This document shows, one piece after another, positions 1 through 64,000 of a stretch of DNA of 64,000 bases (within the stretch, counting starts at the first letter, position 1; each line of letters opens with the position of its first letter). The stretch is from Lophium mytilinum. Its lineage: Eukaryota > Ascomycota > Dothideomycetes > Mytilinidiales > Mytilinidiaceae. The stretch spans positions 434,001-498,000 of the forward strand of contig MU004181.1 of the NCBI GenBank assembly GCA_010093605.1, written 5' to 3'. The notes beneath the pieces are model-generated. The model worked only from the letters and a program-made list of their open reading frames with translations. It did not search any database and was not told where the DNA came from. Both the position numbers and the translations under genes were made by a program.

Positions 1-1125
1 CGCACAATGACGCCAATAGGGCTTCCGGATACGAGCCATCCTACGAACGCAGTAGTGGCCACGTCTACAGCTCTGTGCTAGGAGGATGTGAGGATGCTCT
101 AGCCCAGCGCGTGCGAAGCGGGCGTCCGTCACTGAAAATGTTCACGAGAAGCGCAGGATAGTGCCCCCTGCTTATTGCAGCGTCTGCATGATGGGAGCAA
201 ATGCATCTCCCTAGTCTCTCGTCAGAGCGTGCGCGTCGAAGTAACTCGCAATATGAAGCCCACGGCGGCTGGCACCGCCAGCTCCAAACCAAGGACGACA
301 GCAGAGACAGCAGCTCCCATGCGCCGATTCCATGACCGACTCTACGGAACTGTGCCTACTTGCATCTTCGACAGGCTTCTTCTTGCACCCAGCAGACTCG
401 ACACGTCTCTCCAATGCCGGCGAAGAGATCGCTGGCGCTACCGTCTTCTGCCGCGGTTCGCAAAGTCAAAACCTCTCCCATTGCTCATCAGATCTCTGTT
501 CCAGGCGAAAATCATCATTCAGAAGGGCGCGCCATTATGCTAGCTGCCAGCAGCAATCCTCAAGCCAGACTCCAGCGCGACGACCCCGCCGGCGACCAGC
601 TTTACCCTCCGCTCGTTCCGTGCTCCTTCCCGTGCACCACATCCAACCACCGCTCGCCCCTTGGCCTCAGCGCTACGATCCCCCAGCACGCGCAATCGAC
701 GGTGGTCTAAGTCAAGGGCAGCATCGGAGAGGTCCCTCTCGGCAGCTCCGATGAAGAGAACATCGAGCTCAAGAAGCTCGTCGGCGGAGCGGTACTGTCG
801 CCCGACTCCTATCTAAGAAACTTTTGTCGCCAATTGCTAACTGTCAACAGGTCGCCAATGAGTTCCTCGGAAAGTAAACCTTCGCCACTTCCTCGACTCT
901 TCGATCGCTTCATACCGCGCGCGCCCATTGGGCCCGACTCCGCTGCTGCCGCCGACATTTCCAACTCCTACCGTAACACCGCGCGTCCAGGCGTTTGCCC
1001 TCACCTACAACCCAATGGCTTTACTACGCTTGCCTCAGTAGCTTACACGAAGTGAGGTCTACCTAGACCGCCGTCCAATAGCTACAGGCCTTCGCCGTCA
1101 AGAAGAGCTCCGCAACCCCGCCGTC
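1..1125. other. No gene recognised; decayed coding-like sequence
   Basis: No gene is recognised here. The + frame that runs through 541-790 is open except for a TAA at 708-710, and it reads into a stretch at 711-790 (VKGSIGEVPLGSSDEEN) that looks protein-like. This is followed by an intron-like block at 791-850 with a GT start, a GCTAAC branch-like site and a CAG end. It may be the 5' part of the degraded gene at 1.1-2.3 kb. Function unknown. Confidence 0.3.
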
Positions 1126-2343
1126 AACGCAACTCCTCTCCGCCCGCCTCACGAAGACCAGTACCATCACAGGCTTTCAGACCAGATGAATCGTCTTCGT
1201 CAAAGAAGCCGCCACAGTCGCGCTTGCAAAGAATGGGTCGCTGCTTGTCAAAGGGCACCGATGAGAGCCTCACTATCCGACGACCAACGCAAACCGCCTC
1301 CTCGCACACAAGGCGAACATTGGTATCACCGTAAGCATCTAAACGCATACCACGGCGTCGTGGAAGAAGCTCCTGCCGTGTCGCTCGCAAAGAACGGGCC
1401 GCTCCTCATCAAAGGCTGCCGACTCATCAAAGGCTCACCAACAGCCCAAAACCGTCGACGAGAGCTTCACCATGCAATCGCCACCGCAAAATTCCTTTCC
1501 GCACGGCTCGCGCAGACCGGTACCATCACCAGCCTTCAACCGCGTAACTGGCCTTCGTTGAAGAAAAGGCTGCCCTCACGCTGATGAAGAGCGGGCAACG
1601 CAAAAGTCTTCTCCGCGCGCCTCACGAACGTGGGTACCACCCTGGGCGTCTAAACCGCGTACCTCGTGCCTTGTAGAGGGCAGTAGTCTACCGGAGCGCC
1701 CAAAAAAGAACCGTCCGGTTCTTATCAAGGCCCCTAGCTCCCGGGAAGGTTTACCGCAATGAGGACCTCCAGTATGTCCCCAAGGATGCCACAGGAACCC
1801 GCCGCTCGGTCCTGATCCTCGGTGTTCCACGCCAAGTTCGCCTCTATCAGCTCCTCCGACTCGCCACCACCGGCGAACTTATCTCTACCCGCCTCGCGAA
1901 GACCGGCATCATCGCCGGCTTCGAAATTGCCTACCTGGTGTTCGCCAAAGAAGCCGCTGCCGTTGAGATCGCACAGAACGGGCCGCTCGTCATCGAGAGC
2001 TGCCCGTCATCGAGGGCCGCCGTCTCGCCGTCAGCCTGCTCAACAGCCCCACCTGGCGCATGAGTAGGGAGTTGCAAGACGGAGTCGAGACCAAGGGGTG
2101 GACGCGGTGCGTCCGCATTGCGGAAGCCGCGGCTGATATCGAACCCGCAGATCTGGAGCACCACCTGAGGGTGCCGACAGGCGAGTGGCAAATGGATCCG
2201 GCGCTACGGTATTGGAATTCGGGTGGGGATCCTACTGCCGATGATCAGGATGGAGACGTCGACGAGTATGGGGTGAGTGGGAATGAGACTGGTGAGGAGG
2301 ATCACATGGTTGCGGGTGGGCGCTGTCTGGGGGCCGGCGCATG
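1126..2343 (+). pseudogene. Decayed tandem copies of an RRM-like coding unit
   Basis: At least five degenerate copies of one protein segment can be read on the + strand, beginning near 1132, 1290, 1489, 1603 and 1874. The best copy (1874-2025) reads RLAKTGIIAGFEIAYLVFAK followed by EAAAVEIAQNGPLVIE, and then GRRLAVSLLNSP after a small frame break. The pattern of an aromatic VF strand, a KEAAAV helix and NGPLVI-x-GRRLAV resembles the second half of an RNA recognition motif. The copies are interrupted by stops (for example the TGA after GFQTR near 1187) and by frame changes, so the locus is probably not a working gene. The last copy runs into a 95-codon open frame (2060-2343) with no recognised domain. 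The RRM assignment is by motif memory only. Confidence 0.4.
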
Positions 2344-2429
2344 AAGTTCCAGAAACGGGTGGTGACGAATTGGATTGGCGCTGCATTTGAGGAGGCTCGC
2401 CTTCGTGAGCTCGATTTTTATACTCATCA

Positions 2430-2745
2430 CGTCAAGACACCTCAAACGGTACGAAGGCGTGATCAAGATCGCAATTATAATCTGCGGGTTCAGATGATGA
2501 TAGCAATGTTGGGTGTTCATTCCATCCACATTGTAGAGCTATCTTTCGATACTTAATTCTCGTTTGGTCAACCTATCAAAAAACCTCATACAGTACGAAT
2601 GCGATATCAAGATCTCAACCATGCCGTGCAGATTCAGATGATAGTGCTTTCAGCTTTAAATTCCAATCAGGTCCATAGGGCTGGTTTCTGACATCCAATC
2701 TTTATCTTTTCCAGCACGTCGAGAGACTTCAGACGGCGCAATTGC
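2430..2745 (-). repeat. Tail-element tandem array, three copies, period about 144 bp
   Basis: Three related blocks start near 2432, 2577 and 2720. On the minus strand each carries the tail core (TACCGTTTGAGGTGTC in the best copy) followed upstream by a TCTGAA-type block. They lie directly 3' of the small minus-strand gene at 3069-3290 and in its sense direction. The copies have diverged and look old. The remaining 2746-3068 shows no gene. Confidence 0.6.
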
Positions 2746-3068
2746 AATATCAATAGCTCAACCACTAAATGCAGATTCACACAGAGCATTCGGCTTTTCA
2801 TTCCAATAACTTCCACCGAGCTTCTACGCAAGCACTACCATAACTCCCAATTCCCGCCTAGCCGCCCACGTTAATCTCTGCCGTTTTTCGCACGCCTATA
2901 AAACAATTAGCTACTAAATCCTACAGTTGAAACAGAATAGGATATTCTTACTGCGTAGGAGAATCAAGCCAGCCCCGCCCCCTAAGCACCCGATGTAGTC
3001 ACTCCGTCTAGACGGTCCACAAGTCAGCGGTTCATTCTTCTCCCAGTGATATCAGGAAGCACATACCT

Positions 3069-3290
3069 TCACATCTCCTGCAACTCCACCTCCTCCCCCT
3101 CGCCCTCTGCAGCCTCTTCTTCCACCCCCCGCCGACCCAGGTTCCGCCACATCTCCCTCACAAACGCGAAAAACGCCGCGAACGCCTCCGGACCGAGCCA
3201 AAGGTACAAAACGGCCACAGCGGCCAGCACGCAGACGACGACGACGCCCTGCACTATGAGGACGACTTGTAGGATGTCGGACCAAGACAT
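3069..3290 (-). CDS. Small single-pass membrane protein, 73 aa, hypothetical
   Basis: A 73-residue protein starting at an ATG in good context (CCAAAATGTC). The first 8 residues are polar. Residues 9-33 form one strongly hydrophobic segment (VVLIVQGVVVVCVLAAVAVL is its core), followed by an FVREMWRNLGRRG basic stretch and a glutamate-rich tail ending VELQEM. This suggests a single-pass membrane protein with the basic side in the cytosol. No family is recognised. A longer in-frame start (3449) exists, but its extra residues are compositionally unlike the rest, so the shorter start was chosen. The gene is followed by its own tail-element array at 2430-2745. A 3' intron changing the C terminus cannot be excluded, because GTATGT follows the stop. 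Confidence 0.45.
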   Translation of the reverse strand: MSWSDILQVVLIVQGVVVVCVLAAVAVLYLWLGPEAFAAFFAFVREMWRNLGRRGVEEEAAEGEGEEVELQEM

Positions 3291-3821
3291 TTTGGTTTGA
3301 TGGTTTAGATTGTGGTATGTGTGGATGTTGAGGATGAGAGGGCTGATTTGCAAACGAGGGCAGGCGGACGATTTTATGGGGTGGTGTTGGGGTGCTACCT
3401 TCACTATTTTGACTTCACTTTGGATTGTGCGCCACTTCGCCAAAGACATGGTGGGAGGGTGAAGATCAGGGTGGTAGTGGAGGGGCTTTGCGCACCGGGT
3501 CCTGGCCTCGAAGTCTTTTGCACCCCTTGATCATGTTGATGGGCAAGAGCCTACACATCAGAGGTCAAGTCCTGTACTGATGGGACTATGATGGCATTGT
3601 GTGAAGTGGCCTGATTGACTTCTACTTTACGAAATGGATGGGAACAGCGGCAGAACTTCAATTGAAAGGGTAGCACAGCAGGCCAAACCCGGATACCAAA
3701 CTCGGATACCAAATTTGCGTGCTGCAGACCCACTCTTACTCTCACCAGTCTCCACTACTTCTTCATCCGTCATGATGTATCCTACAAGCGAACCCGATCA
3801 GCTATACCAGGATATCAACAG

Positions 3822-4661
3822 TCATGTCGCAGTGTCCAGCCAACCGACTATCCTCCATCCTCGGCCAGGGCAGATGCATGTGCCTCCGCAACGGGCATAT
3901 TCTCCTGGCGGTGGGAAGATCAGAAGTTCTGAACATGCTCTCCTTCTACGCCTTCCTGGTTCCCTTGACCTGGAAAGCTTGCCAGATGTTCTTGTGCTTC
4001 TCGAGTGTCTTACTTCCGCCAACGTTGCTGGCCATGCAACGGCTACCTCGCCCGCAGGGTCGAACGCAGTGGCATAGACTCGACAGGTGATAGTACACTC
4101 ATATCTGCCATTCGGCTTGCCCAGTTTGATGAAGCGCTGAGCGGTCCTGCCATCCGTCCCCTTCTGCCATGCATCATGACCAGTGCGAAACAGCTTTGCG
4201 GGTGCGAGAGGGCAGTCTTCATGCGTAGGACGCGGAGGCAGCTGAGGCGACCCCATGCGTGCTCTCTTCCTCGGGCGTGAAGACTTCGTTTCAGCGGTCT
4301 CCATCTGCTTTGCTGTAGGCTTGGAGGTCGAGTCCTGTTGCGAGTGACTTGACGTCGCGTTGTCCGACGGTGTGGGGCTGTTGTGTACGTGGTGTGGTGA
4401 GCGGCGCTCCCGTAGCCGCTGGCTCACCTCCACGGTCCGTTTCGCTGGCATTTCTAAACTCTGAGCCGACGGCGCAGGACAGAGGATCTGTTGTAGTACA
4501 CTGGGTGGCGGGCTGCTCTCCTCGCTGGGGAGGCGGAGGGTCTCGAAGGGGTTGGTACCTTGGCTGGTAGGGCGGAAGGCGGAGAAGCTGAGGTGGAGGG
4601 AGTTGAAAGACCACTCAGAAGACGTGTTGCCGGAGCGGTGGGAGTTGTTCGGGTCGGCCAT
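3822..4661 (-). CDS. Hypothetical protein with disordered N-terminal half
   Basis: A 279-codon open frame from an ATG in strong context (GCCATGGCC). The N-terminal 150 residues are Ser/Pro-rich and low in structure. A basic cluster (SSRPRKRARMGSP) looks like a nuclear localisation signal. It is followed by a better-ordered segment, FRTGHDAWQKGTDGRTAQRF, then IKLGKPNGRYECTITC. The C-terminal frame is doubtful. One nucleotide over, the sequence reads GSKTLEKHKNIWQAFQVKG and stops at 3946, which is more protein-like than the Arg-rich annotated end; a small indel or unseen splice is possible. The paired Cys and the HK nearby could belong to a zinc-binding module, but this is weak. An upstream in-frame ATG at 4844 would add 61 residues. 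No family recognised. Confidence 0.35.
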   Translation of the reverse strand: MADPNNSHRSGNTSSEWSFNSLHLSFSAFRPTSQGTNPFETLRLPSEESSPPPSVLQQILCPAPSAQSLEMPAKRTVEVSQRLRERRSPHHVHNSPTPSDNATSSHSQQDSTSKPTAKQMETAETKSSRPRKRARMGSPQLPPRPTHEDCPLAPAKLFRTGHDAWQKGTDGRTAQRFIKLGKPNGRYECTITCRVYATAFDPAGEVAVAWPATLAEVRHSRSTRTSGKLSRSREPGRRRRRACSELLIFPPPGEYARCGGTCICPGRGWRIVGWLDTAT

Positions 4662-4899
4662 GGCGCATGCGTGCGTCGAGAGGTTGGCAAGATAACGATT
4701 GACGGTGCGGTCGGGTTGAGAGTCTCGCAGCGGTAGGAGCTCGTTGTATGCGTTCAGCGAGGGAACATTCCTCGGTGGGAAGGGGTTGTGATCGATTGAG
4801 CAGGGGGCGGAAATAGTCTCTGCTGGCTGGTCGCGCTCCGACAAGAAAGAGAGAAGGGGAAAATGAGAGATGAACGCGTTCAGTCGTTGCTCGAAGTTG

Positions 4900-7800
4900 A
4901 TCGCCTGGTAGCTCGGGCAATGTCCACGGCCTCAAGGACGCGTACTTGTTGTTCAGTGCAAACTATCAGGTGCTAGCTAGCTTGCATCAGCTGAATAGAC
5001 CCCGTTGAGAGAGTTGTTCCTGGAGTGTGGAGGTTTGAAGACGCGATGCTGAGGGACTCATTTTGAAGGTCCGGATTGAAGGATGCGTCCGGCGCGGTTT
5101 TGCTGGCCTCGGCTGATATCTTGATCCGACCAAAGGTGGAGCGCGAGGGCCCAGGAACGTGAAACAATTCTCGACGAGCATACCACCAGAGCGATGGAAA
5201 GCATCCCTATGCTTGAGGGGATCGGCAACGGCGGCGGGCAACGAGGACTCGGGGAAGGCAGCGAGCGGAACCAGACCGAATGCAAAAGTCTCAGCCATAG
5301 CCCTAGCTAGACGAGAAGAATAAAACACTTGCAAATCATGCATTGATGAGGGGCGGCGCGTCCAAGGACAATGAGTGCGGTCGCAATCTGACGGAGATGT
5401 ATCCGGCGACCCGTGCGTAAAGAGGAGGAGGCGGAAAAACATGGAATAGAACAAGGTAGCTGGCAGCAAATGTGGACAGCGCCCAGAGGCAATACCTGAT
5501 CAGTTGAAAGACCCTGTGATCAAGCTGCGTGCATCGAGTGGGCAAAAAGATGAGGCAGCTCGCGCAGCTCAGTACCTCCACCCACCGAAAGAGCAGACGA
5601 ATCATCTCTTCACCACCCATAATAATATAAAATGCCCCAACTACCAATCAAAAGAGGACGCTAGAGCTCTTTAGAGCTCGTAGAAACACCAAAAGACGTC
5701 AATAGGGCGTGGTGGGGCCAAAGAGCAAAAAAAGTGCAAAACTTAACTTCGACATGTTAAGAAACCCCCCGGACGGGATTTTTTGGTGCGGGGCTCGAAC
5801 CTCTGAGCTTGATGTTAGCGCTGTTCCGAAAGAAGATAAAGGCAAACGATAAACGACAAGAGCAACTATATACACTGAACCACTATGCCAAGTGCCAGTC
5901 CCTTTAAAGGTGAGGGGACCTCCAAATGTTATGTCTATATACCCCAAGTCATGGAAGTACGCTAACCCTGTACTCACCACACGTCCTTCGGGGACCGCCA
6001 CCACCCCGACACGCAAGCTCTCCCACGCAGCCCTCTCCGAAGCTTCCGACCCGGCTTGCCCTCCCGCGCCCCTCCCGCGCCCCTTCCCGAGCCCGTCTCC
6101 GCAAGTCACTGACGCCGAGTCTATTAGCCTCTTATGATGCCTGTTCTCCCGCAATCACGCCTCCTTCACGCGTAATGGTATTTGTTCATCATCACCTCGG
6201 TATTCCGCACTCTGCGGCAGCATTACTATGTCGGTCTCGCATTCGCTTTGCAGTTCTCCTCCCGTCCGCCACAGCAGGTTCGATCTCTACCTATACTTTG
6301 TCTTTCTCACGAACACATCCTCCATTAGGTGCGAACTGTCGAACACAGCCTTCGAAAGTTTCGGGTGCTACAGCCTCTCGTCTGCTTCAGTCGCTTTCGA
6401 CTTCATACCTCTACGCTGTGTGACGTGCAGCCTCCGCCATCCCCATGTCGGCGACGCAGACGACTAATAACTCATAAAAGCAGATACCATAGTATTGATA
6501 GTTTCCAGGAGGTAAGTCGCATTCGGCAAAAGAACCATCTTGGGGAATTGATTTGGTGGGCCCAGTAAGCTTGCAAGCTTACTCCGAGCGCGCGACGTTA
6601 CGTCCGCTGAAATTCGGTCACGAGTGGCCGGCTCCGGTGTTGAGATCCTTTGTCTCGTCGCGTCGCACATGTGGACACCATCGTATCAAAGACAAAGGCA
6701 TTCAGAAGTTGACGATCGCTCCTAGTGACCCCTATAGCCACGGCAGCGGCTTCAAGTCCTCGACACCGATCCCACTTCCTCCTCTCTTCCCACGAACATC
6801 AACCCCTCTGGCATAGCCTTCTTTGTTCTCCTGGTCAAGAATACTCTTTTGATACCATACAATCACGCCCGTGGCGCTCACAGAACTCCGAACCGCTACA
6901 CAGCTCGCTTTCCTTCTCCCTTCCTTTTTCAACACCACCACCCTCCTTCCACCACCCTGTTTTCTTCGCAGGCCTTTTGTTGGGAGAACTGTGGTTTAGT
7001 CCTGCCGATCTGCCCGTTTGACCACTCTCTACGGAGCGGCTGAATCGCTGCGTTTCTCCGACAAGGGACTGAGTTCTCCTCTCCAAACGACACCCGATCG
7101 CCCACCAGAGGGTCTTCTGAAGCCAAGATTGGTTGATACACTATAACCTCCGATCGCACGCAGCACCAGGATTGCAGGCCATGGTCAGCCCACTGTGGTT
7201 GGACTGCAGCTGGCATTCGAAGACTTTTTCGGGGGAATCTTGGTACAAATTACCGATGTCAGCAGAAGTCAAGTCGGTGGATACTAGGCCATACCTTACA
7301 CCCCACTCATTCGGCGATTAGCTCGGAAATAAAGGCGTCAGACCAAGGCCCTCGACGAGCCGTCGCGGAAAGGTATGGCCGCTGTCGTCAACTCCGACGA
7401 GCCCATCCTGGCGGACAATTGATATCGCGGAGAACTACACTCTGGGACACGCAGCTGTGGGACATACCGTTGTAGAGACGAGTTGCATGGAACGGAGCGT
7501 AGCCAGCGATACTGGCTTCGACAGACGGCCTAGCGATAGCTTCACGGATGAGAACGACTCGTGCGCAAGCTGCAACTTTCTCTTCCCAAAGAGCGTCTGC
7601 CTACTGTATCCCGAATAGGGCCTTGACTGTCTCTTGAGAGGAAGAGAGATGTCCGAGCATCATGCTGCTGTGTGACCCGACCAGGCAGTATTCGCGCGTG
7701 GCCAGGCTACGTCTCAGCCCGATGACTACGGCAGCTTTCTAGATTCGTCTTACGCCAGGGCACTTGATATGAACGACGGCCTCGAGTTCTTGCTTGCAAA

Positions 7801-8500
7801 TCTCTCCCCCTTCTTCCCTGCGAATATGCCTTGCGACTCTTACGCCTGTGTTTCAGCGTATCTGACAATGCACCGACCGCTCTTCTCTCCTGAGACGGTC
7901 ATGTATCCAAAGTTTGACTCGGCGTCAGTCCGAAGTTTTCTCGCGCAATGTCCTTGATCACGGGCCTCGGAGCTAATATAGAACTAGAGACGACTGTCTG
8001 GGACTTGCGGTCTTGGCCGGAGAGCCTGTCATTCGAAGCACGAAAGACGTTCGCCATATAATCGAGGAACCGTGATCATCTGCAAATGCAAGATACCAGG
8101 GTTTGTGGGACGATGTGTTGTCAGAGCTTCGAAAACTCGACTGCGTCAGTAGACACTCGTTGATACGCCGCTCTCGGCGCAACCGTGTGTTGGGGAAGCT
8201 GCCTAGTGAATGATCAGGGCGAATGTTTTTAGCTGACCGCTTCCACCGCAAGCACCTTTCCGGTAGACGAGCTGCGGAAGTCAGGGCTTTCACGTGCGAG
8301 AATCCGATGTGTGATGGTCGGGGGTCTAAGAGAGCCAAAGGAAAGTGCTAAAGAGGGATACGAAAGGCGCGCTGGATAGTCTGGTGTGTGGGGTGAGCCC
8401 ACGAATGGCGGCTCGGACGATTCGTCCATGGCGTTAGGTATTTCTCTAACTGGTCGAAGGAGGGTTTGCTAGCGCTCTTCTGCCTTTCATCTCCTCATCT
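4900..8500. other. Long stretch without a recognisable gene
   Basis: Many short open frames occur on both strands, but none shows a domain, a consistent start with intron signals, or homology to another part of the window. A tRNA-like block is listed separately at 5784-5897. The stretch is probably decayed intergenic DNA. Confidence 0.5.
5784..5897 (-). other. tRNA-like block with A and B boxes (tRNA relic or SINE head)
   Basis: On the minus strand TGGCATAGTGG (5880-5890) matches the internal A box of RNA polymerase III genes, and AGGTTCGAGCCCC (about 5791-5803) matches the B box. They are about 88 bp apart, which would need an intron of roughly 40-45 nt in a true tRNA. The acceptor and T stems do not pair well and there is no T-run terminator downstream. 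A decayed intron-containing tRNA or a SINE promoter fits better than a working tRNA gene. Confidence 0.25.
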
Positions 8501-8529
8501 TCGAGCTTCGTCTTCGGCTTCACACTGTT

Positions 8530-8720
8530 CATCATGATATGTAACGATACCACTGCTTGGGTTGGCCCCATGTGGTTTCATGGAGCGAGTCAAAGTGTCA
8601 GTATCAACCACTTTTCTCAAAGCCTTATACCTGCATTGAGCCACTCCAGACGCCTGCCTCACATAGTCAAACAGCCGGTAATCACTAAACAAATGTAAGC
8701 TTGCAGAGTGTACATCATGT
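8530..8720 (-). repeat. Dispersed tail element, single copy 3' of the 8.8-9.3 kb gene
   Basis: Read on the minus strand this block contains AGGCGTCTGGAGTGGCTC, near-identical to the core of the array at 9.5-10.1 kb. Further on it has CCAACCCAAGCAGTGGTATC, which matches the CCCCAAGCAGTGGC block of the dispersed elements at 12.4 and 63.4 kb. It lies about 50-240 bp 3' of the minus-strand gene at 8767-9270 and in its sense orientation. Confidence 0.6.
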
Positions 8721-8766
8721 CATTCGTTTCCAAACCCTCTTCTCCGTCTACGGGAGCCAGCCCTCT

Positions 8767-9270
8767 CTACCAATAACCCACCCCACCCCTCCTCACCGGA
8801 TCTCCCCTCCACCTATAGTGCCTATTATCCGGCCAATGCACCCTAATCGGGTCCTCTCTCTCCTTCATCCACCGCGCGTGCGCCTCCTCCCTCGCTTTCG
8901 CCTCAATCTCGGCCTCCTATGGTACAAAAGTCAGCATGTCTCACATAAACACTATAATCGAGGAAGATTAGGCGAAACGTACCTTCATCCTCTGCTTCTT
9001 CTCCATGACCAACTTATCTACGGCATACTCCCGGGCCTCCGCGTTGGTGCGGTCGTGCTCCTCGTCGTCCGACGGCGTGAAGGCCGCACCACGCACGCCG
9101 AAGCTGGTGCCGAGCGCGTACGCGATGGTGTGGCGGGTGGCGGCGGGCTCGGGGTGGTGGAGGAGGCGGCGGACGGCACGAGGCGCGGTGGAGAGGGCGG
9201 GGCCGGCAGACGGGGCAGCGGGGCCAGCAGCAGCAGCGGTGTTGGTGGTGTTGGTGGTGTTTTGGGCCAT
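8767..9270 (-). CDS. Two-exon orphan-type protein, 145 aa; paralog of the gene at 20.5 kb
   Basis: Exon 1 is 9270-8983 (96 codons) and exon 2 is 8916-8767 (49 codons plus TAG). The 66-bp intron (8917-8982) starts GTACGT, ends ATAG and is in phase 0. The protein starts MAQNTTNTTNT, has an Ala/Pro-rich low-complexity region to about residue 45, then a conserved block with IAYALGTSFG and DRTNAEAREYAV. Exon 2 is helical and charged (EAEIEAKAREEAHARWMKER) and ends in an Arg/Trp-rich tail with VHWPDNRHYRWRG. The gene at 20,472-21,029 shares the MxQN start, the DRTNAE block, the intron position and phase, and the HWPxNR tail. Function unknown. No signal peptide or membrane segment is seen. Confidence 0.65.
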
Positions 9271-9377
9271 TTTGGCGGTGTTCTTGGTGGTTTTGAGAGG
9301 TTTGGTGGCGATGTTGGTGATGGTGCTTGCTGGTGGGCTATGGGGCGGCGAGGAAGAGTTTCGAGGTGGGCAGATTC

Positions 9378-9401
9378 GGGTGAAGGTGGATCATGTGACT
9401 G
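9378..9401 (-). promoter_or_regulatory. Promoter motif shared with the 20.5-kb paralog
   Basis: On the minus strand, about 110 bp upstream of the ATG, the sequence CAGTCACATGATCCACC followed by TTCACCC occurs. The same 24 bases lie about 100 bp upstream of the paralog at 20,472. TCACATGA is a CANNTG-type palindrome that basic helix-loop-helix factors may bind. Conservation between two diverged paralogs suggests either a kept regulatory site or recent duplication. Confidence 0.45.
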
Positions 9402-9479
9402 AAGCTGAATGTTCGGGTGAAGATGCATTGGCTATAACGCAGGGCTCAGTGCAGGCGTAAAGCTTTGGGAAAGGTAAAT

Positions 9480-10135
9480 GAGGCTGGGATGAATGAGACG
9501 CTGTACACTCCGTAAACCGCGATCATGGTGTACTAACTGACTGTTTGGCAATCTGATACCGGCGTCTGGAGTGTCCTGATGCGGACATGTTTCCGCAAGA
9601 AAAGTAGATGTACGCGAGCTGCGATTTCGAAATGGAGCTCGAGTCGTAACAAACTGAGAAGCTCTACACTCTGTATTTCTAGATCATGGAGTAATGACTT
9701 GTCATTTGGCGATGTGATGCCGGCGTCTGGAGTGGCTCAATGCGGACATAACTCTATAAGAAAGGGAAGTATAGGCGACTTACGATCTCGAGATAGAGCT
9801 TGGGGCGTGAACCAAACTAGATACTCTTCGCCCTGTGTACCGCTATCTTAGTATAATAGAAGACTGTTTGACAATGGAGTGCCAGCGTCTGGAGTAGCTT
9901 AGTGCGTACACAAGTCCATAGGAGAAATAGAGGTAGGCGAGCTGCGATTTTGAGATGGAGCTCTGATTGAAACAAAATAAGACGCTCTTTGCTCCATAAC
10001 CCGATATAATCATTCAGTAACCAGCTGTTTGACAATGTGATCCCGGCATCTGGAGTGTCTCAAGGCGAACATGGTTTCGAGAGAAAAGAGGACGAAGAGG
10101 AGCTGAGATTTGGGACGGATCTTCAATCGTATCAT
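9480..10135 (+). repeat. Tail-element tandem array, four copies, period 161-162 bp
   Basis: The core GGCGTCTGGAGTG (or a one- or two-base variant) recurs at 9561, 9722, 9884 and 10045, that is at 161, 162 and 161 bp. Each unit also carries a GTTTGACAATGTGAT-like block before the core and a GCGAGCTGCGATTT-like block after it. The array is upstream of the minus-strand gene at 8767-9270 and points away from it, so it may be the remnant tail of a lost + strand gene. Confidence 0.75.
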
Positions 10136-12330
10136 ATGGCGCGTTGTTGCAAACATCCGTAGCCCTTCTTGCCATCGTCTGGGGGTCTCCCGTGTAACGA
10201 TAGAAAATTGGCTAAGAGAACGCACTCGCCATCTGTGTACACCAAGCTGACGCTGTCCGAGGTGGCCTCCCGATTTTGCGAGCCTTCCAAAACGCCGAAT
10301 AACTCCCTCAGTGGTCTATTACCGCTTCAGAAAATGCAATTCTCGGGCTCAAGGCACTCCGCGCTCCGGATCGTGGAGTCCAGACTCAACAAATTGGATT
10401 TGATGGGAGTAGCTGCCGTCGTGGGGAGCAGGGGGTGAGGGGTTGAGGGGGCCTCATTGGCCTGAACATTATGCGAAAGGGGCGCATTTCGCTCAACGAT
10501 TTCAAGCCCCTGCAGCAGATCAATAGCCGGACGGCGCGATTTGGCTACTGCCGTGATGATTTCGAGAAGCATAGAGACCAGATCAGGTGAGAATAAATAA
10601 GTGTACGCAGGTACATTTACGACACATTGTGAAATTGAGCATAGATCATTTACACCTTGATGAACTCCTTTTGCCCAATGTGAGCTGACCCGCTCTCAAC
10701 GGCGGTATCAAGCAAGCAACAGTATAGCAAGATCACTGAGATATCCGGGTGCTCCTACGATGCTCGACTCCGTTACTGTCTTCAATCAGGCAGGCGCAGT
10801 ATGGGGCTTGAGATTCAAGTTACGCCGCCGATCGGTGTGGAGTGTTTTGGAAAAGTGACATTCGATTGTGATGTGATTACAAGTCTATTTTGCAGCAACA
10901 GCAACGTCTAACGATACACAGGTCCGACTAGGCATCTCCAGCTTCGAAACAATGCTGAGCATCAATCCCGTCACCGCTTAGTCGAAAGGCTGCCTGAGGA
11001 GCGCAGTTAGTATCTGGCCTTCACGAGATGCTTCCTGAAGTCAAACCTTGGTCGTCTTGGTCATCCATGCACTTTTCCGCGGTGACCGCATTGAGCAACT
11101 AGAGAGCATGGTAGATCCATTCTTGAGCTGCAGGCCATACTGAGGAAGGTAGATGCCGTCGTGCATGCCCAACACATTTAGGTACATCCGCCCTTGTCTC
11201 GGATGTTGGGATCAGCGCCTCGAGCAAGCAAGCCGGCAACAAGTCGAGTAAAGCCAAGACCCGCAGCCAAGGGGAGCATGGTGGATCCATTCTTACGTTG
11301 TAGGTGATACTGAGGGAGGTAGATGCCATCGTGCATATCCGACACATTGAGGATTTCTACGAACGACTCCCCGGTGGCCGCCTTGTCCGCTGGAGCAGCT
11401 TGTCGGTGTTGACGTCCAGACTAATAACCATTGTTGGAGTAGCCAACTTGACTCCTCTGGGTTTGGGCAGCTGCTAAGATACTCCTCATTATGTCTTTCT
11501 CTGTGCCTTGTTCATTCGATTGCTGAGCCAAAAGCTGCATAGCCAACTCGGTCAGTCTAGCCAGCTCGTCATCAACGTATGTGAATCTGCCAGTAGATGG
11601 CAGCAGGCGATGGCTTCCCTAGCTCCAAAAGTATTCGCACCTGAATGGCTGCTCTCGTTGGTTCAGTGGCGGACGTTCAGGCGAGTAGGAGCTGGATGAG
11701 GAGGTGGAGTCGGGACGAACTTCGGTTAGAGGGGTGTAGTCGGCAGAGGAGGGGAAGGCAGAAGAGACGGGGCTGCCACGGCTCCTTTTCGCTAGTCCGA
11801 TCATGTTGCTGCTTGTTGTCCGAGGCGTGGCTACAAGGGTAGCTTCTTGATGATGACGGGCGTTTGGCACCATGTTGCGTGAGTCCCCCTTGAAATGCTC
11901 CTTGTGTCTTTTGAGAAAGGTCAGCTGGCTGAAATTGCAAGGATACTGCATGAGATGGGAACAGTACCCAAGCCACCAACGACGAGGTGTATCCGGAAGA
12001 TGTCCTGGCCACTGCGCTGGAGGCAACGCTGGTGAAGCTGGTGTTGCTGTCGCGAGAGGCTCCCTTTGCTCCAAGGCTCTGTCCTGCTGCCGATGAGACC
12101 GTCATCGACCGCAGATATGATGCGTGGGATTCGTCCTTGCGAGCGCATGCTCGAGAAAAAGTTTGTGAAGGAGAGGATGAGAGATGACCGAGCGCTGTGG
12201 AATGGGATGGTGGTGTGAAGGCGGAGGAATTACCGTTGGGGGAGCGAGAGAGGAGTTCCCCAACGAGGAAGACGGCAGCCACCTTACCCACCTTGGCGAT
12301 AGTAGCCTCGTAAAGTCCTATGTAATAAGT
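10136..12330. other. No gene recognised; lone tail core at 10,682-10,720
   Basis: A minus-strand tail core (TTGCTTGCTTGATACCGCCG then TTGAGAGCGGG) lies at 10,682-10,720 without an identifiable gene. A similar but weaker TTGCTTGCTCGA block is on the minus strand near 11,215-11,240. Minus-strand open frames at 11,619-12,291 include a segment, PCNFSQLTFLKRHKEH, that faintly resembles a zinc-finger helix, but frames change and no convincing gene model results. Confidence 0.35.
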
Positions 12331-12515
12331 CTACCTGGGTAGGCACATGGACTCGCTACTGACACCACTGTCGGGAGTAGCCTGGCTGCTGATTAGCCAG
12401 TCAGTCAAAAGGCAGTTCAAACTGAAGTGCTTGAACCTCGACACCGTGCTTGGATCGTCGAAATCCAGTTGGGGTACCCCAAGCAGTGGCGAACCAGTGT
12501 ACCTAGATATATGCA
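12331..12515 (+). mobile_element. Dispersed tail element copy (about 185 bp)
   Basis: It contains in order GGACTCGCTAC, the core GACACCACTGTCGGGAGTAG, the block CAGTCAGTCAAAAGGCAGTT, and GGTACCCCAAGCAGTGGCG. The same blocks occur in the same order at 63.2-63.4 kb and, inverted, at 55.6-55.85 kb. Compared with 63.2 kb it lacks about 24 bp between CGCTAC and the core. No coding potential is seen, which suggests a non-autonomous element. Confidence 0.7.
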
Positions 12516-15239
12516 CCGTTACAGTACTAGCACTTGCTAATTTAACGGCTACAAAATGGAAGCTCTTCAAAACATTCGCATTATGGCTGTCCCCCAGTGC
12601 TTCACGCAGATGATAAAAGTCACAAAAGGGCACGTGACAAATTAAGCCTTCCAGTGCTAGGGGTTATCTTGCGGGGGACGTGGATGTCACTTTTCGACAT
12701 TTCATTTCTCGTCTTTCGTCTAACTTTCCTAGCCCCATACAATGGGCATTTCATCACGGTATGCCATTGAACGTACGTTCCCCGACTGAGTTCCGTCTCG
12801 ACGGGGCTCCCAGGGCGGCAGAATGTCCTCTTATGTGCGAAGTCTTGGGCCGTTGTCTAGCAACGGAGGGTGGGTGGCCGCCGAGCAAATCCCCTTAACG
12901 CGCCCGATTTGTTGACTAGCGTGCCTTTTGGGAGCAAGAGAAGCGAATGCGTGAAAGTGAGGAGGTTCGGGGGAAGGTCCGTCACTTGGGCAAAGACACC
13001 CCAGAAATGTCCAAGAGTCCAGCAATCGGTTTTTAATTACCTTAGGCAGTCTTACTGGTCCAGAAGGGCACCACCGCTGACGTCGCTGGGCTCACTGATA
13101 TCGATGCGTGCCGAGGTCTCTTTAGGTGACATTGTTGGAGCGGAGATGGGAGCAGAGCTGGGAGGGGTGCTTGCAGACGCTTGTGGCCAAGGCAGGACGG
13201 TTTGACTTCTTCTCACTCTTGGGAAAGTAGCGCCCCTCACGTAGCTGGTGAATGCCTTCGTTCCTGGCCTGGCCTGCTTGTAGATGTTAACAAGGCCCAT
13301 TGTCAAACCTGGGCTGGAGGTACCTACCGTAGGGACCCGGTTCCGCATCCCAAAGTTCTGCTGCAGCTTCGACGGCATGGTGGTCTGCTCCTGCGGCAAC
13401 AGGAATCCGGGCTATTCCGGGCACTGAAGTCTTGAAATTGAGAGGCCATTCGTGCTCCGCAGCATCCGCCGCCTGGCTGTTCTGTGACTCAATGTATTGC
13501 GTGTGCTGAAATGATCCTTTTTGCCGGGCTGCTAGCCTGGCCAAATCTCATCCATTCTGCGGTATTGTCACGGACGTCCACGGTTCCTGCCTCGCGCGAG
13601 TCTCCTCCGGATTCCGCGTGGTTGGTGCTGTTCGTGAAGAAGAGCTTGAAGACAGAGCTGGAGGCGTTTTTCGCCTAGTACGACAGCGAGACCTTGATTT
13701 TGCGGGAGTTCGACGGTCGGTAAAATCTAGTTTGGTACAGTTAGTGAGAAGCTATTGCGACGGAAACTCTTAAGAGTTCACCTGTAAACCCTGCTGTTTC
13801 CAGAGTCATCACTTTACTTCTTCTGCTCACTTGGCTGCACAAGCGGAAGGGTCTGCAACTTGACTCCTAAGGATGTCTACGTACTCGCAGGGCTTCTCAA
13901 GGGCGTGCTTCATTCCACTTCTAGCTCCACTTGTTCGGATTCTTCGACTTGTCAAGGCTCCGGTGACATCTTCAGAAGACATGATGTATGAATGAGCTGT
14001 CGAGGTCTGCGCGGGGTTAGCTCGGGCACGATAGCAGCTCCGCATCTCTGCGGGCTCGATTCTACATACGAGGGAGACGGTTCAGGAGATGGATGGGTTG
14101 GGGGAGATGAGACAAGGTAGGACGCCTCTTCTTGGTTCCCCCAGTACTAGGGGTCCTTTCCTTCCTACTGCCCGCCATGGTGGAGGGCCTCGCCGTTGGA
14201 AGCGTGGTGGGGTGAGGTGGACCTCCGGTCCATCACAGACCGGCTCTCATACCGGCGGAGGTGTAGTGGAGTTAGGTAGTGAAGGGGAGGTGAGAGACGA
14301 CGGTCATTGAGCCTGAAAACGGCGTTTGTCGGAGGAGAGAGGATGCGGACGGAGGTGGTTTCGAAGCAGGCGGCGAGCGGCTATCATCGAGGGTGAGCAG
14401 ATGATGGAGACGGCAAGGAGACTGTGCGGATGACGCACTCCGATGATGCTGAGTGCTGTGTCGGGAGAAGATGATGTTCGGGAAAGCTTTGGAGGCGGGG
14501 ATGTTGGCGCGGTGCCGCTAGCAGCTTGAACCATGGACCGCTCGCTCGACCAACCACGGAAAACACAATCACGGGCGAAACGTTAAAACAACTTCACTTT
14601 TGGAACGAATACCAGTCAGGCAGTGAGGTGCTGTTTCATAGCATTGTGTCAAATTACTAAAAGGACAGTTTCACCGGCGCAGATAAACCCCAAGGTCGTG
14701 ATTGTGGATTTCCAGTCGAATACATTGCATAATAATGAAACCATAAAGCAGGCCATGTGCCGATCTCGAGAGTCAAATTCCGAGGGCAAGGCCAGTGATG
14801 ACAGGTTATTTCCGGGGTAACCTGGAGCTCTATACATGTTAGCACCGATTCAGACGAAGATATCCTAAGATCATCTTCACCTGCCAGCCAGATTTTTGGT
14901 ACATTACTCCCTCCGATTCCCTAACAGCTCCTAAATATCGTGTCCTTCGTCTACATTCCGAAGTCGGCGTAGATGAACTGATGCCGGCGTCCCGTTCCAT
15001 TATTCCGTCAACCGGCATAACTGAACTTCTAGTGGCAAGACATCCGTCAGCACCAACGCGGTAAATGATGGCGAATAGAATGTACGAACAAAAAGACTCG
15101 ATAGCGACACGGTCATCGACATCCCGGGCCCCATCAAGGCGCAATCCAGGACTCGACACGATCGTGCCTTGCTCCCATACGGCCAGTCATCTTGTCTAGG
15201 CGCATCATCAGCTCGAAGCGACTCCAGGCTGGGCTGCCG
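12516..15239. other. No gene recognised
   Basis: Open frames here, such as the minus frame at 13,052-13,399, have no recognised domain and no supporting splice or homology signal. Nothing further can be supported. Confidence 0.45.
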
Positions 15240-15413
15240 CCTCTGGCCCACGAACACGGAAGTAACGAACTTTACGCCTTCGCTGGCGAGAAAGTCAACG
15301 CGGCGCTGCACTGCCTTTTTGTCGAGCTTCATGTTCGGAATACCGTACATCAGGAGACCGCCGACGCGATCGGAGCGCTCGTAGACGGTGACGGAGTGAC
15401 TAGCTTTATTCAA
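15240..15413 (-). pseudogene. Glutamate synthase (GOGAT) fragment, beta-type FAD/NADPH domain
   Basis: The minus frame reads [20 protein letters not shown], then [20 protein letters not shown] and LASEGVKF. This is the dinucleotide-binding region of the small-subunit-like part of glutamate synthase (glutamine + 2-oxoglutarate to two glutamates), known in fungi as one long polypeptide of about 2,100 residues. Only about 55 residues are recognisable; the frame continues open to 15,000 without homology. Flanking DNA shows no other part of the enzyme in the right order. A second, non-contiguous GOGAT piece lies at 23.1-23.6 kb. Clearly a relic. Confidence 0.6.
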
Positions 15414-17700
15414 CTGTTCAGCAGCAGCAAAGCTTGACGAACTGAAACTATCTGAAGCTGGCGAAAGGCGAACTGGTGGTCATGCCTAGCGCTCCTTGGG
15501 TGCATTGCTGCCATTTCCGTCGACGCCCTAGGCAATCAACCCCTGGTGTTACGGTATTAGCTCACCTTGAATGACTCTTCGATTAGTGACGTGAAGTCTT
15601 TGGAATAATCTTACCACATTCCGAGATGGCCAAACACAGGCTGGCCAATCCATGGGGCTGAGACCTGTAGGGGCGGCAGTGACGCCACACGGCCATGGCC
15701 AGAGACCACCGTTTCCTTGATCGATAACCCCCGGAACAGCTGAGAGCACAAGCCGCTCCGAGTATCTTGGCTGGAGAAGGGTGTACCCTTCCGAGGCGCG
15801 CGAAGTGAGGATAAGACAACAGGACGAGACTGCGGAGCTGTCCCGAAGCGATAATGGCCAGGTCGGGCCTTGGTTACATGATGCCATCAACTACCTCACG
15901 GGCACGGTCGGGGACGTTGCCGGAGAGCTTGGGACCGCAGGTATGGCTTTCGAGGAAGTCGGCCTTGTGAAAATGTTTCGAGTCGGTGGTCCTGGGCATG
16001 ACTTCGACGACGTCTCGCTGCAATCCTCGTCTGGCATGTAGGCGTCGTCGATAATCATGATGTCACGGTGTTCTTTTTTGACGGATGAGACGGGCGTGTC
16101 CTGGTCCATGTCGTAGTGTTCATTAACGGACTGGAGAGAATTTTCAGCTCTTTTTGTCGGAAAGTAGTCGTGGAAACTCGGACCACACTGTAGTAAGCCG
16201 GACAATCAGGTGAGCGTCGGAGTATCATGCCTCATTATCTTCGTTCACTTCGGCCTCACCTTGCTACTGTTAAGACAGGTGCCGGCCCCAGCTTCTCCAA
16301 CTCAGCCAAGGTAAGACCGATCGACCATCGCTCGGAAACACTTAGGGTGACGGGCACGGGGGTGGTGCTCATCGCGCTGGTGAAGGCCCAGTTGAAATCG
16401 TTGACCTAGTGATTGTCCAGTCAGAGACTGGTTGCAAGATTGTGAGGCCAGTCACCACGAACATAGCGAACACCGGATATCTCGCCAATAGTCGAGACTG
16501 AAGTGACCTAAGCTGCCATGATTTTTGCGAGGTGTTGCTGCTCCTCGCCGCCGAAGACGTCCCAGAGACTCGTACTTCCGGTCATCATGATACCCAGCGC
16601 AACCACTTTCCCACGGTTGCTGTACCGGTTTATTCCCATACATAATGTCAAGATAGATATCTCAACGGACCGTCGGAGGTAGTCGGGGGACGGGAGGATT
16701 GCTCGCAATGCTGGGGTGGTCATGTTCGAAAGTGAGGGGGTGGATCGCCGGAGACGGGATCAAAGGCGATGTCGAATTCCGGAGACCGTCATGCCGTACT
16801 CGTTGTCTACTGGGTCAGCAGAATTCAGTGACAGAAGCAGGGATCCAATGGAGACGCGAACCACCTGTGTAATCCCACCACACATTTGAGATTGCATCAA
16901 TCACACCCCAGATAAACTCCACAAGCATTCCAGGATATCAAATCTTCACCGCCGCCAGATGAGCCTAAGAGTCTTCTCAGAACCGACAGGATACATGGAA
17001 CGAACTTCGAATCGAGCTTTCATCCATTTCCGGTCGCTGAGGCGGTCTCTCTCTTAGGGTTTGCAACACCAACCCACAAGGCGTACTGTGACCAGCAGCT
17101 GGCTGAACTTCGGCCTCCTTCGTGAGTGTTTGTGCGATCGCTCCACCGCTTTGCTTCAGGATTAAGACACGCCGGTATTCGGAGGATATTGTGCCTCTCT
17201 CGTAGGTGGCCGTACTAATGGATGATTCGGGAGGCTGGCAGTTGGTAGCGTCGGGGGCTGCGTGGAATGGTCCCGAGCCCAAACTCGTCGAAGCCAGCGA
17301 CTTTCATATCCTATGACCATGGGATTGCGAGGAGGAAATCCAAGAGAGGTGTAATAGGGCGGAGAGGTTTCGGTGTGAGGATGAGATTATGGAGAGGGAG
17401 ATTTTGGCGAGGATAGCGGGGACTAGCCAAGTACGTTGCCAAGATCCATGGATAGACAGGGAGGCCGGAGACGTGCTCGCGACCATCCAACTCTCTTCCT
17501 CAATCCCAACACCAGGCGAGCTAAATGATACGGAACCCCAGATTGCCCAGAGCACATCCTTTGGCTCCGATCTCGCCCCTACCCGCCAGTACACCTTCAC
17601 TAACGTCCTGTCTGCCAATCAAACACGCCGGCACCCTTCCTCACCTCGTCGGCCAGCTTCTACACGATTCTATCGCGCTAATACGCTAGCGCTAGCTCTT
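15414..17700. other. No intact gene; mixed coding-like debris
   Basis: The minus strand at 15,890-15,985 reads HKADFLESHTCGPKLSGNVP, then DRAREVVDGIM and a stop, which looks protein-like but is not recognised. Another unplaced fragment is VALGIMMTGSTSLWDVFGG at about 16,520-16,620 (minus). These may be further pieces of shuffled genes like the GOGAT fragment beside them. Confidence 0.3.
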
Positions 17701-17707
17701 GCAATCT

Positions 17708-17820
17708 AGAGTATATAAGGGCTGGTACCCCCCGTCTTTCTTTCCTTCTTCATAGATTAAATGTGAGTTTCCTTCCACCCCCCAGTCTCCTCTCTCAACA
17801 TCTTGCTAACATCCTCACAG
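17708..17820 (+). promoter_or_regulatory. Orphan promoter with TATA box and 5' UTR-type intron
   Basis: TATATAAG at 17,712-17,719 is followed by a CT-rich leader and then a textbook 58-bp intron (17,763-17,820) that starts GTGAGT, has GCTAAC and ends CACAG. The exon that should follow has no open frame and runs into the tail-element array at about 17,980. It looks like the 5' end of a gene whose body has been lost. Confidence 0.45.
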
Positions 17821-17979
17821 ACCTGGGGTCCTAGTCCGCTCAGGTGTCAGTTTTGCCACGCAAGAGGAGGAATGCGTCGCGCGCTCTGTACGATAGGGTC
17901 GCCATGGTGGCTTTTCTGACGGGTCTGCCAGCCGCCCTCGGCACTTTTTGGAACCGCCATCGAGCACAAACATTTTTTT

Positions 17980-19060
17980 CATTGATTGGCTCAGCTTGTC
18001 TGGGTGGTTGAAGAAGAAATGCCTTCTATCCTTGGGCGGTGGTCTATGTGTGGACCCAATTGCGGAAATGATACATTACGAATCAGCTTACCTTTTAGCT
18101 GAAGGTATACCGACTAGCTGGGGTCCTCTGTACAGCAGTGTTGCGACGGCAAAAGTGGGACTTGTGCAGAAGGACAACCGCTCACTTGACCCCAAACAAC
18201 AGAAAACCAGCCTCACAGTTACCGCGCTCTGTATTAGGTTACCATTGGGCGGGCTAAGTACCTACTAGCTGGGGCCTTTCTGACAACGGTGTCAAGCAAG
18301 CAAAGACGGAATCAATGCGGCGGAATACCCATGACAAGAGTCTTGAAGTATAGGAAGCCGACAGCAAGAGTGGCGCGCTTGAAATTAGGTTAACTTTTGG
18401 CCTATGAACTACTTCCTGGCTGGGGTCCTCCGTACGATGGCGTCACGCTTGCAAGCCTGGAACCTGGCAACAAGAAAACCCGTGTGCTGGAACTGGAAGC
18501 TTAGAGAAGTAACGGTACAATGGAGACGGTAGAAGTTGGGCTACCTTTTGATCGATCGAATACATGCAACGCGGGGGCTTACTGACGGTGGCATCGCGAA
18601 ACTAAGACACTAACCAGTGCGGTAGCATTTCCGTGTCCTGGAATTTGAAGCCTGAGAGCCTAGTCTCAAGGAAACGCAGCGAAGATTTGGGTTACCCTTT
18701 CACTGATTGAAAACCTGCCACATGAGCCACTCCCGACGGTGGTGTCGCTCGGGCAAGAGTGGAAGCTCTACGGCAGTATTTCCGCAACCCGAAATCTGAA
18801 GCAAAAAAATCCAACCACAAGGTGATAGAGCGGGAATTGGGTTACTCTTTGACTGATTGAATGCCTTCCATAGGGGCTGCTCCTGGCGGTGGTATCGATC
18901 GAGCAAAACGGGAAGCTCTGCGGAGGCATATCCGTGTCCCGAAGTATGAAGCTTACGAACCTGACCTGAAAACGATGCAGAGGAAATTGGGCTACCTTTT
19001 GACTGATTGAACACCTGTCCCCTGAGCCACTCCCCACGGTGGTGACGAGCGAGCAAGAAC
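17980..19060 (-). repeat. Tail-element tandem array, seven copies, period 150 bp
   Basis: The core recurs near 18,121, 18,271, 18,421, 18,571, 18,721, 18,871 and 19,021. On the minus strand the best copies read CTTGCTCGCTCGTCACCACC then GTGGGGAGTGGCTCAGG, followed by CAATCAGTCAAAAGGTAGCC. The last block is the same as GTCAAAAGGCAG in the dispersed elements at 12.4 and 63.3 kb. The array lies directly 3' of, and in the sense of, the minus-strand gene at 19,268-19,719. Confidence 0.8.
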
Positions 19061-19267
19061 CAAGCTAATGCGGGGGCATATCCGTATACCCATACCTATG
19101 ACCCAGTACTACGTAGCCTTGATAACAGGCAAAGGACGTGTTCTCTTTCGCACAATGGGTACATCACTGGTCAATGCAAGAAGAGTAAGTCAGAGCACCA
19201 CGAACAGGATTGCAATTGGTAACATTATAGAAAGTTGGGTCCCCCCTTCCCCCTCCTCTCTCTCCCT

Positions 19268-19719
19268 CTAGTCGACATAATAGGGCTCTAATTCTTCCGG
19301 CCGGCGGAGCAGCGCTTCGGCGTCGGCGAGGGCCAGCAGCTGGGCGAAGTCGCGGCGCACCGCGCGAGCTCTGGCGGCGGCGGCGGCCTCTTTGGCGACC
19401 GTGTGGGCGAGAGCGCGGACGACGTGGTGGGCGGCGAGGGCGGCGACGCTGGCCTTGAAGCCGGCTACGAGGAGTGTCAGCAATGTGTACAATGAAAATA
19501 AGAGTAGTAATAATGGAAATGATGGACTTACCGATGGCGGCGTCCCACTTCGCCAAAATGTCGGCGACCTCGGCGTCCTTCTTCTGGGCCGTTGTTGCTA
19601 CAAAAGCCGTCAATACTACGCTACGTGCTCACAGAAAGGGGTTACTTACGAGACAAGATAGTGACTTGGTGGCTTTGTTTGAGGTGTTGGAAGTTGTGCA
19701 AATGTCGGAAGTTTTGGAT
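19268..19719 (-). CDS. Small helical Ala/Arg-rich protein, three or more exons, start uncertain
   Basis: Exons read on the minus strand are 19,719-19,650 (start not resolved), 19,597-19,532 and 19,464-19,268. The introns are 52 bp (GTAAGT to GTAG) and 67 bp (GTAAGT to GTAG), and the phases join cleanly. The middle exon gives TTAQKKDAEVADILAKWDAA. The last exon gives GFKASVAALAAHHVVRALAH, then TVAKEAAAAARARAVRRDFA and ends EELEPYYVD. The product is predicted to be almost wholly alpha-helical and basic, with no signal peptide. No ATG is in frame in the first exon; an upstream exon with MQLVAWRIHAIK (near 19,790) exists but joins in the wrong phase, so the true start is unknown. No family recognised. 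It is followed 3' by the 150-bp array. Confidence 0.5.
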
Positions 19720-20351
19720 CTTTGGGGAGAATGTGGCGAGTGACTTGGGCTGGGGACTTACAGAGTTGCGTTTCGACTTTTATTGCGTGTATCCGCCAAG
19801 CCACTAACTGCATTCAAATCAAGTCACGTCATTGCATTCAACGCCATTCCCATTGGATGACCTGAGGGCACTCCATCGCCTTTGCAAAAGAGTGCGGTGC
19901 ACGGCGAGGTCTTGCTTGCCATGATGTGCGGTATGGAGTAGGAATATTATGAGTATGTGAAGCTCTCCAGAGTTTAACAATTAGGTGGTCTATTATCATC
20001 AGTCTATCTCATATACAGACTCAAAGCTTAACCTTTTGAACCGTATCTATGAAAACGTCATAGCGAACACCAACGCCGATAAGATTGGTTCAAATACGAC
20101 GTACAATAGCTGCGTTTCGTGCGTGCATGACAATTTTTCAGTAACTTGCACGGTTCGGATCTGCTCTCAATCCCCAATCTCTAATTGTATCCTGCTTCTC
20201 GATAGTGTGTCCAAGCATCACATACGGCGGTCTTCGAGAGTGAATTCAATCATTCAGTAGCTCAGTTCAGGTACCCAGTGATAATCCTTCGCCTAAACGA
20301 AGCAAGGGAGCTCCAAGTCATGGTAGCTGTCACTTCACTCAAGAGCCCGTC
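19720..20351. other. No gene recognised
   Basis: AT-richer intergenic DNA between the minus-strand gene at 19.3-19.7 kb and the + strand gene at 20.5 kb. A + frame at 19,985-20,257 is open for 91 codons but has no recognised content. Confidence 0.4.
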
Positions 20352-20375
20352 CAGTCACATGATCCACCTTCACCC
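20352..20375 (+). promoter_or_regulatory. Promoter motif shared with the 9-kb paralog
   Basis: The same 24-base block as at 9,378-9,401 (starting CAGTCACATGATCC), here on the + strand and about 97 bp upstream of the ATG at 20,472. A weak TATA-like CATAAAACC lies between the motif and the start (about 20,389). Confidence 0.45.
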
Positions 20376-20471
20376 CCAAGGCCGCCCATCATAAAACCCC
20401 CTCTCCACCCTCCTTGAACCAGCAGCCAGCACCATCACCAGCAACACACCAACAACCTCCACAACGTCAAG

Positions 20472-21029
20472 ATGGGCCAAAACAACTCCATAACCACCGC
20501 GTCCGCATCCGCTGCTGCTGCTGCCCTCTCCACCCCCTCTCCCGGCCCCGTCACAGCCGCTCCCTCCCTCCAGGGCCCCGTCACAGCCCTTCCTCCCGGC
20601 CCCGCCACAGCCGCTCCCCCTCCCCCACCCCGCGTCATCGCCCGCCTGCTGCTGCGCCCCACGAAAGGCGCCGGCCGCGGCCTCTCCCTCGCATACGCCT
20701 TCGGCGACGGCTTCACGGCGCTGGACGCAGAGACCAAGAAGACGGTGGACCGCACCAACGCGGAGGGCCGAGCGTGGGCCATGGCGGCCGCGCTGAACGT
20801 GCGGAAGTGGGAGGTTTTGGTACGTATCCCCTTGATCTACTAGACTGTGTAACGTTTACTAACGCTGGGTGTGTAGGAGGCTAAGCAGGAGACGGAACGC
20901 TGGCTGAAGTACGGTGATGAGGCGCAAGTGTACGTGGAGATGTGGGAGGATCAGGAGAGGGCGCGGATGAAGAGGGAGGCGATTGATAGGCATTGGCCGG
21001 CGAATAGAGGAGGTAGTAGCCGGAGGTAG
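20472..21029 (+). CDS. Two-exon orphan-type protein, 166 aa; paralog of the gene at 9 kb
   Basis: Exon 1 is 20,472-20,819 (116 codons) and exon 2 is 20,877-21,029 (50 codons plus TAG). The 57-bp intron begins GTACGT, contains ACTAAC and ends GTAG; phase 0. The protein starts MGQNNSITTASAS, has an Ala/Pro-rich low-complexity region with an internal repeat of PGPVTAAPS-type units, then VIARLLLRPTKGAGRGLSLA and the block DRTNAEGRAWAMAAAL. Exon 2 is charged and helical (EAKQETERWLKYGDEAQVY) and ends IDRHWPANRGGSSRR. Shared start, block, intron and tail identify it as a paralog of 8767-9270. Function unknown. A tail-element array follows immediately. Confidence 0.68.
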
Positions 21030-21059
21030 AGGGGAGAGACCAGATTGAATGCGAGAGAC

Positions 21060-22910
21060 CACTGTGCTGCTTGTCGGCTGATACCGTTTGAAGTGCCCTA
21101 CCTTGATGTTGTAATGCAGGTCGAGAGTGATTTGACAGGCCATCAATATACAGGGTTGAAGTCTTCACATCTGAAAGATGAACGTGGAGGACCATGTTGA
21201 ACGAATACCCGCGGAGCTGAGTGCAGGAGATAGGTCTCCTGCATATCACTTGACACTGCTTGAGGTGCCCTGACCTGATGTTGTGACGCAGGATCAAGGT
21301 GATTTGACGGATCATCAATATCCGGGGTTGAAGTCTTCACATCTGCAAGATGAAGGGGTGAAACCGCGATGAGTTAACACCCGCGGAAAGGAGTGCAAAA
21401 AACGACGATGTTGGAGTCGGCTTAACGGTGTTTGAGGTCCCCTGCATTGAAGTTGTGATGGTGGTTCTGTGTGATCTGACGGGTCGGTAATATGCAGAGT
21501 CGATGTTTCACATCTGCAAAGTAAGACTACAGAAACACCGCCTGAACCCGTTTGTGGTGTCACAACTCACGATTTTGAGGACGTGTGATGCAGTTTTGTC
21601 AAGTTCTCAAGCTGGAACGCCTGAAGTCTTGACATTCTTATCCCGATCCCACACCCAAGAGCCCACTCCTAGCTCCCAGAATGATCGCTCCCGCGCTGTC
21701 AAATCCGAGAGAGAACCGTGCCGCGTACTGGTGGGATGCAGTTTCGGCACCAGTTCATCGTCGCGACATCCGCGAGCGAGCGCTGGCCGAAGCCGCGAGA
21801 GATTTGGGGTATGCTACAGTGGAAAAGATCAAGGAAAAGTCCTTCGCCGGAGTGGATACCCATTTAAGGCCGGGAATGGTTTCCAGGGCAATCATCAACG
21901 AATGGCTATGCTTGTCGTCCAGCTTTTGAGGGCCACGCCAGACGTCGGACCTCAGGGAACGGATTTGCCAACGCTGGTGGAATCGAACGCACAACATGAC
22001 CATGTTGAATAGCACTCGACACTGTTTAAGGTGCCCTGGCTTGACGTTGCGAAGCTCGACAAGACTGCTTCGACAAGCCCTCAAATCGGAGGTTGGATGT
22101 TTGGATTTCGGAAGGGAAGCGTATGCGAGCCCACGGAGTAGACACAGCTATAATTGAACGCAAGACATGGCCATGCTGCATGGTATTTGATACTGTCTGT
22201 GATGTCATGCTCGATGACCGAAACTAGATAGGATAGTTCTAGCAGGCTCTCAGATCTACAGAGCTGAAGTTGTGACATCGGCGATGAACGTATGAAATCA
22301 CGTCGATGATGGAGTACCGTCGGGTTTGCATTGAAGCGTTGACTATACTGCCTAGCACTTAACACTATTTGTGTTGCCATGAGCTAAGAATGGTTTTTAG
22401 ACAGGATTGCTTTGGTAGGTGCTCAAACGTACGGGGCTGAGCTCTCGATATCTAAGCTTAACTTACAAAATTGCGGCGTTGATCCAGCACCGTCGTGTTT
22501 GAATGAAAAAGGTGAATTTGTTGCATAGCACTTGACGCCGTCTGTGGTGCTCTGGCTAGAGGATTGAATACGGATAGGATTGTTTTGAAGGGGTCTCAGA
22601 GTAAACGTATGACAAAGGAAGAGCGTCAGTATTGAATACCATAGACTACTATGCTGCGCATTCCTTCGTGCTGTCTGTGGTGGCTTGACGTGAGATTGTG
22701 AAACGAACCAGATCTAAAGTATTGACTCTTGAAACAAGAAATCCTATCACCTGCGGCATATCTACTAATCTCGGCAACATTTGTGGTGGCCTGAGTCGTT
22801 AATTCAAATTGAAATCAGATGTCAAAGCTTCGACTCTGTATATTGAAGACACAATCGAAAGCATCAACCGGATTGATGTCGGCGGCGTCAGTGGTGGCTC
22901 AACAGGTCTT
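21060..22910 (+). repeat. Tail-element tandem array, about ten decayed copies, period about 170 bp
   Basis: Cores in + orientation can be read near 21,080, 21,251, 21,424, 21,549, 22,018, 22,188, 22,357, 22,532, 22,667, 22,773 and 22,876. The first three read GATACCGTTTGAAGTGCCC, GACACTGCTTGAGGTGCCC and CGGTGTTTGAGGTCCCC. Spacing is 167-175 bp for most of the array and about 105-135 bp near its 3' end. The array starts about 30 bp after the stop of the gene at 20,472-21,029 and is in its sense orientation. A non-repeat insert at about 21,570-22,000 interrupts it. Confidence 0.7.
21681..21929 (+). CDS. Short open frame inside the tail array, 82 aa, doubtful
   Basis: An ATG-initiated frame encodes a balanced, helix-rich sequence with HRRDIRERALAEAARDLGYA, then TVEKIKEKSFAGVD and VSRAIINEWLCLSSSF. 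It sits in the only part of the 21.1-22.9 kb array that lacks repeat cores, so it may be an inserted gene fragment. No splice signals or family support it. Confidence 0.28.
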   Translation: MIAPALSNPRENRAAYWWDAVSAPVHRRDIRERALAEAARDLGYATVEKIKEKSFAGVDTHLRPGMVSRAIINEWLCLSSSF

Positions 22911-23123
22911 CACGAAACTAGACAGGATGTCAAGGGTCCGAACCTACTTATGAATGGATTGATGAACACATACAACTCACTCAAGTTGATACCGTTGGGA
23001 AGACCTCACATGGTAATCAGAAACATCATGACTGACTTTCGAAACCGCATTCATTCCTCGATCGCTGTACGTTTGCATGCCACTCTAACGTCACATCATG
23101 GGCCTGCCCTCGCATGAGTGCTT

Positions 23124-23591
23124 CTAGTTCTCAATGAGTTGCTCCAGGGACAGCTTCTTCCGGATTAGGCCCTCGCGTTGCATCTTGAGAATGCACTCCA
23201 TTGCCAAGTATGGGCAGATTGCATCGGCACCATAGCCAACAAGCACGCACATGTGATGAACCTCGCTAGCTTCAGCTGACCGGGGTTTCCACGACTCTTT
23301 CCAGTCTCGGGTCGATGTCTTGGGGTTGCGATACTTCTTCGAGCGTCGCTGGTCCTTCATGAAGCCATTGGTCTTGTCGAGCACCATCGCCGACTTCTTC
23401 TTCTCGGCCTTCGCATCGCTGACGCTTTCCTCATTGTCCAGAAGGTCGCCTGGAAAAATCGGGAGCGGGTACTCCTTTTTCTTCGCTTTCTGTTCTCTCG
23501 CCTTCCCACCAAGAAGAAACCCCTTGTAATTCGTCGTCATGACTTCCGCGAATCGAGGAAGGGCTTCATTCCACAATCCAGCGCTGGACAA
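23124..23591 (-). pseudogene. Glutamate synthase (GOGAT) fragment: two distant regions joined
   Basis: One open minus frame first reads [20 protein letters not shown] and [20 protein letters not shown] followed by [11 protein letters not shown]. This matches the linker that precedes the small-subunit-like domain of fungal GOGAT. It then switches directly to [37 protein letters not shown] and LSLEQLIEN, which in the intact enzyme lies several hundred residues earlier, in the FMN/central region. The cysteine-rich iron-sulfur part normally following DWKE is absent. The gene order is therefore scrambled, with no enzyme possible from this locus. No ATG starts the recognised portion at a natural boundary. 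Confidence 0.7.
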
Positions 23592-24042
23592 GGGCGTAGC
23601 ACTCCTTAGCCGCGCTGTGGACCGCGTCGCCGAACGGAACTATAGTCTCATCGGTGTCATTTGCCTTGGTCCTCAGCACGTCGGGCTGTTTGTCGATGAG
23701 GTACCACAGGCCTATGAAGCTGCTCACAGCGACGTGCGTCAAGTTGAACGGGGATGGATTCTGGTGATTTTCAAGATCTTCCACGCGTTGGTGGGTGCCC
23801 CTCGCGAGGTGCCAGCAGTAGTAGATTCGACCCGCTTTAGATCGCTTCTGGTTCTCGAGCTCAGGATGATGCTCGAGCACGCTGACGAGAGTTTCCGTGG
23901 CTGTCAGCATCTCTTTGACCTTGGCCTTATCTGGCACGTTGACCTCGAGGTCGAAAAACTCGATGATACGGTCAGGATTGAGCAGGATGCGGGCAGCGAG
24001 CCCCGGGTCGAGGTCCTCCCGGAAATGAGCAGAGATAGTCAA
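23566..24042 (-). CDS. Unidentified 158-codon open frame, possibly a gene fragment
   Basis: A long minus frame with normal amino-acid balance includes [20 protein letters not shown], then [20 protein letters not shown] and ends [12 protein letters not shown]. It overlaps the start of the GOGAT relic by 26 bp in another frame. No initiating ATG with convincing context, no intron signal and no family are recognised. It could be another exon fragment of the debris seen throughout this compartment. Confidence 0.3.
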
Positions 24043-24829
24043 CGCCCAGTTTACCGGACAGCTCCATCATTCGGCACAAGCCGACGCCTATGCCGGCTAA
24101 TGAGTATTTCCTTCTTCGCCGCAGGTGGATGCGCGGTCTGGCATGCCCTCCATACGCAGAGCCACAAGCGACGAAGAAGGAAACACTCACTAGCCGGCAT
24201 TACCCAGCAGGTCATTCCAATTCGGACACATATTCGAGCTTAGAGCGAGGTTGCGTTGCGGAGGAAGGACATGACGGTCATGAGGTTGTACAACTCGTAC
24301 CTATTCAGAAGATCGCCCCAGTTAGCTTCTTCTTCTTGAAATGGGGATGCTGCCTTGTGCGATGACTGCACAGGGGCTGCGGAAGGATACATACATCTGC
24401 TCGATGTCGGGAACCTGGTCTAGACAAAGGCAGATGACAGCGAAGTTTTCGACACCTCCGATATCCTACCAACGCCTAAAACAACGTGCGACTCGTATTT
24501 CTTCCAAAGACAACGTAGATGATCTGATGCCAGTGCCTCGTTCCATTCCAGCCCGCTGCGCCCTACCCCAATTGGCACAAGTCGAAGTTTCGGAGACGAT
24601 GTTCTCATGACATGTTGGATGGGAGGCGTGCCAACGGGCCAACGAACCTAAGCAACTCAGTCAGCCTGTCCATCTTGACATGGTGTTGCCTTGTGCAGTG
24701 AATGCACAGCAGCGGGGAAAGAGACATACATCTGCTTGAAGCCGGAGCTCGTCCAGGTCGGAGAGGTCGATGACCGCGAAGTCCGTCGCCGGCACACGTT
24801 TGCTTGACCTCCGGGACCTGATCCAGGTC
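24043..24829. other. No gene; local duplication near 24.35 and 24.69 kb
   Basis: Two similar blocks, each with CATACATCTGCT preceded by a TGCACAG...GGGGxxxGAA stretch, occur at about 24,350-24,450 and 24,690-24,790. This implies an old duplication of roughly 340-360 bp adjoining the polyketide synthase relic. No open frame is recognised. Confidence 0.35.
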
Positions 24830-24945
24830 GCAGAGGCACATGCTTCGCCGGAGTGTTTGGTAGCGGCACCCAAGATGCATCCCAGAATGTTGTCGTTGTC
24901 GGCGATGGCATCTTCATATCGCTTCAGAATGACCGTACCACATGA
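24830..24945 (-). pseudogene. Polyketide synthase ketosynthase-domain fragment
   Basis: The minus frame reads GTVILKRYEDAIADNDNILG then CILGAATKHSGEACA. In non-reducing fungal polyketide synthases the corresponding stretch reads close to GTVVLKRLEDAxADxDxILG followed by xIxGAxTNHSAEA, just before and including the catalytic-histidine region of the ketosynthase; the H of KHSGEA fits that position. Only about 35 residues survive, with no other part of the domain alongside. A thioesterase-domain piece of the same enzyme class lies at 39.0-39.5 kb. Confidence 0.55.
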
Positions 24946-25426
24946 CGGCAAAGTCATAACACTGTCGGAGATCCCACCCCACCGAACATGTTGAATGGGA
25001 TGGGATTGAGGCGGACAAAGAAACAAGAGACGAGATGTGTTCGAGCCGTAGTAATTGTGATTGAGAAGAGTGCTGACACCGGGTTTCATCGTGCGGCGGC
25101 GAGGGTGGTGAAGGTGTTGAGGAGGACGTCAGAAGGTAAAAAGTTCGGAAGGAGGAAGAAGTCCTGCTTACCCAATCTCCGCGTCCCGTGACTTTACGGC
25201 TTCACCACACAATAACAATCACGCTTCACACTGCATACTATTGTTCTAGATATTTTAGTATCTGAATAGCTTCAATAGCTATTGTTCATTTCCATAGCCA
25301 TGATAAAACCTCCAGATTTTGGGCCGCTCTGCACTCCACAACCTCCACAGCCCTCAAACCTCTACACCAGGAAGCACAAATCAAAAGCTGCTCAAACAAC
25401 CATACACATCTATAGCCGCAATCAAT

Positions 25427-25769
25427 ATGCGCTTCAATATGCAGACCGTCGTCGCGGTGGAAGAGAAGTTGGCCGATCTGAAGGCCAAGATCACGCGCCT
25501 TCGGGCAAAGGTATGAATCACTCCCCTATTCAATTTACTTTGACCGCATTGCTAATGCTTCGAAGGTCTCCTGGTACGCGCGGGCCGCGACCGAGATCGT
25601 GAAGGAGAAGAAGAAGATCTTGACGGGGGAGGGGGCTTACGATTGGGACTGGGAGGCGCCGCTAGGGGGAATTTTGAGGGGCATTGAGGGGACAATCGAG
25701 GTCCACGTAAGGGGAGTTAAGGTAGAGGAGTTTTCCTTCTTCGAGAAGGAGGGGCAGGCTTTCTTGTAG
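25427..25769 (+). CDS. Two-exon orphan-type small protein, 95 aa
   Basis: Exon 1 is 25,427-25,510 (28 codons) and exon 2 is 25,566-25,769 (67 codons plus TAG). The 55-bp intron begins GTATGA and ends GAAG; phase 0. The start MRFNMQTVVAVEEKLADLKA begins a heptad-like helix continuing KITRLRAKVSWYARAATEIV. After an acidic Trp-rich turn (YDWDWEAPLGG) the protein ends EEFSFFEKEGQAFL. A short coiled coil is likely; no signal peptide or membrane segment. An ATG four codons later is also possible. No family recognised. It is followed 3' by a tail array in the same sense. Confidence 0.55.
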
Positions 25770-25979
25770 TTTGGGAGGGGAGTAGGGGGGCTTTGGAGAC
25801 GCTTTCGGGCCTTTTGGAGAAAGAAGACGGCGGACTTTGGACCGGAAGAACGCCTATTGACAGCGCAAGAGTGACTGAAATCAAGCCTATTCGCTCGCAC
25901 TTTGAACCATCGCGTGAAGCGCGGTTATGAAAGTGTGAGGATTGAAATCTCATTGTGCCGCATACAGTTTTGCTTCTTG

Positions 25980-26435
25980 CTTGGTACCGTTTGAGGTGTC
26001 CCAACAGGCTAATTTGAAAATGGTAGCATGTTAGGTTCTGGAGCATTGAGATCAGCATACAAGTAATTCGTTCGTCTTCTAGATGCATAGCACTGTAAGG
26101 AGTGGACTGCTGTAGGAAACACCGTTGCAGTGGTTGATCTGTTCTAAAGCATGGAGATGAGCACACACAATCCAACTTGTTTTCCGGTTGCGTAGCACTG
26201 TAGGGAGTGGACTGACGTAGAAACAATTGTTGCAGTGGATGTCTTGTTCCAGAGGACGGAGATTAGCGATGGCCTTTCAAGAGCCTATTGTCGCGGGGGT
26301 GATACTGCACAGAGTAGCTCAACACATTCATCCACAGCCTGAGAGAACGAGGTCAGCGAATGACCGCGAATCAGAGCTGAGGTCTCACCGTTGGCGTACA
26401 TGCTAGATGATACCGCTTGAAGTGGTCTACGGGTG
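25980..26435 (+). repeat. Tail-element tandem array, five copies, period about 105 bp
   Basis: Cores lie near 25,985 (GGTACCGTTTGAGGTGTCCC), 26,089 (GCACTGTAAGGAGTGGACTG), 26,197 (GCACTGTAGGGAGTGGACTG), 26,301 (GATACTGCACAGAGTAGCTC) and 26,408 (GATACCGCTTGAAGTGGTC). The spacings are 104, 108, 104 and 107 bp. The array is about 210 bp 3' of the gene at 25,427-25,769 and in its sense direction. Confidence 0.7.
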
Positions 26436-27050
26436 CAAGACAGACCCGAGGCGTATACAATTGGCGGTGAGGTGTAGGTCATAGACCTGGAATCTCCTAA
26501 TGTTTGGTATACGATAGTCCTGTCTGAGTTGGCCTGGGGGGTCCAGTAAAAAAGTAGCAAAGTAATTGGCGCATACCTTTCCCGCAGGCTCGAAATCAGC
26601 CTATCGCTGATTCATTTTTTTCGCCCTTCAAAACCTATATAGGAGCTTCTCAACTCGGTATCAACACGGCCAAAAACCACTACACCGGGCTCCGAACCCC
26701 AACCATCCAAAGTAATCACCGAAGGAACTATCACCTAGGGCTTTCCCTTATGCATCAGAATGGAGGTTGACGGGCGCTGAATCGGAGGAGTCGGTGGCCG
26801 CAGCTCGCAATCGGAGGATGAGGGAAGGGAGGACAGCGAGGTGTGATGTAGGCAGCACCATCTTGACATCGCGGTGAACATCCCCTTGAATCGGCCAGGG
26901 AAGCCAGGAAGCCGCACGACACCTGCCAGCGGGTTAGTAAAGGTGATCAGATCTGGGGTGCCCGGCAAGGAAGCTCTCACATCTCCAGCGCTCTCAAAAC
27001 CACCTTTGCCGCAGCACAACTCCGGCGTATTGCCCTCGGCATCGCGCTCC

Positions 27051-27361
27051 TCACCCTTTCCAAAGACCAGGGGAACCATAGACTCGCGCGACACCTGCCA
27101 GAGCGTCAGTCAGAGGGAGCGAATACCAAGACTCCCGCGAAGGATGTCTGACTCACGACAACAATCACAGCCCCCGAAGGATCGCATCCCGCACTTTTCG
27201 AACGAACCACAAAAAGATTGCGAGGAGGACTTCGATGCCCCGGCGTTGAGAAGATAGGCGAGGATGACGGCGGAGATTATGAGACACTGGAGTCGGAAGA
27301 GGTCCACACCGACGAAGCCTTCGCGCAATTCCTGGGCCTCAGCAGAGCGTGTGTAGTTCAT
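27051..27361 (-). CDS. Small two-exon protein with one membrane segment, 82 aa
   Basis: Exon 1 is 27,361-27,157 (68 codons plus one base) and exon 2 is 27,094-27,051. The 62-bp intron starts GTGAGT, has a CTGAC branch-like site and ends GCAG. The protein starts MNYTRSAEAQELREGFVGVD, has one hydrophobic segment LFRLQCLIISAVILAYLLNA (residues about 21-40), then a Ser/Cys-rich part and a short basic end. Like the 3.1-kb gene it would be a small single-pass protein. No family recognised. An alternative acceptor would instead open the long frame at 26,735-27,094. No tail element is seen 3' of it. Confidence 0.38.
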
Positions 27362-27399
27362 TGTGAGTAGATTGGAGCTTCTTCAGCAAGGTTTTGGTT

Positions 27400-29231
27400 G
27401 GATGTGAAGAGTGTTGAGTTGTGTCTGCGGATGGTGGAGCTGGGGAAAGTGAGCTGGGCGGGCGGGCTGATTTAGGGGCAGGCAGGATTGCGGGCTAGCG
27501 GGAATGACTCCATCACAAAATCACGGCAATCATTACATCACGCAGCACATTTCGAAAGGTAAAGCGAGAAAGAGTTGGAATTTCTTCTTCAAGTCCCCGC
27601 ACATGGCGAGCAGCTCGATGAAAAAAAGAGGTGGGTTCCAAAGATTTTTGTGCCGTTTCCCCGAAGAGAGCAGGGCCTTGCCTCCGAAGAGAGCAGAACT
27701 TGATGTGCGAGCAAGCACACACAAATGCCAGAAGTTCCGAAAGAAGCACCTGTTATCAGCAAACCAGGAAGGGGGAGATGGGCAGGGATGAAGAGAGCCA
27801 AAACCACATACCTAGGCCTACCTCGCATAGGATGGAAGATCGAAGATCGAAGTCAAAGTCGAAGACGAAGTCGAATCGAAGCGGAGCCAAGCGTTTCGCT
27901 CTGCATGTTCGACATCTCGCCCAGGCTCCGACCCCAGACTCAAGAACCACGTCAAAAGCATGCTGACGAGGCTGATGCGAACAGGCCTCCTCTGAGGCGA
28001 TGGATTGAAGCGAGTCTCCCCAGGCTAGTCAATGGATCCCGTTCGACTCGGCCAGCCGACAACAGCGCAGGATCTAATGACGCAGGAGAGCTGGAAGCGG
28101 TGGCAACAGTGCAGTGACGCTTCCGCGAGGCGTGTCTATCGCAGCGGCTTTGGGCGTGTGGAATCGCAGGTCTGGCCATCTCAGGACTCTGTGATGCTCC
28201 GATCCCAGCCCTTTGAGGTCGTCCGGGGGTTTGATGGATGGGTCGAGGCTTGCAGGAGGGATGGGACTCGCGAAAGATGATCAGTATCGATGTCGGAAAG
28301 AGGTCTTCGACGAGATAGGAGAGGAGTGTGCAAATGGGAGTGCAAGGAGGAGATTGCAACGAGGGCGGGCTCCGGTATATGTACCCCTTCGATCACGGTT
28401 GAGGTCATGTACCCCCTCGATCATGGTTGAGGTCCCAACGCCCGATGAAACATCGTCCCGTGTCGTTGCGATACTCATGGGGAAGCAGCCACTGCCCGAT
28501 GCACCAGATCACGCACGCATCGTCAGTCATGGCGAGCATCGCTGGCCTTCATTTTTGGCGACATGAACCAAGAAGAGGCAGAGAGAGTACAGATCTAGAT
28601 CATCATGGAGTCTCGAATTAATCCTGATGTGATCTGGATGTATGTATCCGTCTTGGTCCCCTCGTGTAGAAGCGTTGGTGGGCACTTCGCGCTCGCGATG
28701 CTTGCGGCTTCCGGGGAATCTTCATCTTTCGTCATGAGAACCATCAACGCAATAGCAGCGGTACTTGGATGGCTGTCTTGAGATAATCCATCAGAGTATC
28801 CCACACTTTGTCGCTGATGTCCATGATTTATATGGGAAAGAGTTCCCCGTGAATGCGCTGATCTTGCACCGGCTGGGAGAGTTCGAGGTGAGAAACGGGA
28901 AATTTCCAGGCACAAACACCCTGAATTAGCTGCGTATTGGACCTCTTTCTACAAAGTCTTTGCCTTTGTCCTCCGCCCAAATGGTAAAACTAATGCGGCG
29001 GGTTTCAATCTGGCCATCTTAATCGTGACATCCAGAATCCAGGGGAATTCTGAACGAAACTTCTTCGCGGCACGAGACCAGTGCAACGAAGGCACACCAT
29101 AGGCAATGCGATCTCGATTCTTTCTCAAGCCGAGCGCACAACATCCCTCCACACTGGTGATCAAAACGGAGGGTCGAACATCCTCCTCCCCACCCACCCC
29201 CTACCCCTATCCCCCCTCCCCAAAGCCCCAC
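27400..29231. other. No gene recognised; small tandem repeats
   Basis: Open frames overlap on both strands without domains. A short direct repeat of about 26 bp (CATGTACCCCCTCGATCATG then GTTGAGGT) occurs twice at about 28,376-28,436. A run of GATCGAAGTC-like 6-12-mers lies at 27,835-27,885. Confidence 0.4.
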
Positions 29232-29452
29232 TGCGCGTCGAGGGAGCGTCGAAGCATAAAGACTCAACAAAACACGCCGAGCCCCCAATGTTGAGGCACG
29301 AGGGTGGTGAACCCCGCCCTGCCCCTTCCCCAAGGAGTGCTCACCTGCCCATAGAGTCACCCCCGCCGCCCCATCTTGCGTCATGCTGCAGCATTAGTAC
29401 CCTCAACGCCTTTTTGTTGAGTCTTTATGCTTCGACGCTCCCTCGACGCGCA
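29232..29452. mobile_element. Foldback (MITE-like) element with perfect 41-bp inverted ends
   Basis: The left end 29,232-29,272 (TGCGCGTCGAGGGAGCGTCG, then AAGCATAAAGACTCAACAAA and A) is the exact reverse complement of 29,412-29,452. The interior is about 140 bp, G+C-rich and non-coding. Perfect inverted ends suggest recent activity or recent formation. A clear target-site duplication is not visible. Confidence 0.7.
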
Positions 29453-29629
29453 CCCTCATCAATGGAGTGGCTGATGGGATGATACGAGCTGCAATAGTGG
29501 TGTCATGCGAGGGGTTTCGGGCATTCATCGATTTGCAAGCGGCGGATGATCAGAACTTGACTTCTGTCACCTCCCTGTGACACCTTCACCAATGCATCTT
29601 ATGAGCTCTCTAATAGGTGTCCACTGCGT

Positions 29630-29990
29630 GGGTCGAACTATAAAGACTCAACAAAACAGCGTTGAGGGGCCCAATGCTGCAGCATGACGTGGGCAGGCAG
29701 GCGATGGGGTCACCCGCGGGGCAATCCCCCCCAAAAGCGGGAGGAACCCTCACCCAACTGACCCCACCGAGCCCGGGGGGACGGTTTGTTGAGTCTTTAT
29801 ACTTCGACATCTGCACCAGGGGATAGCATTGATTGGCCCCGTGCTTGTGGGGGTACCTCAACGGAGGGTTTTGTTGAGTCTTTATACTCCGACATCTGAA
29901 CCAGGCGTTGGCATTGATTGGCCCCGTCCTTGTGGGGGTACCTCAACGGAGGGTTTTGTTGAGTCTCTGTGCTTCGTTGCTCGCGGCGCG
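29630..29990. repeat. Degraded relatives of the foldback element plus 84-bp direct repeats
   Basis: CGAACTATAAAGACTCAAC at about 29,635 is inverted as GTTGAGTCTTTATACTTCG at 29,790, forming a second, less perfect element. Two near-identical 84-bp direct repeats follow, starting near 29,800 and 29,884. Each contains GCATTGATTGGCCCCGT and GGGGGTACCTCAACGGAGG, and ends in the same GTTGAGTC end motif. Confidence 0.6.
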
Positions 29991-32900
29991 CTGCTCGCGG
30001 TGTGTGAGAGGGATAGGGGCAAGATGGGTGGGAATCGTGAGGATGTGTTTGCAACACAGAGGTATTTCCGCTAGGCAGTGCCTGGCTTTGCTTCACGGTG
30101 ATATGGAAATGCTGCGTGTCTGCAAATGCGTAGTCTTGTATTCATCCGGCGGGTTGCTGTGGTAAGGGGGCGTGGCACCGTTCACCAGCCGCCAGGCATT
30201 GACGGAACGAAAGGAACATGCGGGTGAATTCGAAGGCTCTAGATATTTGAGGAATGCATCAAGTTCATTGCATCTGCTTTTTAAACTTAGGACCCTACTA
30301 GCATGATGACCCTCTTCGCGGGAGTGCGAAGGCAGATGGGTGCGTGGAAACCGCTAGAATATACCGACCACGCAATAGACCATCTTCATTGGCGATGCAT
30401 TACTCCAACCAGCGACGGACTAGATATCAGGTAGCGTCTTAAATGAAGCCAAAGATTTGGTGAAGCTGAAGGGCCGAACTCTGCGTTGTTCAGATCGCAA
30501 CGCAAATTGTAACGATGGCAGGCTACTTAGCATCACGAAAAGAAATATAGCGGGAGGACAACGATGGCAAGATTTGCGTCTGATGTTAGAATTTCTAGCT
30601 ACGTAGAATAGCCATTTGCATCTACTCAAAGCAATCAATTCTGTGACCAATTCTGTGAACTCGTGATGACTTAAAAGTTGAGGGTAATGCCAACTGTGTT
30701 GCTTTTTCGGAGGCAATGGGAATTCCAAGGACGGCAAGCCCGCTTCCAAACGACACACAAGCTAACGAGGATCCCCGTTCTGCTTTTCGGATGACGATGG
30801 TCGCTTTTAGTTACGAGTGGAGAGCTGGGTCATTTTGGGAGTTCCTGGCGCCTTGGAGGAACGTAAACAAGGCGAAAAAAAGGAATAGAAAGACCACGGA
30901 GATTTTGGAACGGCCCCTGACTCGCTGGGAATCAATCCATGTTGAAACAGTCGTCCACCCCTCCCTCTGCGTGATTCTGCATCGTCTCGAGCCTTCATAT
31001 CAATTGGTGCCATTCCCGCCCCTTCTTCCTGACCCTGTCAGTTTTTCCCTTGCGGGAATCCGCATTAGGAAGACCATCGCACTCGAATGCTGTTGATTGG
31101 CTCGTGCGCATCTCCCCAAAATCCCAGCTCTTCCTCTTCTCACAGCCATTCCCATCATCTCCTCGCCAATACCTCCCCTACGGTCCCTCCTATGATTTGA
31201 CGACGACGTCCGCATCCCCCTCGCCGCCGGCGTCTCGATCTGGTAGAGCATCGAGCGAAATATATTCGTGATTGGTCGTCGTGCAGCGACGGCGCCGGTA
31301 CACGCTTTGCCCGATCGGGAAATTTCCAACGTCGAGTCGTCGAACCGCCGAGCGATGACCCCCTCTAGCACCACCACAACACCCAGGCGAGGTCCAATAC
31401 TGCTTGAGGGGGGAGATTAAAGGTTTGCAATACACATCTTGGTGCGTGATGAGCTCCATTACGAGGCGTTGATGTGTATGATCGTGTCGGGGGTGGTTTC
31501 GGCAATTCGGCGGGGGGGCTCGAATCGACGACGACGGCGCCTCTAGGGCTTCATACGTGCTGATAGGGTCATCAGGAAGGTCGAAAGATACCCTGGAATG
31601 TCTGCGTAAGTTCTGAAACCATTTGGTGAACGGAAGTTTTCGACTCAGGGGGGATGGCCTGGGGCAGATGTCTTGGCGCGGCGACCCAGCGGCCTCGGGG
31701 GTTTGATTGCCGCCCTTCATCCACCCACAAGACCAAAATGCCTGCAGAGAGCGTCAGCAAGGCTCTCCAAGCCAGATCGATGGTGTCCGGCAGGTCTCCA
31801 TCCACCAGAAACGAACCTAGTCATACCACCTCACCCTTTCACGGTTCTAGACGGCCTCGACTCCCGCCGATGCCGCCCTCGAACTCGAAATACAACTGAT
31901 GTAGGGAGAAGGGTCGGCCCGAAGGCGAGGAAATACAGGAGTGCCGTCGTCGGTGGTAGGGTCTGGAATCGACAGCCCGTCCTGTCCTGCGGTCAACGAT
32001 GCTGCTCGGTCCGAGAAATCCACCACGGCCGCCGCCCAATCTCGACTAGATATGGAAACAATATCCTCGTGCCGATCGACGTGAACATTCGGTACGGTTC
32101 GTCGCTCTCGATCGTGCTGACCACTGGGATGACGAGGCCAGAGTTGCCGCAGCTAGAGGTAGGCAATCCGTCCTGCAGCCAAAGTCAGTGGAGGTCCCAG
32201 TTTTAGGATGCTACCATAGAGAGGGTTGCCATTGGTACGATAGGATTGAGGTCCATTCCATCTTCGGCGAACACGAGGCCGACCAACAACCCTGGCTCCC
32301 TCTTGCTGTCTGCTCCCCGACACGACGCGTCGTGCCGATGGCAATTAGGTACAGGCTATTTCGAGCACGTCATGCCGCAGACAATGGACGATTGTCTCCC
32401 AGCGGCGGGTAATGTACAACCACGGCACGTCTGGGAGGAAACGTTATCTCTGATAGCGGCAGTATGTTTCGCTGTCCGTCGAATGAATTATCGGATGACA
32501 TCGTCGATGATGTAGTCATAGGTGTGAATGTCGTCAGTATTCGTCTTGTCTACGAATGGCCTCTGGGCCCTCATACTTACCGAGAGATGATCCCCCTTCG
32601 TGGAATTGCCCCTATCAAGACGAGAGAGATTCTTGGAGCTTCAGCGCGCATTGAAAATGAGCAATGATAACGTCGAAGGAGTCTCAGTACTATGAATGGG
32701 TATCGATGACCTATGTCACTGCTAACCTGAAGTAGTCAGTTCAGCCAAGGAAGAATAATACCCGGGTCGGCTATCGAAGAAACGGATATCTAGGTTGATA
32801 CCCCGAGCAGGAAGAAAAGCAAGCCATCGAGACCCCGCCAGTACCGCTCCTCGTATTGTAGCCGATGAGGTGCGGGGTCTTCTCGTAGCTTGATAACCGT

Positions 32901-35900
32901 GGCCTCGTGGGTATGGTACATATTGAAAAGGACGAGGGGTGCTGGTCGATGAGACTCGTCGTTGTCGAAGAAACAAATGGATGGACCCATGCCACAGAAT
33001 CACAAACCATGTTCTTGGAGTAAAGTCAGGATGAACCTAGTCTCCATCGCCTTCTGAAATCCTCAGTTGTGTTCTCGGTATAGGTCTGTGGATGTTCTTG
33101 CTAATCAAGTGGAACATGCTCCCAGGCCTTGTTTTCTATCGATCGATCTGATCCGGGCTCTGAGTGATGTTCTTTCTTGACTAGTCAGCAAGACTGGAAT
33201 TGGTACGTACAACGATGGGCCGGAAAAGATACCAGCTCCGCTGGGACTTTCCATGGCGCGAGATGCGCAGGGTCTGGGCCATTATGCTTTCCACTTCCGG
33301 TCGAAGCTGCTATTCTTCCAGACGCCTAGTTCTTGTCTCTTTAGACTGAACGGTGTTTCACCGGATCCGTCACCTGTAGTTATCTCATCTTGATGGCGAC
33401 GATACTCGCATATCATGATGACGCCGAATGGGAGATCGAAGCGGAGTTCCGTAAACTCGCTGCTCGCTAGCAGATGGAAACAAGATTTGTACCCGAAGAT
33501 GATTTTTAGGTTGATTGTCTCGTCTGAAACCTCCATGGAGGCTACCATGGTCTTGCTGCGCCCTTGTGAGGTTGGTTTGTATTTTCCAAGTATGGAGCAG
33601 GGGCTCTTGCCGTGGTTGGGGGTTTCATTCTTTTGACCGCTGCCTAGGAGACAAAGTTCGATCTCGTTCAAGGCATCCTTCCCACCACAGCTCGGGCTGG
33701 CGAAGGTCACGTCTGCTCGAAGGCTTATCTTGGTCGGGACATCGGGTGGGCGTGTAGAGGGGATGGGGTGAGAGGCCTGGCTTTCGAACAAGTCAGTCAA
33801 TGGGTTCACCAAAAACTGATGGCAATACCTGAAATCTTTCGCGAACAATACTCGATCACGACGGCTCCCAGGTCCCAGGAGACATACCTTCAAACGGCAG
33901 TATCGTCGTCACTCGAACATGAAGAAGAGGTAAGGGACCAGCTTCAGGCATGTTCATGCCAGCTCTCTGACAGTATTTTAGGCCTTTTTTGTTCTTTTAG
34001 ATATGTGCCAGTCCAACAGGTTGCTGCACTCCTGCAGACTATGTCTTGACGTGCGGATAGATAGCCCACGCTGTGGGGAACGATGGACGAGTCCTGGTGT
34101 CAAAGAATCTGCCGGTCGATGTGGAGGGGTGAGAGGGTTTGAGTAGGGACAACAACTGTGCGAACGAGGTGTATGAGGTCTAGGAGAAGTCTTGCTAGTC
34201 AGCCACGGTTCTGTTGCACGCTGGAACGAAACCTGGATTTCCGGACAGCCCTGGGTTGCGGCTTGCCCTGTGCCGGGGAGGACCGGCAAGATGATGAGCT
34301 AGAGAGCATTCCATACCTAGTTGGCCATCCGCGCTTGGGGTGTGTCAAAATGTAGCGCGATACAATATAAGAGGGATGAGGATTGTCGTGGCTATCTTCT
34401 GGAGTCGGTGGTGTGTCGTTCCCTTCAGAGAATCGATGTGGTTATCTCCGCGGAGGCCAGGTCGAAGGGCGGTAGGAGTATGGAGACGGCGAGTGACTGC
34501 AGCAGGTGAGAGTCAGTGATGATCGTGTAAGCTTTGCGCGACGGGTTGGGGCTTCGAGGGGGGAATGTGGTTTGCGTCGCCGCCATCGTAGCTTGCCTCC
34601 CCAGAAGCTTGCCACATACTCCTGAGCGCAGCGATGATTGTCGCGATATCCGAAAGACTGCACGGTATCTTGAGCGTATCATTGTCGGGGAGTGGGATCG
34701 TGAGTGAAGGAGAGGAGCGGACGCGGGGGAGTGCGGTCCGCGAGAGGCGGTTGGGGACAGGCGGCCGGGAGGCTTGGGAACGTTCGTTTGATTAGGTATA
34801 GGCACCACAGGAAGATAATGCGATACGCATGAGCTCGCGACGAGGTTTTGAGGATGCGAAAGGAGGTTCTTTGCGCGGGACAGCTTGGAGATTGAAACGG
34901 AGGGTTCATGAGGCGGATGGGCGGCGGGGGACGGCCACGACGAGAGGAATTGGGAAGGCGCAGAATGGCGGCGCTGCGAAAGAAAGATGCGCATCACTGT
35001 CTGCCTAGATATTGTGCGGAAAGAGATGGGCGATGCGGGACGACGTGGATGTGAACGAGGCAGAGGTTTGCGAAGGGGAGAAACGCGAAAGGGCGATTAT
35101 GACGGGCGGCATAAGGAGAGCGTAGAACGGCAGCATCACGACGCCGAAAACGGACAAAGAAGAGATGTAGACATATGCACTATGATGGCCGCTCTTCCGT
35201 CTTGATATGCCCGCCTCACGTTTCGGAGTCTTATGCGTGCGCGTCGTCCTAGGGGCTGGAGACAGAGGGCCTGAAGTGGTATCAACGCGCGCACCGCCGA
35301 TATCACAATCTTCCAGAGGCCTAGATTGGGCCCACAGGGTACAATACATGTCTTCTTAGTTCTATACGGAGTTCTGTCGCCATGGTGTTGAACAGCGCGA
35401 CGCGAAGTTACTCCATGGCGAGGCGGCGGGCTGTCCCGACTGGATTGCCAATGCGAGCAGCAACAACACGTCACTATATGTTGCGCTAGAGATACCACGG
35501 AAGGCGAAAAGAAGACATCGCCATAAGGAAAAATTCTAACCATCGTGACTTTTACACCGGCTCAGTTCGGTACGACCCTTGCCGCCATTGAACTTCACAG
35601 CGGGTCTCTGGGACGCAACCGTGGCCGCCTATCACCACAACGACGTGACTTCCGCCCTCTCATGCTCGCTCTAGATAGCTCCGATGAGAGAGAGAGAGAG
35701 CGACTCTTCTGATCTCGGTAAAAGCGGCGTCCCAGCTGCCATACCAAGCAAAATTTGCATTCGCCACACCACGGGCAGAGTCGCGCTTTCAGTGTCGCGA
35801 TAGAAAAGGTGCATCATCACAACCCGATAGCTGGTCACGACGAACCCCAAGATCACAAACGTGATTGCTTCTTCTTCGAGTACCCAGACAAGCTGAATAG

Positions 35901-36700
35901 TTCAATGAAAAAGGTGGTGAACAAAGATGTTCGCGTCGGCCCGAGGCAGTGCAATACGAGCGACACTGTGTCCCTTGACATAGGCAAGCCCAGCGGCCAA
36001 GGGACGGTTTCCAAAGACTGGGACAAAAGCTGGACTTCCGAAGAAGCCTGCCAAGCCCGTAGGCAAGGCAAACGGAGGCCAAAGGACCAACCGCGAAGAA
36101 GCGAAGGCAACGGCACGGCAGAAGGAACTAAGACACGTCAGCGATGAGGAAAGAAGGAAGGAGGGTGGGGGGCCGGCCTTATATAGCTGGCCGCAAGCGA
36201 ATTTTCGGCCCGGATCAACACGTCGGGTGGCCGCTTGGCAACAGCGGCAGGCCGTTCTGTCTCTCTGGTAGTAGAGCGCTGCCGTAGTAGCCGGCTGCGT
36301 TAGATTGCCGAAGGGACGGTGTGGCAGTTTTGGGCAGCCGTAGGGCGGCCTGCTTGACCGCGAGAGAATTGGATCTCCGGGCATATACGCACAATCACAG
36401 ATTTGGACACAAGGAGAGCTCACTTGGAGCAGTCTGATAACTCCATAAGCTACTTCGAGCACTAATAGAGGGAAGCGAATCGGAGGCAGCATTCGTCGAA
36501 TGTCCATACATCGGAACGCAGTGAGAAAAGCAGCTGTTAAAATAAGAAAGCAGGAAACCGTGGTTCGCAAGTCAGTCCTACCACGGCTGAGTTCTCGAGG
36601 GGGCGCAGTAGCTTGATCCATGCGCCTTGGTGTTTACATCTGATTGGGGTAGGGGCAAGCGGGCACGCGCCCCCCCATCTGTCTCTTCCTCGCCTTCTTC
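29991..36700. other. Long stretch without a recognisable gene
   Basis: The longest open frames (minus 33,282-33,890, 203 codons; minus 34,425-34,994, 190 codons; minus 31,190-31,720) lack known domains. The 34.4-kb frame is Ser/Pro/Arg-rich and looks like chance. The 33.3-kb frame contains a better-balanced part, SDETINLKIIFGYKSCFHLL then ASSEFTELRFDLPFGV, which may be a decayed exon. A (GA)n run lies at about 35,690. Confidence 0.35.
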
Positions 36701-37071
36701 CTTTCTCTCTTATTCACCAATCTCTTTCATCCTCACTCCTCTACATCTTCCACTTTAACGGCGCTGGAACTGTTCTATCTCACTCACAGTAGCACCCTGC
36801 CTTGCCTCTTCGGTCTTGTGACGGTATTACTTCTTTCTACCTTCCTTTGCTACTTGTCCGTCGTTCAGCGACCGGATAACCTGCAGCAGCCCGGAGCTGT
36901 AGGTAAGTTTCTGCCTCTCTACAAGAGACACACGACTGATAGTAAGGCCGATAGTTGCACTACCTCCTCTCTCGCTACTCTTTCGCCCAGCTTTCGTCTT
37001 CTACTCTGCCCAGCAACACGCAACCCAGGCTGTTTCTCGCAGCCCAGACCCGACCGGGCATCAGCAGCCAT

Positions 37072-37215
37072 CATGGCATTGGCATTGACCTTCATCACCT
37101 TCGCACTCCCTGCCTCACTCGACTCACCACTCGACTCACCACTCGACTCACCACTCAACTCACCACTCAACTTACACCGTCATTGGAAGAAGACAAGCAG
37201 TCCAAGCGTTGTCCT
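37072..37215 (+). pseudogene. Cytochrome P450 N-terminal anchor relic with 12-bp minisatellite
   Basis: An ATG in excellent context (GCCATCATGG) opens MALALTFITFALPA, a hydrophobic signal-anchor. This is followed by an expanded repeat of 12 bp (CTCGACTCACCA, five copies at about 37,119-37,170) and then HRHWKKTSSPS. The end of this block matches the P450 relic at 38,757-38,880, which reads YRR, then KTSNPWGFPGPG in shifted frame. A CT-rich leader with an intron-like GTAAGT lies upstream (36,700-36,905). The gene body is missing. Confidence 0.4.
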
Positions 37216-37399
37216 GCCTTGCCGTTCTGGGTGACTAGTTATAAGTCCAATTCAAATTCAATGAACAAGACGGACAAGATAGAGACTGACTGTATTCACT
37301 CTAGCTATAGCCTCAACGTTTTCACTTCTACCTCCTTACCTTAAGTTCCTCCGTACCCTTGCGGCTCACTGTGCGAGCGACAATATCCCTTTTATTCCG

Positions 37400-37625
37400 T
37401 ATCGAAAGCCAACCGGTGAACGAAAGGTCGAACTATAATCGGCAAGCCCACCCCGTCGACCATAGCACCTAGAGACACATCCATTGCTCCGGGCCCGAGT
37501 CCAACAATGTCCGATGCTGTCAGGACTACGTACCTTTTGTCAAGATTGATAAGCTAGCCGGAGAACGAAAGGTTGAGCTTCAATCGAAAGCTCCCCCCTC
37601 ATCGACCACAGCACCTAGATACCAT
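37400..37625 (+). repeat. Two copies of a roughly 145-bp unit carrying the mosaic-junction motif
   Basis: AAGCCAACCGGTGAACGAAA (37,408) and AAGCTAGCCGGAGAACGAAA (about 37,552) begin similar blocks. Both continue to a copy of the motif CGACCAYAGCACCTAGA (37,457 and 37,600). The same motif recurs at 38,985 and 39,190 beside junctions of P450 and polyketide synthase pieces. Confidence 0.5.
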
Positions 37626-37649
37626 TGTTTTTGGAAGACCTCTCTTCCA

Positions 37650-37975
37650 CCGACTCGAAGAGCAACCACGGATATGCTATCATATCTGCCGCTCATGGGT
37701 AGGAACGGTAGGTGGTTCCCCAGGTCGAAGTCTCGAAACCTGTGCTAATGTCAGCTGCAGAAGCCTGGGTTCGCCAGCGCAAATGGGCCCACTCGTTCTT
37801 GATGCAGGCTGCTGCCACCCAATACAAGGGAATCATGGACTTCGAATACAAGCACCTGCTTTTCATCCTCCTTAGCGACCCCGACAATTTCAGCTTCCAC
37901 ATCGAGAACGCGAATTCGAAGGTTATGTGCACGACGCTGATGTCGCACGAATCATCGACCCGAAGACACGAGAAT
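37650..37975 (+). pseudogene. Cytochrome P450 fragment, C-helix region
   Basis: One + frame reads DSKSNHGY, two TAG stops, then AEAWVRQRKWAHSFLMQAAA, TQYKGIMDFEYKHLLFILLS and DPDNFSFHIENANSKVMC. The WxxxR motif of the P450 C-helix (W-V-R-Q-R) followed by KWAH is typical of fungal P450s, and the downstream helical region agrees. P450s are haem mono-oxygenases anchored in the ER. This piece is out of order relative to the N-terminal relic at 38.76 kb and carries in-frame stops, so it is not functional. Confidence 0.55.
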
Positions 37976-38756
37976 TCCTCAGGGAGTACCGCCCATACAG
38001 CCTGGTCCACTCGGCCTCTTCAGGAAAATGCCACACCGCCACCAGCACCCTCGAGCTGGTCGAACACGCTCGCCTACGATGATCCCAGTCCCAGCTCTGA
38101 GATGCGGTTTAGTGCATGGCGCTTACGTCGCCAGATGTCGCCGAATGGCCCAGTTTCTTGAGACCGCTCTGGCGCTTGCCTCTCCTCCTCAATCCGTGGA
38201 AGCGAAGCGAAGTTCTCTGTCGGGTGGGAGGAGATGGCTGCGACCGCGTGCGACGGGGCAAAATCTAGGTGAGATGCGTGGGGTCTGGTCAGATACGGTC
38301 TGTAGCTTTTGTCTTCTGTATTTTCAAATCAAAACCCTTTCCCCCTTCTAGCCCTCGGGCCCCTGCAGTGTCTCCGCCTGCCGCTTCAAACATCGTCAAT
38401 CCGAATTTGCTGCCGCCATTCTCAGAGCTCTGCTTCTTCATCACTCCTCCAACGTCCCATTGCCATTCCGCCGCCCGTCGTCGTTGTCGTCGTCATTCGC
38501 CTGCCGTCCGCCGCCAGCCGTCCGCGTCACAGATTCCCTCGCCGTTATAGGACACCGTCGCGGAACCAAGCCGAACTTTCGCGCCCAGTATACTGCTCTT
38601 CACCGTCAGACCCCTTCCGTCTCACCTCCAGGTCCCAGGAAATACCTCACTTTCAAAGAACCGACTCCTGCCGGGCGGGAGCCCGCATTCCACATCTTCA
38701 CCACGTCCTCTCTTCATCTGTAACTCACGACTCGTCTCAAAACCCCGCCCAGCATA

Positions 38757-38985
38757 ATGTCCTTCAGCATCGTCGTAGTAGCCCTGGTTCTCTATACCTT
38801 AGCACTCGTGACTACCGTCGAAGCATACCGTCGTTAGAACAAGACAAGTAATCCATGGGGATTCCCGGGCCCGGGTATGGTGCTACACCGGCCGAATTCA
38901 CAACCTGCCACCCGAGTGTTTTTGGCTCAAGCTCAAAAAACGGTCTGACAAGCATGGAGGCATCTACAAGACGCAAGACTCGCAC
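38757..38985 (+). pseudogene. Cytochrome P450 fragment, N-terminal anchor and proline-rich hinge
   Basis: An ATG opens MSFSIVVVALVLYTLALVTT followed by VEAYRR and a TAG, a typical ER signal-anchor. In the next frames come NPWGFPGPG, a P450 proline hinge, and HNLPPECFWLKLKKRSDKHG then GIYKTQ, the usual A-helix and first beta strand. Two frame changes and the stop break it. It ends at the motif CGACCATAGCACCTAGA and is followed at once by the polyketide synthase thioesterase piece. Confidence 0.6.
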
Positions 38986-39009
38986 ATCGACCATAGCACC
39001 TAGAAACAA

Positions 39010-39518
39010 ATTCCTCCGATTGACCAGATCGGTCTCCTCGGTACTGGCAAGCCGGCGGAACTCCGAGCTGGCTTCTTCCTCACTTCACGGCTTCCATCAA
39101 TGCCCTAAAGGAGTATGAGCCAGAACCGATGCTCAACTCAAGGGCACCCAAAGTCTTCGCCATCTGGTGCACTGATGGTGTATTCCCCCATCGACCATAG
39201 CACCTAGATACACATCCACCGTCTGGTGCACCGACATCTGGTGCACCGACGGTGTATGCCCGAACGAAGACGATCCTCGCCCCCCACCAGCTGAGGAGGA
39301 AGACCCTGCTCCCATGAAGTGGCTTCTAAACAACCGCACCGACTTCTCGGACAATGGCTGGGCACAGCTACTACCAAAGGAGAACTTCGAGTTTGCCGTC
39401 TTGGACGGCAACCACTTCACGATGATGAAGGATGCTCACGTAAGTCACACTCTCCAGTCTGCAAGAACGGACTGGAACTGACAACTATTAGGGCGTTACC
39501 CTTGGCAAATTGATCGAG
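39010..39518 (+). pseudogene. Polyketide synthase thioesterase-domain fragment
   Basis: Read across small frame breaks: QIGLLGTGKP, HFTASINALKEYEPEPMLNS, RAPKVFAIWCTDGV, then (after an internal duplication of the IWCTDGV segment and an inserted junction motif) DDPRPPPAEEEDPAPMKWLL, NNRTDFSDNGWAQLLPKENF and EFAVLDGNHFTMMKDAHV. A 52-bp intron (39,440-39,491, GTAAGT to TTAG) leads to GVTLGKLIEQ. The order and motifs, including the GNHFTMM catalytic-His region, match the C-terminal thioesterase of non-reducing fungal polyketide synthases. No ketosynthase is adjacent. Confidence 0.6.
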
Positions 39519-39960
39519 CAGCCCTTCGCGCCTGTATCAAGGAGACCATGCGATGAAGGTCGCCTGTGCCAGCCGGTAAGTAACTTTGTACCAGCACGGA
39601 GTGCACACTAACCTTAGATAGGTGTTGCGCACGAGCTAGAGGCTGACGACTACTACCATGGCGGCTTCATCCCGAAGGGAACGATGGCTCCCTTGACTGG
39701 TGAGTCCTACCAACGGACCCTCCATATCCTTCCTAACGTAGAGCTAGGGCTATGATGCGCAACGGGGCCAAGTACCCAAATGCTGAGAACTACCACCCAG
39801 GGCGGTTTTTGAGCTGGAGGTTTGGATGAAACTTCGTCGTCATCTCGGATGAGTCCATCGCAGAAGAGCTCTTCGTCAAGCGCTCGGGGCGGACTCGGAC
39901 AGACCTGTCGTGCCATCTCTCATCGACTCGAAGAGCAACCACGGAAGGCTGTCGCATGGC
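39519..39960 (+). pseudogene. Cytochrome P450 fragments: K-helix region, then N-terminal region
   Basis: Directly after the thioesterase piece the + strand reads LRACIKETMR, with the K-helix ExxR (E-T-M-R). A TGA and SPVPAG follow, then a 47-bp intron (GTAAGT to ATAG) and GVAHELEADDYYHGGFIPKG TMA in two parts, and after another intron MMRNGAKYPNAENYHPGRFL. The haem-cysteine loop expected next is missing. Instead the sequence jumps to FVVISDESIAEELFVKRS and, one frame over, RPVVPSLIDSKSNHG, which belong near the N terminus. The SKSNHG segment is also the start of the fragment at 37.65 kb. Confidence 0.55.
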
Positions 39961-41510
39961 CGGATCGCATAGAAATTTTGAATGGTGTTTTCGAATCTCG
40001 TTCTTGATACCAATGCTTGATTCCCTTCCGCATCGTGATTCTGCCGTTGTGGCGGCCAGAGCCATAGCATACATCCGAGGCCGTGTTGCGTCATCGCCCT
40101 TGTGTCACTGCGAACTGGCCAGAAATGCAATTCCTAATCGTTACGATGCAGCAAAGAAGCTTAATGTTACGTTCGTGTGCATCAGCTTTTTACAGTCTGC
40201 TACGTCTACTTGGAGTGCCCCAGTACGGCTCCAATGTGACACGTGAGGAGTCGTTTCTGCAGGCTCACAATTCAAACACAGCGGATCTCTCGTCGATTGG
40301 AGGAGTGATAGTTACAATCAAAGGGTCTATACCGGCAGCTCCAGCGCTTCGAACGCGTACTCAAACTGTCGGAGGCGGATTGGGGGACCGACACGTGACG
40401 CATCCGACGGCAAAGGCCGCAGCCCTCGGCGTCCTCACATACCCAACTTCACTACCTCTTCCAACATCACACCCTCCTCGAGAATCACACCCTCCTCATG
40501 GCTATCCATACTCTTCTGTCCCGCCGCCTCGCTAGCGAACACGAACAGCCTCAGGCCGTCGCCTCGGACAGCGCCGCCTGCAACGCCAACATGACAGCCT
40601 TTCTCCCGGCCTAGTCTGACCCCGGCCATGCTCAAGCACCACTCATCACAGCGCCAGAGGAGGATCCGCTTGACATCTTGGGGTCTCTAGCCATTGTCTC
40701 GCCTTTCCACGCGCTCCTGCCGTTGCCGCTCGACGTGCTGCCCGGCCAGCGAAACATTGCTCTGATCTGGGAGCACCTCTCCTCCGGCTAGCACCCTGAC
40801 TCTATCACCCGGCAAGGTAGGCTGAGCCTCTTCACTTCCAGCACATGTAGCCTTCACCTTGACTGACGATGTCTTTCACTCAGGTCAGACCCGCTCAGCA
40901 TCTCGATTCGAGCGACAGAAAATGGAGCAGGGCCTTATACTACAGGAACCGCGTGGACCTCACGGACCCATCATCCACATGCATCCTGCCCTTCGTACCC
41001 CGCCGCGTTCCACTTTCTACCAAGAGACTCTATATCCACAACCTGCGATGTGAGGATATATGGAAGAATCGCGAATGTGCTGGAAGCTTGCCCGATGGAA
41101 GGCACCATGGCCGAAAGGCAAGCGCTATTGAGCTGGAGGGCGAAAAAGAAGTAAGGAGATTCTCATGAATAAGTGAGGAAGACAGCCTATAACTGATGAA
41201 CAAATCTCGACATTGTAGGCCGACACATCCTATACGCCTCCGCTTTGCTCCCAACGGCCTCTTTCTCACCCTTAGTTCACGCCGGCGAGAAGACCTTCCT
41301 CAGCTCCGAAGCACGCGCGACGTCCGATTGTCGGCATCTCCAGAGCTAGCTTTCGCTGGAGGCCGCGAACTAGAGTTTCGGTTCCGTGAGGGTTTTCACG
41401 CTCGTCAGCTACGTCTTCCTCGTCCTGATGTTCCCGCCATCATGGGCCAGCTCCCGTCACCGCAGGGAAATCCGCATGCTTCGCAAGCGCCCCAGGGCAT
41501 AACCTTAATA
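39961..41510. other. No intact gene; short coding-like pieces
   Basis: Several + frames (40,083-40,532; 40,869-41,165) have an ordinary composition but no domain. PLDILGSLAIVSPFHALLPL, then PLDVLPGQRN near 40,660-40,760 looks protein-like. These may be upstream exons of the frameshifted gene at 41.5-42.1 kb. Confidence 0.3.
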
Positions 41511-42114
41511 CCTACCCAAGTGCCGACCTTCCACCTCTCTTCCTCTGCCGGGACTGCGAATCGTATTTCCGGATTGGTGAGCTTTGCGCCCATGCGAAGC
41601 AGCTGATAGCACAGCTGGAGGCCGCCGCCAAAACGAAATCCGCCATCCAGAAAACCCTCCTTGGCCTACCAATTGCCCAGAACGGCCGGATTTCAGCTCA
41701 TTTTCCTGATGTCTCTGCCCAGGACGCCAAACTGGAGGGCTGTCTGAAGAGAATTGGAGAGTTGGAGAAGAAGGACGAGGCCGCCGAGAAGGGTCATGAG
41801 GGTCACCGAACTGCTAGGGATTTCATCTCGTTTGAAGTGAACAGTTTCTGGATGCTGAGGAGGTGACTCTTTCCCGCACCATTCCGATCGAGCCTGTGGC
41901 GGTTGATTTTGGCGAGGGTAGGAAGGAGGCTGAGGAGCCCCTGAAGGAGGTGAAGAAGAAGGAAAAATCGACTCCTGAGCAGGCTGATTTGCAGCCTTCC
42001 CGCGTCAGCATTCCGTCGCACCTTCGATATCAGGGCGAGAAGAAGACTGTTTTGGACCCTCAGGGCAGTCGCGCGAATGTCTTGGGGGATAGCAGAAGCG
42101 CATCGTGGTGTTGA
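41511..42114 (+). pseudogene. Frameshifted coiled-coil gene, unknown family
   Basis: One + frame reads SADLPPLFLCRDCESYFRIG, then ELCAHAKQLIAQLEAAAKTK and AIQKTLLGLPIAQ. Further on comes LEGCLKRIGELEKKDEAAEK and it stops at 41,863-41,865. One nucleotide over, from about 41,836, it continues SEQFLDAEEVTLSRTIPIEP, then a Lys/Glu-rich tail (KEAEEPLKEVKKKEKST) to 42,114. The two parts join naturally if one base is disregarded near 41,836, which suggests a single-base frameshift. The first part has a CxxC pair and a coiled coil. No family recognised. Confidence 0.4.
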
Positions 42115-42273
42115 AGGCGGGAATGAGAACAAGGGTTGAGTACACTAATGCAGATTTTGAAAGGTCGTTGGGCCACCTCAGATGATGTCAGATAGCTATA
42201 GCAAGGCTCGATTTGGCAGAACCTAGATTTGAAGCGTGGAGATCATGACATTGAGCGAGGAGTTTTTTGACAA

Positions 42274-42305
42274 GACGAGACCCCTCCAACGGTGTTATAG
42301 GCTGG
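42274..42305 (-). repeat. Tail-element core 3' of the 42.4-43.3 kb gene
   Basis: On the minus strand the block reads CCTATAACACCGTTGGAGGG then GTCTCGTC. It lies about 135 bp beyond the stop of the minus-strand gene and in its sense orientation. Confidence 0.5.
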
Positions 42306-42437
42306 TCAGAACATAGTATTTGCTGCACGTCGAATCTATTCCATTATCTATCGCACCCTCCAAGAATCTTCTACGTCCGAGCCAAGTCACAGCTCCCAGG
42401 ATGACACCTGATATCTCACCCCTCCAATAGCATCTAT

Positions 42438-43328
42438 CTATCTATCCTCCTGCTCCTCCGCCCAAGATCGGCCCTCCTCCACAACCCCCATCCTCTTCTC
42501 ATGCGTCATCTGTTCCACCCGCGGACGCCCTCTCAAGGTGTGCTGAATCTCTCTGACCCTCTTCTGAACAACAGCCTCCATCTCCGCCTCCTCAACCACC
42601 TCCAAGATCCTCTTCACGTCGCAAAACCCACTCTCTTCGTGCTCAACACACCGCAGCAACTCCACCCCACCATACTCAACCCTCAGCAAAGTCTCCCTCT
42701 TTGCAGACCGCGACTTCGCCAACAACACCGCCGCCAGATCCACCACCCTCAGAACCTGCTCTTTGACGCCAAAGTTTTCCAGAGGCGTATGTCCCACCAT
42801 GTACTGCCACTCGTTCTGCCACTCCAGCAGGCCTTGCGCCGCAATGGTCACGCTCTCGAGCCCCTTAAGCGCCGCCAACGCCCCGAGCCCTGGAAGCCCG
42901 TTGATCTCGTCGAAGTCCCTCAGGACCAGGTGGCGTAGGTGTTGGAAAGCGAAGCCGATATGCACCGGCGAGATCTGCCGCGCGGTGAAGAGGTTGAGAT
43001 CGAGCGTGTCGAAGGCGAAGATGTTTTGGTGGTAGAGCTCCGCGCGGTGGTCGCGCAGTTCTGGTGGGTCGATGGCGGCGCGGAGCTTGTCGCGGAGGAC
43101 GATCATCAGCGGCAAATCGTCGACGGTGCCGGGCAGGTTTGCGGTGCCGGCGGGGGAGTTCGGTGGGGGAGGGAGGAGGTTGGTGAGGACGAGTTGGCCG
43201 TTGGCGATGGAGTGGACATGGAGCGGGTGCGCGAAGGTTACGGCGAAGGCGGTGACGTGGATGCGGATGTCCGCGGGGAGGTTGAAGAGGGGGAATTTGG
43301 TTGGTGGGATGGTGCTGATTTGAGACAT
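42438..43328 (-). CDS. F-box-like family protein, 296 aa, single exon
   Basis: An uninterrupted 296-codon frame. Near the N terminus FPLFNLPADIRIHVTAFAV matches the F-box-like helix (LPxxLR..I) seen in the other family members here. RAELYHQNIFAFDTLDLNLF (about residues 95-114) gives the E-x-[FY]-Y-x-x-N-x-F-x-F signature. IGFAFQHLRHLVLRDF follows as the usual strand after it. The C-terminal 70 residues are charged and helical (EVVEEAEMEAVVQKRVREIQ). F-box proteins usually link substrates to SCF ubiquitin ligases; whether this diverged type does so is unknown. It is divergent from the 43.65-kb gene, with 320 bp between the two ATGs. The annotated ATG has context GACATGTC on its sense side. No intron is needed. 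Confidence 0.75.
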   Translation of the reverse strand: MSQISTIPPTKFPLFNLPADIRIHVTAFAVTFAHPLHVHSIANGQLVLTNLLPPPPNSPAGTANLPGTVDDLPLMIVLRDKLRAAIDPPELRDHRAELYHQNIFAFDTLDLNLFTARQISPVHIGFAFQHLRHLVLRDFDEINGLPGLGALAALKGLESVTIAAQGLLEWQNEWQYMVGHTPLENFGVKEQVLRVVDLAAVLLAKSRSAKRETLLRVEYGGVELLRCVEHEESGFCDVKRILEVVEEAEMEAVVQKRVREIQHTLRGRPRVEQMTHEKRMGVVEEGRSWAEEQEDR

Positions 43329-43648
43329 GGTGGTTTGGTGATCGTGAACTGGGTTTGCTGTGGTGTTGTGGAGGAGATTGAGGTCCTGAAGAGTGTAGCA
43401 GTCTTAGCGCAGAGAGGTTCCGGATCTGCGTGTCCAAGAAATGACTCAACAGAATTTGGAGCGTAAGGAAAAAGTCCGCTTTGTGCTTAGGGGTGGCCGC
43501 TGGGGACGTTCCAGTCACTGACCGGGCAACCCGCCCCCGCGCGCTCTACAAGCTGCCGTACCCATATCTTGTTCCATATTCCGCACCATCACACCCATCA
43601 TCTGCAAACTGTATATTCTGCTTTCCATCACCTTCATTTCTTGCAACG

Positions 43649-45010
43649 ATGGCCGACGGCTCTTGGCTGCAAGACCGCGCGGCAAACCCACCTGGTCCGG
43701 ATAATGCTAGGCCTGTCGCAAGCTCACGCCCGCGGGTTCGTCCTTCTTCCTCTGTCTTAGAAGCGCTTCAAGCGGCTGCGACGTCATGCTATAACTCGAC
43801 GGATGGTGGCGTGACTCTAGTCGCGGCGGCGCGCATGTCAGCTCCTACGGACGTTGCCCTCCCGGCGTCGCAGTCTTCGGTAACAAACCTACAATTTAAA
43901 CCACATACAGGATACTCACTCTACTAGCTTACTACCCTCCCGGCAAAGACGTTCCCTTGGACCAAACTTCCCGCCGAGCTCAAGCTCAAAGTTTCCCGCG
44001 AAATCTTGACTTTCCCGAACATGATCCTCAAGATCATAAAGACAGACAAGTACGGCCACGCGATTTGCGTTGGCACGGAGTACTCGACTAGGGACTGGGT
44101 CCATTACGGTCCGTGGGAAGGGCCGACAGTGGTGGACCAAAAGCTTATCGCGGTCATGCAACAGCCCTTTATTCTGGCCCTCCTAGGCTCCTCCGAAAAG
44201 CGTATGACAGCTAGCCTTGATGCCACGATGAAGAGACTTCAGGATGCCGACGTTGAGCTCGGACTCGAGGCTTTCTATAAGGGTAGTCGCTTCGAAGCTC
44301 CTCTCCAGCGGTACCATGCGACGATTGGAACTCTCAACCCCAAGAGCTTCGTGCAACTTCGAGAGTTTCACCTCCTTCAAAACTACAACAAGGAAAAACT
44401 GACAACTCTTTGCAAAAGGTTGAGTAAGATTAGAACCTTGCGAGTTCTCAAGCTTGGATATCCCGCCGTCACACAGCGGTTGATAGACTTGCATAAGGCC
44501 GACCTTGATCGGCCTTCTCCTGACGTCCGTCTTGCAAGTCGCCATACCGGGTCGCAAGTACCTGCTCTCATAACGGAGCTTGTTCATGCTGCTGCACACC
44601 TCATTGCTACACCGGGCAACCGCAATTGGAAGAACATCTTGGAGCTGCACCCGAACATCGGTTGCGAGAAGTGGATCTCGCCCGGGGAGGGATTTATGGA
44701 GGCGCATCCATGGCTTCAGTGGGACAAGGAGGCAAGAATGATGAATGGAGACGATGTACGCGGCTTCCGAGAGCTGTTGAAGACAACTGTCCACGAAGCA
44801 GGACTTACTTTCGCGGGAAGAAATTTGAACAAGATGGGGGAGATGGAGATCATGAGAGTACTTCGCGCGGGCAAGAGGATCTGGGACGAGGATCAGGAAG
44901 CAGAAGGTAGGCGTCCGCAGCTGAAGCATCGGCTTCTACCACGGACGATACCTGTGAAATCTCTCAAAAGCAGCCAGGCTCTCCAAAGCAGCCAGGACAA
45001 GCGGGCTTAG
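43649..45010 (+). CDS. F-box-like family protein, 437 aa, two exons
   Basis: Exon 1 is 43,649-43,879 (77 codons) and exon 2 is 43,928-45,010 (360 codons plus TAG). The 48-bp intron starts GTAACA and ends CTAG; phase 0, and exon 2 is closed by a TAG just upstream, which fixes the splice. Exon 1 is a disordered Ser/Ala/Pro-rich leader without RING cysteines. Exon 2 opens LTTLPAKTFPWTKLPAELKL followed by KVSREIL, the F-box-like helix, at the same relative position as in the RING-bearing genes. The family signature is weaker here: LEAFYKGSRFEA. FVQLREFHLLQNYNKEKL and RTLRVLKLGYPAV follow as later family blocks. The C terminus is basic, with two SSQALQSSQ-type repeats. This may represent a RING-less branch of the cluster. 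No tail core is evident 3' of it. Confidence 0.75.
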
Positions 45011-45442
45011 GAGTGCGGTATGCGAAGCTCTTCCACACTCCACGGGTATGCACACACCGAGATGGATTGTGTCGACTAGGTATGGCGCACAAACCCATAT
45101 ACGTGGGACTCAAGGGGTATGCTCAGGCAGGTACTACAGGTTGAATCTCCTGGCCCACGGATATTGAGTAAGAGCGATGGCAAACCAAGCGGACAAATGG
45201 ATACCTACTCTATAATCACATCCGTTGTTATGAACGTCTCAAGGTAGACGGCGTTCGTGACACCTTGGCTTTTCATGATACTGCTAGCCTGTCTTCATCA
45301 AGCGTAGTGCAGTGGAATTTACTCAATTGAACCCGAACCGATATTATTTGATGGTAATCTGAGTAACAAATGCTAGAATGTGAGGCAATACATGCTAAGA
45401 CACTGTGGCGTTGCAACATTGACGTAGATATGGCCTGGAATG

Positions 45443-45466
45443 ATCACGTGGACTGTCACGTGAAGC
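45443..45466 (+). promoter_or_regulatory. Paired CACGTG boxes upstream of the 45.5-kb gene
   Basis: TGATCACGTGGACTGTCACG followed by TGAAG contains two CACGTG hexamers 12 bp apart, about 80-105 bp before the ATG. CACGTG is bound by basic helix-loop-helix and related factors in fungi. The TCACRTGA form also resembles the motif shared by the promoters at 9.4 and 20.4 kb. Confidence 0.4.
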
Positions 45467-45545
45467 CTTGATTACCGAACTCCGCAGGTCTTGCAGGTCG
45501 GCCACGGTACTGAGCCCCCCACTAACCTCGCCAAAACTGTCCACC

Positions 45546-46616
45546 ATGGATACCTCACGGTACTACTACGGGCTTCCGTATAACAGCAAAGCCCCCCCTC
45601 CCGTCGATATCACATCAATTGCCACTGCGCAGTCTCTACGAACTTGCGCGAAATGTAGAACCGCGAACCCCAAGAGCTTCTTCGTGAGCGCGTCCTGCGG
45701 ACATGACACCGTCTGTCTCATGTGCTTTCGCGTTTGGCTCAGCGAGTCTCTAAAGATAGACTGTTTCGTGTGCAAGCACGACTTCTCAGCTGGGGAGGTT
45801 ATAGGGGCTCTTTGCACGCGGGAGATGCCCGAATCTGGGGTACGAGATGCCATTGCGCAATGGAAAGAAACTAATCTGACGGTCATGGGACTATAGGATC
45901 AATACACTGCATACACGAGTTACGCGACCCTCCCAGCAAGCATCATAGCCGATTTATCGGCCACGTTTACGCTGGACTCTCCCTTAGAGGTGATCAAATT
46001 CGACGACTTCCAGGATGGATACGCCGTGGTGGGTGGAACATGGCCGTACGGCCGTGGAATGGAACCGTTCACTCTAGATATCGGTGAAGTCTTCAAGATG
46101 TGCAAAGACAAGGGCACGGCGATGCCTCCTACTGTTCGCATGCAGCAAGAAAGCATGCTATGGCAGATATTCTTTGGCAACAATGCGCTAGCCTTCACCT
46201 CCCTGGAAACAGCGCGACGACTAAGCCACGGACCAACTCCTCATTGGTACAAGCTAGTAAAAGAAGTCCATATTGCGACCATCGTCGCAAAGGATCACGA
46301 CGAGGCTTGCAAACTGATCATTAACAAGCTTTCAAGGGATCCACCTCCTGATCTCCGACGTGTCCTTGTATCCGCTGAGTGCATGGACGAATGGTTACGG
46401 ATGAACCATAGATGCAATACCCCTTTCCTGCAAAGTCTGCCTGATCTGATAGAAAGGCTCGTACTTCGACTCGCGAAGTTGATTGTCGCAATCGATAAAA
46501 AGGGCTCCTGGACGCGAATTGAGTGGGACCCCACCGGTCCGCGAGACATCTGGATCTGTGATTGCGATCCCAATCAACCCAGTCCCGGCACGCATCGACG
46601 GGAGACATGCTCATAG
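45546..46616 (+). CDS. RING plus F-box-like protein, 337 aa, with in-frame TAG before a conserved tail
   Basis: Exon 1 is 45,546-45,839 (98 codons) and exon 2 is 45,897-46,616. The 57-bp intron (GTACGA to CTATAG) is in phase 0 and at the same place as in the paralogs. The start CCACCATGG is a strong initiation context. Exon 1 holds a C3HC4 RING (C34, C37, C51, H53, C57, C60, C73, C76). Exon 2 begins DQYTAYTSYATLPASIIADL, the F-box-like helix, then has the signature region WQIFFGNNALAF and later VSAECMDEWLRMN and LVLRLAKLIVAIDKKGSW. RING domains usually recruit E2 enzymes. The TAG at 46,614-46,616 is followed in the same frame by 62 more codons (FEREGAEVQFDNRYQEVLRI, then LRGRTLRND...) that align with the tail of the 51.7-kb paralog, ending at a TGA (46,803-46,805). 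So the protein is either truncated or made longer by readthrough. Confidence 0.7.
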
Positions 46617-47009
46617 TTTGAGCGAGAAGGTGCCGAGGTGCAGTTCGACAACCGGTACCAAGAAGTACTTCGTATTCTAAGAGGTCGAACGCTCAGAAAC
46701 GACAAGGAGACGGTAGAGTTGATTGTTGCGGGAAAGGCAAAACATCTAAACATGGGACGCCCAAAACGCGAGCGCATCGGAGAGGTGGAGCAACTGCATG
46801 AATGAGTAGCCAGAGGCACTGAGGGGGCAGCAATGGTGAGCTAGTCACGAAATCCGATGATAGTGTACGCTAATCCTACTATAGGTTTCAGTGCAGAGTG
46901 TCGCGAGCATCAGTAAGTTGGAATGCATCAGGAAGTAGTAGTGCTCAAGTTGTGCAGTATTAGGTCAAGGTCTTGGGGAAATACCGATGGATTACTATTC
47001 AGGTTCGAC

Positions 47010-47080
47010 CTTTGCTCGCTCGACGTCGCTGTGAGGAGTATCCTGGCTAGCAGAAACCGATGTAGACAAAACGTAGTCTA
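47010..47080 (+). repeat. Tail-element copy 3' of the 45.5-kb gene
   Basis: TTTGCTCGCTCGACGTCGCT then GTGAGGAGTATCCTGGCTAG occurs at about 47,011-47,050. It is followed by GATGTAGACAAAACGTAGTC, equivalent to the GTCAAAAGGCAG block of other copies. Sense orientation, about 200 bp after the final TGA of the gene. Confidence 0.65.
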
Positions 47081-47765
47081 TTTCCTACGACATGAAGGTT
47101 CACCTCACGTGCTACACGTTTGCATGCCTACTGCCAAATCTCATGCAGTAGAAAATAGACTACCAGAATACTATGACCAACCAATTACTAACTATGGGAG
47201 CATCCCTAACAGTAATACCTAGCTTCGAAAGTAGTACGTGAGCCGTGCAAGTATCTATATAGGGGACTCGTAGCTACACTATCTTTCGGGAAGGCTCACA
47301 CCTCTGCGCGCTCTGAATTACATCCGTAAATGCTTTTCCTCGATATGTATGTAAACAACTCTCTCACGCTCCTGATAGTGTCCAATCTTTTCTCCCCGGT
47401 CAGTGGTCACATTCACATACTCTTCCACCTTCGTGAAAACGCAACAAACGGGAGATATACCAAAGTATCAGATGGATAGCAATCGAAGTCACCGAGGTTT
47501 CTACTCAGTCTAATCGAGATATGAAGTGACGGTCCTTGCACAGAGATGAGGTTGGGGCGCAAAGATTGCGCTACGGCAACCTCCAGCGTCCGTCTTGCAA
47601 CCATCTTCGCACGTCGCTCCCACCAACTACGCGCACACCTTCATTAACCTCGTATGTATCCTATGCATCCTGAAAGACATACCTTGGGATTTCCTGACAC
47701 TTAGATAGCGATATGAGTCGTTTCACTCCACCGGGACCTCTATTTTCGAGGGCGGCTCGAGACCG

Positions 47766-49651
47766 ATGACGGCGAGCAGCGAGCCGAAACCCCACCAGAG
47801 CATATCCAAGATTTCGACCGCATATCGTCCGCTAGTCTCCAGTCCTGCTGGGCTTTGGCCAACTTCGCCCACGGCTTATTCTGCGCAGTACTCACCGAGC
47901 TTGCGCACTACACCCGGACGCATCTGGTCGCTGGCTCACGGCCTTCCATTGCGGTACACTATGACCACATGAGCACATCATCAATTTCTATTAATTAAAG
48001 TACTTCTATTAACATAGTTGCAGCATGATAGGTCGTATCGAAGAAAGCCCGCCCATCGGCGACCAGTTCGGTCTACTTCCAACGAGCTGGAACCCTCTAC
48101 CTCTTCCTAATGAGACAACTCCAGCCGGACTCTCCACAGAAGACTTCCTTTTCCCTATCGATGCACTAGACTGGCCAATTTTCCTATCGATGCACTGGAC
48201 TTGCCACTTTTCCCTATCAATGCATTGGACTGGCCAACAACGCCGGCTACCTTCATTAACAAGCGTTTCTTAACCGAAGCCGGGAGGTCATTGCATTCAG
48301 TGCGTCCTAGTTTCATCAGCCGTGGATTGGAACAGGGAGGCCTTGTGGTGGAGGACGACCCAAAGGATACCGCGGCAAGCACTTCAACCCCACCGCTTCC
48401 TCTAGGGAATTGCAGCATTTGCATGCAGGATATGAAAGGAAAGGATATCACGACGACATTTTGTGGTCATACGTTCTGCCATGGCTGCCTCAAGGAGTGG
48501 CTCCAGCACTCGCCTCACATGAATTGTTCCGCCTGTAGGCGGCAATTTACGATGGCAGATGTTGTGGGAGTGACTGTATCCGGCAATTTGCTGACAACGA
48601 GGGTAAGCTAGCCCGAAAACATATACCAATTCATATGGTAGTGTTGACTTATCGTGAACAGGACGAATATCAGTGGTACCCGTCGTTCTCTGAGCTGCCA
48701 GATAATGTCAAAGCGGACATGCTGGCTACATTAAAGCTGCCCTCATCGCTCCAGGTCTCTCGTGTGCGAGACAATAGCCACATAATGTGGGGTTACTGTC
48801 TTGCGCCGGCCAGGAATCAAATTTCATATAGCCACTCTGTCTACGTCGATCTTGACACACTATTCGAAAACTGCGTAAATCATAAGGCGAGCCGGACTAG
48901 AGACTTTGAGGAGGCATTCTTGTGGGAAGCCTTCTTGAGAGCCAACGCCGTGGCTATCCATAACACAGCATCTTTTGGATCGTTATACCATCTCAGTGCC
49001 GACGCATGGGGCTGGATAGAGGTCATTGAGGTAGACAGCCTCTACTCATCGGACTCACAAGATGCCTTTCGCTTGCTGTGCAACTATATCGTCAAGACAC
49101 GGCCAAGCTCTCGGGAAACGAAGAAAGCCAAGTCTCTTCGAGAGATACGACTCACAGCGGGTTTCCTGGACCAAGAACTCCAGGACATATTCTTCAACAA
49201 GCGCGGAGACTTTCTTTCTGCTGTTCGAGAGCTTGCGAAGACCATCTCAGTGTCAGCCGCGAAACTCATCTTCGCTATTCGCGATGGTCAGACAAACGTC
49301 AGACTCATGCTCGATCCGCTCGCGTTCAGCAAGAAGTGGCTCTGCTATAGTGGCAACCCTTGTCAGGGGCATTCAAACATCACGTATTAGCATCTACCGC
49401 GAATTGATCGCGCGGACTGCACGCAAGAAGAGCAGGAAGCCGCAGCAGCGGTGTTCCATAGCGAAATTGAGAGAATGGCAGCAATCCTAAAGGGTCGCAA
49501 AGGCATATACCGGGCCTCTAAATCAGAGACCAATCGGATTATTGAAGAAGGGCAACCTTTGTAGAATGGCAAGAAGCGCAAGCGCAAGCTGGAGGATGAC
49601 GAGGACCCCAGAAGCTGTGCCGGGAACCGGCAAAAGGCACGTCGACGATAG
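47766..49651 (+). pseudogene. RING plus F-box-like gene with one frameshift and two in-frame TAGs
   Basis: The model has three exons: 47,766-47,953, 48,024-48,602 and from 48,662. The introns are 70 bp (GTACAC to GCAG, exon phases match) and 59 bp (GTAAGC to ACAG). A one-base loss inside a 30-bp minisatellite (48,150-48,239) breaks the frame before the RING. The RING is otherwise perfect (CSICMQDMKGKDITTTFCGH, TFCHGCLKEW, NCSACRRQF). Exon 3 opens DEYQWYPSFSELPDNVKADM and has the family region WEAFLRANAVAI and VSAAKLIFAIRDGQ. TAG at 49,388 is followed in frame by PRIDRADCTQEEQEAAAAVF and SEIERMAAILKGRKGIYRAS, clearly homologous to the 51.7-kb gene. A second TAG at 49,562 is followed by NGKKRKRKLEDDED, a nuclear-signal-like end, to a third TAG at 49,649. 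Probably a young pseudogene. Confidence 0.7.
48150..48239 (+). repeat. 30-bp coding minisatellite, three units of 30, 29 and 30 bp
   Basis: TTTTCCCTATCGATGCACTA then GACTGGCCAA is repeated three times with small changes, encoding FPIDALDWP-type units. The middle unit lacks one C (TTTTCCTATCGATG), which shifts the reading frame of the host gene. The loss looks like replication slippage. Confidence 0.75.
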
Positions 49652-50362
49652 TCTGGCAAAGCAGAAGCTGTGCTTTCAGCTACGTGCGGTGCGGTAGGGT
49701 GAGTAGGCTGTCAAGCGGCCTGTGGTAGGCTTGGATGCTGGGAGGGGGTTTTCACTGCCTGGATATGGCTATGCCGGAGACGCTAATGGTTCCGTATCCC
49801 TGCGCGCACGGCATGTTCGCTGGAAATCTGATGTTGCCGGCGGATTGATACTGGCTTATGGCGATCGCTCCCTTTCTGGCTGCTGCAACTTACCTCACGT
49901 TCTGAGGCTATGGATAAGCGGCTTGGTTCTGATAGATTGTTCGTGAAATGAAGATGCTAGACTAGGCTCGGCGATGCTTTATTTTGCTTCAAACACATAA
50001 CACTCGTTGGCTCTCATTGCGAGATTAAAGTAGTAACCAAAACATGACAATGCGGAATCGCCCTTATGAATTTACTGTGAGGATATATACCACTGCTCTG
50101 TTTTCGCTATTGCTCGTTCGATACCACCGTGAGGGGTCTCCTGGGTAGTGTTCCTATGTTCAGTCAAAAGGTTGTGTTATTTCCCTTGTGATGACCTTAC
50201 ATTATCTATGAAGTTTCCAACACCGCCTGAGCTGCCACAAGCCGCTGCGGTATGATGAGCGGCTCACGTCAACCTGTAAATCTTCCCCACTCGAAAAACT
50301 TTCCGCCGACACAGCCTACGACGAGCCCCCCGTCTTCCCCCTTCCGCTACCCTGCACCCACG
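49652..50362. other. Intergenic; tail-element copy at 50,105-50,190
   Basis: GCTATTGCTCGTTCGATACC then ACCGTGAGGGGTCTCCTGGG lies at about 50,105-50,148. GTTCAGTCAAAAGGTTGTGT follows at about 50,158-50,180. This is one of the best single copies of the tail element, in the sense orientation of the 47.8-49.65 kb gene and about 455 bp after its last TAG. No other feature is seen. Confidence 0.65.
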
Positions 50363-51004
50363 ATGCCCAACCTGGAGGACTTCTCTTTCTTTCCATTTGT
50401 GCCTTGAACAGCGCCCCTGACGGCTAGCCCTGCGCTAGGATCAGTCCGACACTCCATCAATCATGCGCATTCCCCTCCGCCCATCGAATGTTTTCCGCGC
50501 AGCCTCGCCAGCCAAGCAGCGCGTACGGCAAGCTTGGACGACAAATCCGAAGACTCGGTTTGAAACGAGTCAGCATTTGCGCCACGAGAGAGCGCGCTGC
50601 ACTCATACACATCTTTTACCAATGCGGGCCCCGTAAGTGCCACGTATGCATCCGATCTTATAATACTGCACGACCCGCTCGGCGTTGGGCATCTGATGCG
50701 ACTGGATCTCACACGCCCCCTAGCTCCGAGAGACGTATGATATTGCACGCCAGATCCCATGGCGGAGCGTGTAGGCTGCCCGACGTTGATGCCAACGGTT
50801 GAGTTCGTAGATGGCCAACCCACGATCACGGTGCCCGATCTTCGAATAGGTGCTGTATGTAGCAAGTGGAAGCACTCCGAACAAGAGTTTATGGTGACAT
50901 CCTGTGGCCATTGTTGGGCTTGCTGTTTGTGGAGTCCTAGGGATGGAATGCGTGTTGAGATTGGCCGCGGGAGCAGCGACACCATCTGCTCCACCAATGC
51001 GTAG
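50363..51004 (+). pseudogene. Relic of a RING-type paralog with three in-frame TGA codons
   Basis: From ATG 50,363 one frame runs to 51,002 with only three interruptions, all TGA. It contains Pro/Ser-rich leader sequence, then PTVEFVDGQPTITVPDLRIG, and AVCSKWKHSEQEFMVTSCGH followed by CWACCLW. The last part matches the first half of the neighbouring RINGs, but one CxxC cysteine is replaced by W and spacing after CGH is changed. The F-box-like exon is absent. Each TGA could come from CGA by one C-to-T change. A nonfunctional copy. Confidence 0.5.
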
Positions 51005-51738
51005 GGGATCGAGTTCGGTGATGAGAGGAGGATGCAACGAGGGTTTGTAGGGTAGGCCGAGGCAGGGCTTGGGTGAGCTGACGCAGCTTGGATCGAATAG
51101 CGCTCTCCGTCCCGTGAATAGTAGATAGCGCATCCGTATTTTGGTTACGACTCGATTGAAGCGAAGCCTGGCTCGGACCCCACGTCTCCTGAAGAGGAAG
51201 CGCAGTGGGAGGCTCGGTGCAATTGGCAGAGTAGGAACTGAGGGAGGTTTGAAGGAATAGTAGTTGTTGCTGGTGTGCTCACGTGCTTTCCCTTTTGCTG
51301 CAGTAAGTTTCCTATGATAAATCATTCCTCCACATGCAACAGTCGAGCTGTCAAGGCGAGAAGAAAGCCCCTGTTCATCACACTGAACTAGCATAGCCAG
51401 ATTTGAGGTGAAATATACGAGATTTCTCCATGTCGAGCTAATTAGCCTCAAGGATACTCGTATCGCAATATTGAGCTGCAAAGTCAAACCATATAAGTGT
51501 CAAATCTAGGTGCACAGCCAAATGGCAGAGAAGTGCTCCTGATATCCCCTTTCCCCGTCCGCGGGTCTAGTGTTGCCAAGGCCGAATGGCCCATGCGCTC
51601 GCTAGTGCTTGAGTGCGGTGCTCAACCCCCCATGAAATTCCGTCATCCAACTTCGAATTCGTCTTCCCCGAATTAAGACAGCAAGCCTGCGTCTTGAATA
51701 CTTTTCTTCACTGTCTCCTCAACTCAAAGAGCGTAAAG
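51005..51738. other. Intergenic region, no gene recognised
   Basis: Minus-strand open frames cross this stretch but overlap the relic at 50.4-51.0 kb and have no domains. The last part is probably the promoter and leader of the 51.7-kb gene; no clear TATA box is seen. Confidence 0.4.
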
Positions 51739-53163
51739 ATGAGTGACACCAGCAGTACATCCGGAAGTGCTTGGTCAGACTCGGAGCCCGAGTTTGACTT
51801 CCCCCCGCATGATGGGTCCAGATCGGGACCATTTCAGCCAGCTGCACTCCCTGTCGGAGTCCCTATGCTTGGACTGAGTGCGGAAGCTTTGGCATCCATC
51901 TCACACCAGGACGAAGGCCCACTCATGCCGCTATGCAACTCCTGCTTCGAGGGCAAGAAGCCGACCCGGTTCATCCACACCTGTTGCAATCACGAGATAT
52001 GCAAGAAGTGTTTCATTCGGTGGATACAGCTATCAGAGCATCACGATTGCAGATGCCCGATCTGCAGAAAAACGTTCACGCTTGTGCAGGTACTCGGCGC
52101 ACAACTCTCTGGGCGGATGGTATCAGAAGCAACTGCAACAGAATTTCAAGAAATTGCAGTAAGTTGTTAAGCTCAAATCATTCTCTCTCTGGGCTGCCTG
52201 CTGATTGATTTGAATCAGGAACTTTATCATCAGCATCGCCCGCTCAAAGCTTTCTCGGAACACGCCGAGCTCGAACTGCTCGACAGCTTCAAACTCCCCG
52301 GTCCCTTCTACATTACGCATATCGAGCGTGGAGGGCACAAAATCAAAGGGACCTGCCGCCGCCCAGGCCGAGGAGAGAAAGAGTCCGACGTTGATCTGGC
52401 GAGAATGATGATGAAATATCGACAGCGACGTGCATACCACTTACGAAGGGGTCATGGCGACCGAAGCGTAGACATCCAGAAAGGGCTTGTCTGGGAGACG
52501 CTATACGGAGCCAATGCATTCAGCTTCGGGTCCTTCAGTACTCAGAACCAGGTCGATCGCTTCTCCAGGCATGCCTTTCGCTTGATGGACTTCATGGACG
52601 TCAATACTCTAGTTGGACGGGACGCACAAGAAGCCTTCCGGCAGCTGTGCGATCAATTAGCGGTCATACCGGTGACGTCTGCGAATGACTACCGGGAGTT
52701 GTTGCTCTCCGAAGACTGCATAGATGAATACCTCTGCCATTCTTTTGATTCCGGACATCGCAACTCGCTCGCCAATCTCCCAGGCCTCATCGACTTGGTA
52801 CTCCGTCTCGCCGCAAAGCTGATCTTTGCCATCCACACCAAGGGCTGGAACTTCGCTTTAGGAGGTTGGGGCCGTAACGCCCTCCGGTACAAATGGTCTT
52901 GTCCATTTGCTCACATTGTCCCGGGACACCGATATCCCTCCTCGCAGTTGAGTCGCACAGAGTGCACTCAAGACCAAAAGGATGTCGCACAAGCCCTTTT
53001 CATCAGAAAGTACGGAGAAATGGTCGAATCGATCAAAAATGAGCAAAACTTCTACGAGGCGTCCCCTGAGGAAGTTGCAGCCATCATACAACGATTCAGA
53101 CCTACTCGACCCGACCGCCTTTCACTGAAGCGGAAGCGTGAGGCGGCGGCTGGGCAGGGCTAG
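51739..53163 (+). CDS. RING plus F-box-like protein, 454 aa, intact reference member
   Basis: Exon 1 is 51,739-52,158 (140 codons) and exon 2 is 52,219-53,163 (314 codons plus TAG). The 60-bp intron is GTAAGT to TCAG, phase 0. Residues 1-62 are acidic and Ser-rich. A C3HC4 RING follows (C66, C69, C83, H85, C88, C91, C106, C109) with the typical RW after the fifth cysteine. Exon 2 has KAFSEHAELELLDSFKLPG, a worn F-box-like helix, then WETLYGANAFSFGSF (family signature), SEDCIDEYLCHSF and LVLRLAAKLIFAIHTKGW. The tail runs SRTECTQDQKDVAQALFIRK to a basic end RLSLKRKREAAAG, a possible nuclear signal. RING proteins usually act as E3 ubiquitin ligases; pairing with an F-box-like part in one chain is unusual. 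This copy shows no stop or shift and is the yardstick for its neighbours. Confidence 0.8.
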
Positions 53164-54318
53164 GGTGGGGTCTGAGGGCAGATTGAGGGCTTCCAAGGAA
53201 AGAGAGAAAGCTTGAGAGGAAAAAGGGGTATTCTCGAGGCGTGTAAAAGCTTCTTGGGAAGTTGTAATAGTAATAATCGACCTGGGTGGACGTGATAAGA
53301 GGCTGAGGTGGATAGAAAAGGTTCTTTTTGTTTCACAGAGGGGTCCATAGCGCACAAATCCGTGAGCCTTAACATTGCGTTTCTGCAGCTACAATGTCAC
53401 CCACACGGCTACCCACACGGCTCAGGTACTGCTTTGGAAACTAGATGCCATTGTCAAAAGTGTCTCTTGTAGTCACGTAGCTGACATGTCAAAACGATGT
53501 CTGATTCGATGTCTGATTCTCAAGGCATCAGCTTCTACACGTCATGAAGACAAGGCAGGCCTTCAAAAGGCTCCCTTGTACTCGCTCGAACAGTATTCTT
53601 CTCACTCAATACCACCGCCAGGGGCGGCCTAACCAGGAGGTTGAGATTCAAGCAAGACGAATTCAGACTCTCATTGCGTGACTAAGTTCGTTGCGATATC
53701 CCCTGCGATGGCAGGAAATTCAGGTCCGATGGTAGAATATTTCCATTGATACCGAGTGCAGCGTCCATCCGAAGGCACATATATATTTCCATGAGCCCCC
53801 AACAATGAAAATCATGCCCTCATAGACTTGATAAATCATATGCTACTGATGAAGAACACACAGCTGCAACCTTTAATGAAAAAGCATAGAATGCTCTCGG
53901 GAAAGGTATCCTACGAATGACTCGGCCCTCTACTCTACCCTTCTTTCTCTCCCTTCAGCTTGCAGCTGTGCTTGATAATCTTTGATACCTACGTACCATC
54001 GTTCGAGTTTCGCCGAAATATCCCATCTGAATGCCAAAACACGAACACCGCTGCAGAGCTGACATTCGCCACCGGTTTGCTAGACGCTTCATTCCAGTGG
54101 TCTCTTACATAATGGAGGAGGGTATCAAGCGCGAATAGCATTACATCCTACCATCGAGGTGGTTCAGGAGCATTGTAGTCTCTTTTCACAACAACATCAC
54201 TGCTTGAGGTACGTCAGCCGTCCCGAACACTCCGAGCTAATCTATCTTGCCCGTCCGCAGAAATTGACCTACGTGCTGAATACTCGAACAGCTAATCCAT
54301 ATACAATTTTTCGCTTCC
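53164..54318. other. Intergenic; tail-element core at 53,580-53,640
   Basis: CTCGCTCGAACAGTATTC then CTCAATACCACCGCCAGGGG and CGGCCTAACC form a tail core in the sense orientation of the 51.7-kb gene, about 420 bp after its stop. The rest shows no gene. Confidence 0.6.
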
Positions 54319-54326
54319 TATATAAG
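54319..54326 (+). promoter_or_regulatory. TATA box of the 54.5-kb gene
   Basis: TATATAAG lies 136 bp upstream of the ATG at 54,462. Another ATG in good context at 54,439 (CCACCATGAC) opens only five codons before TGA and could be the original start of the gene before its RING exon was damaged. Confidence 0.4.
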
Positions 54327-54461
54327 ATCTTTTTCCTTGCATCTTTCCCGTGCGATATCACGGTCGGAATTGCCTCAATCATGCTTGAAAGCTGGGGGCT
54401 ATCAACTCTCTCAAAACGATATAATCTGGACTCCACCATGACTTCCTCCGGACGATGACAC

Positions 54462-55506
54462 ATGGCAGCATCCGTCTTCATCTATCGGTGGTCCGTCGGC
54501 GAGGTCCTTGCGGGGTATCTTTCCGGCAGGATGCTGCGGACTTTGGTAAGACGCCACGCCCAAAACGACTACTCTTTGAATACTACTAGCACATATAGGT
54601 TCTATATCGAAACTAGTTCAGGTCCGAGGACCTTCCACAGGCACTGAAGCCCGACATCTCCGCCGCCGTAACACTACTAGCTACATTAAGGTCAGCACAG
54701 TAGACGGGAGGGACAACCAACTCGTAGGCCAGTGCAGGGATGGCAATCGACCAGAATTTAGCGTGAACCTGATCCGACTCTTCGACCAAGTCCGGGAGTA
54801 CGAATACGGAGGCTGGTGGAAGATCCCCACAGTGCAGCGAGACTTCTTCCTTGAGCCCATGTACCGCCTCAACGTCTTTTCGTTTCCTACACCTGCTGCC
54901 GCGGACGCATTACGTCAACTGAACCAGAAGAGTTATGACTGGATCGAGGAGATCGCGGTCACCACTCTGTCCTATAATCCAGTCACGAGTGGTTTCGCGT
55001 TTCAGCTACTTTGTAACACCATAGCGGGGAAGCGACCAGAATCCCTCTACCGAATCCGAGTCACACCCGCTTGTGTAGACGAGTACCTACGATATCAGTA
55101 CGACTGCGCGGAAAGAGACCTTTTTCACCAATTTCCCCGCATTGTGGAAGTAATCATCCTGCGCGCAACCCGGGTAATAATGGCAATTCGGAACAACGGG
55201 TGGAGCATCGCCATCGAGTTGGACGCCAGCGGAATGAGTACTGAGCCCATCTGGCATGAGCACGAGGATGGCACCGGCCACTACTCGCACGAAGAGTCGA
55301 CCCGATTGATAAAGGACTACGAGCAGTCATGTTTCCAAGGCCGGTATAACGAGGTGGAGAAATTACTCCTTGGCCATGACATGGATGCTCTCAGCGTCTC
55401 TGAAATCCGGGAGATTATTGGAATGTCTGCCGGGTGGTTGGAAGAGGGCCAGGAGGGAGCGCAAGAGATTTTGTGGCAGCAGCGGATCCATGATAATTTC
55501 GTGTAG
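54462..55506 (+). CDS. RING-less derivative of the RING plus F-box-like family, 322 aa
   Basis: Exon 1 is 54,462-54,545 (28 codons) and exon 2 is 54,622-55,506 (294 codons plus TAG). The 76-bp intron is GTAAGA to TCAG, phase 0. Exon 1 reads SVGEVLAGYLSGRMLRTL, which matches the end of the RING exon in paralogs (VLGAQLSGRM); all zinc ligands are gone. In exon 2 the first 22 residues are read in a non-ancestral frame. The ancestral frame (EDLPQALKPDISAAVTLLAT) is visible one base over and then dies. After YIKVSTVDGRDNQLV the normal family frame resumes: FLEPMYRLNVFSF, VTPACVDEYLRYQYDC, VIILRATRVIMAIRNNGW and a helical tail to HDNFV. The shift stays open, so a protein could still be made. Either a decaying copy or a neofunctionalised adaptor. 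Confidence 0.6.
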
Positions 55507-55569
55507 ATGCTTTATCTGGCTAGAAAACGTTAATTAGAAGGTTCGAGAACGTCTACATACCTTGAAACT

Positions 55570-55605
55570 CTGCACGTCACCGTGGAGTGCCAGCCTACCT
55601 TGTGT
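55570..55605 (+). repeat. Tail-element core 3' of the 54.5-kb gene
   Basis: CTCTGCACGTCACCGTGGAG then TGCCAGCCTACC is a shortened core in + orientation, about 65 bp after the stop. Confidence 0.45.
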
Positions 55606-55638
55606 CAGTGCAGATGCCTCGATGACATGGTATACAGT

Positions 55639-55848
55639 GACAGGCCACAAGTCTGGGCACACTGGTACGCCATTGCTTGGAGGCCCCCGCAGGACTTCGA
55701 AGACTCAAGGGCAATGTCAAGCTTTAGGCTGTACATATTAGACTGCCTTTTGACTCACTGCCTGCTCAATAGCCAAGCCACCCCCAACAGTGGTGTTGTG
55801 TGGGCAAGTTCGAGCCGAGTCCGTGTGCCCAGCTTGTGGCCTAGGACT
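55639..55848 (-). mobile_element. Dispersed tail element, about 210 bp, with inverted ends
   Basis: Its ends GACAGGCCACAAGTCTGGGC at 55,639 and GTGTGCCCAGCTTGTGGCCT near 55,823 are inverted relative to each other. On the minus strand the interior reads, in order, the core AACACCACTGTTGGGGGTGG, GAGTCAAAAGGCAGTCTAAT, CTTCGAAGTCCTG and CCAAGCAATGGC. The same order occurs at 12.3 and 63.2 kb. It has no coding capacity. It lies about 350 bp 3' of the minus-strand gene at 56,194-57,838, in that gene's sense orientation. Confidence 0.7.
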
Positions 55849-56193
55849 GTAGCAAGCAAACATCGGGTGTAGGTATGCAACCTGTTTGCTCAATAATTGG
55901 GGTACAGGTTGCTCACAGTTCTGATAAAGAAGGTAAATCAACGGCAACTGAATCATATGCTGAATAAGTTGGCATAACTTAATGCCCACTTGGGATGTAA
56001 GCTCTGGTTTCTCTAGGCTAGATTGTCAGACCAGCGAGCCTCGCCGTATCATTACTAGGGTTAGAAAGCATGCAAGTAGGAAACCCCATTTCAGTCTATC
56101 TACTACCTGGACCCAGTGCCTCCGCGATTAGGTGTCCCCCGCCCATATCTTTCTTACCGCTTCCTGACATATATACTACACGTGCGTCCTAAT

Positions 56194-57838
56194 CTAGTCT
56201 AGTCCGATCTTCTTGCGCTTTGTCGCCGAGTCATCTCCTCCATGCGATGCATCGATATTGAATGCCTCCTCCGCAGCGCGTTTGCGGTCGTCGTGGTTTG
56301 TAGAGCTATCTTCTGTGGCTGCCAGTGGTGTCTCAATACTGGCTCGCGTAGTCGCTTGTGCTTCGAGAGTCCTCAGAAGTTCGAGGAAGTGATCGAGCTC
56401 CTCGAGAAGGAATTCATTGTCCTTGTCCGTCAACGTCTCGGCTAGAAACTTATCATCGTTTTCATCCTCCTCGTCACTAGTATCATCCTCGGAATTCTCA
56501 TCCTCAGAACTCTCTTCCTCAGAACTCTCTTCCTCGGCGTCATCCCCAGACATTTCTTCGCTGGTTCTATGCTCAGAGCCTTCAAAGCTAACCTCTTCCT
56601 CGGAATTCTTTTCTCGGTCGAGTGCGTGTCGTTTCTCTTGTAAGAGCCGTGCTAGCTCTTGGGCTTCTCGCACTACGCTCTGGAGGATCTCGTCCGTAGG
56701 TTTGATCTTGAGCTCCTGACCCGCAAATATCGATCCCACTAGGACGAGTTTCGCCTTCAAACGACGAGGTATGCTGGTAGGATCCTCGGGTTGATCTATA
56801 TGGCCAGGCTTGCGCAAGCGTGGCGGGATAAAATCCTTGGGAACTTGCACGAGGTTCTCCCAAAGAGCTTTGTCTTTAGCGGCGAGCAACGGAAGTGCAG
56901 CTACGGCGAGAGTCGTGGTGAAAGCGTCAATGGCTGGATCCTTGCTCACATTGTAGTCAGGGTCTTCACACAGGTAGTCGTCGACAGCCATAGAGTAGAT
57001 ACGGATCGACCGGAAAGACTTGGCCTTCGCGAGGATTACAGCGAGCTTTGCGACGTCGAGGCGGCCTTCGTCGCCGTAGTCAAGACGTTGCATCTCTACC
57101 TTCTCCAGCTGGTCGAAGTTGTCTCTATTCAGATTGCGGAGAAAGTGTCCTACCGTCCCGTCATCTAGACGGAACGTATTGACTCTGTAGTGAGCCTCTA
57201 GGAACAGGCATTGGAGCTGGGGGTCCGCTGGCTGGCCATCCTTGGTTCGGTATTGCTCCAGAGGCTCCACCAGGCTCACTCTGTAGTGTTCGCCATCGAA
57301 GTTGTCAGGGTACCACTCGTGATCGGATGACTCGTAGGCGAAGCCCATCCACTGACTATGTTGAATTGTGCCATGCTCTATGCGGCGTACCTCCATGGGA
57401 CCTTTGAGTCTCACAGAATCTTCCATGTCGGCTTTCACATCGTTCGGCAAGTCCTCGTACCGTGCATACGCAACACGAGGATCCTGCTGAACGGTCAGTC
57501 GTGCCGCATGAGTATTTTGCCGCTAATCCTACCGATGTCTTGAAGTCCTGGCGGGAAAGTCGCACACGTAGGACGTTGCTGAGCGTGAAATGATCTCGGC
57601 AGTGGGGGCAAATGGTCTTCCTATTTGTCCATCGCGCTAGACAGCGAGAACCGATCTTTCTCTTGCAGCAGGTCGTCTGGATCTGTTCAGTGTGCGCATC
57701 GTCTTCATAGTCCTCCAGGCAGATAAGGCATCCCTCATCCTCATCCTCCAAAGACGATGTAGTAGCCGCACCATCATTAGCATCATCATTTGAAGGGTTT
57801 ATAGGCGCATCAACGGCTTGATCTTCCTTTTCCGGCAT
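56194..57838 (-). CDS. Degenerate-RING plus F-box-like protein, 531 aa, acidic C terminus
   Basis: Exon 1 is 57,838-57,533 (102 codons) and exon 2 is 57,483-56,194 (429 codons plus stop). The 49-bp intron is GTAGGA to CAGCAG, phase 0; splicing three bases earlier would add one Gln. The RING region is CLICLEDYEDDAH, then TCCKRKIGSRCLARW and ICPHCRDHF. By alignment with CNHEICKKC, His becomes Arg60 and one Cys becomes Gly63, so two zinc ligands are lost. Exon 2 has YEDLPNDVKADMEDSVRLKG (F-box-like helix), LEAHYRVNTFRLDDG (signature) and SMAVDDYLCEDPDY. It then carries an extension found in no neighbour: an acidic low-complexity tract (EEESSEEESSEDENSEDDTS) and a nuclear-signal-like end ATKRKKIGLD. 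No stop or shift is seen, so it may be active in a RING-independent way. Confidence 0.78.
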
Positions 57839-57859
57839 CTTCTCGGCGGGGTCGGGGCG

Positions 57860-59480
57860 GGAGGCGATGTTCGAGTTCTGGCGTCGATGGTGTAAGATTT
57901 AGTGTTTCAATTCTGTCCGGGTCCGGAGTTTTTGACAGCGTCCGTGCTCATCGTGATCCCAGACGGGTGCAAAGCGTACGTAAGCAATGGGAAAGTCATA
58001 CATTGATAATACATACAGCTGTATATAGCCCTAGTCTACCGACGCGGCTGCATTTTCATTAGCCTGTTAAGCCAGCGATACAATGCGCCTGAAAGTAGCT
58101 CAAAAGGCAACCAACTCTAAGGTCACATGCCTATATGTTTACAGCCGTTGATGAGCAACATGATTTTACCATTCAGTCTACTACGTGGCTCGGATCTTCG
58201 CGCTGTCGGCAAATCGAGCTCCACGACTTTCAAACTTCTAAGTCTGCTTTACCAGCACGCAGAACCCTCGTCTTTGCACCGCAATGGCAACAAATCTACA
58301 CGCTGCAGTCTCAAGCGATCTATAAGCTCAAGGCGGGGAGGCGAGTTTTGGTCATCCGCCTTTAGACAACAAGACTTTCTAACTCGGCACAGGGCCAGAC
58401 GGATACGTCTCCTAGGGACAAATTCGATCTTACAAACCTCTCCGCGACGGATCCTTCACTCGCGCCCCACGCTGAGATCGCGCTGGAACCAATGCTACCT
58501 AGTCTGAACAGCTCGGATGTCCAACGTGGCGAAAAGAAGCCCAAATACTTGGAGAAGGTTGGTAGGCTAGGTAGTCACATTATGAACTCTCTTCAATGCG
58601 AATTCCTACGTAATACCTTCGGCTTCAGAATCTCCTCAACTGTGGTATTGGTTTGATGACCGTTATGTAGATCTTGGGCTCCCCTGATCTTTCGTTCTCA
58701 TATGGGCGCATGATGTACTTTCTTGAGGGTGTGAATAAGAATAAGTAAGCTGAGATTTCTTTGATACATTTGAGACATCCCAAACCATTTCAATTCCTCT
58801 CATCCAATCTTAAGCGTTCATGGCCATGATTCGGCACAGCGGTGTGACTCTTTTGCATAACTACTTGGAAGTCTCCCAGCAGACTCGTCGCCGTCCCTGG
58901 CTGAATACTCATTTAATAACAGTTCAAATCTTACCAAATAGGTTGTTGATTAGGAAAGACCCTTTTCGGTTTGAGACAACTTAGGCAGCATTTGTCAGGT
59001 AGAAAAAAGGCGCGTATCCGCGCATCTCCAAGTCATACTTCAAATGTGACATTCCATCTCACATCCAAAGATCCCTACAGGGCACCTCTGACAGTGCTAG
59101 TGGGGCGAAAAGGTTCGTGGTTCAACAAATTGATATCCAGCACCTTGAGCTTCCATTCTCACTTTGGAACCGGATAGAATAATTCAATATCTATTGAGGT
59201 AGGCCAAACAACACCGAAAATCTGGAAAACAAGTTGATCAGGAGTGCTCCAAAACAGTTTCCACCTTCATGAATTTGAATACGTCATAGTTCAGTACGGA
59301 CTTGAGTAGATTTGTACCCCGATGGGCACTCTTCGGATCCTGCGCGCAGCAATAGTGAAGATGCAAAAAGGTGAAGTTACAGGCCCGTGCGTCTCTTTTC
59401 TCTACTATGTCAGCTCGAAAGCGTCATGTCTATCTTCTTTCCTTGTCCGAAAGTCCTCATCATCCTCCTACGCATTGCTC
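57860..59480. other. Intergenic, no gene recognised
   Basis: The + frame at 58,127-58,504 (126 codons) and shorter frames have no domains or splice signals. The region contains the promoter of the minus-strand gene at 57,838 and the upstream side of the 59.5-kb gene. Confidence 0.4.
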
Positions 59481-59528
59481 AAAAAAGCACCAAAAGCACA
59501 CAAAACCTACACACAAAACCTACACACA

Positions 59529-59918
59529 ATGTCCACAAACAACCACGCCGACGATCACGAAGACCCCGCCGAGCAGCCGGCCGAGCATGATGCGGAGGCG
59601 CAAGTGGGACTTCTGTACCAACTCGACCCCCCCGAGGCCACCAGCATGGAGGAAGCCTGGGTCTGGAACGACCATTGGTGCAAAGAGGAGACAGAGACGC
59701 AGGCAAAGATGCACAAGTACTACCAGAAGTACAAGATGGGTACGTTCTCCTGCATTGTGTGGCCCTAATCTCACGTAATTGACGTTTTTGTAGAAAACGA
59801 GCTCGCGAAGGTCCGCATGGAGTACCTCGCCCCCGGCCCCTCCACATCAGCCCCAACTGAGACACGTTGGTGGCGTCGCGTGTTCGGCCTCAAGGGGTAC
59901 CAGCGCCTGGCCGACTGA
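59529..59918 (+). CDS. Two-exon orphan-type acidic protein, 111 aa
   Basis: Exon 1 is 59,529-59,739 (70 codons plus one base) and exon 2 is 59,794-59,918. The 54-bp intron is GTACGT to TGTAG; phase 1, giving a Glu at the junction. The protein starts MSTNNHADDHEDPAEQPAEH, has an acidic N-terminal half with LDPPEATSMEEAWVWNDHW, then KMHKYYQKYKMENELAKVRM. It ends in a basic aromatic part, ETRWWRRVFGLKGYQRLAD. No signal peptide or membrane segment. The layout (acidic leader, one intron, helix, Trp/Arg-rich tail) resembles the 9- and 20.5-kb proteins, but no direct sequence match is evident. Tail array follows 3'. Confidence 0.6.
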
Positions 59919-60174
59919 AGGGCGCGGTATCGAACAGTCCTACAGCACGCGAATGGGGTAGACGTCCGTGGGTTAGGCTTGGCGGCTTAGATTGGAGTGT
60001 GCGAGAGAGATAGAGTAGAAAAGGCTCGCGAACCTAGATCTTATGTACGGTGTTTTGGAGCTGCTGGGCGGAGTCTAGGGGCGGAAGATTGATCTATCAC
60101 CAACGACAGTCGTGGGGCTCGGGCGGCCTGGAATGAAGTCTTTTGCTGCCTTGATATGAGATTGCTCCGGAAAT

Positions 60175-60551
60175 TGCTCTGGATCTGTGATTGCGACATT
60201 AATGGTATATGAATTTCCATCTGCTTGCCGCCGTCTGAGTTGTACCTTGACCGGGTTCAAATCCAGATTTCAATGTCAAATTTCCAAAGGTACAACCTAG
60301 ACAACCGTCATTTACTATTCTAGATCCGTGATGGTGACATTGAGGATGTATGATTTTCCCTCGGCATACCGCCGTCTGAGGTGTACTTTCCTCCGATTAA
60401 AATGTAGATATCAATGTCCAATACCCAAACGTCAAAATTAGAAAACTGCCATTACCCTGCTCCAGGTCTGCGATCTTGACATTAATGATGTACGATTTTC
60501 CTTCGGTATACCACCGTCTGAGGTGTACCTCCCCAGGATGCAGACCGAGAT
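60175..60551 (+). repeat. Tail-element tandem array, three copies, period about 140 bp
   Basis: Cores GCCGCCGTCTGAGTTGTACC (60,227), TACCGCCGTCTGAGGTGTAC (60,367) and TACCACCGTCTGAGGTGTAC (60,508) are spaced about 138-141 bp. Each is preceded by a GACATTRAxGxTRTATGA-like block and followed by an ATATCAATGTC-like block. The array is in the sense orientation of the gene at 59,529-59,918. The third unit abuts the stop codon of the opposite-strand F-box-like gene. Confidence 0.75.
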
Positions 60552-61316
60552 TTAGATCCTCTGCGCTCCAGCATCCTTAAGCCCTTGAGTAAAGTCTTCC
60601 TTGAGCCTGCCAATTTCCTCATCAATAACCTCGTCCGGTGCTTCCATACTCCAATAGCGTACGTTCAACTCAGAGCAAGTCGCGAGAAAATGAAACACCT
60701 TGACAAGATCCACTTCCTCCGGAGCCCCAAGACGTAGAACGGTTTTAGGATCCTGGAGACTGCCCGGCTTTTCCAGGAGCTTTCGACAGTTTTTCAGAAC
60801 TCTCTTCATAGCATCAGCACCCATCTCATGCAGTCTGTTGCGTACCCACGCTTCCGGCATGCCCTCATACATCTGTAAAAAGTGTCGATGAACATAAATC
60901 TTGGGACAAAGCTCTAGCACGGCAAGATCTTCCATTTCCCGGACCAAATCCCACGTATGCATGAGATGCTGAGCTTTCCCCTTGGGTATACCCATCCTCA
61001 GATATCGGATGCTGTTGAACATGTCCGGCCGAAGCCTCCGAAGAAAGACATTCATGGCCATGGAGCTCCGAAAATAGAATGTATTCTTCCTGTAGAATTC
61101 CTCTCCAATGACACGGCGTAGTCTCTTGTTGATCCCGAGCAGAGATGGAAGATTTTCAAGTGACGATTTGCTTTCCTTAGGCCACATGTCCTCGTTCAAA
61201 GTCCACGGGCCTTTCGGCGAGTTGACTTTGATCTCTTTGTTGAAGACTATCAGATCGCTGGATATGGGAAGCAAAAGCTCATCCGGGAGCTTCATTAGCC
61301 CCTTGTTGATGCACAT
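60552..61316 (-). CDS. F-box-like family protein, 254 aa, single exon
   Basis: A single-exon frame. The second ATG (residue 8, MKLPDELLLPISSDLIVF) is the more likely start, by comparison with the 62-kb gene, which starts four residues before its own F-box-like helix. The signature RVIGEEFYRKNTFYFRSSMA is followed by FNSIRYLRMGIPKGKAQ, the strand that follows it in the family. Helical blocks with AVLELCPKIYVHRHFLQMYE and LKNCRKLLEKPGSLQDPKTV come after. No RING exon is found upstream. The last codons and the TAA fall at the end of the third repeat unit of the 60-kb tail array, so the present stop may have been set by that repeat. Role by analogy: substrate adaptor; not shown. Confidence 0.72.
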   Translation of the reverse strand: MCINKGLMKLPDELLLPISSDLIVFNKEIKVNSPKGPWTLNEDMWPKESKSSLENLPSLLGINKRLRRVIGEEFYRKNTFYFRSSMAMNVFLRRLRPDMFNSIRYLRMGIPKGKAQHLMHTWDLVREMEDLAVLELCPKIYVHRHFLQMYEGMPEAWVRNRLHEMGADAMKRVLKNCRKLLEKPGSLQDPKTVLRLGAPEEVDLVKVFHFLATCSELNVRYWSMEAPDEVIDEEIGRLKEDFTQGLKDAGAQRI

Positions 61317-61985
61317 TTGGCGAATTTAGGGGTGTTTGAGGGGATCGTCGCGTAGTTATATCTTGATGGAGGCACCGGATTGCTTTACTTCGCATTAGAA
61401 TCTTCTGGCTCTAGAAGCAAACCCCATAGCTTTCTAGAAAGAGAGTTCGTGTTTGGCAATCATAGGTTAGAGAATACTTCTGCAAAGAACCGGACACTAC
61501 TGCACTTGGGCATGTGTCTGGGCACACGAGCATCACCTTTGAAAGCTAGACGTCACTGTAAGGAGTATCCCGAATACTAGTCGGATAGCCCGGCAAAGGC
61601 ACAGTCGAATAGTAGCCCTATTACCATTATGTAGACTCGACATCGTATTTGGAATTCAAGAAGTCAGTCGGGACGCCCCAAGCAGATGTATCTAGTGCCG
61701 CATCTTGCGATATGGTATAACCATGATATTCTTCCTCTTATTTTAACATTCAAGTAGCTACTATGTGCATAGCCGCCGCGACTGCCATATAAAAAATCTC
61801 TTTTAAGTAGGCGGCTCAGGATCTCCCCAGATCAGTCCAGAAAGCGGGCCTCGCTCTGATCTGCGTTATCGAGATATTCTAGAAGGCCAATGCTAGTTCG
61901 CGGGCCCACCGAAAAGAAGCTATGCCTCAAACAAATACGAGCCAACACTAGTCAAGCTGTACGGTAGGCATCTCCACCCTAACCC
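61317..61985. other. Divergent intergenic region with a tail-like core at about 61,540-61,575
   Basis: GGGCACACGAGCATCACC, then GACGTCACTGTAAGGAGTAT and CCCGAATAC resembles the tail element including its GGGCAC end motif. It sits between two divergently transcribed F-box-like genes, so it does not fit the rule of a 3' location. No gene is seen. Confidence 0.45.
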
Positions 61986-62765
61986 ATGGCAAAGCTGCTC
62001 AGCTTTCCCGAAGAGCTGCGCATTGTCATTCTCAAAAACATCGTAGTTTCGGATGACCCGATAAGATCAGAAATATGGACGTCCAAATCACTGGCCTCAA
62101 ATACCAGATGGCGGACTTCCGACGAGTACTATGCTAAAGCTCGCAAGTTCAGGTCCGACGTCTTATCAACTTTCGAGACTCCGGGACTATCACACCTTGC
62201 GAGAGAGATCTTCTACAAACAAAACACCTTCGATTTCTCCAACATGATACATTTTCATCTCTTCCTCACGGCGACGACGGCCTTGGGGTCCCTTCAGGGA
62301 CCCGGAATCGACCAGACGTGGATTAGGCGCATCGTGGTCTGGGTGACGCCTTCGGAGGCGCCTTTCATTAGGAATTGGTGGCAAGATTTGAGAAGGTGTG
62401 GAGACCTAGAGAGCTTGGTATTCGTATTGAAACCATCCTTCCCGTACTTTGGCGTACCGCACAACCAGCTGCAAGGAAATCCTTTCCTAGGAGTACTTGC
62501 TGACCTAGCTCGTGCTCGGTATGCAGAAAGTGCGCTGAGGCTGCAAGACGATCTGCTGGCAAACAGCGAGGGATTTGTGAAGGAGCCGGGTAGAGTGCGA
62601 AGCCCAAAGAGCGTGCTTCAATTCAGCTTGAATGAGAACGATGTGTTCATGCGGCTTGATATGGGAGAGTGTAAGACTAGCCGTACGGAAGAAAGCCTCC
62701 GAGACCAGATATTGGATGTGAACCGGAGGTTTGAAAGTGCGACGATGGAGTTGCTTACTGCATAA
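61986..62765 (+). CDS. F-box-like family protein, 259 aa, single exon
   Basis: ATG in good context (CCCATGGC). MAKLLSFPEELRIVILKNIV is the F-box-like helix. LAREIFYKQNTFDFSNMIHF is the clearest copy of the family signature in this window, followed by WIRRIVVWVTPSEAPF and DLESLVFVLKPSF, strand-like blocks. The C-terminal part (SALRLQDDLLANSEGFVKEP, then RVRSPKSVLQFSL) parallels LLEKPGSLQDPKTVLRLGA in the 61.3-kb gene, so these two divergent genes form a closer pair. They are separated by 669 bp. No intron, stop or shift. A tail core follows at 62.87 kb. Confidence 0.75.
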   Translation: MAKLLSFPEELRIVILKNIVVSDDPIRSEIWTSKSLASNTRWRTSDEYYAKARKFRSDVLSTFETPGLSHLAREIFYKQNTFDFSNMIHFHLFLTATTALGSLQGPGIDQTWIRRIVVWVTPSEAPFIRNWWQDLRRCGDLESLVFVLKPSFPYFGVPHNQLQGNPFLGVLADLARARYAESALRLQDDLLANSEGFVKEPGRVRSPKSVLQFSLNENDVFMRLDMGECKTSRTEESLRDQILDVNRRFESATMELLTA

Positions 62766-62870
62766 GTTCTACAGGATGCTCTACGCTTCGTTAGTGTTTT
62801 GTAGTAAAGCGTTCATGATGGAATTACTTGCGAATTGAGAATTAAAATGACTGGACATAGATGTAAATGC

Positions 62871-62902
62871 CAGATATACTGCGCGGGAGTGCCTCCATAC
62901 TC
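62871..62902 (+). repeat. Tail-element core 3' of the 62-kb gene
   Basis: CAGATATACTGCGCGGGAGT then GCCTCCATACTC matches the core (GAYAC...GGGAGTGCC) in the sense orientation of the gene, 106 bp after its stop. Confidence 0.45.
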
Positions 62903-63073
62903 ACTCTGCGTCTCGTGAATCATCCTGATCCTGATAGGGCTACGCTAAGGGCGGAGCATCTCCCGGTGGGCATTCACTCAACAGCTCAAGCTACAGTTTT
63001 GTCCACCTAGCATGCCGTCAAAGCAAAACACCTGCTCCTTACAACTACCATCACTCTGACCCTCGTCATCCAA

Positions 63074-64000
63074 ATGGCGCACGACCAACAGAACGAGCAG
63101 GCTGCGTGGTTCGCCATTGCAGCAGTGCACCAGCAGACCGGCGCACATGCCCAAGCTCAGCTGCAAAGGATGCAACAAGTGGGGTTGCTGGAGAGTCTTG
63201 AGGTACGTTGAACTTTACCTCTACATTCCTAGGCCATAAATCTGGGCACTTGGACTCGCTACAGCCGGGCTCCAACTTGCTCATTTGACACCACTGTTGG
63301 GAGTAGCCTGGCTACTGAGTAGCCAATCCGTCAAAAGGCAGTCCAATGTGAAGTGCTTGAGCCTCGACACAGCCCTCGGATCTTCGAAGTCCTGATGGGG
63401 TACCCCAAGCAGTGGCGATCCAGTTTCAGCCCAATACCTATGCTTACCAGGTTTAGGCGGTTCTATACTTCGAGTCACCAACACAGATGATTGACCAACT
63501 GCGTTCGACGTCCGATCAATACCTTCAATGCGTCCGCAATATCTTCGTCGACAGATGGGATGAGCTTCTGGCTAGGGATGGCAAACGCAGAGCATTCTAC
63601 TTGACCCTTCTCCGCCTCTCGAACCTCAAGAACGTGTTCTTCATCGCCCTCACACCCCCCGCTCAGGAATACCTCGATTCACTCTTGCTGCAAAGAAATC
63701 CGCCTGCATGGGAACACCTGTCCTTCTTCACCGGTTACAATCGTACACGAATTAGGGCACTGGGCCGAGACGTCGAGAGGTCGTACAAAGGTAGCCTCCA
63801 CGACCCAGCCAACTTCAGGCTGGAGCCCTTCTGGAAGTACCGTCTGGCTGTCGACTGGATTCCACAGAGCGACCGCCATCCTCTCACCGACTGGCACAAT
63901 CAATGGACCACTGAGCATTCTCCTCGGCTCACGCAGTTGGTGAAGCAGTGGACGCAGGAAATTGAGATGAAGTGGATTCAGACCTTTCGGACGCTTCAGG
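63074..64000 (+). CDS. Partial gene, unknown family; runs off the right edge
   Basis: Exon 1 is 63,074-63,202 (43 codons, MAHDQQNEQAAWFAIAAVHQ start). It is joined to an exon from 63,487 that stays open to the window end (171 codons). The intron is 284 bp (GTACGT to ACAG, phase 0), long for this window, because a dispersed tail element of about 220 bp sits inside it. Exon 2 begins MIDQLRSTSDQYLQCVRNIF, then LLRLSNLKNVFFIALTPPAQ, a leucine-rich strand-helix pattern, and ends in a Trp-rich helical region (LTDWHNQWTTEHSPRLTQLV). An alternative is that exon 2's ATG is the true start. The F-box signature is not present in the visible part. No family recognised. Confidence 0.55.
63222..63445 (+). 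mobile_element. Dispersed tail element inside an intron
   Basis: It starts CCTAGGCCATAAATCTGGGC, the same end motif as the 55.6-kb copy. Inside are ACTTGCTCATTTGACACCAC, TGTTGGGAGTAGCCTGGCTA, CCGTCAAAAGGCAGTCCAAT, CTTCGAAGTCCTG and GGTACCCCAAGCAGTGGCG. The right end is worn. Sense orientation relative to the host gene, and removed with the intron if the splice model is right. Confidence 0.7.

Follow-up and report, generated by a model that had tools for sequence, protein, structure and literature searches.

A short sequence motif recurs throughout the 64,000-nucleotide stretch of Lophium mytilinum DNA analysed here (the window), and an earlier note on this DNA had proposed that it marks gene 3′ ends, always in the sense direction, either as an element that inserts there or as a 3′-end RNA signal that became repetitive. 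Does the motif follow genes in this way, and if so, in which of its forms? The direction of a repeat relative to genes is usually absent from descriptions of tandem repeats and MITEs.

One conserved site in three settings

The motif recurs well above chance. A profile built from the earlier note's sites finds 58 cores in the window, where GAYACCRYYGT with at most one mismatch matches 34 times against 10.3 expected, and GGRGTGNCCTGG, also with at most one mismatch, 9 times against 2.7 expected. Genome-wide, the core pattern has 434 near-matches compared with 11 for the same pattern read backwards. In a 264 kb sample comprising the window and 20 ten-kb loci, the latter chosen for MITE similarity, the profile search gave 193 core matches and the reversed sequence at the same threshold gave 1. 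At the centre of a repeat superfamily in this genome stands a conserved 20-bp DNA site whose consensus approximates RACACCGTCTGAGGTGGCCY; its recognisable copies number many hundreds and, by extrapolation, thousands. The string CCGTCTGAGGTGG was not found in the open-access papers searched, and none of the titles and abstract openings listed for them describes this repeat arrangement.

The core occurs in three settings that had previously been pooled. One is a transposon-like MITE of 227 bp, another consists of inverted pairs (hairpin elements), and in the third, units on the same strand follow one another in tandem arrays. Twenty MITE elements, spread over 18 of the 20 ten-kb loci, carry the terminal repeat at each end. 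Twelve of them are exactly 227 bp long, and TA stands on both sides of 14 and on one side of five of the other six. By its terminal inverted repeats and TA target duplication the 227-bp form fits a MITE of the Tc1/mariner type, and its terminal repeat has 181 matches genome-wide against 0 in the control. The window holds one such element, read from the sequence at 55635..55849 on the minus strand; its terminal inverted repeats are CAGT...ACTG, it is flanked by TA at each end, and it contains the core pair 55669+/55794−. Copies at 12.4 and 61.5 kb which the note could not assign, together with a 63.3 kb copy, are MITE relatives, all on the plus strand. The first (12361..12513, cores 12364+/12490−) is a family member without clear terminal repeats that as a query finds at least 43 genome matches, the second is degenerate (61539..61700, cores 61552+/61689−), and the third (63222..63440, cores 63290+/63416−) is a family member in an apparent intron of a gene starting near 63075. 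The profile also gives an inverted core pair of ambiguous strand at 8549..8657 (8549+, 8657−), 3′ of a minus small gene at 9270..~8770.

These elements bear on a reading that we consider quite possible though short of probable, in which the repeats are selfish and have no host function. The site would be what a machinery of amplification or transposition recognises, one that prefers gene 3′ ends and enters one way round; only units keeping the site would multiply, and local unequal exchange would build the arrays. Some retroelements do insert at tRNA genes in an oriented manner. The clearly mobile MITE form fits this reading, as does the homology between the array unit and the inside of the MITE. 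Starting from a single MITE copy, an iterated search arrives at the array units at 18-19 kb, and in the L026 array four diverged units carry the MITE left end. The mobile form itself, however, shows no clear preference for gene 3′ ends (20 to 17 among the gene ends that flank it at up to 1.5 kb) and no clear bias in orientation relative to the neighbouring gene (13 to 6, with one element lacking a neighbour), and a search for an autonomous partner in the DDE_1 family placed none of its 10 copies near any of the terminal repeats listed, about 100 of the 181 places. The DDE_1 copies look altered by repeat-induced point mutation.

Orientation and distance relative to genes

Thirteen gene-linked sites had been put forward in the window. 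A core scoring at least 9 is present at 11 of these (2.4, 8.65, 18.1-19.0, 42.3, 55.8, 21.1, 26.0, 47.0, 50.1, 53.6 and 60.2 kb) and absent at 55.58 and 62.9 kb; at two of the 11 the strand is ambiguous because of inverted pairs, the 8.65 kb site being the 8549+/8657− pair and the 55.8 kb site the MITE. Additional cores, several of them weak, lie at 3593+, 20231−, 36466−, 40202+, 47216−, 54196+ and 54357+.

Most arrays in the window follow a gene on their own strand. On the minus strand, the profile places three cores with a period of 143-144 (2740, 2597 and 2453; array 2453..2740) 3′ of a putative small minus gene ending at 3069, a 73-aa open frame at 3069..3290 (−) upstream of the array. Seven units of about 150 bp (18079..19061) follow a minus gene ending at 19268, and two cores 107 bp apart (42189..42296) begin 142 nt past the stop of the minus frame 42438-43328. 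On the plus strand, a decaying array (21080..22900, first units 172 bp) starts 51 nt past the stop of the small gene 20472-21029, and six cores spaced by 105-108 bp (25983..26536) start 214 nt past the stop of a gene ending at 25769. Two further plus cores (53447 and 53611; 53447..53680) lie 3′ of a plus gene ending at 53163 and are followed by the weak pair at 54196 and 54357, and a three-unit array with a 141-142 bp period (60178..60560) has its first core 309 nt past the stop of the plus gene 59529-59918. Lone plus units at 47012..47080 and 50110..50174 stand 3′ of plus genes at 46 kb and 48.6-49.6 kb, respectively.

Two arrays in the window break the claim that the motif is always in sense. 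One, formed by copies at 9.5-10.1 kb previously left unassigned, is a tandem array of six plus cores at 9558..10249 (spacings 161, 162, 161, 129 and 78) located 5′ of the minus gene at 9.27 kb, and the other is a minus pair, 59098−/59215−, 117 bp apart (59098..59215), with the plus gene at 59.53 kb on whose 5′ side it lies. Unpaired arrays of at least two cores, counted after manual reading of the genes and with the cores at 53.4-54.4 kb taken as one array, gave 7 same-strand and 2 opposite cases, which for the window alone corresponds to p = 0.18. The case rests on flanks from other contigs.

We tallied 19 such flanks, picked from pattern matches without gene knowledge and not a random sample. 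The upstream gene was on the same strand in 13, opposite in two, muddled in one and absent in three; leaving the last two groups aside, 13 of 15 agree (p = 0.007). The muddled case, L055, has an MFS gene on the array's strand that ends about 1.6 kb off, with antisense cores between, two of them 180 bp apart and about 215 nt behind the MFS gene. Counting L055 as same-strand gives 14 to 2 (p = 0.004). The array tally omits lone cores, a weak L015 cluster whose cores score 10-11 and lie 285 bp from each other, and a two-core cluster in L057 (178/338) whose upstream gene lies outside the flank.

It is doubtful that no real orientation rule exists, and that a random spread of repeats, selective gene reading and a small sample together produced the bias. 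An automatic gene caller applied to all 42 unpaired clusters would agree with such a view, since it returned 19 same, 19 opposite and 4 without a neighbour, and so would several contrary arrays: besides those at 9.56 and 59.1 kb and the antisense L055 cores, the rule is broken in L013, where the array sits between two Pfam-supported RING genes, and in L022, L014 (at 3.3 kb), L053 and L061. The caller relied on a noisy coding model with a training set of 40 ORFs (55 kb), and the gene at 18-19 kb, at least, was misread. Set against this view are the flanks themselves, chosen blind to genes, and the fact that for six clear same-strand genes the support comes from Pfam and not from the codon model (flanks L050, L051, L054, L059 and L064, plus L014 outside the flanks).

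The Pfam families found upstream of arrays are MmgE/PrpD, Piwi (Argonaute), HATPase with a response regulator (histidine kinase), PAP2, WD40 and an AAA_11/AAA_12 helicase; for the WD40 gene the best model is THOC3, below that model's cut-off. Some genes in the window are paralogues, which might suggest that gene and array were duplicated together and inherited one ancestral orientation. Since the upstream genes elsewhere come from unrelated families, joint duplication is contradicted as a general cause, and we regard it as highly improbable.

Collectively, sense orientation behind gene 3′ ends largely holds for the tandem arrays, with exceptions, and does not hold for all clusters. The universal form of the earlier note's claim is thus too strong for the motif as a whole; its strand bias survives in the tandem arrays on other contigs, several of which sit behind genes of known family, and is lost across all clusters, is not clear in the MITE and does not extend to every copy. 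Where the upstream gene is visible, arrays mostly begin tens to about 600 bp past the stop codon in the same direction (in eight clear cases of flank set 1 the first core lies 153-582 nt past the stop). In the sequence examined they have 2 to about 18 units, beside genes, and some extend for 2-3 kb (the window at 21-23 kb, L016 and L056).

Unit conservation, spacing and RNA structure

Within the units it is the core that is preserved. Twelve arrays supplied 13 contiguous stretches, and in all 13 the core falls in the best-conserved quarter of 20-bp windows; in seven it is the top-conserved window. Furthermore, in 15 of 15 arrays or parts of arrays the core exceeds the remainder of its unit in conservation. 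Core conservation is somewhat inflated because units were found through their cores. Repeat-induced point mutation is not the dominant driver of unit divergence: neighbouring units differ by 1431 transitions against 1209 transversions, and the indices are mixed. Coding repeats were rejected, since three does not divide unit lengths such as 161/162, 151 and 172. We also dropped the idea that gene-proximal units are younger: the identity of adjacent units often drops away from the gene, but not in every array.

Spacings that recur in at least two arrays (65, 98, 108, 129, 151, 161 and 173) fall close to multiples of 10.76 bp, the pattern that proteins bound to a single helix face should produce. 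With each array counted, the phasing has R 0.68 at 10.65 bp and none of 4000 jittered sets was as good. Collapsing the spacings to 19 distinct values left it not significant with a free period, which 88% of jittered sets match equally well, and of marginal significance with the period fixed at 10.5 bp (p = 0.045). We take this as a hint of helical phasing of the cores.

Sense orientation, in 13 of 15 flanks where the gene is clear, and the short distance past the stop codon are what a 3′-UTR RNA element would show if it were transcribed in sense and controlled mRNA stability or localisation. Leishmania SIDERs, according to PMC2323293, are likewise short and degenerate with a conserved signature, and SIDER2 lies mostly in 3′UTRs. 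Several observations make such an element unlikely here. Some arrays are 2-3 kb long, the same site also occurs in inverted pairs and in a MITE, and RNA structure finds no support. Units fold hardly better than their single-base shuffles (mean z −0.5 sense, −0.7 antisense); a hairpin from the core dyad CACY...RGTG was rejected because its positions 5 and 12 vary independently, and no covarying pairs were seen in this dyad, where covariation was examined. Structured RNA or snoRNA was rejected as well, as Rfam gave no gathering-score match in the window and only three chance-level matches (E up to 3) in 13 loci. ARAGORN finds no tRNA in the window. Of the original proposal, then, the sense 3′-end link is supported for the tandem arrays and is reproduced on other contigs, and the RNA signal finds no support. 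The missing RNA structure points to action at the DNA level. An R-loop terminator is argued against by an inconsistent GC skew; with two exception arrays set aside, 11 of the remaining 18 have positive skew.

A putative polar barrier and known systems

Our best reading, to which we give a probability of roughly 30%, is that a protein would bind the core as DNA and that the polar arrays at gene ends might block transcription. A putative sequence-specific protein would bind the 20-bp site, and the polar arrays would act on DNA at the end of transcription; the likeliest role is a directional roadblock for read-through polymerase or, alternatively, for opposing replication forks. Reb1/TTF1 sites act as directional roadblocks downstream of rRNA genes. 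Stalling at the barrier may make tandem duplication more frequent locally, and this would account for the formation and growth of arrays there with only the bound site preserved. It seems rather improbable that this amounts to a genome-wide polar barrier system, in which one protein on helically phased sites behind many protein-coding genes would end read-through or block opposing forks and the barrier would drive its own array growth.

The oriented arrays hint at a direction-dependent signal rather than random junk DNA. A tandem family mostly anchored in sense at gene 3′ ends, with one short site kept amid decay, offers a handle on how transcription ends in eukaryotes and on the origin of satellites inside gene-rich DNA, and may offer one on host takeover of a transposon-borne site.

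Tc1/mariner-type MITEs resemble the 227-bp form, whose terminal inverted repeats start with CAGT, which in most copies has TA at each flank, and whose length is insufficient for a transposase. This is only one form of the superfamily, however, and most tandem arrays lack such ends. Nematode satellites, according to PMC3694981, consist of divergent tandem units sharing a short conserved motif that is CENP-B box-like. The arrays here are likewise divergent tandem units around one conserved motif (in all 13 stretches examined), but unlike long heterochromatic or centromeric arrays they are short (2 to about 18 units in the sequence examined), dispersed, beside genes and mostly oriented with them. 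The SIDERs share with our repeats their abundance, degeneracy, short conserved signature and position at gene 3′ ends (PMC2323293), whereas they are retroposons of about 550 bp that end in an A-rich stretch and work through RNA; our repeats form tandem arrays, and RNA structure is unsupported.

A parallel to our best reading comes from the polar terminators and fork barriers of rDNA. Terminator sites such as those of Reb1 are repeated behind rDNA; the core sequence is not known to resemble any such site. For TTF1, termination and polar fork arrest are mentioned in PMC11358750. For the rRNA genes of this genome, one short LSU pattern was scanned and had 0 matches. The likeness to the Reb1 sites and the TTF1 ‘Sal box’ lies in short oriented sites downstream of transcribed genes, protein binding being putative here, whereas our arrays stand behind protein-coding genes. 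As in a roadblock, the orientation of the tandem arrays is tied to upstream transcription, with exceptions and not for all clusters.

A repeat superfamily built around one conserved site

We searched 43.18 Mb of the genome (24 contigs) for the 20-base core and, allowing up to two mismatches, found 193 forward and 241 reverse matches, against 4 forward and 7 reverse for the pattern read backwards. The genome's introns, its Piwi and RING genes and the way its genes are arranged suggest an ascomycete. Within the window core words are in excess of chance, and a profile built from the sites, as the earlier note had proposed, gives 194 matches (193 once merged) in the window and 20 ten-kb loci chosen for MITE similarity, compared with 1 in the reversed sequence; the motif described there is therefore real. 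Since only 13 of the 193 profile cores satisfy the two-mismatch pattern, scaling the 434 pattern matches extrapolates to about 6,000 cores genome-wide. Scaling the density outside the loci's central MITE (95 in 192 kb) would give about 20,000, from loci that were picked near repeats.

The cores, as one conserved site, define a superfamily of repeats found across the genome, and this takes three forms. The first is a mobile, 227-bp MITE whose aligned copies have the inverted ends CAGT..AGGCCACAAGTCTGGGCACA in common and whose interior is the core of the earlier note. Both ends are present in 20 elements, which come from 18 of the 20 ten-kb loci; TA flanks 14 of them on either side, and 12 measure exactly 227 bp. 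One MITE end has 181 genome matches against 0 in the control. The sequence of the window contains a 215-bp copy at 55.6-55.85 kb with TA on both sides. Another family member, at 63222-63440, is apparently intronic, lying between coding exons of one gene. The second form is a core followed 92-95 bp on by an inverted copy, found in 10 of 20 one-kb loci taken around strong core matches.

The third form is the tandem array with all cores in one orientation, seen for example in the window at 2.4, 9.6, 18-19, 21-23, 26 and 60 kb and beyond it in loci L014, L016, L026, L051, L052, L056 and L058. The forms are related, because an iterated search seeded with a single MITE copy reaches the units of the 18-19 kb array, and in the L026 array the left end of the MITE is found in four diverged units. 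In one type of array, with units of 108 bp, a second conserved block, GATGTCAAA, begins about 40 bases past the start of CCGT; this two-block pattern matches the genome 23 times, spread over 13 arrays, and the control 0 times.

The window also holds a separate repeat cluster at 29232-29982, with TTTTGTTGAGTCTTTATACTTCGAC as direct 85-bp copies (93%) and inverted 41-nt arms of 100% complementarity, four copies of a dispersed motif around ATCGACCATAGCACCTAGA at 37430-39215, and an inverted repeat at 24090-24200 (46-nt arms, 83% complementary, 19-nt spacer). Of 10 DDE_1 transposase copies in the genome, one has an open frame and nine are interrupted; eight of the latter carry TAG and TAA stops only, the pattern expected under repeat-induced point mutation.

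Tandem arrays mostly begin behind a gene and in its direction

The earlier note held that the motif always lies in the sense direction behind genes. This fails when the unpaired clusters of the window and 20 loci, 42 in all, are taken together: an automatic gene caller placed the upstream neighbour on the same strand in 19 and on the opposite strand in 19, and found none in 4. That caller got one gene wrong, the one preceding the 18-19 kb array (on the minus strand, with its end at 19268), and MITEs gave 13 same, 6 opposite and 1 without a neighbour. For these reasons we restricted the test to arrays, drawn from gapped patterns and clustered matches, with upstream flanks chosen prior to any gene look-up.

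In the first set of 13 flanks the upstream gene was on the array's strand in eight (L049, L050, L051, L052, L054, L057, L058 and L059), with 153-582 nt from stop codon to first core, and on the opposite strand in two (L053 and L061); none was visible in L056 and L060. L055 was muddled: an MFS gene on the array's strand ends about 1.6 kb from it, with two antisense cores about 215 and 395 nt behind the gene. A second pattern yielded 13 arrays, four seen before, and six of the nine new ones gave five same-strand genes (L062, L063, L064, L065 and L067) and one flank, L066, with no visible gene. The 19 flanks thus comprise 13 same, 2 opposite, 1 muddled and 3 without a gene, and the sense rule largely stands for arrays (13 of 15, two-sided p = 0.007; 14 of 16, p = 0.004, with L055 entered as same). 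Inverted pairs are present in arrays L059 and L061 and, from their printed letters, probably also in L053 and L054; two of these flanks fit the rule and two break it, and the remaining eleven fit.

Among earlier-seen arrays with at least two cores, the window gave 7 same and 2 opposite and the loci 3 same (L014, L016 and L026) versus 3 opposite (L013, L022 and L014 at 3.3 kb). Pooling all arrays gives 23 same versus 7 opposite (p = 0.005), or 23 versus 8 with the L055 antisense pair (p = 0.011).

For six clear cases of agreement the strand is backed by Pfam matches: MmgE/PrpD (L050), Piwi (L051), HATPase plus response regulator (L059), PAP2 (L064), WD40 (L054; best model THOC3, each exon piece under its cut-off) and, outside the picked flanks, an AAA_11/AAA_12 helicase (L014). 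The remaining same-strand genes had no Pfam match, their strand coming from a codon model or open frame. Three exceptions have Pfam support as well: a FAD-binding monooxygenase points away from the L053 array, the L013 array is opposite to both RING genes flanking it, and a DnaJ gene has the L022 array on its 5' side. Because the upstream families are unrelated, duplication of each gene together with its array is ruled out as a general cause.

Several genes have features of their own. The Argonaute (Piwi) gene at L051 1388-2401 (-) is followed by 108-bp units, the gene-proximal neighbours being 86% and 96% identical. A 684-codon frame upstream of a sense array (L026 2804-4855, -) matched nothing in Pfam and, judged by eye, contains coding repeats. 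In the window, the small orphan genes at 8986-9270 (-) and 20472-20822 (+), each with core copies behind it, are apparent paralogues (34% over 67 aa, DRTNAE stretch in both). A diverged family spans 48635-57450, two members being 25% identical; by eye, some members have a RING-like stretch rich in cysteine upstream, and the one member scanned had no Pfam match.

Constraint on the core and its possible role

For 12 arrays we compared units, set by period and gap-free, over 13 contiguous stretches. In every stretch the core ranked in the best quarter of 20-bp windows, and in 7 it was the top window. Core-based unit finding biases such a test; contiguous stretches lessen this bias and do not abolish it. 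Variation at core positions is mostly A/G or C/T; substitutions across whole adjacent units are not transition-dominated.

The earlier note had also offered a 3'-end RNA signal. As a structured RNA this finds no support: no Rfam family reached its gathering score in the window and the matches in 13 loci were at chance level only, 35 units of 108 bp showed no folding signal and the core dyad no covariation. These tests, which covered Rfam, unit folding and the core dyad, speak against structured RNA.

Recurrent spacings near 65, 98, 108, 129, 151, 161 and 173 bp approximate multiples of 10.76 bp. The pattern-found arrays have spacings of 65-66, 85-87, 97-98, 107-108, 119, 128-131, 136, 142, 151-153 and 161; the values 136 and 142 are poor fits. 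The helical-spacing test is strong with each array counted singly; with spacings collapsed to distinct values the periodicity loses significance (88% of jittered sets equal it), and a fixed 10.5 bp period gives p = 0.045. The spacing at most hints at proteins on one DNA face.

We infer that a protein is bound at the core, with a role exerted on the DNA itself where transcripts end. The arrays may act there as a directional roadblock, which would account for their position, polarity and conserved site, and fork stalling could lead to their tandem growth. The main rival, at about the same odds, is a selfish repeat whose amplification would depend on the core site and whose entry would be steered to gene ends.

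The open-access literature, as far as its accessible text goes, yielded no account of sense-oriented arrays at fungal gene ends. Satellites with a conserved box (PMC3694981) have similar arrays and Leishmania SIDERs (PMC2323293) are alike in position, neither being a full match. The 227-bp form agrees with a Tc1/mariner-type MITE in its terminal inverted repeats and its mostly two-sided TA flanks.
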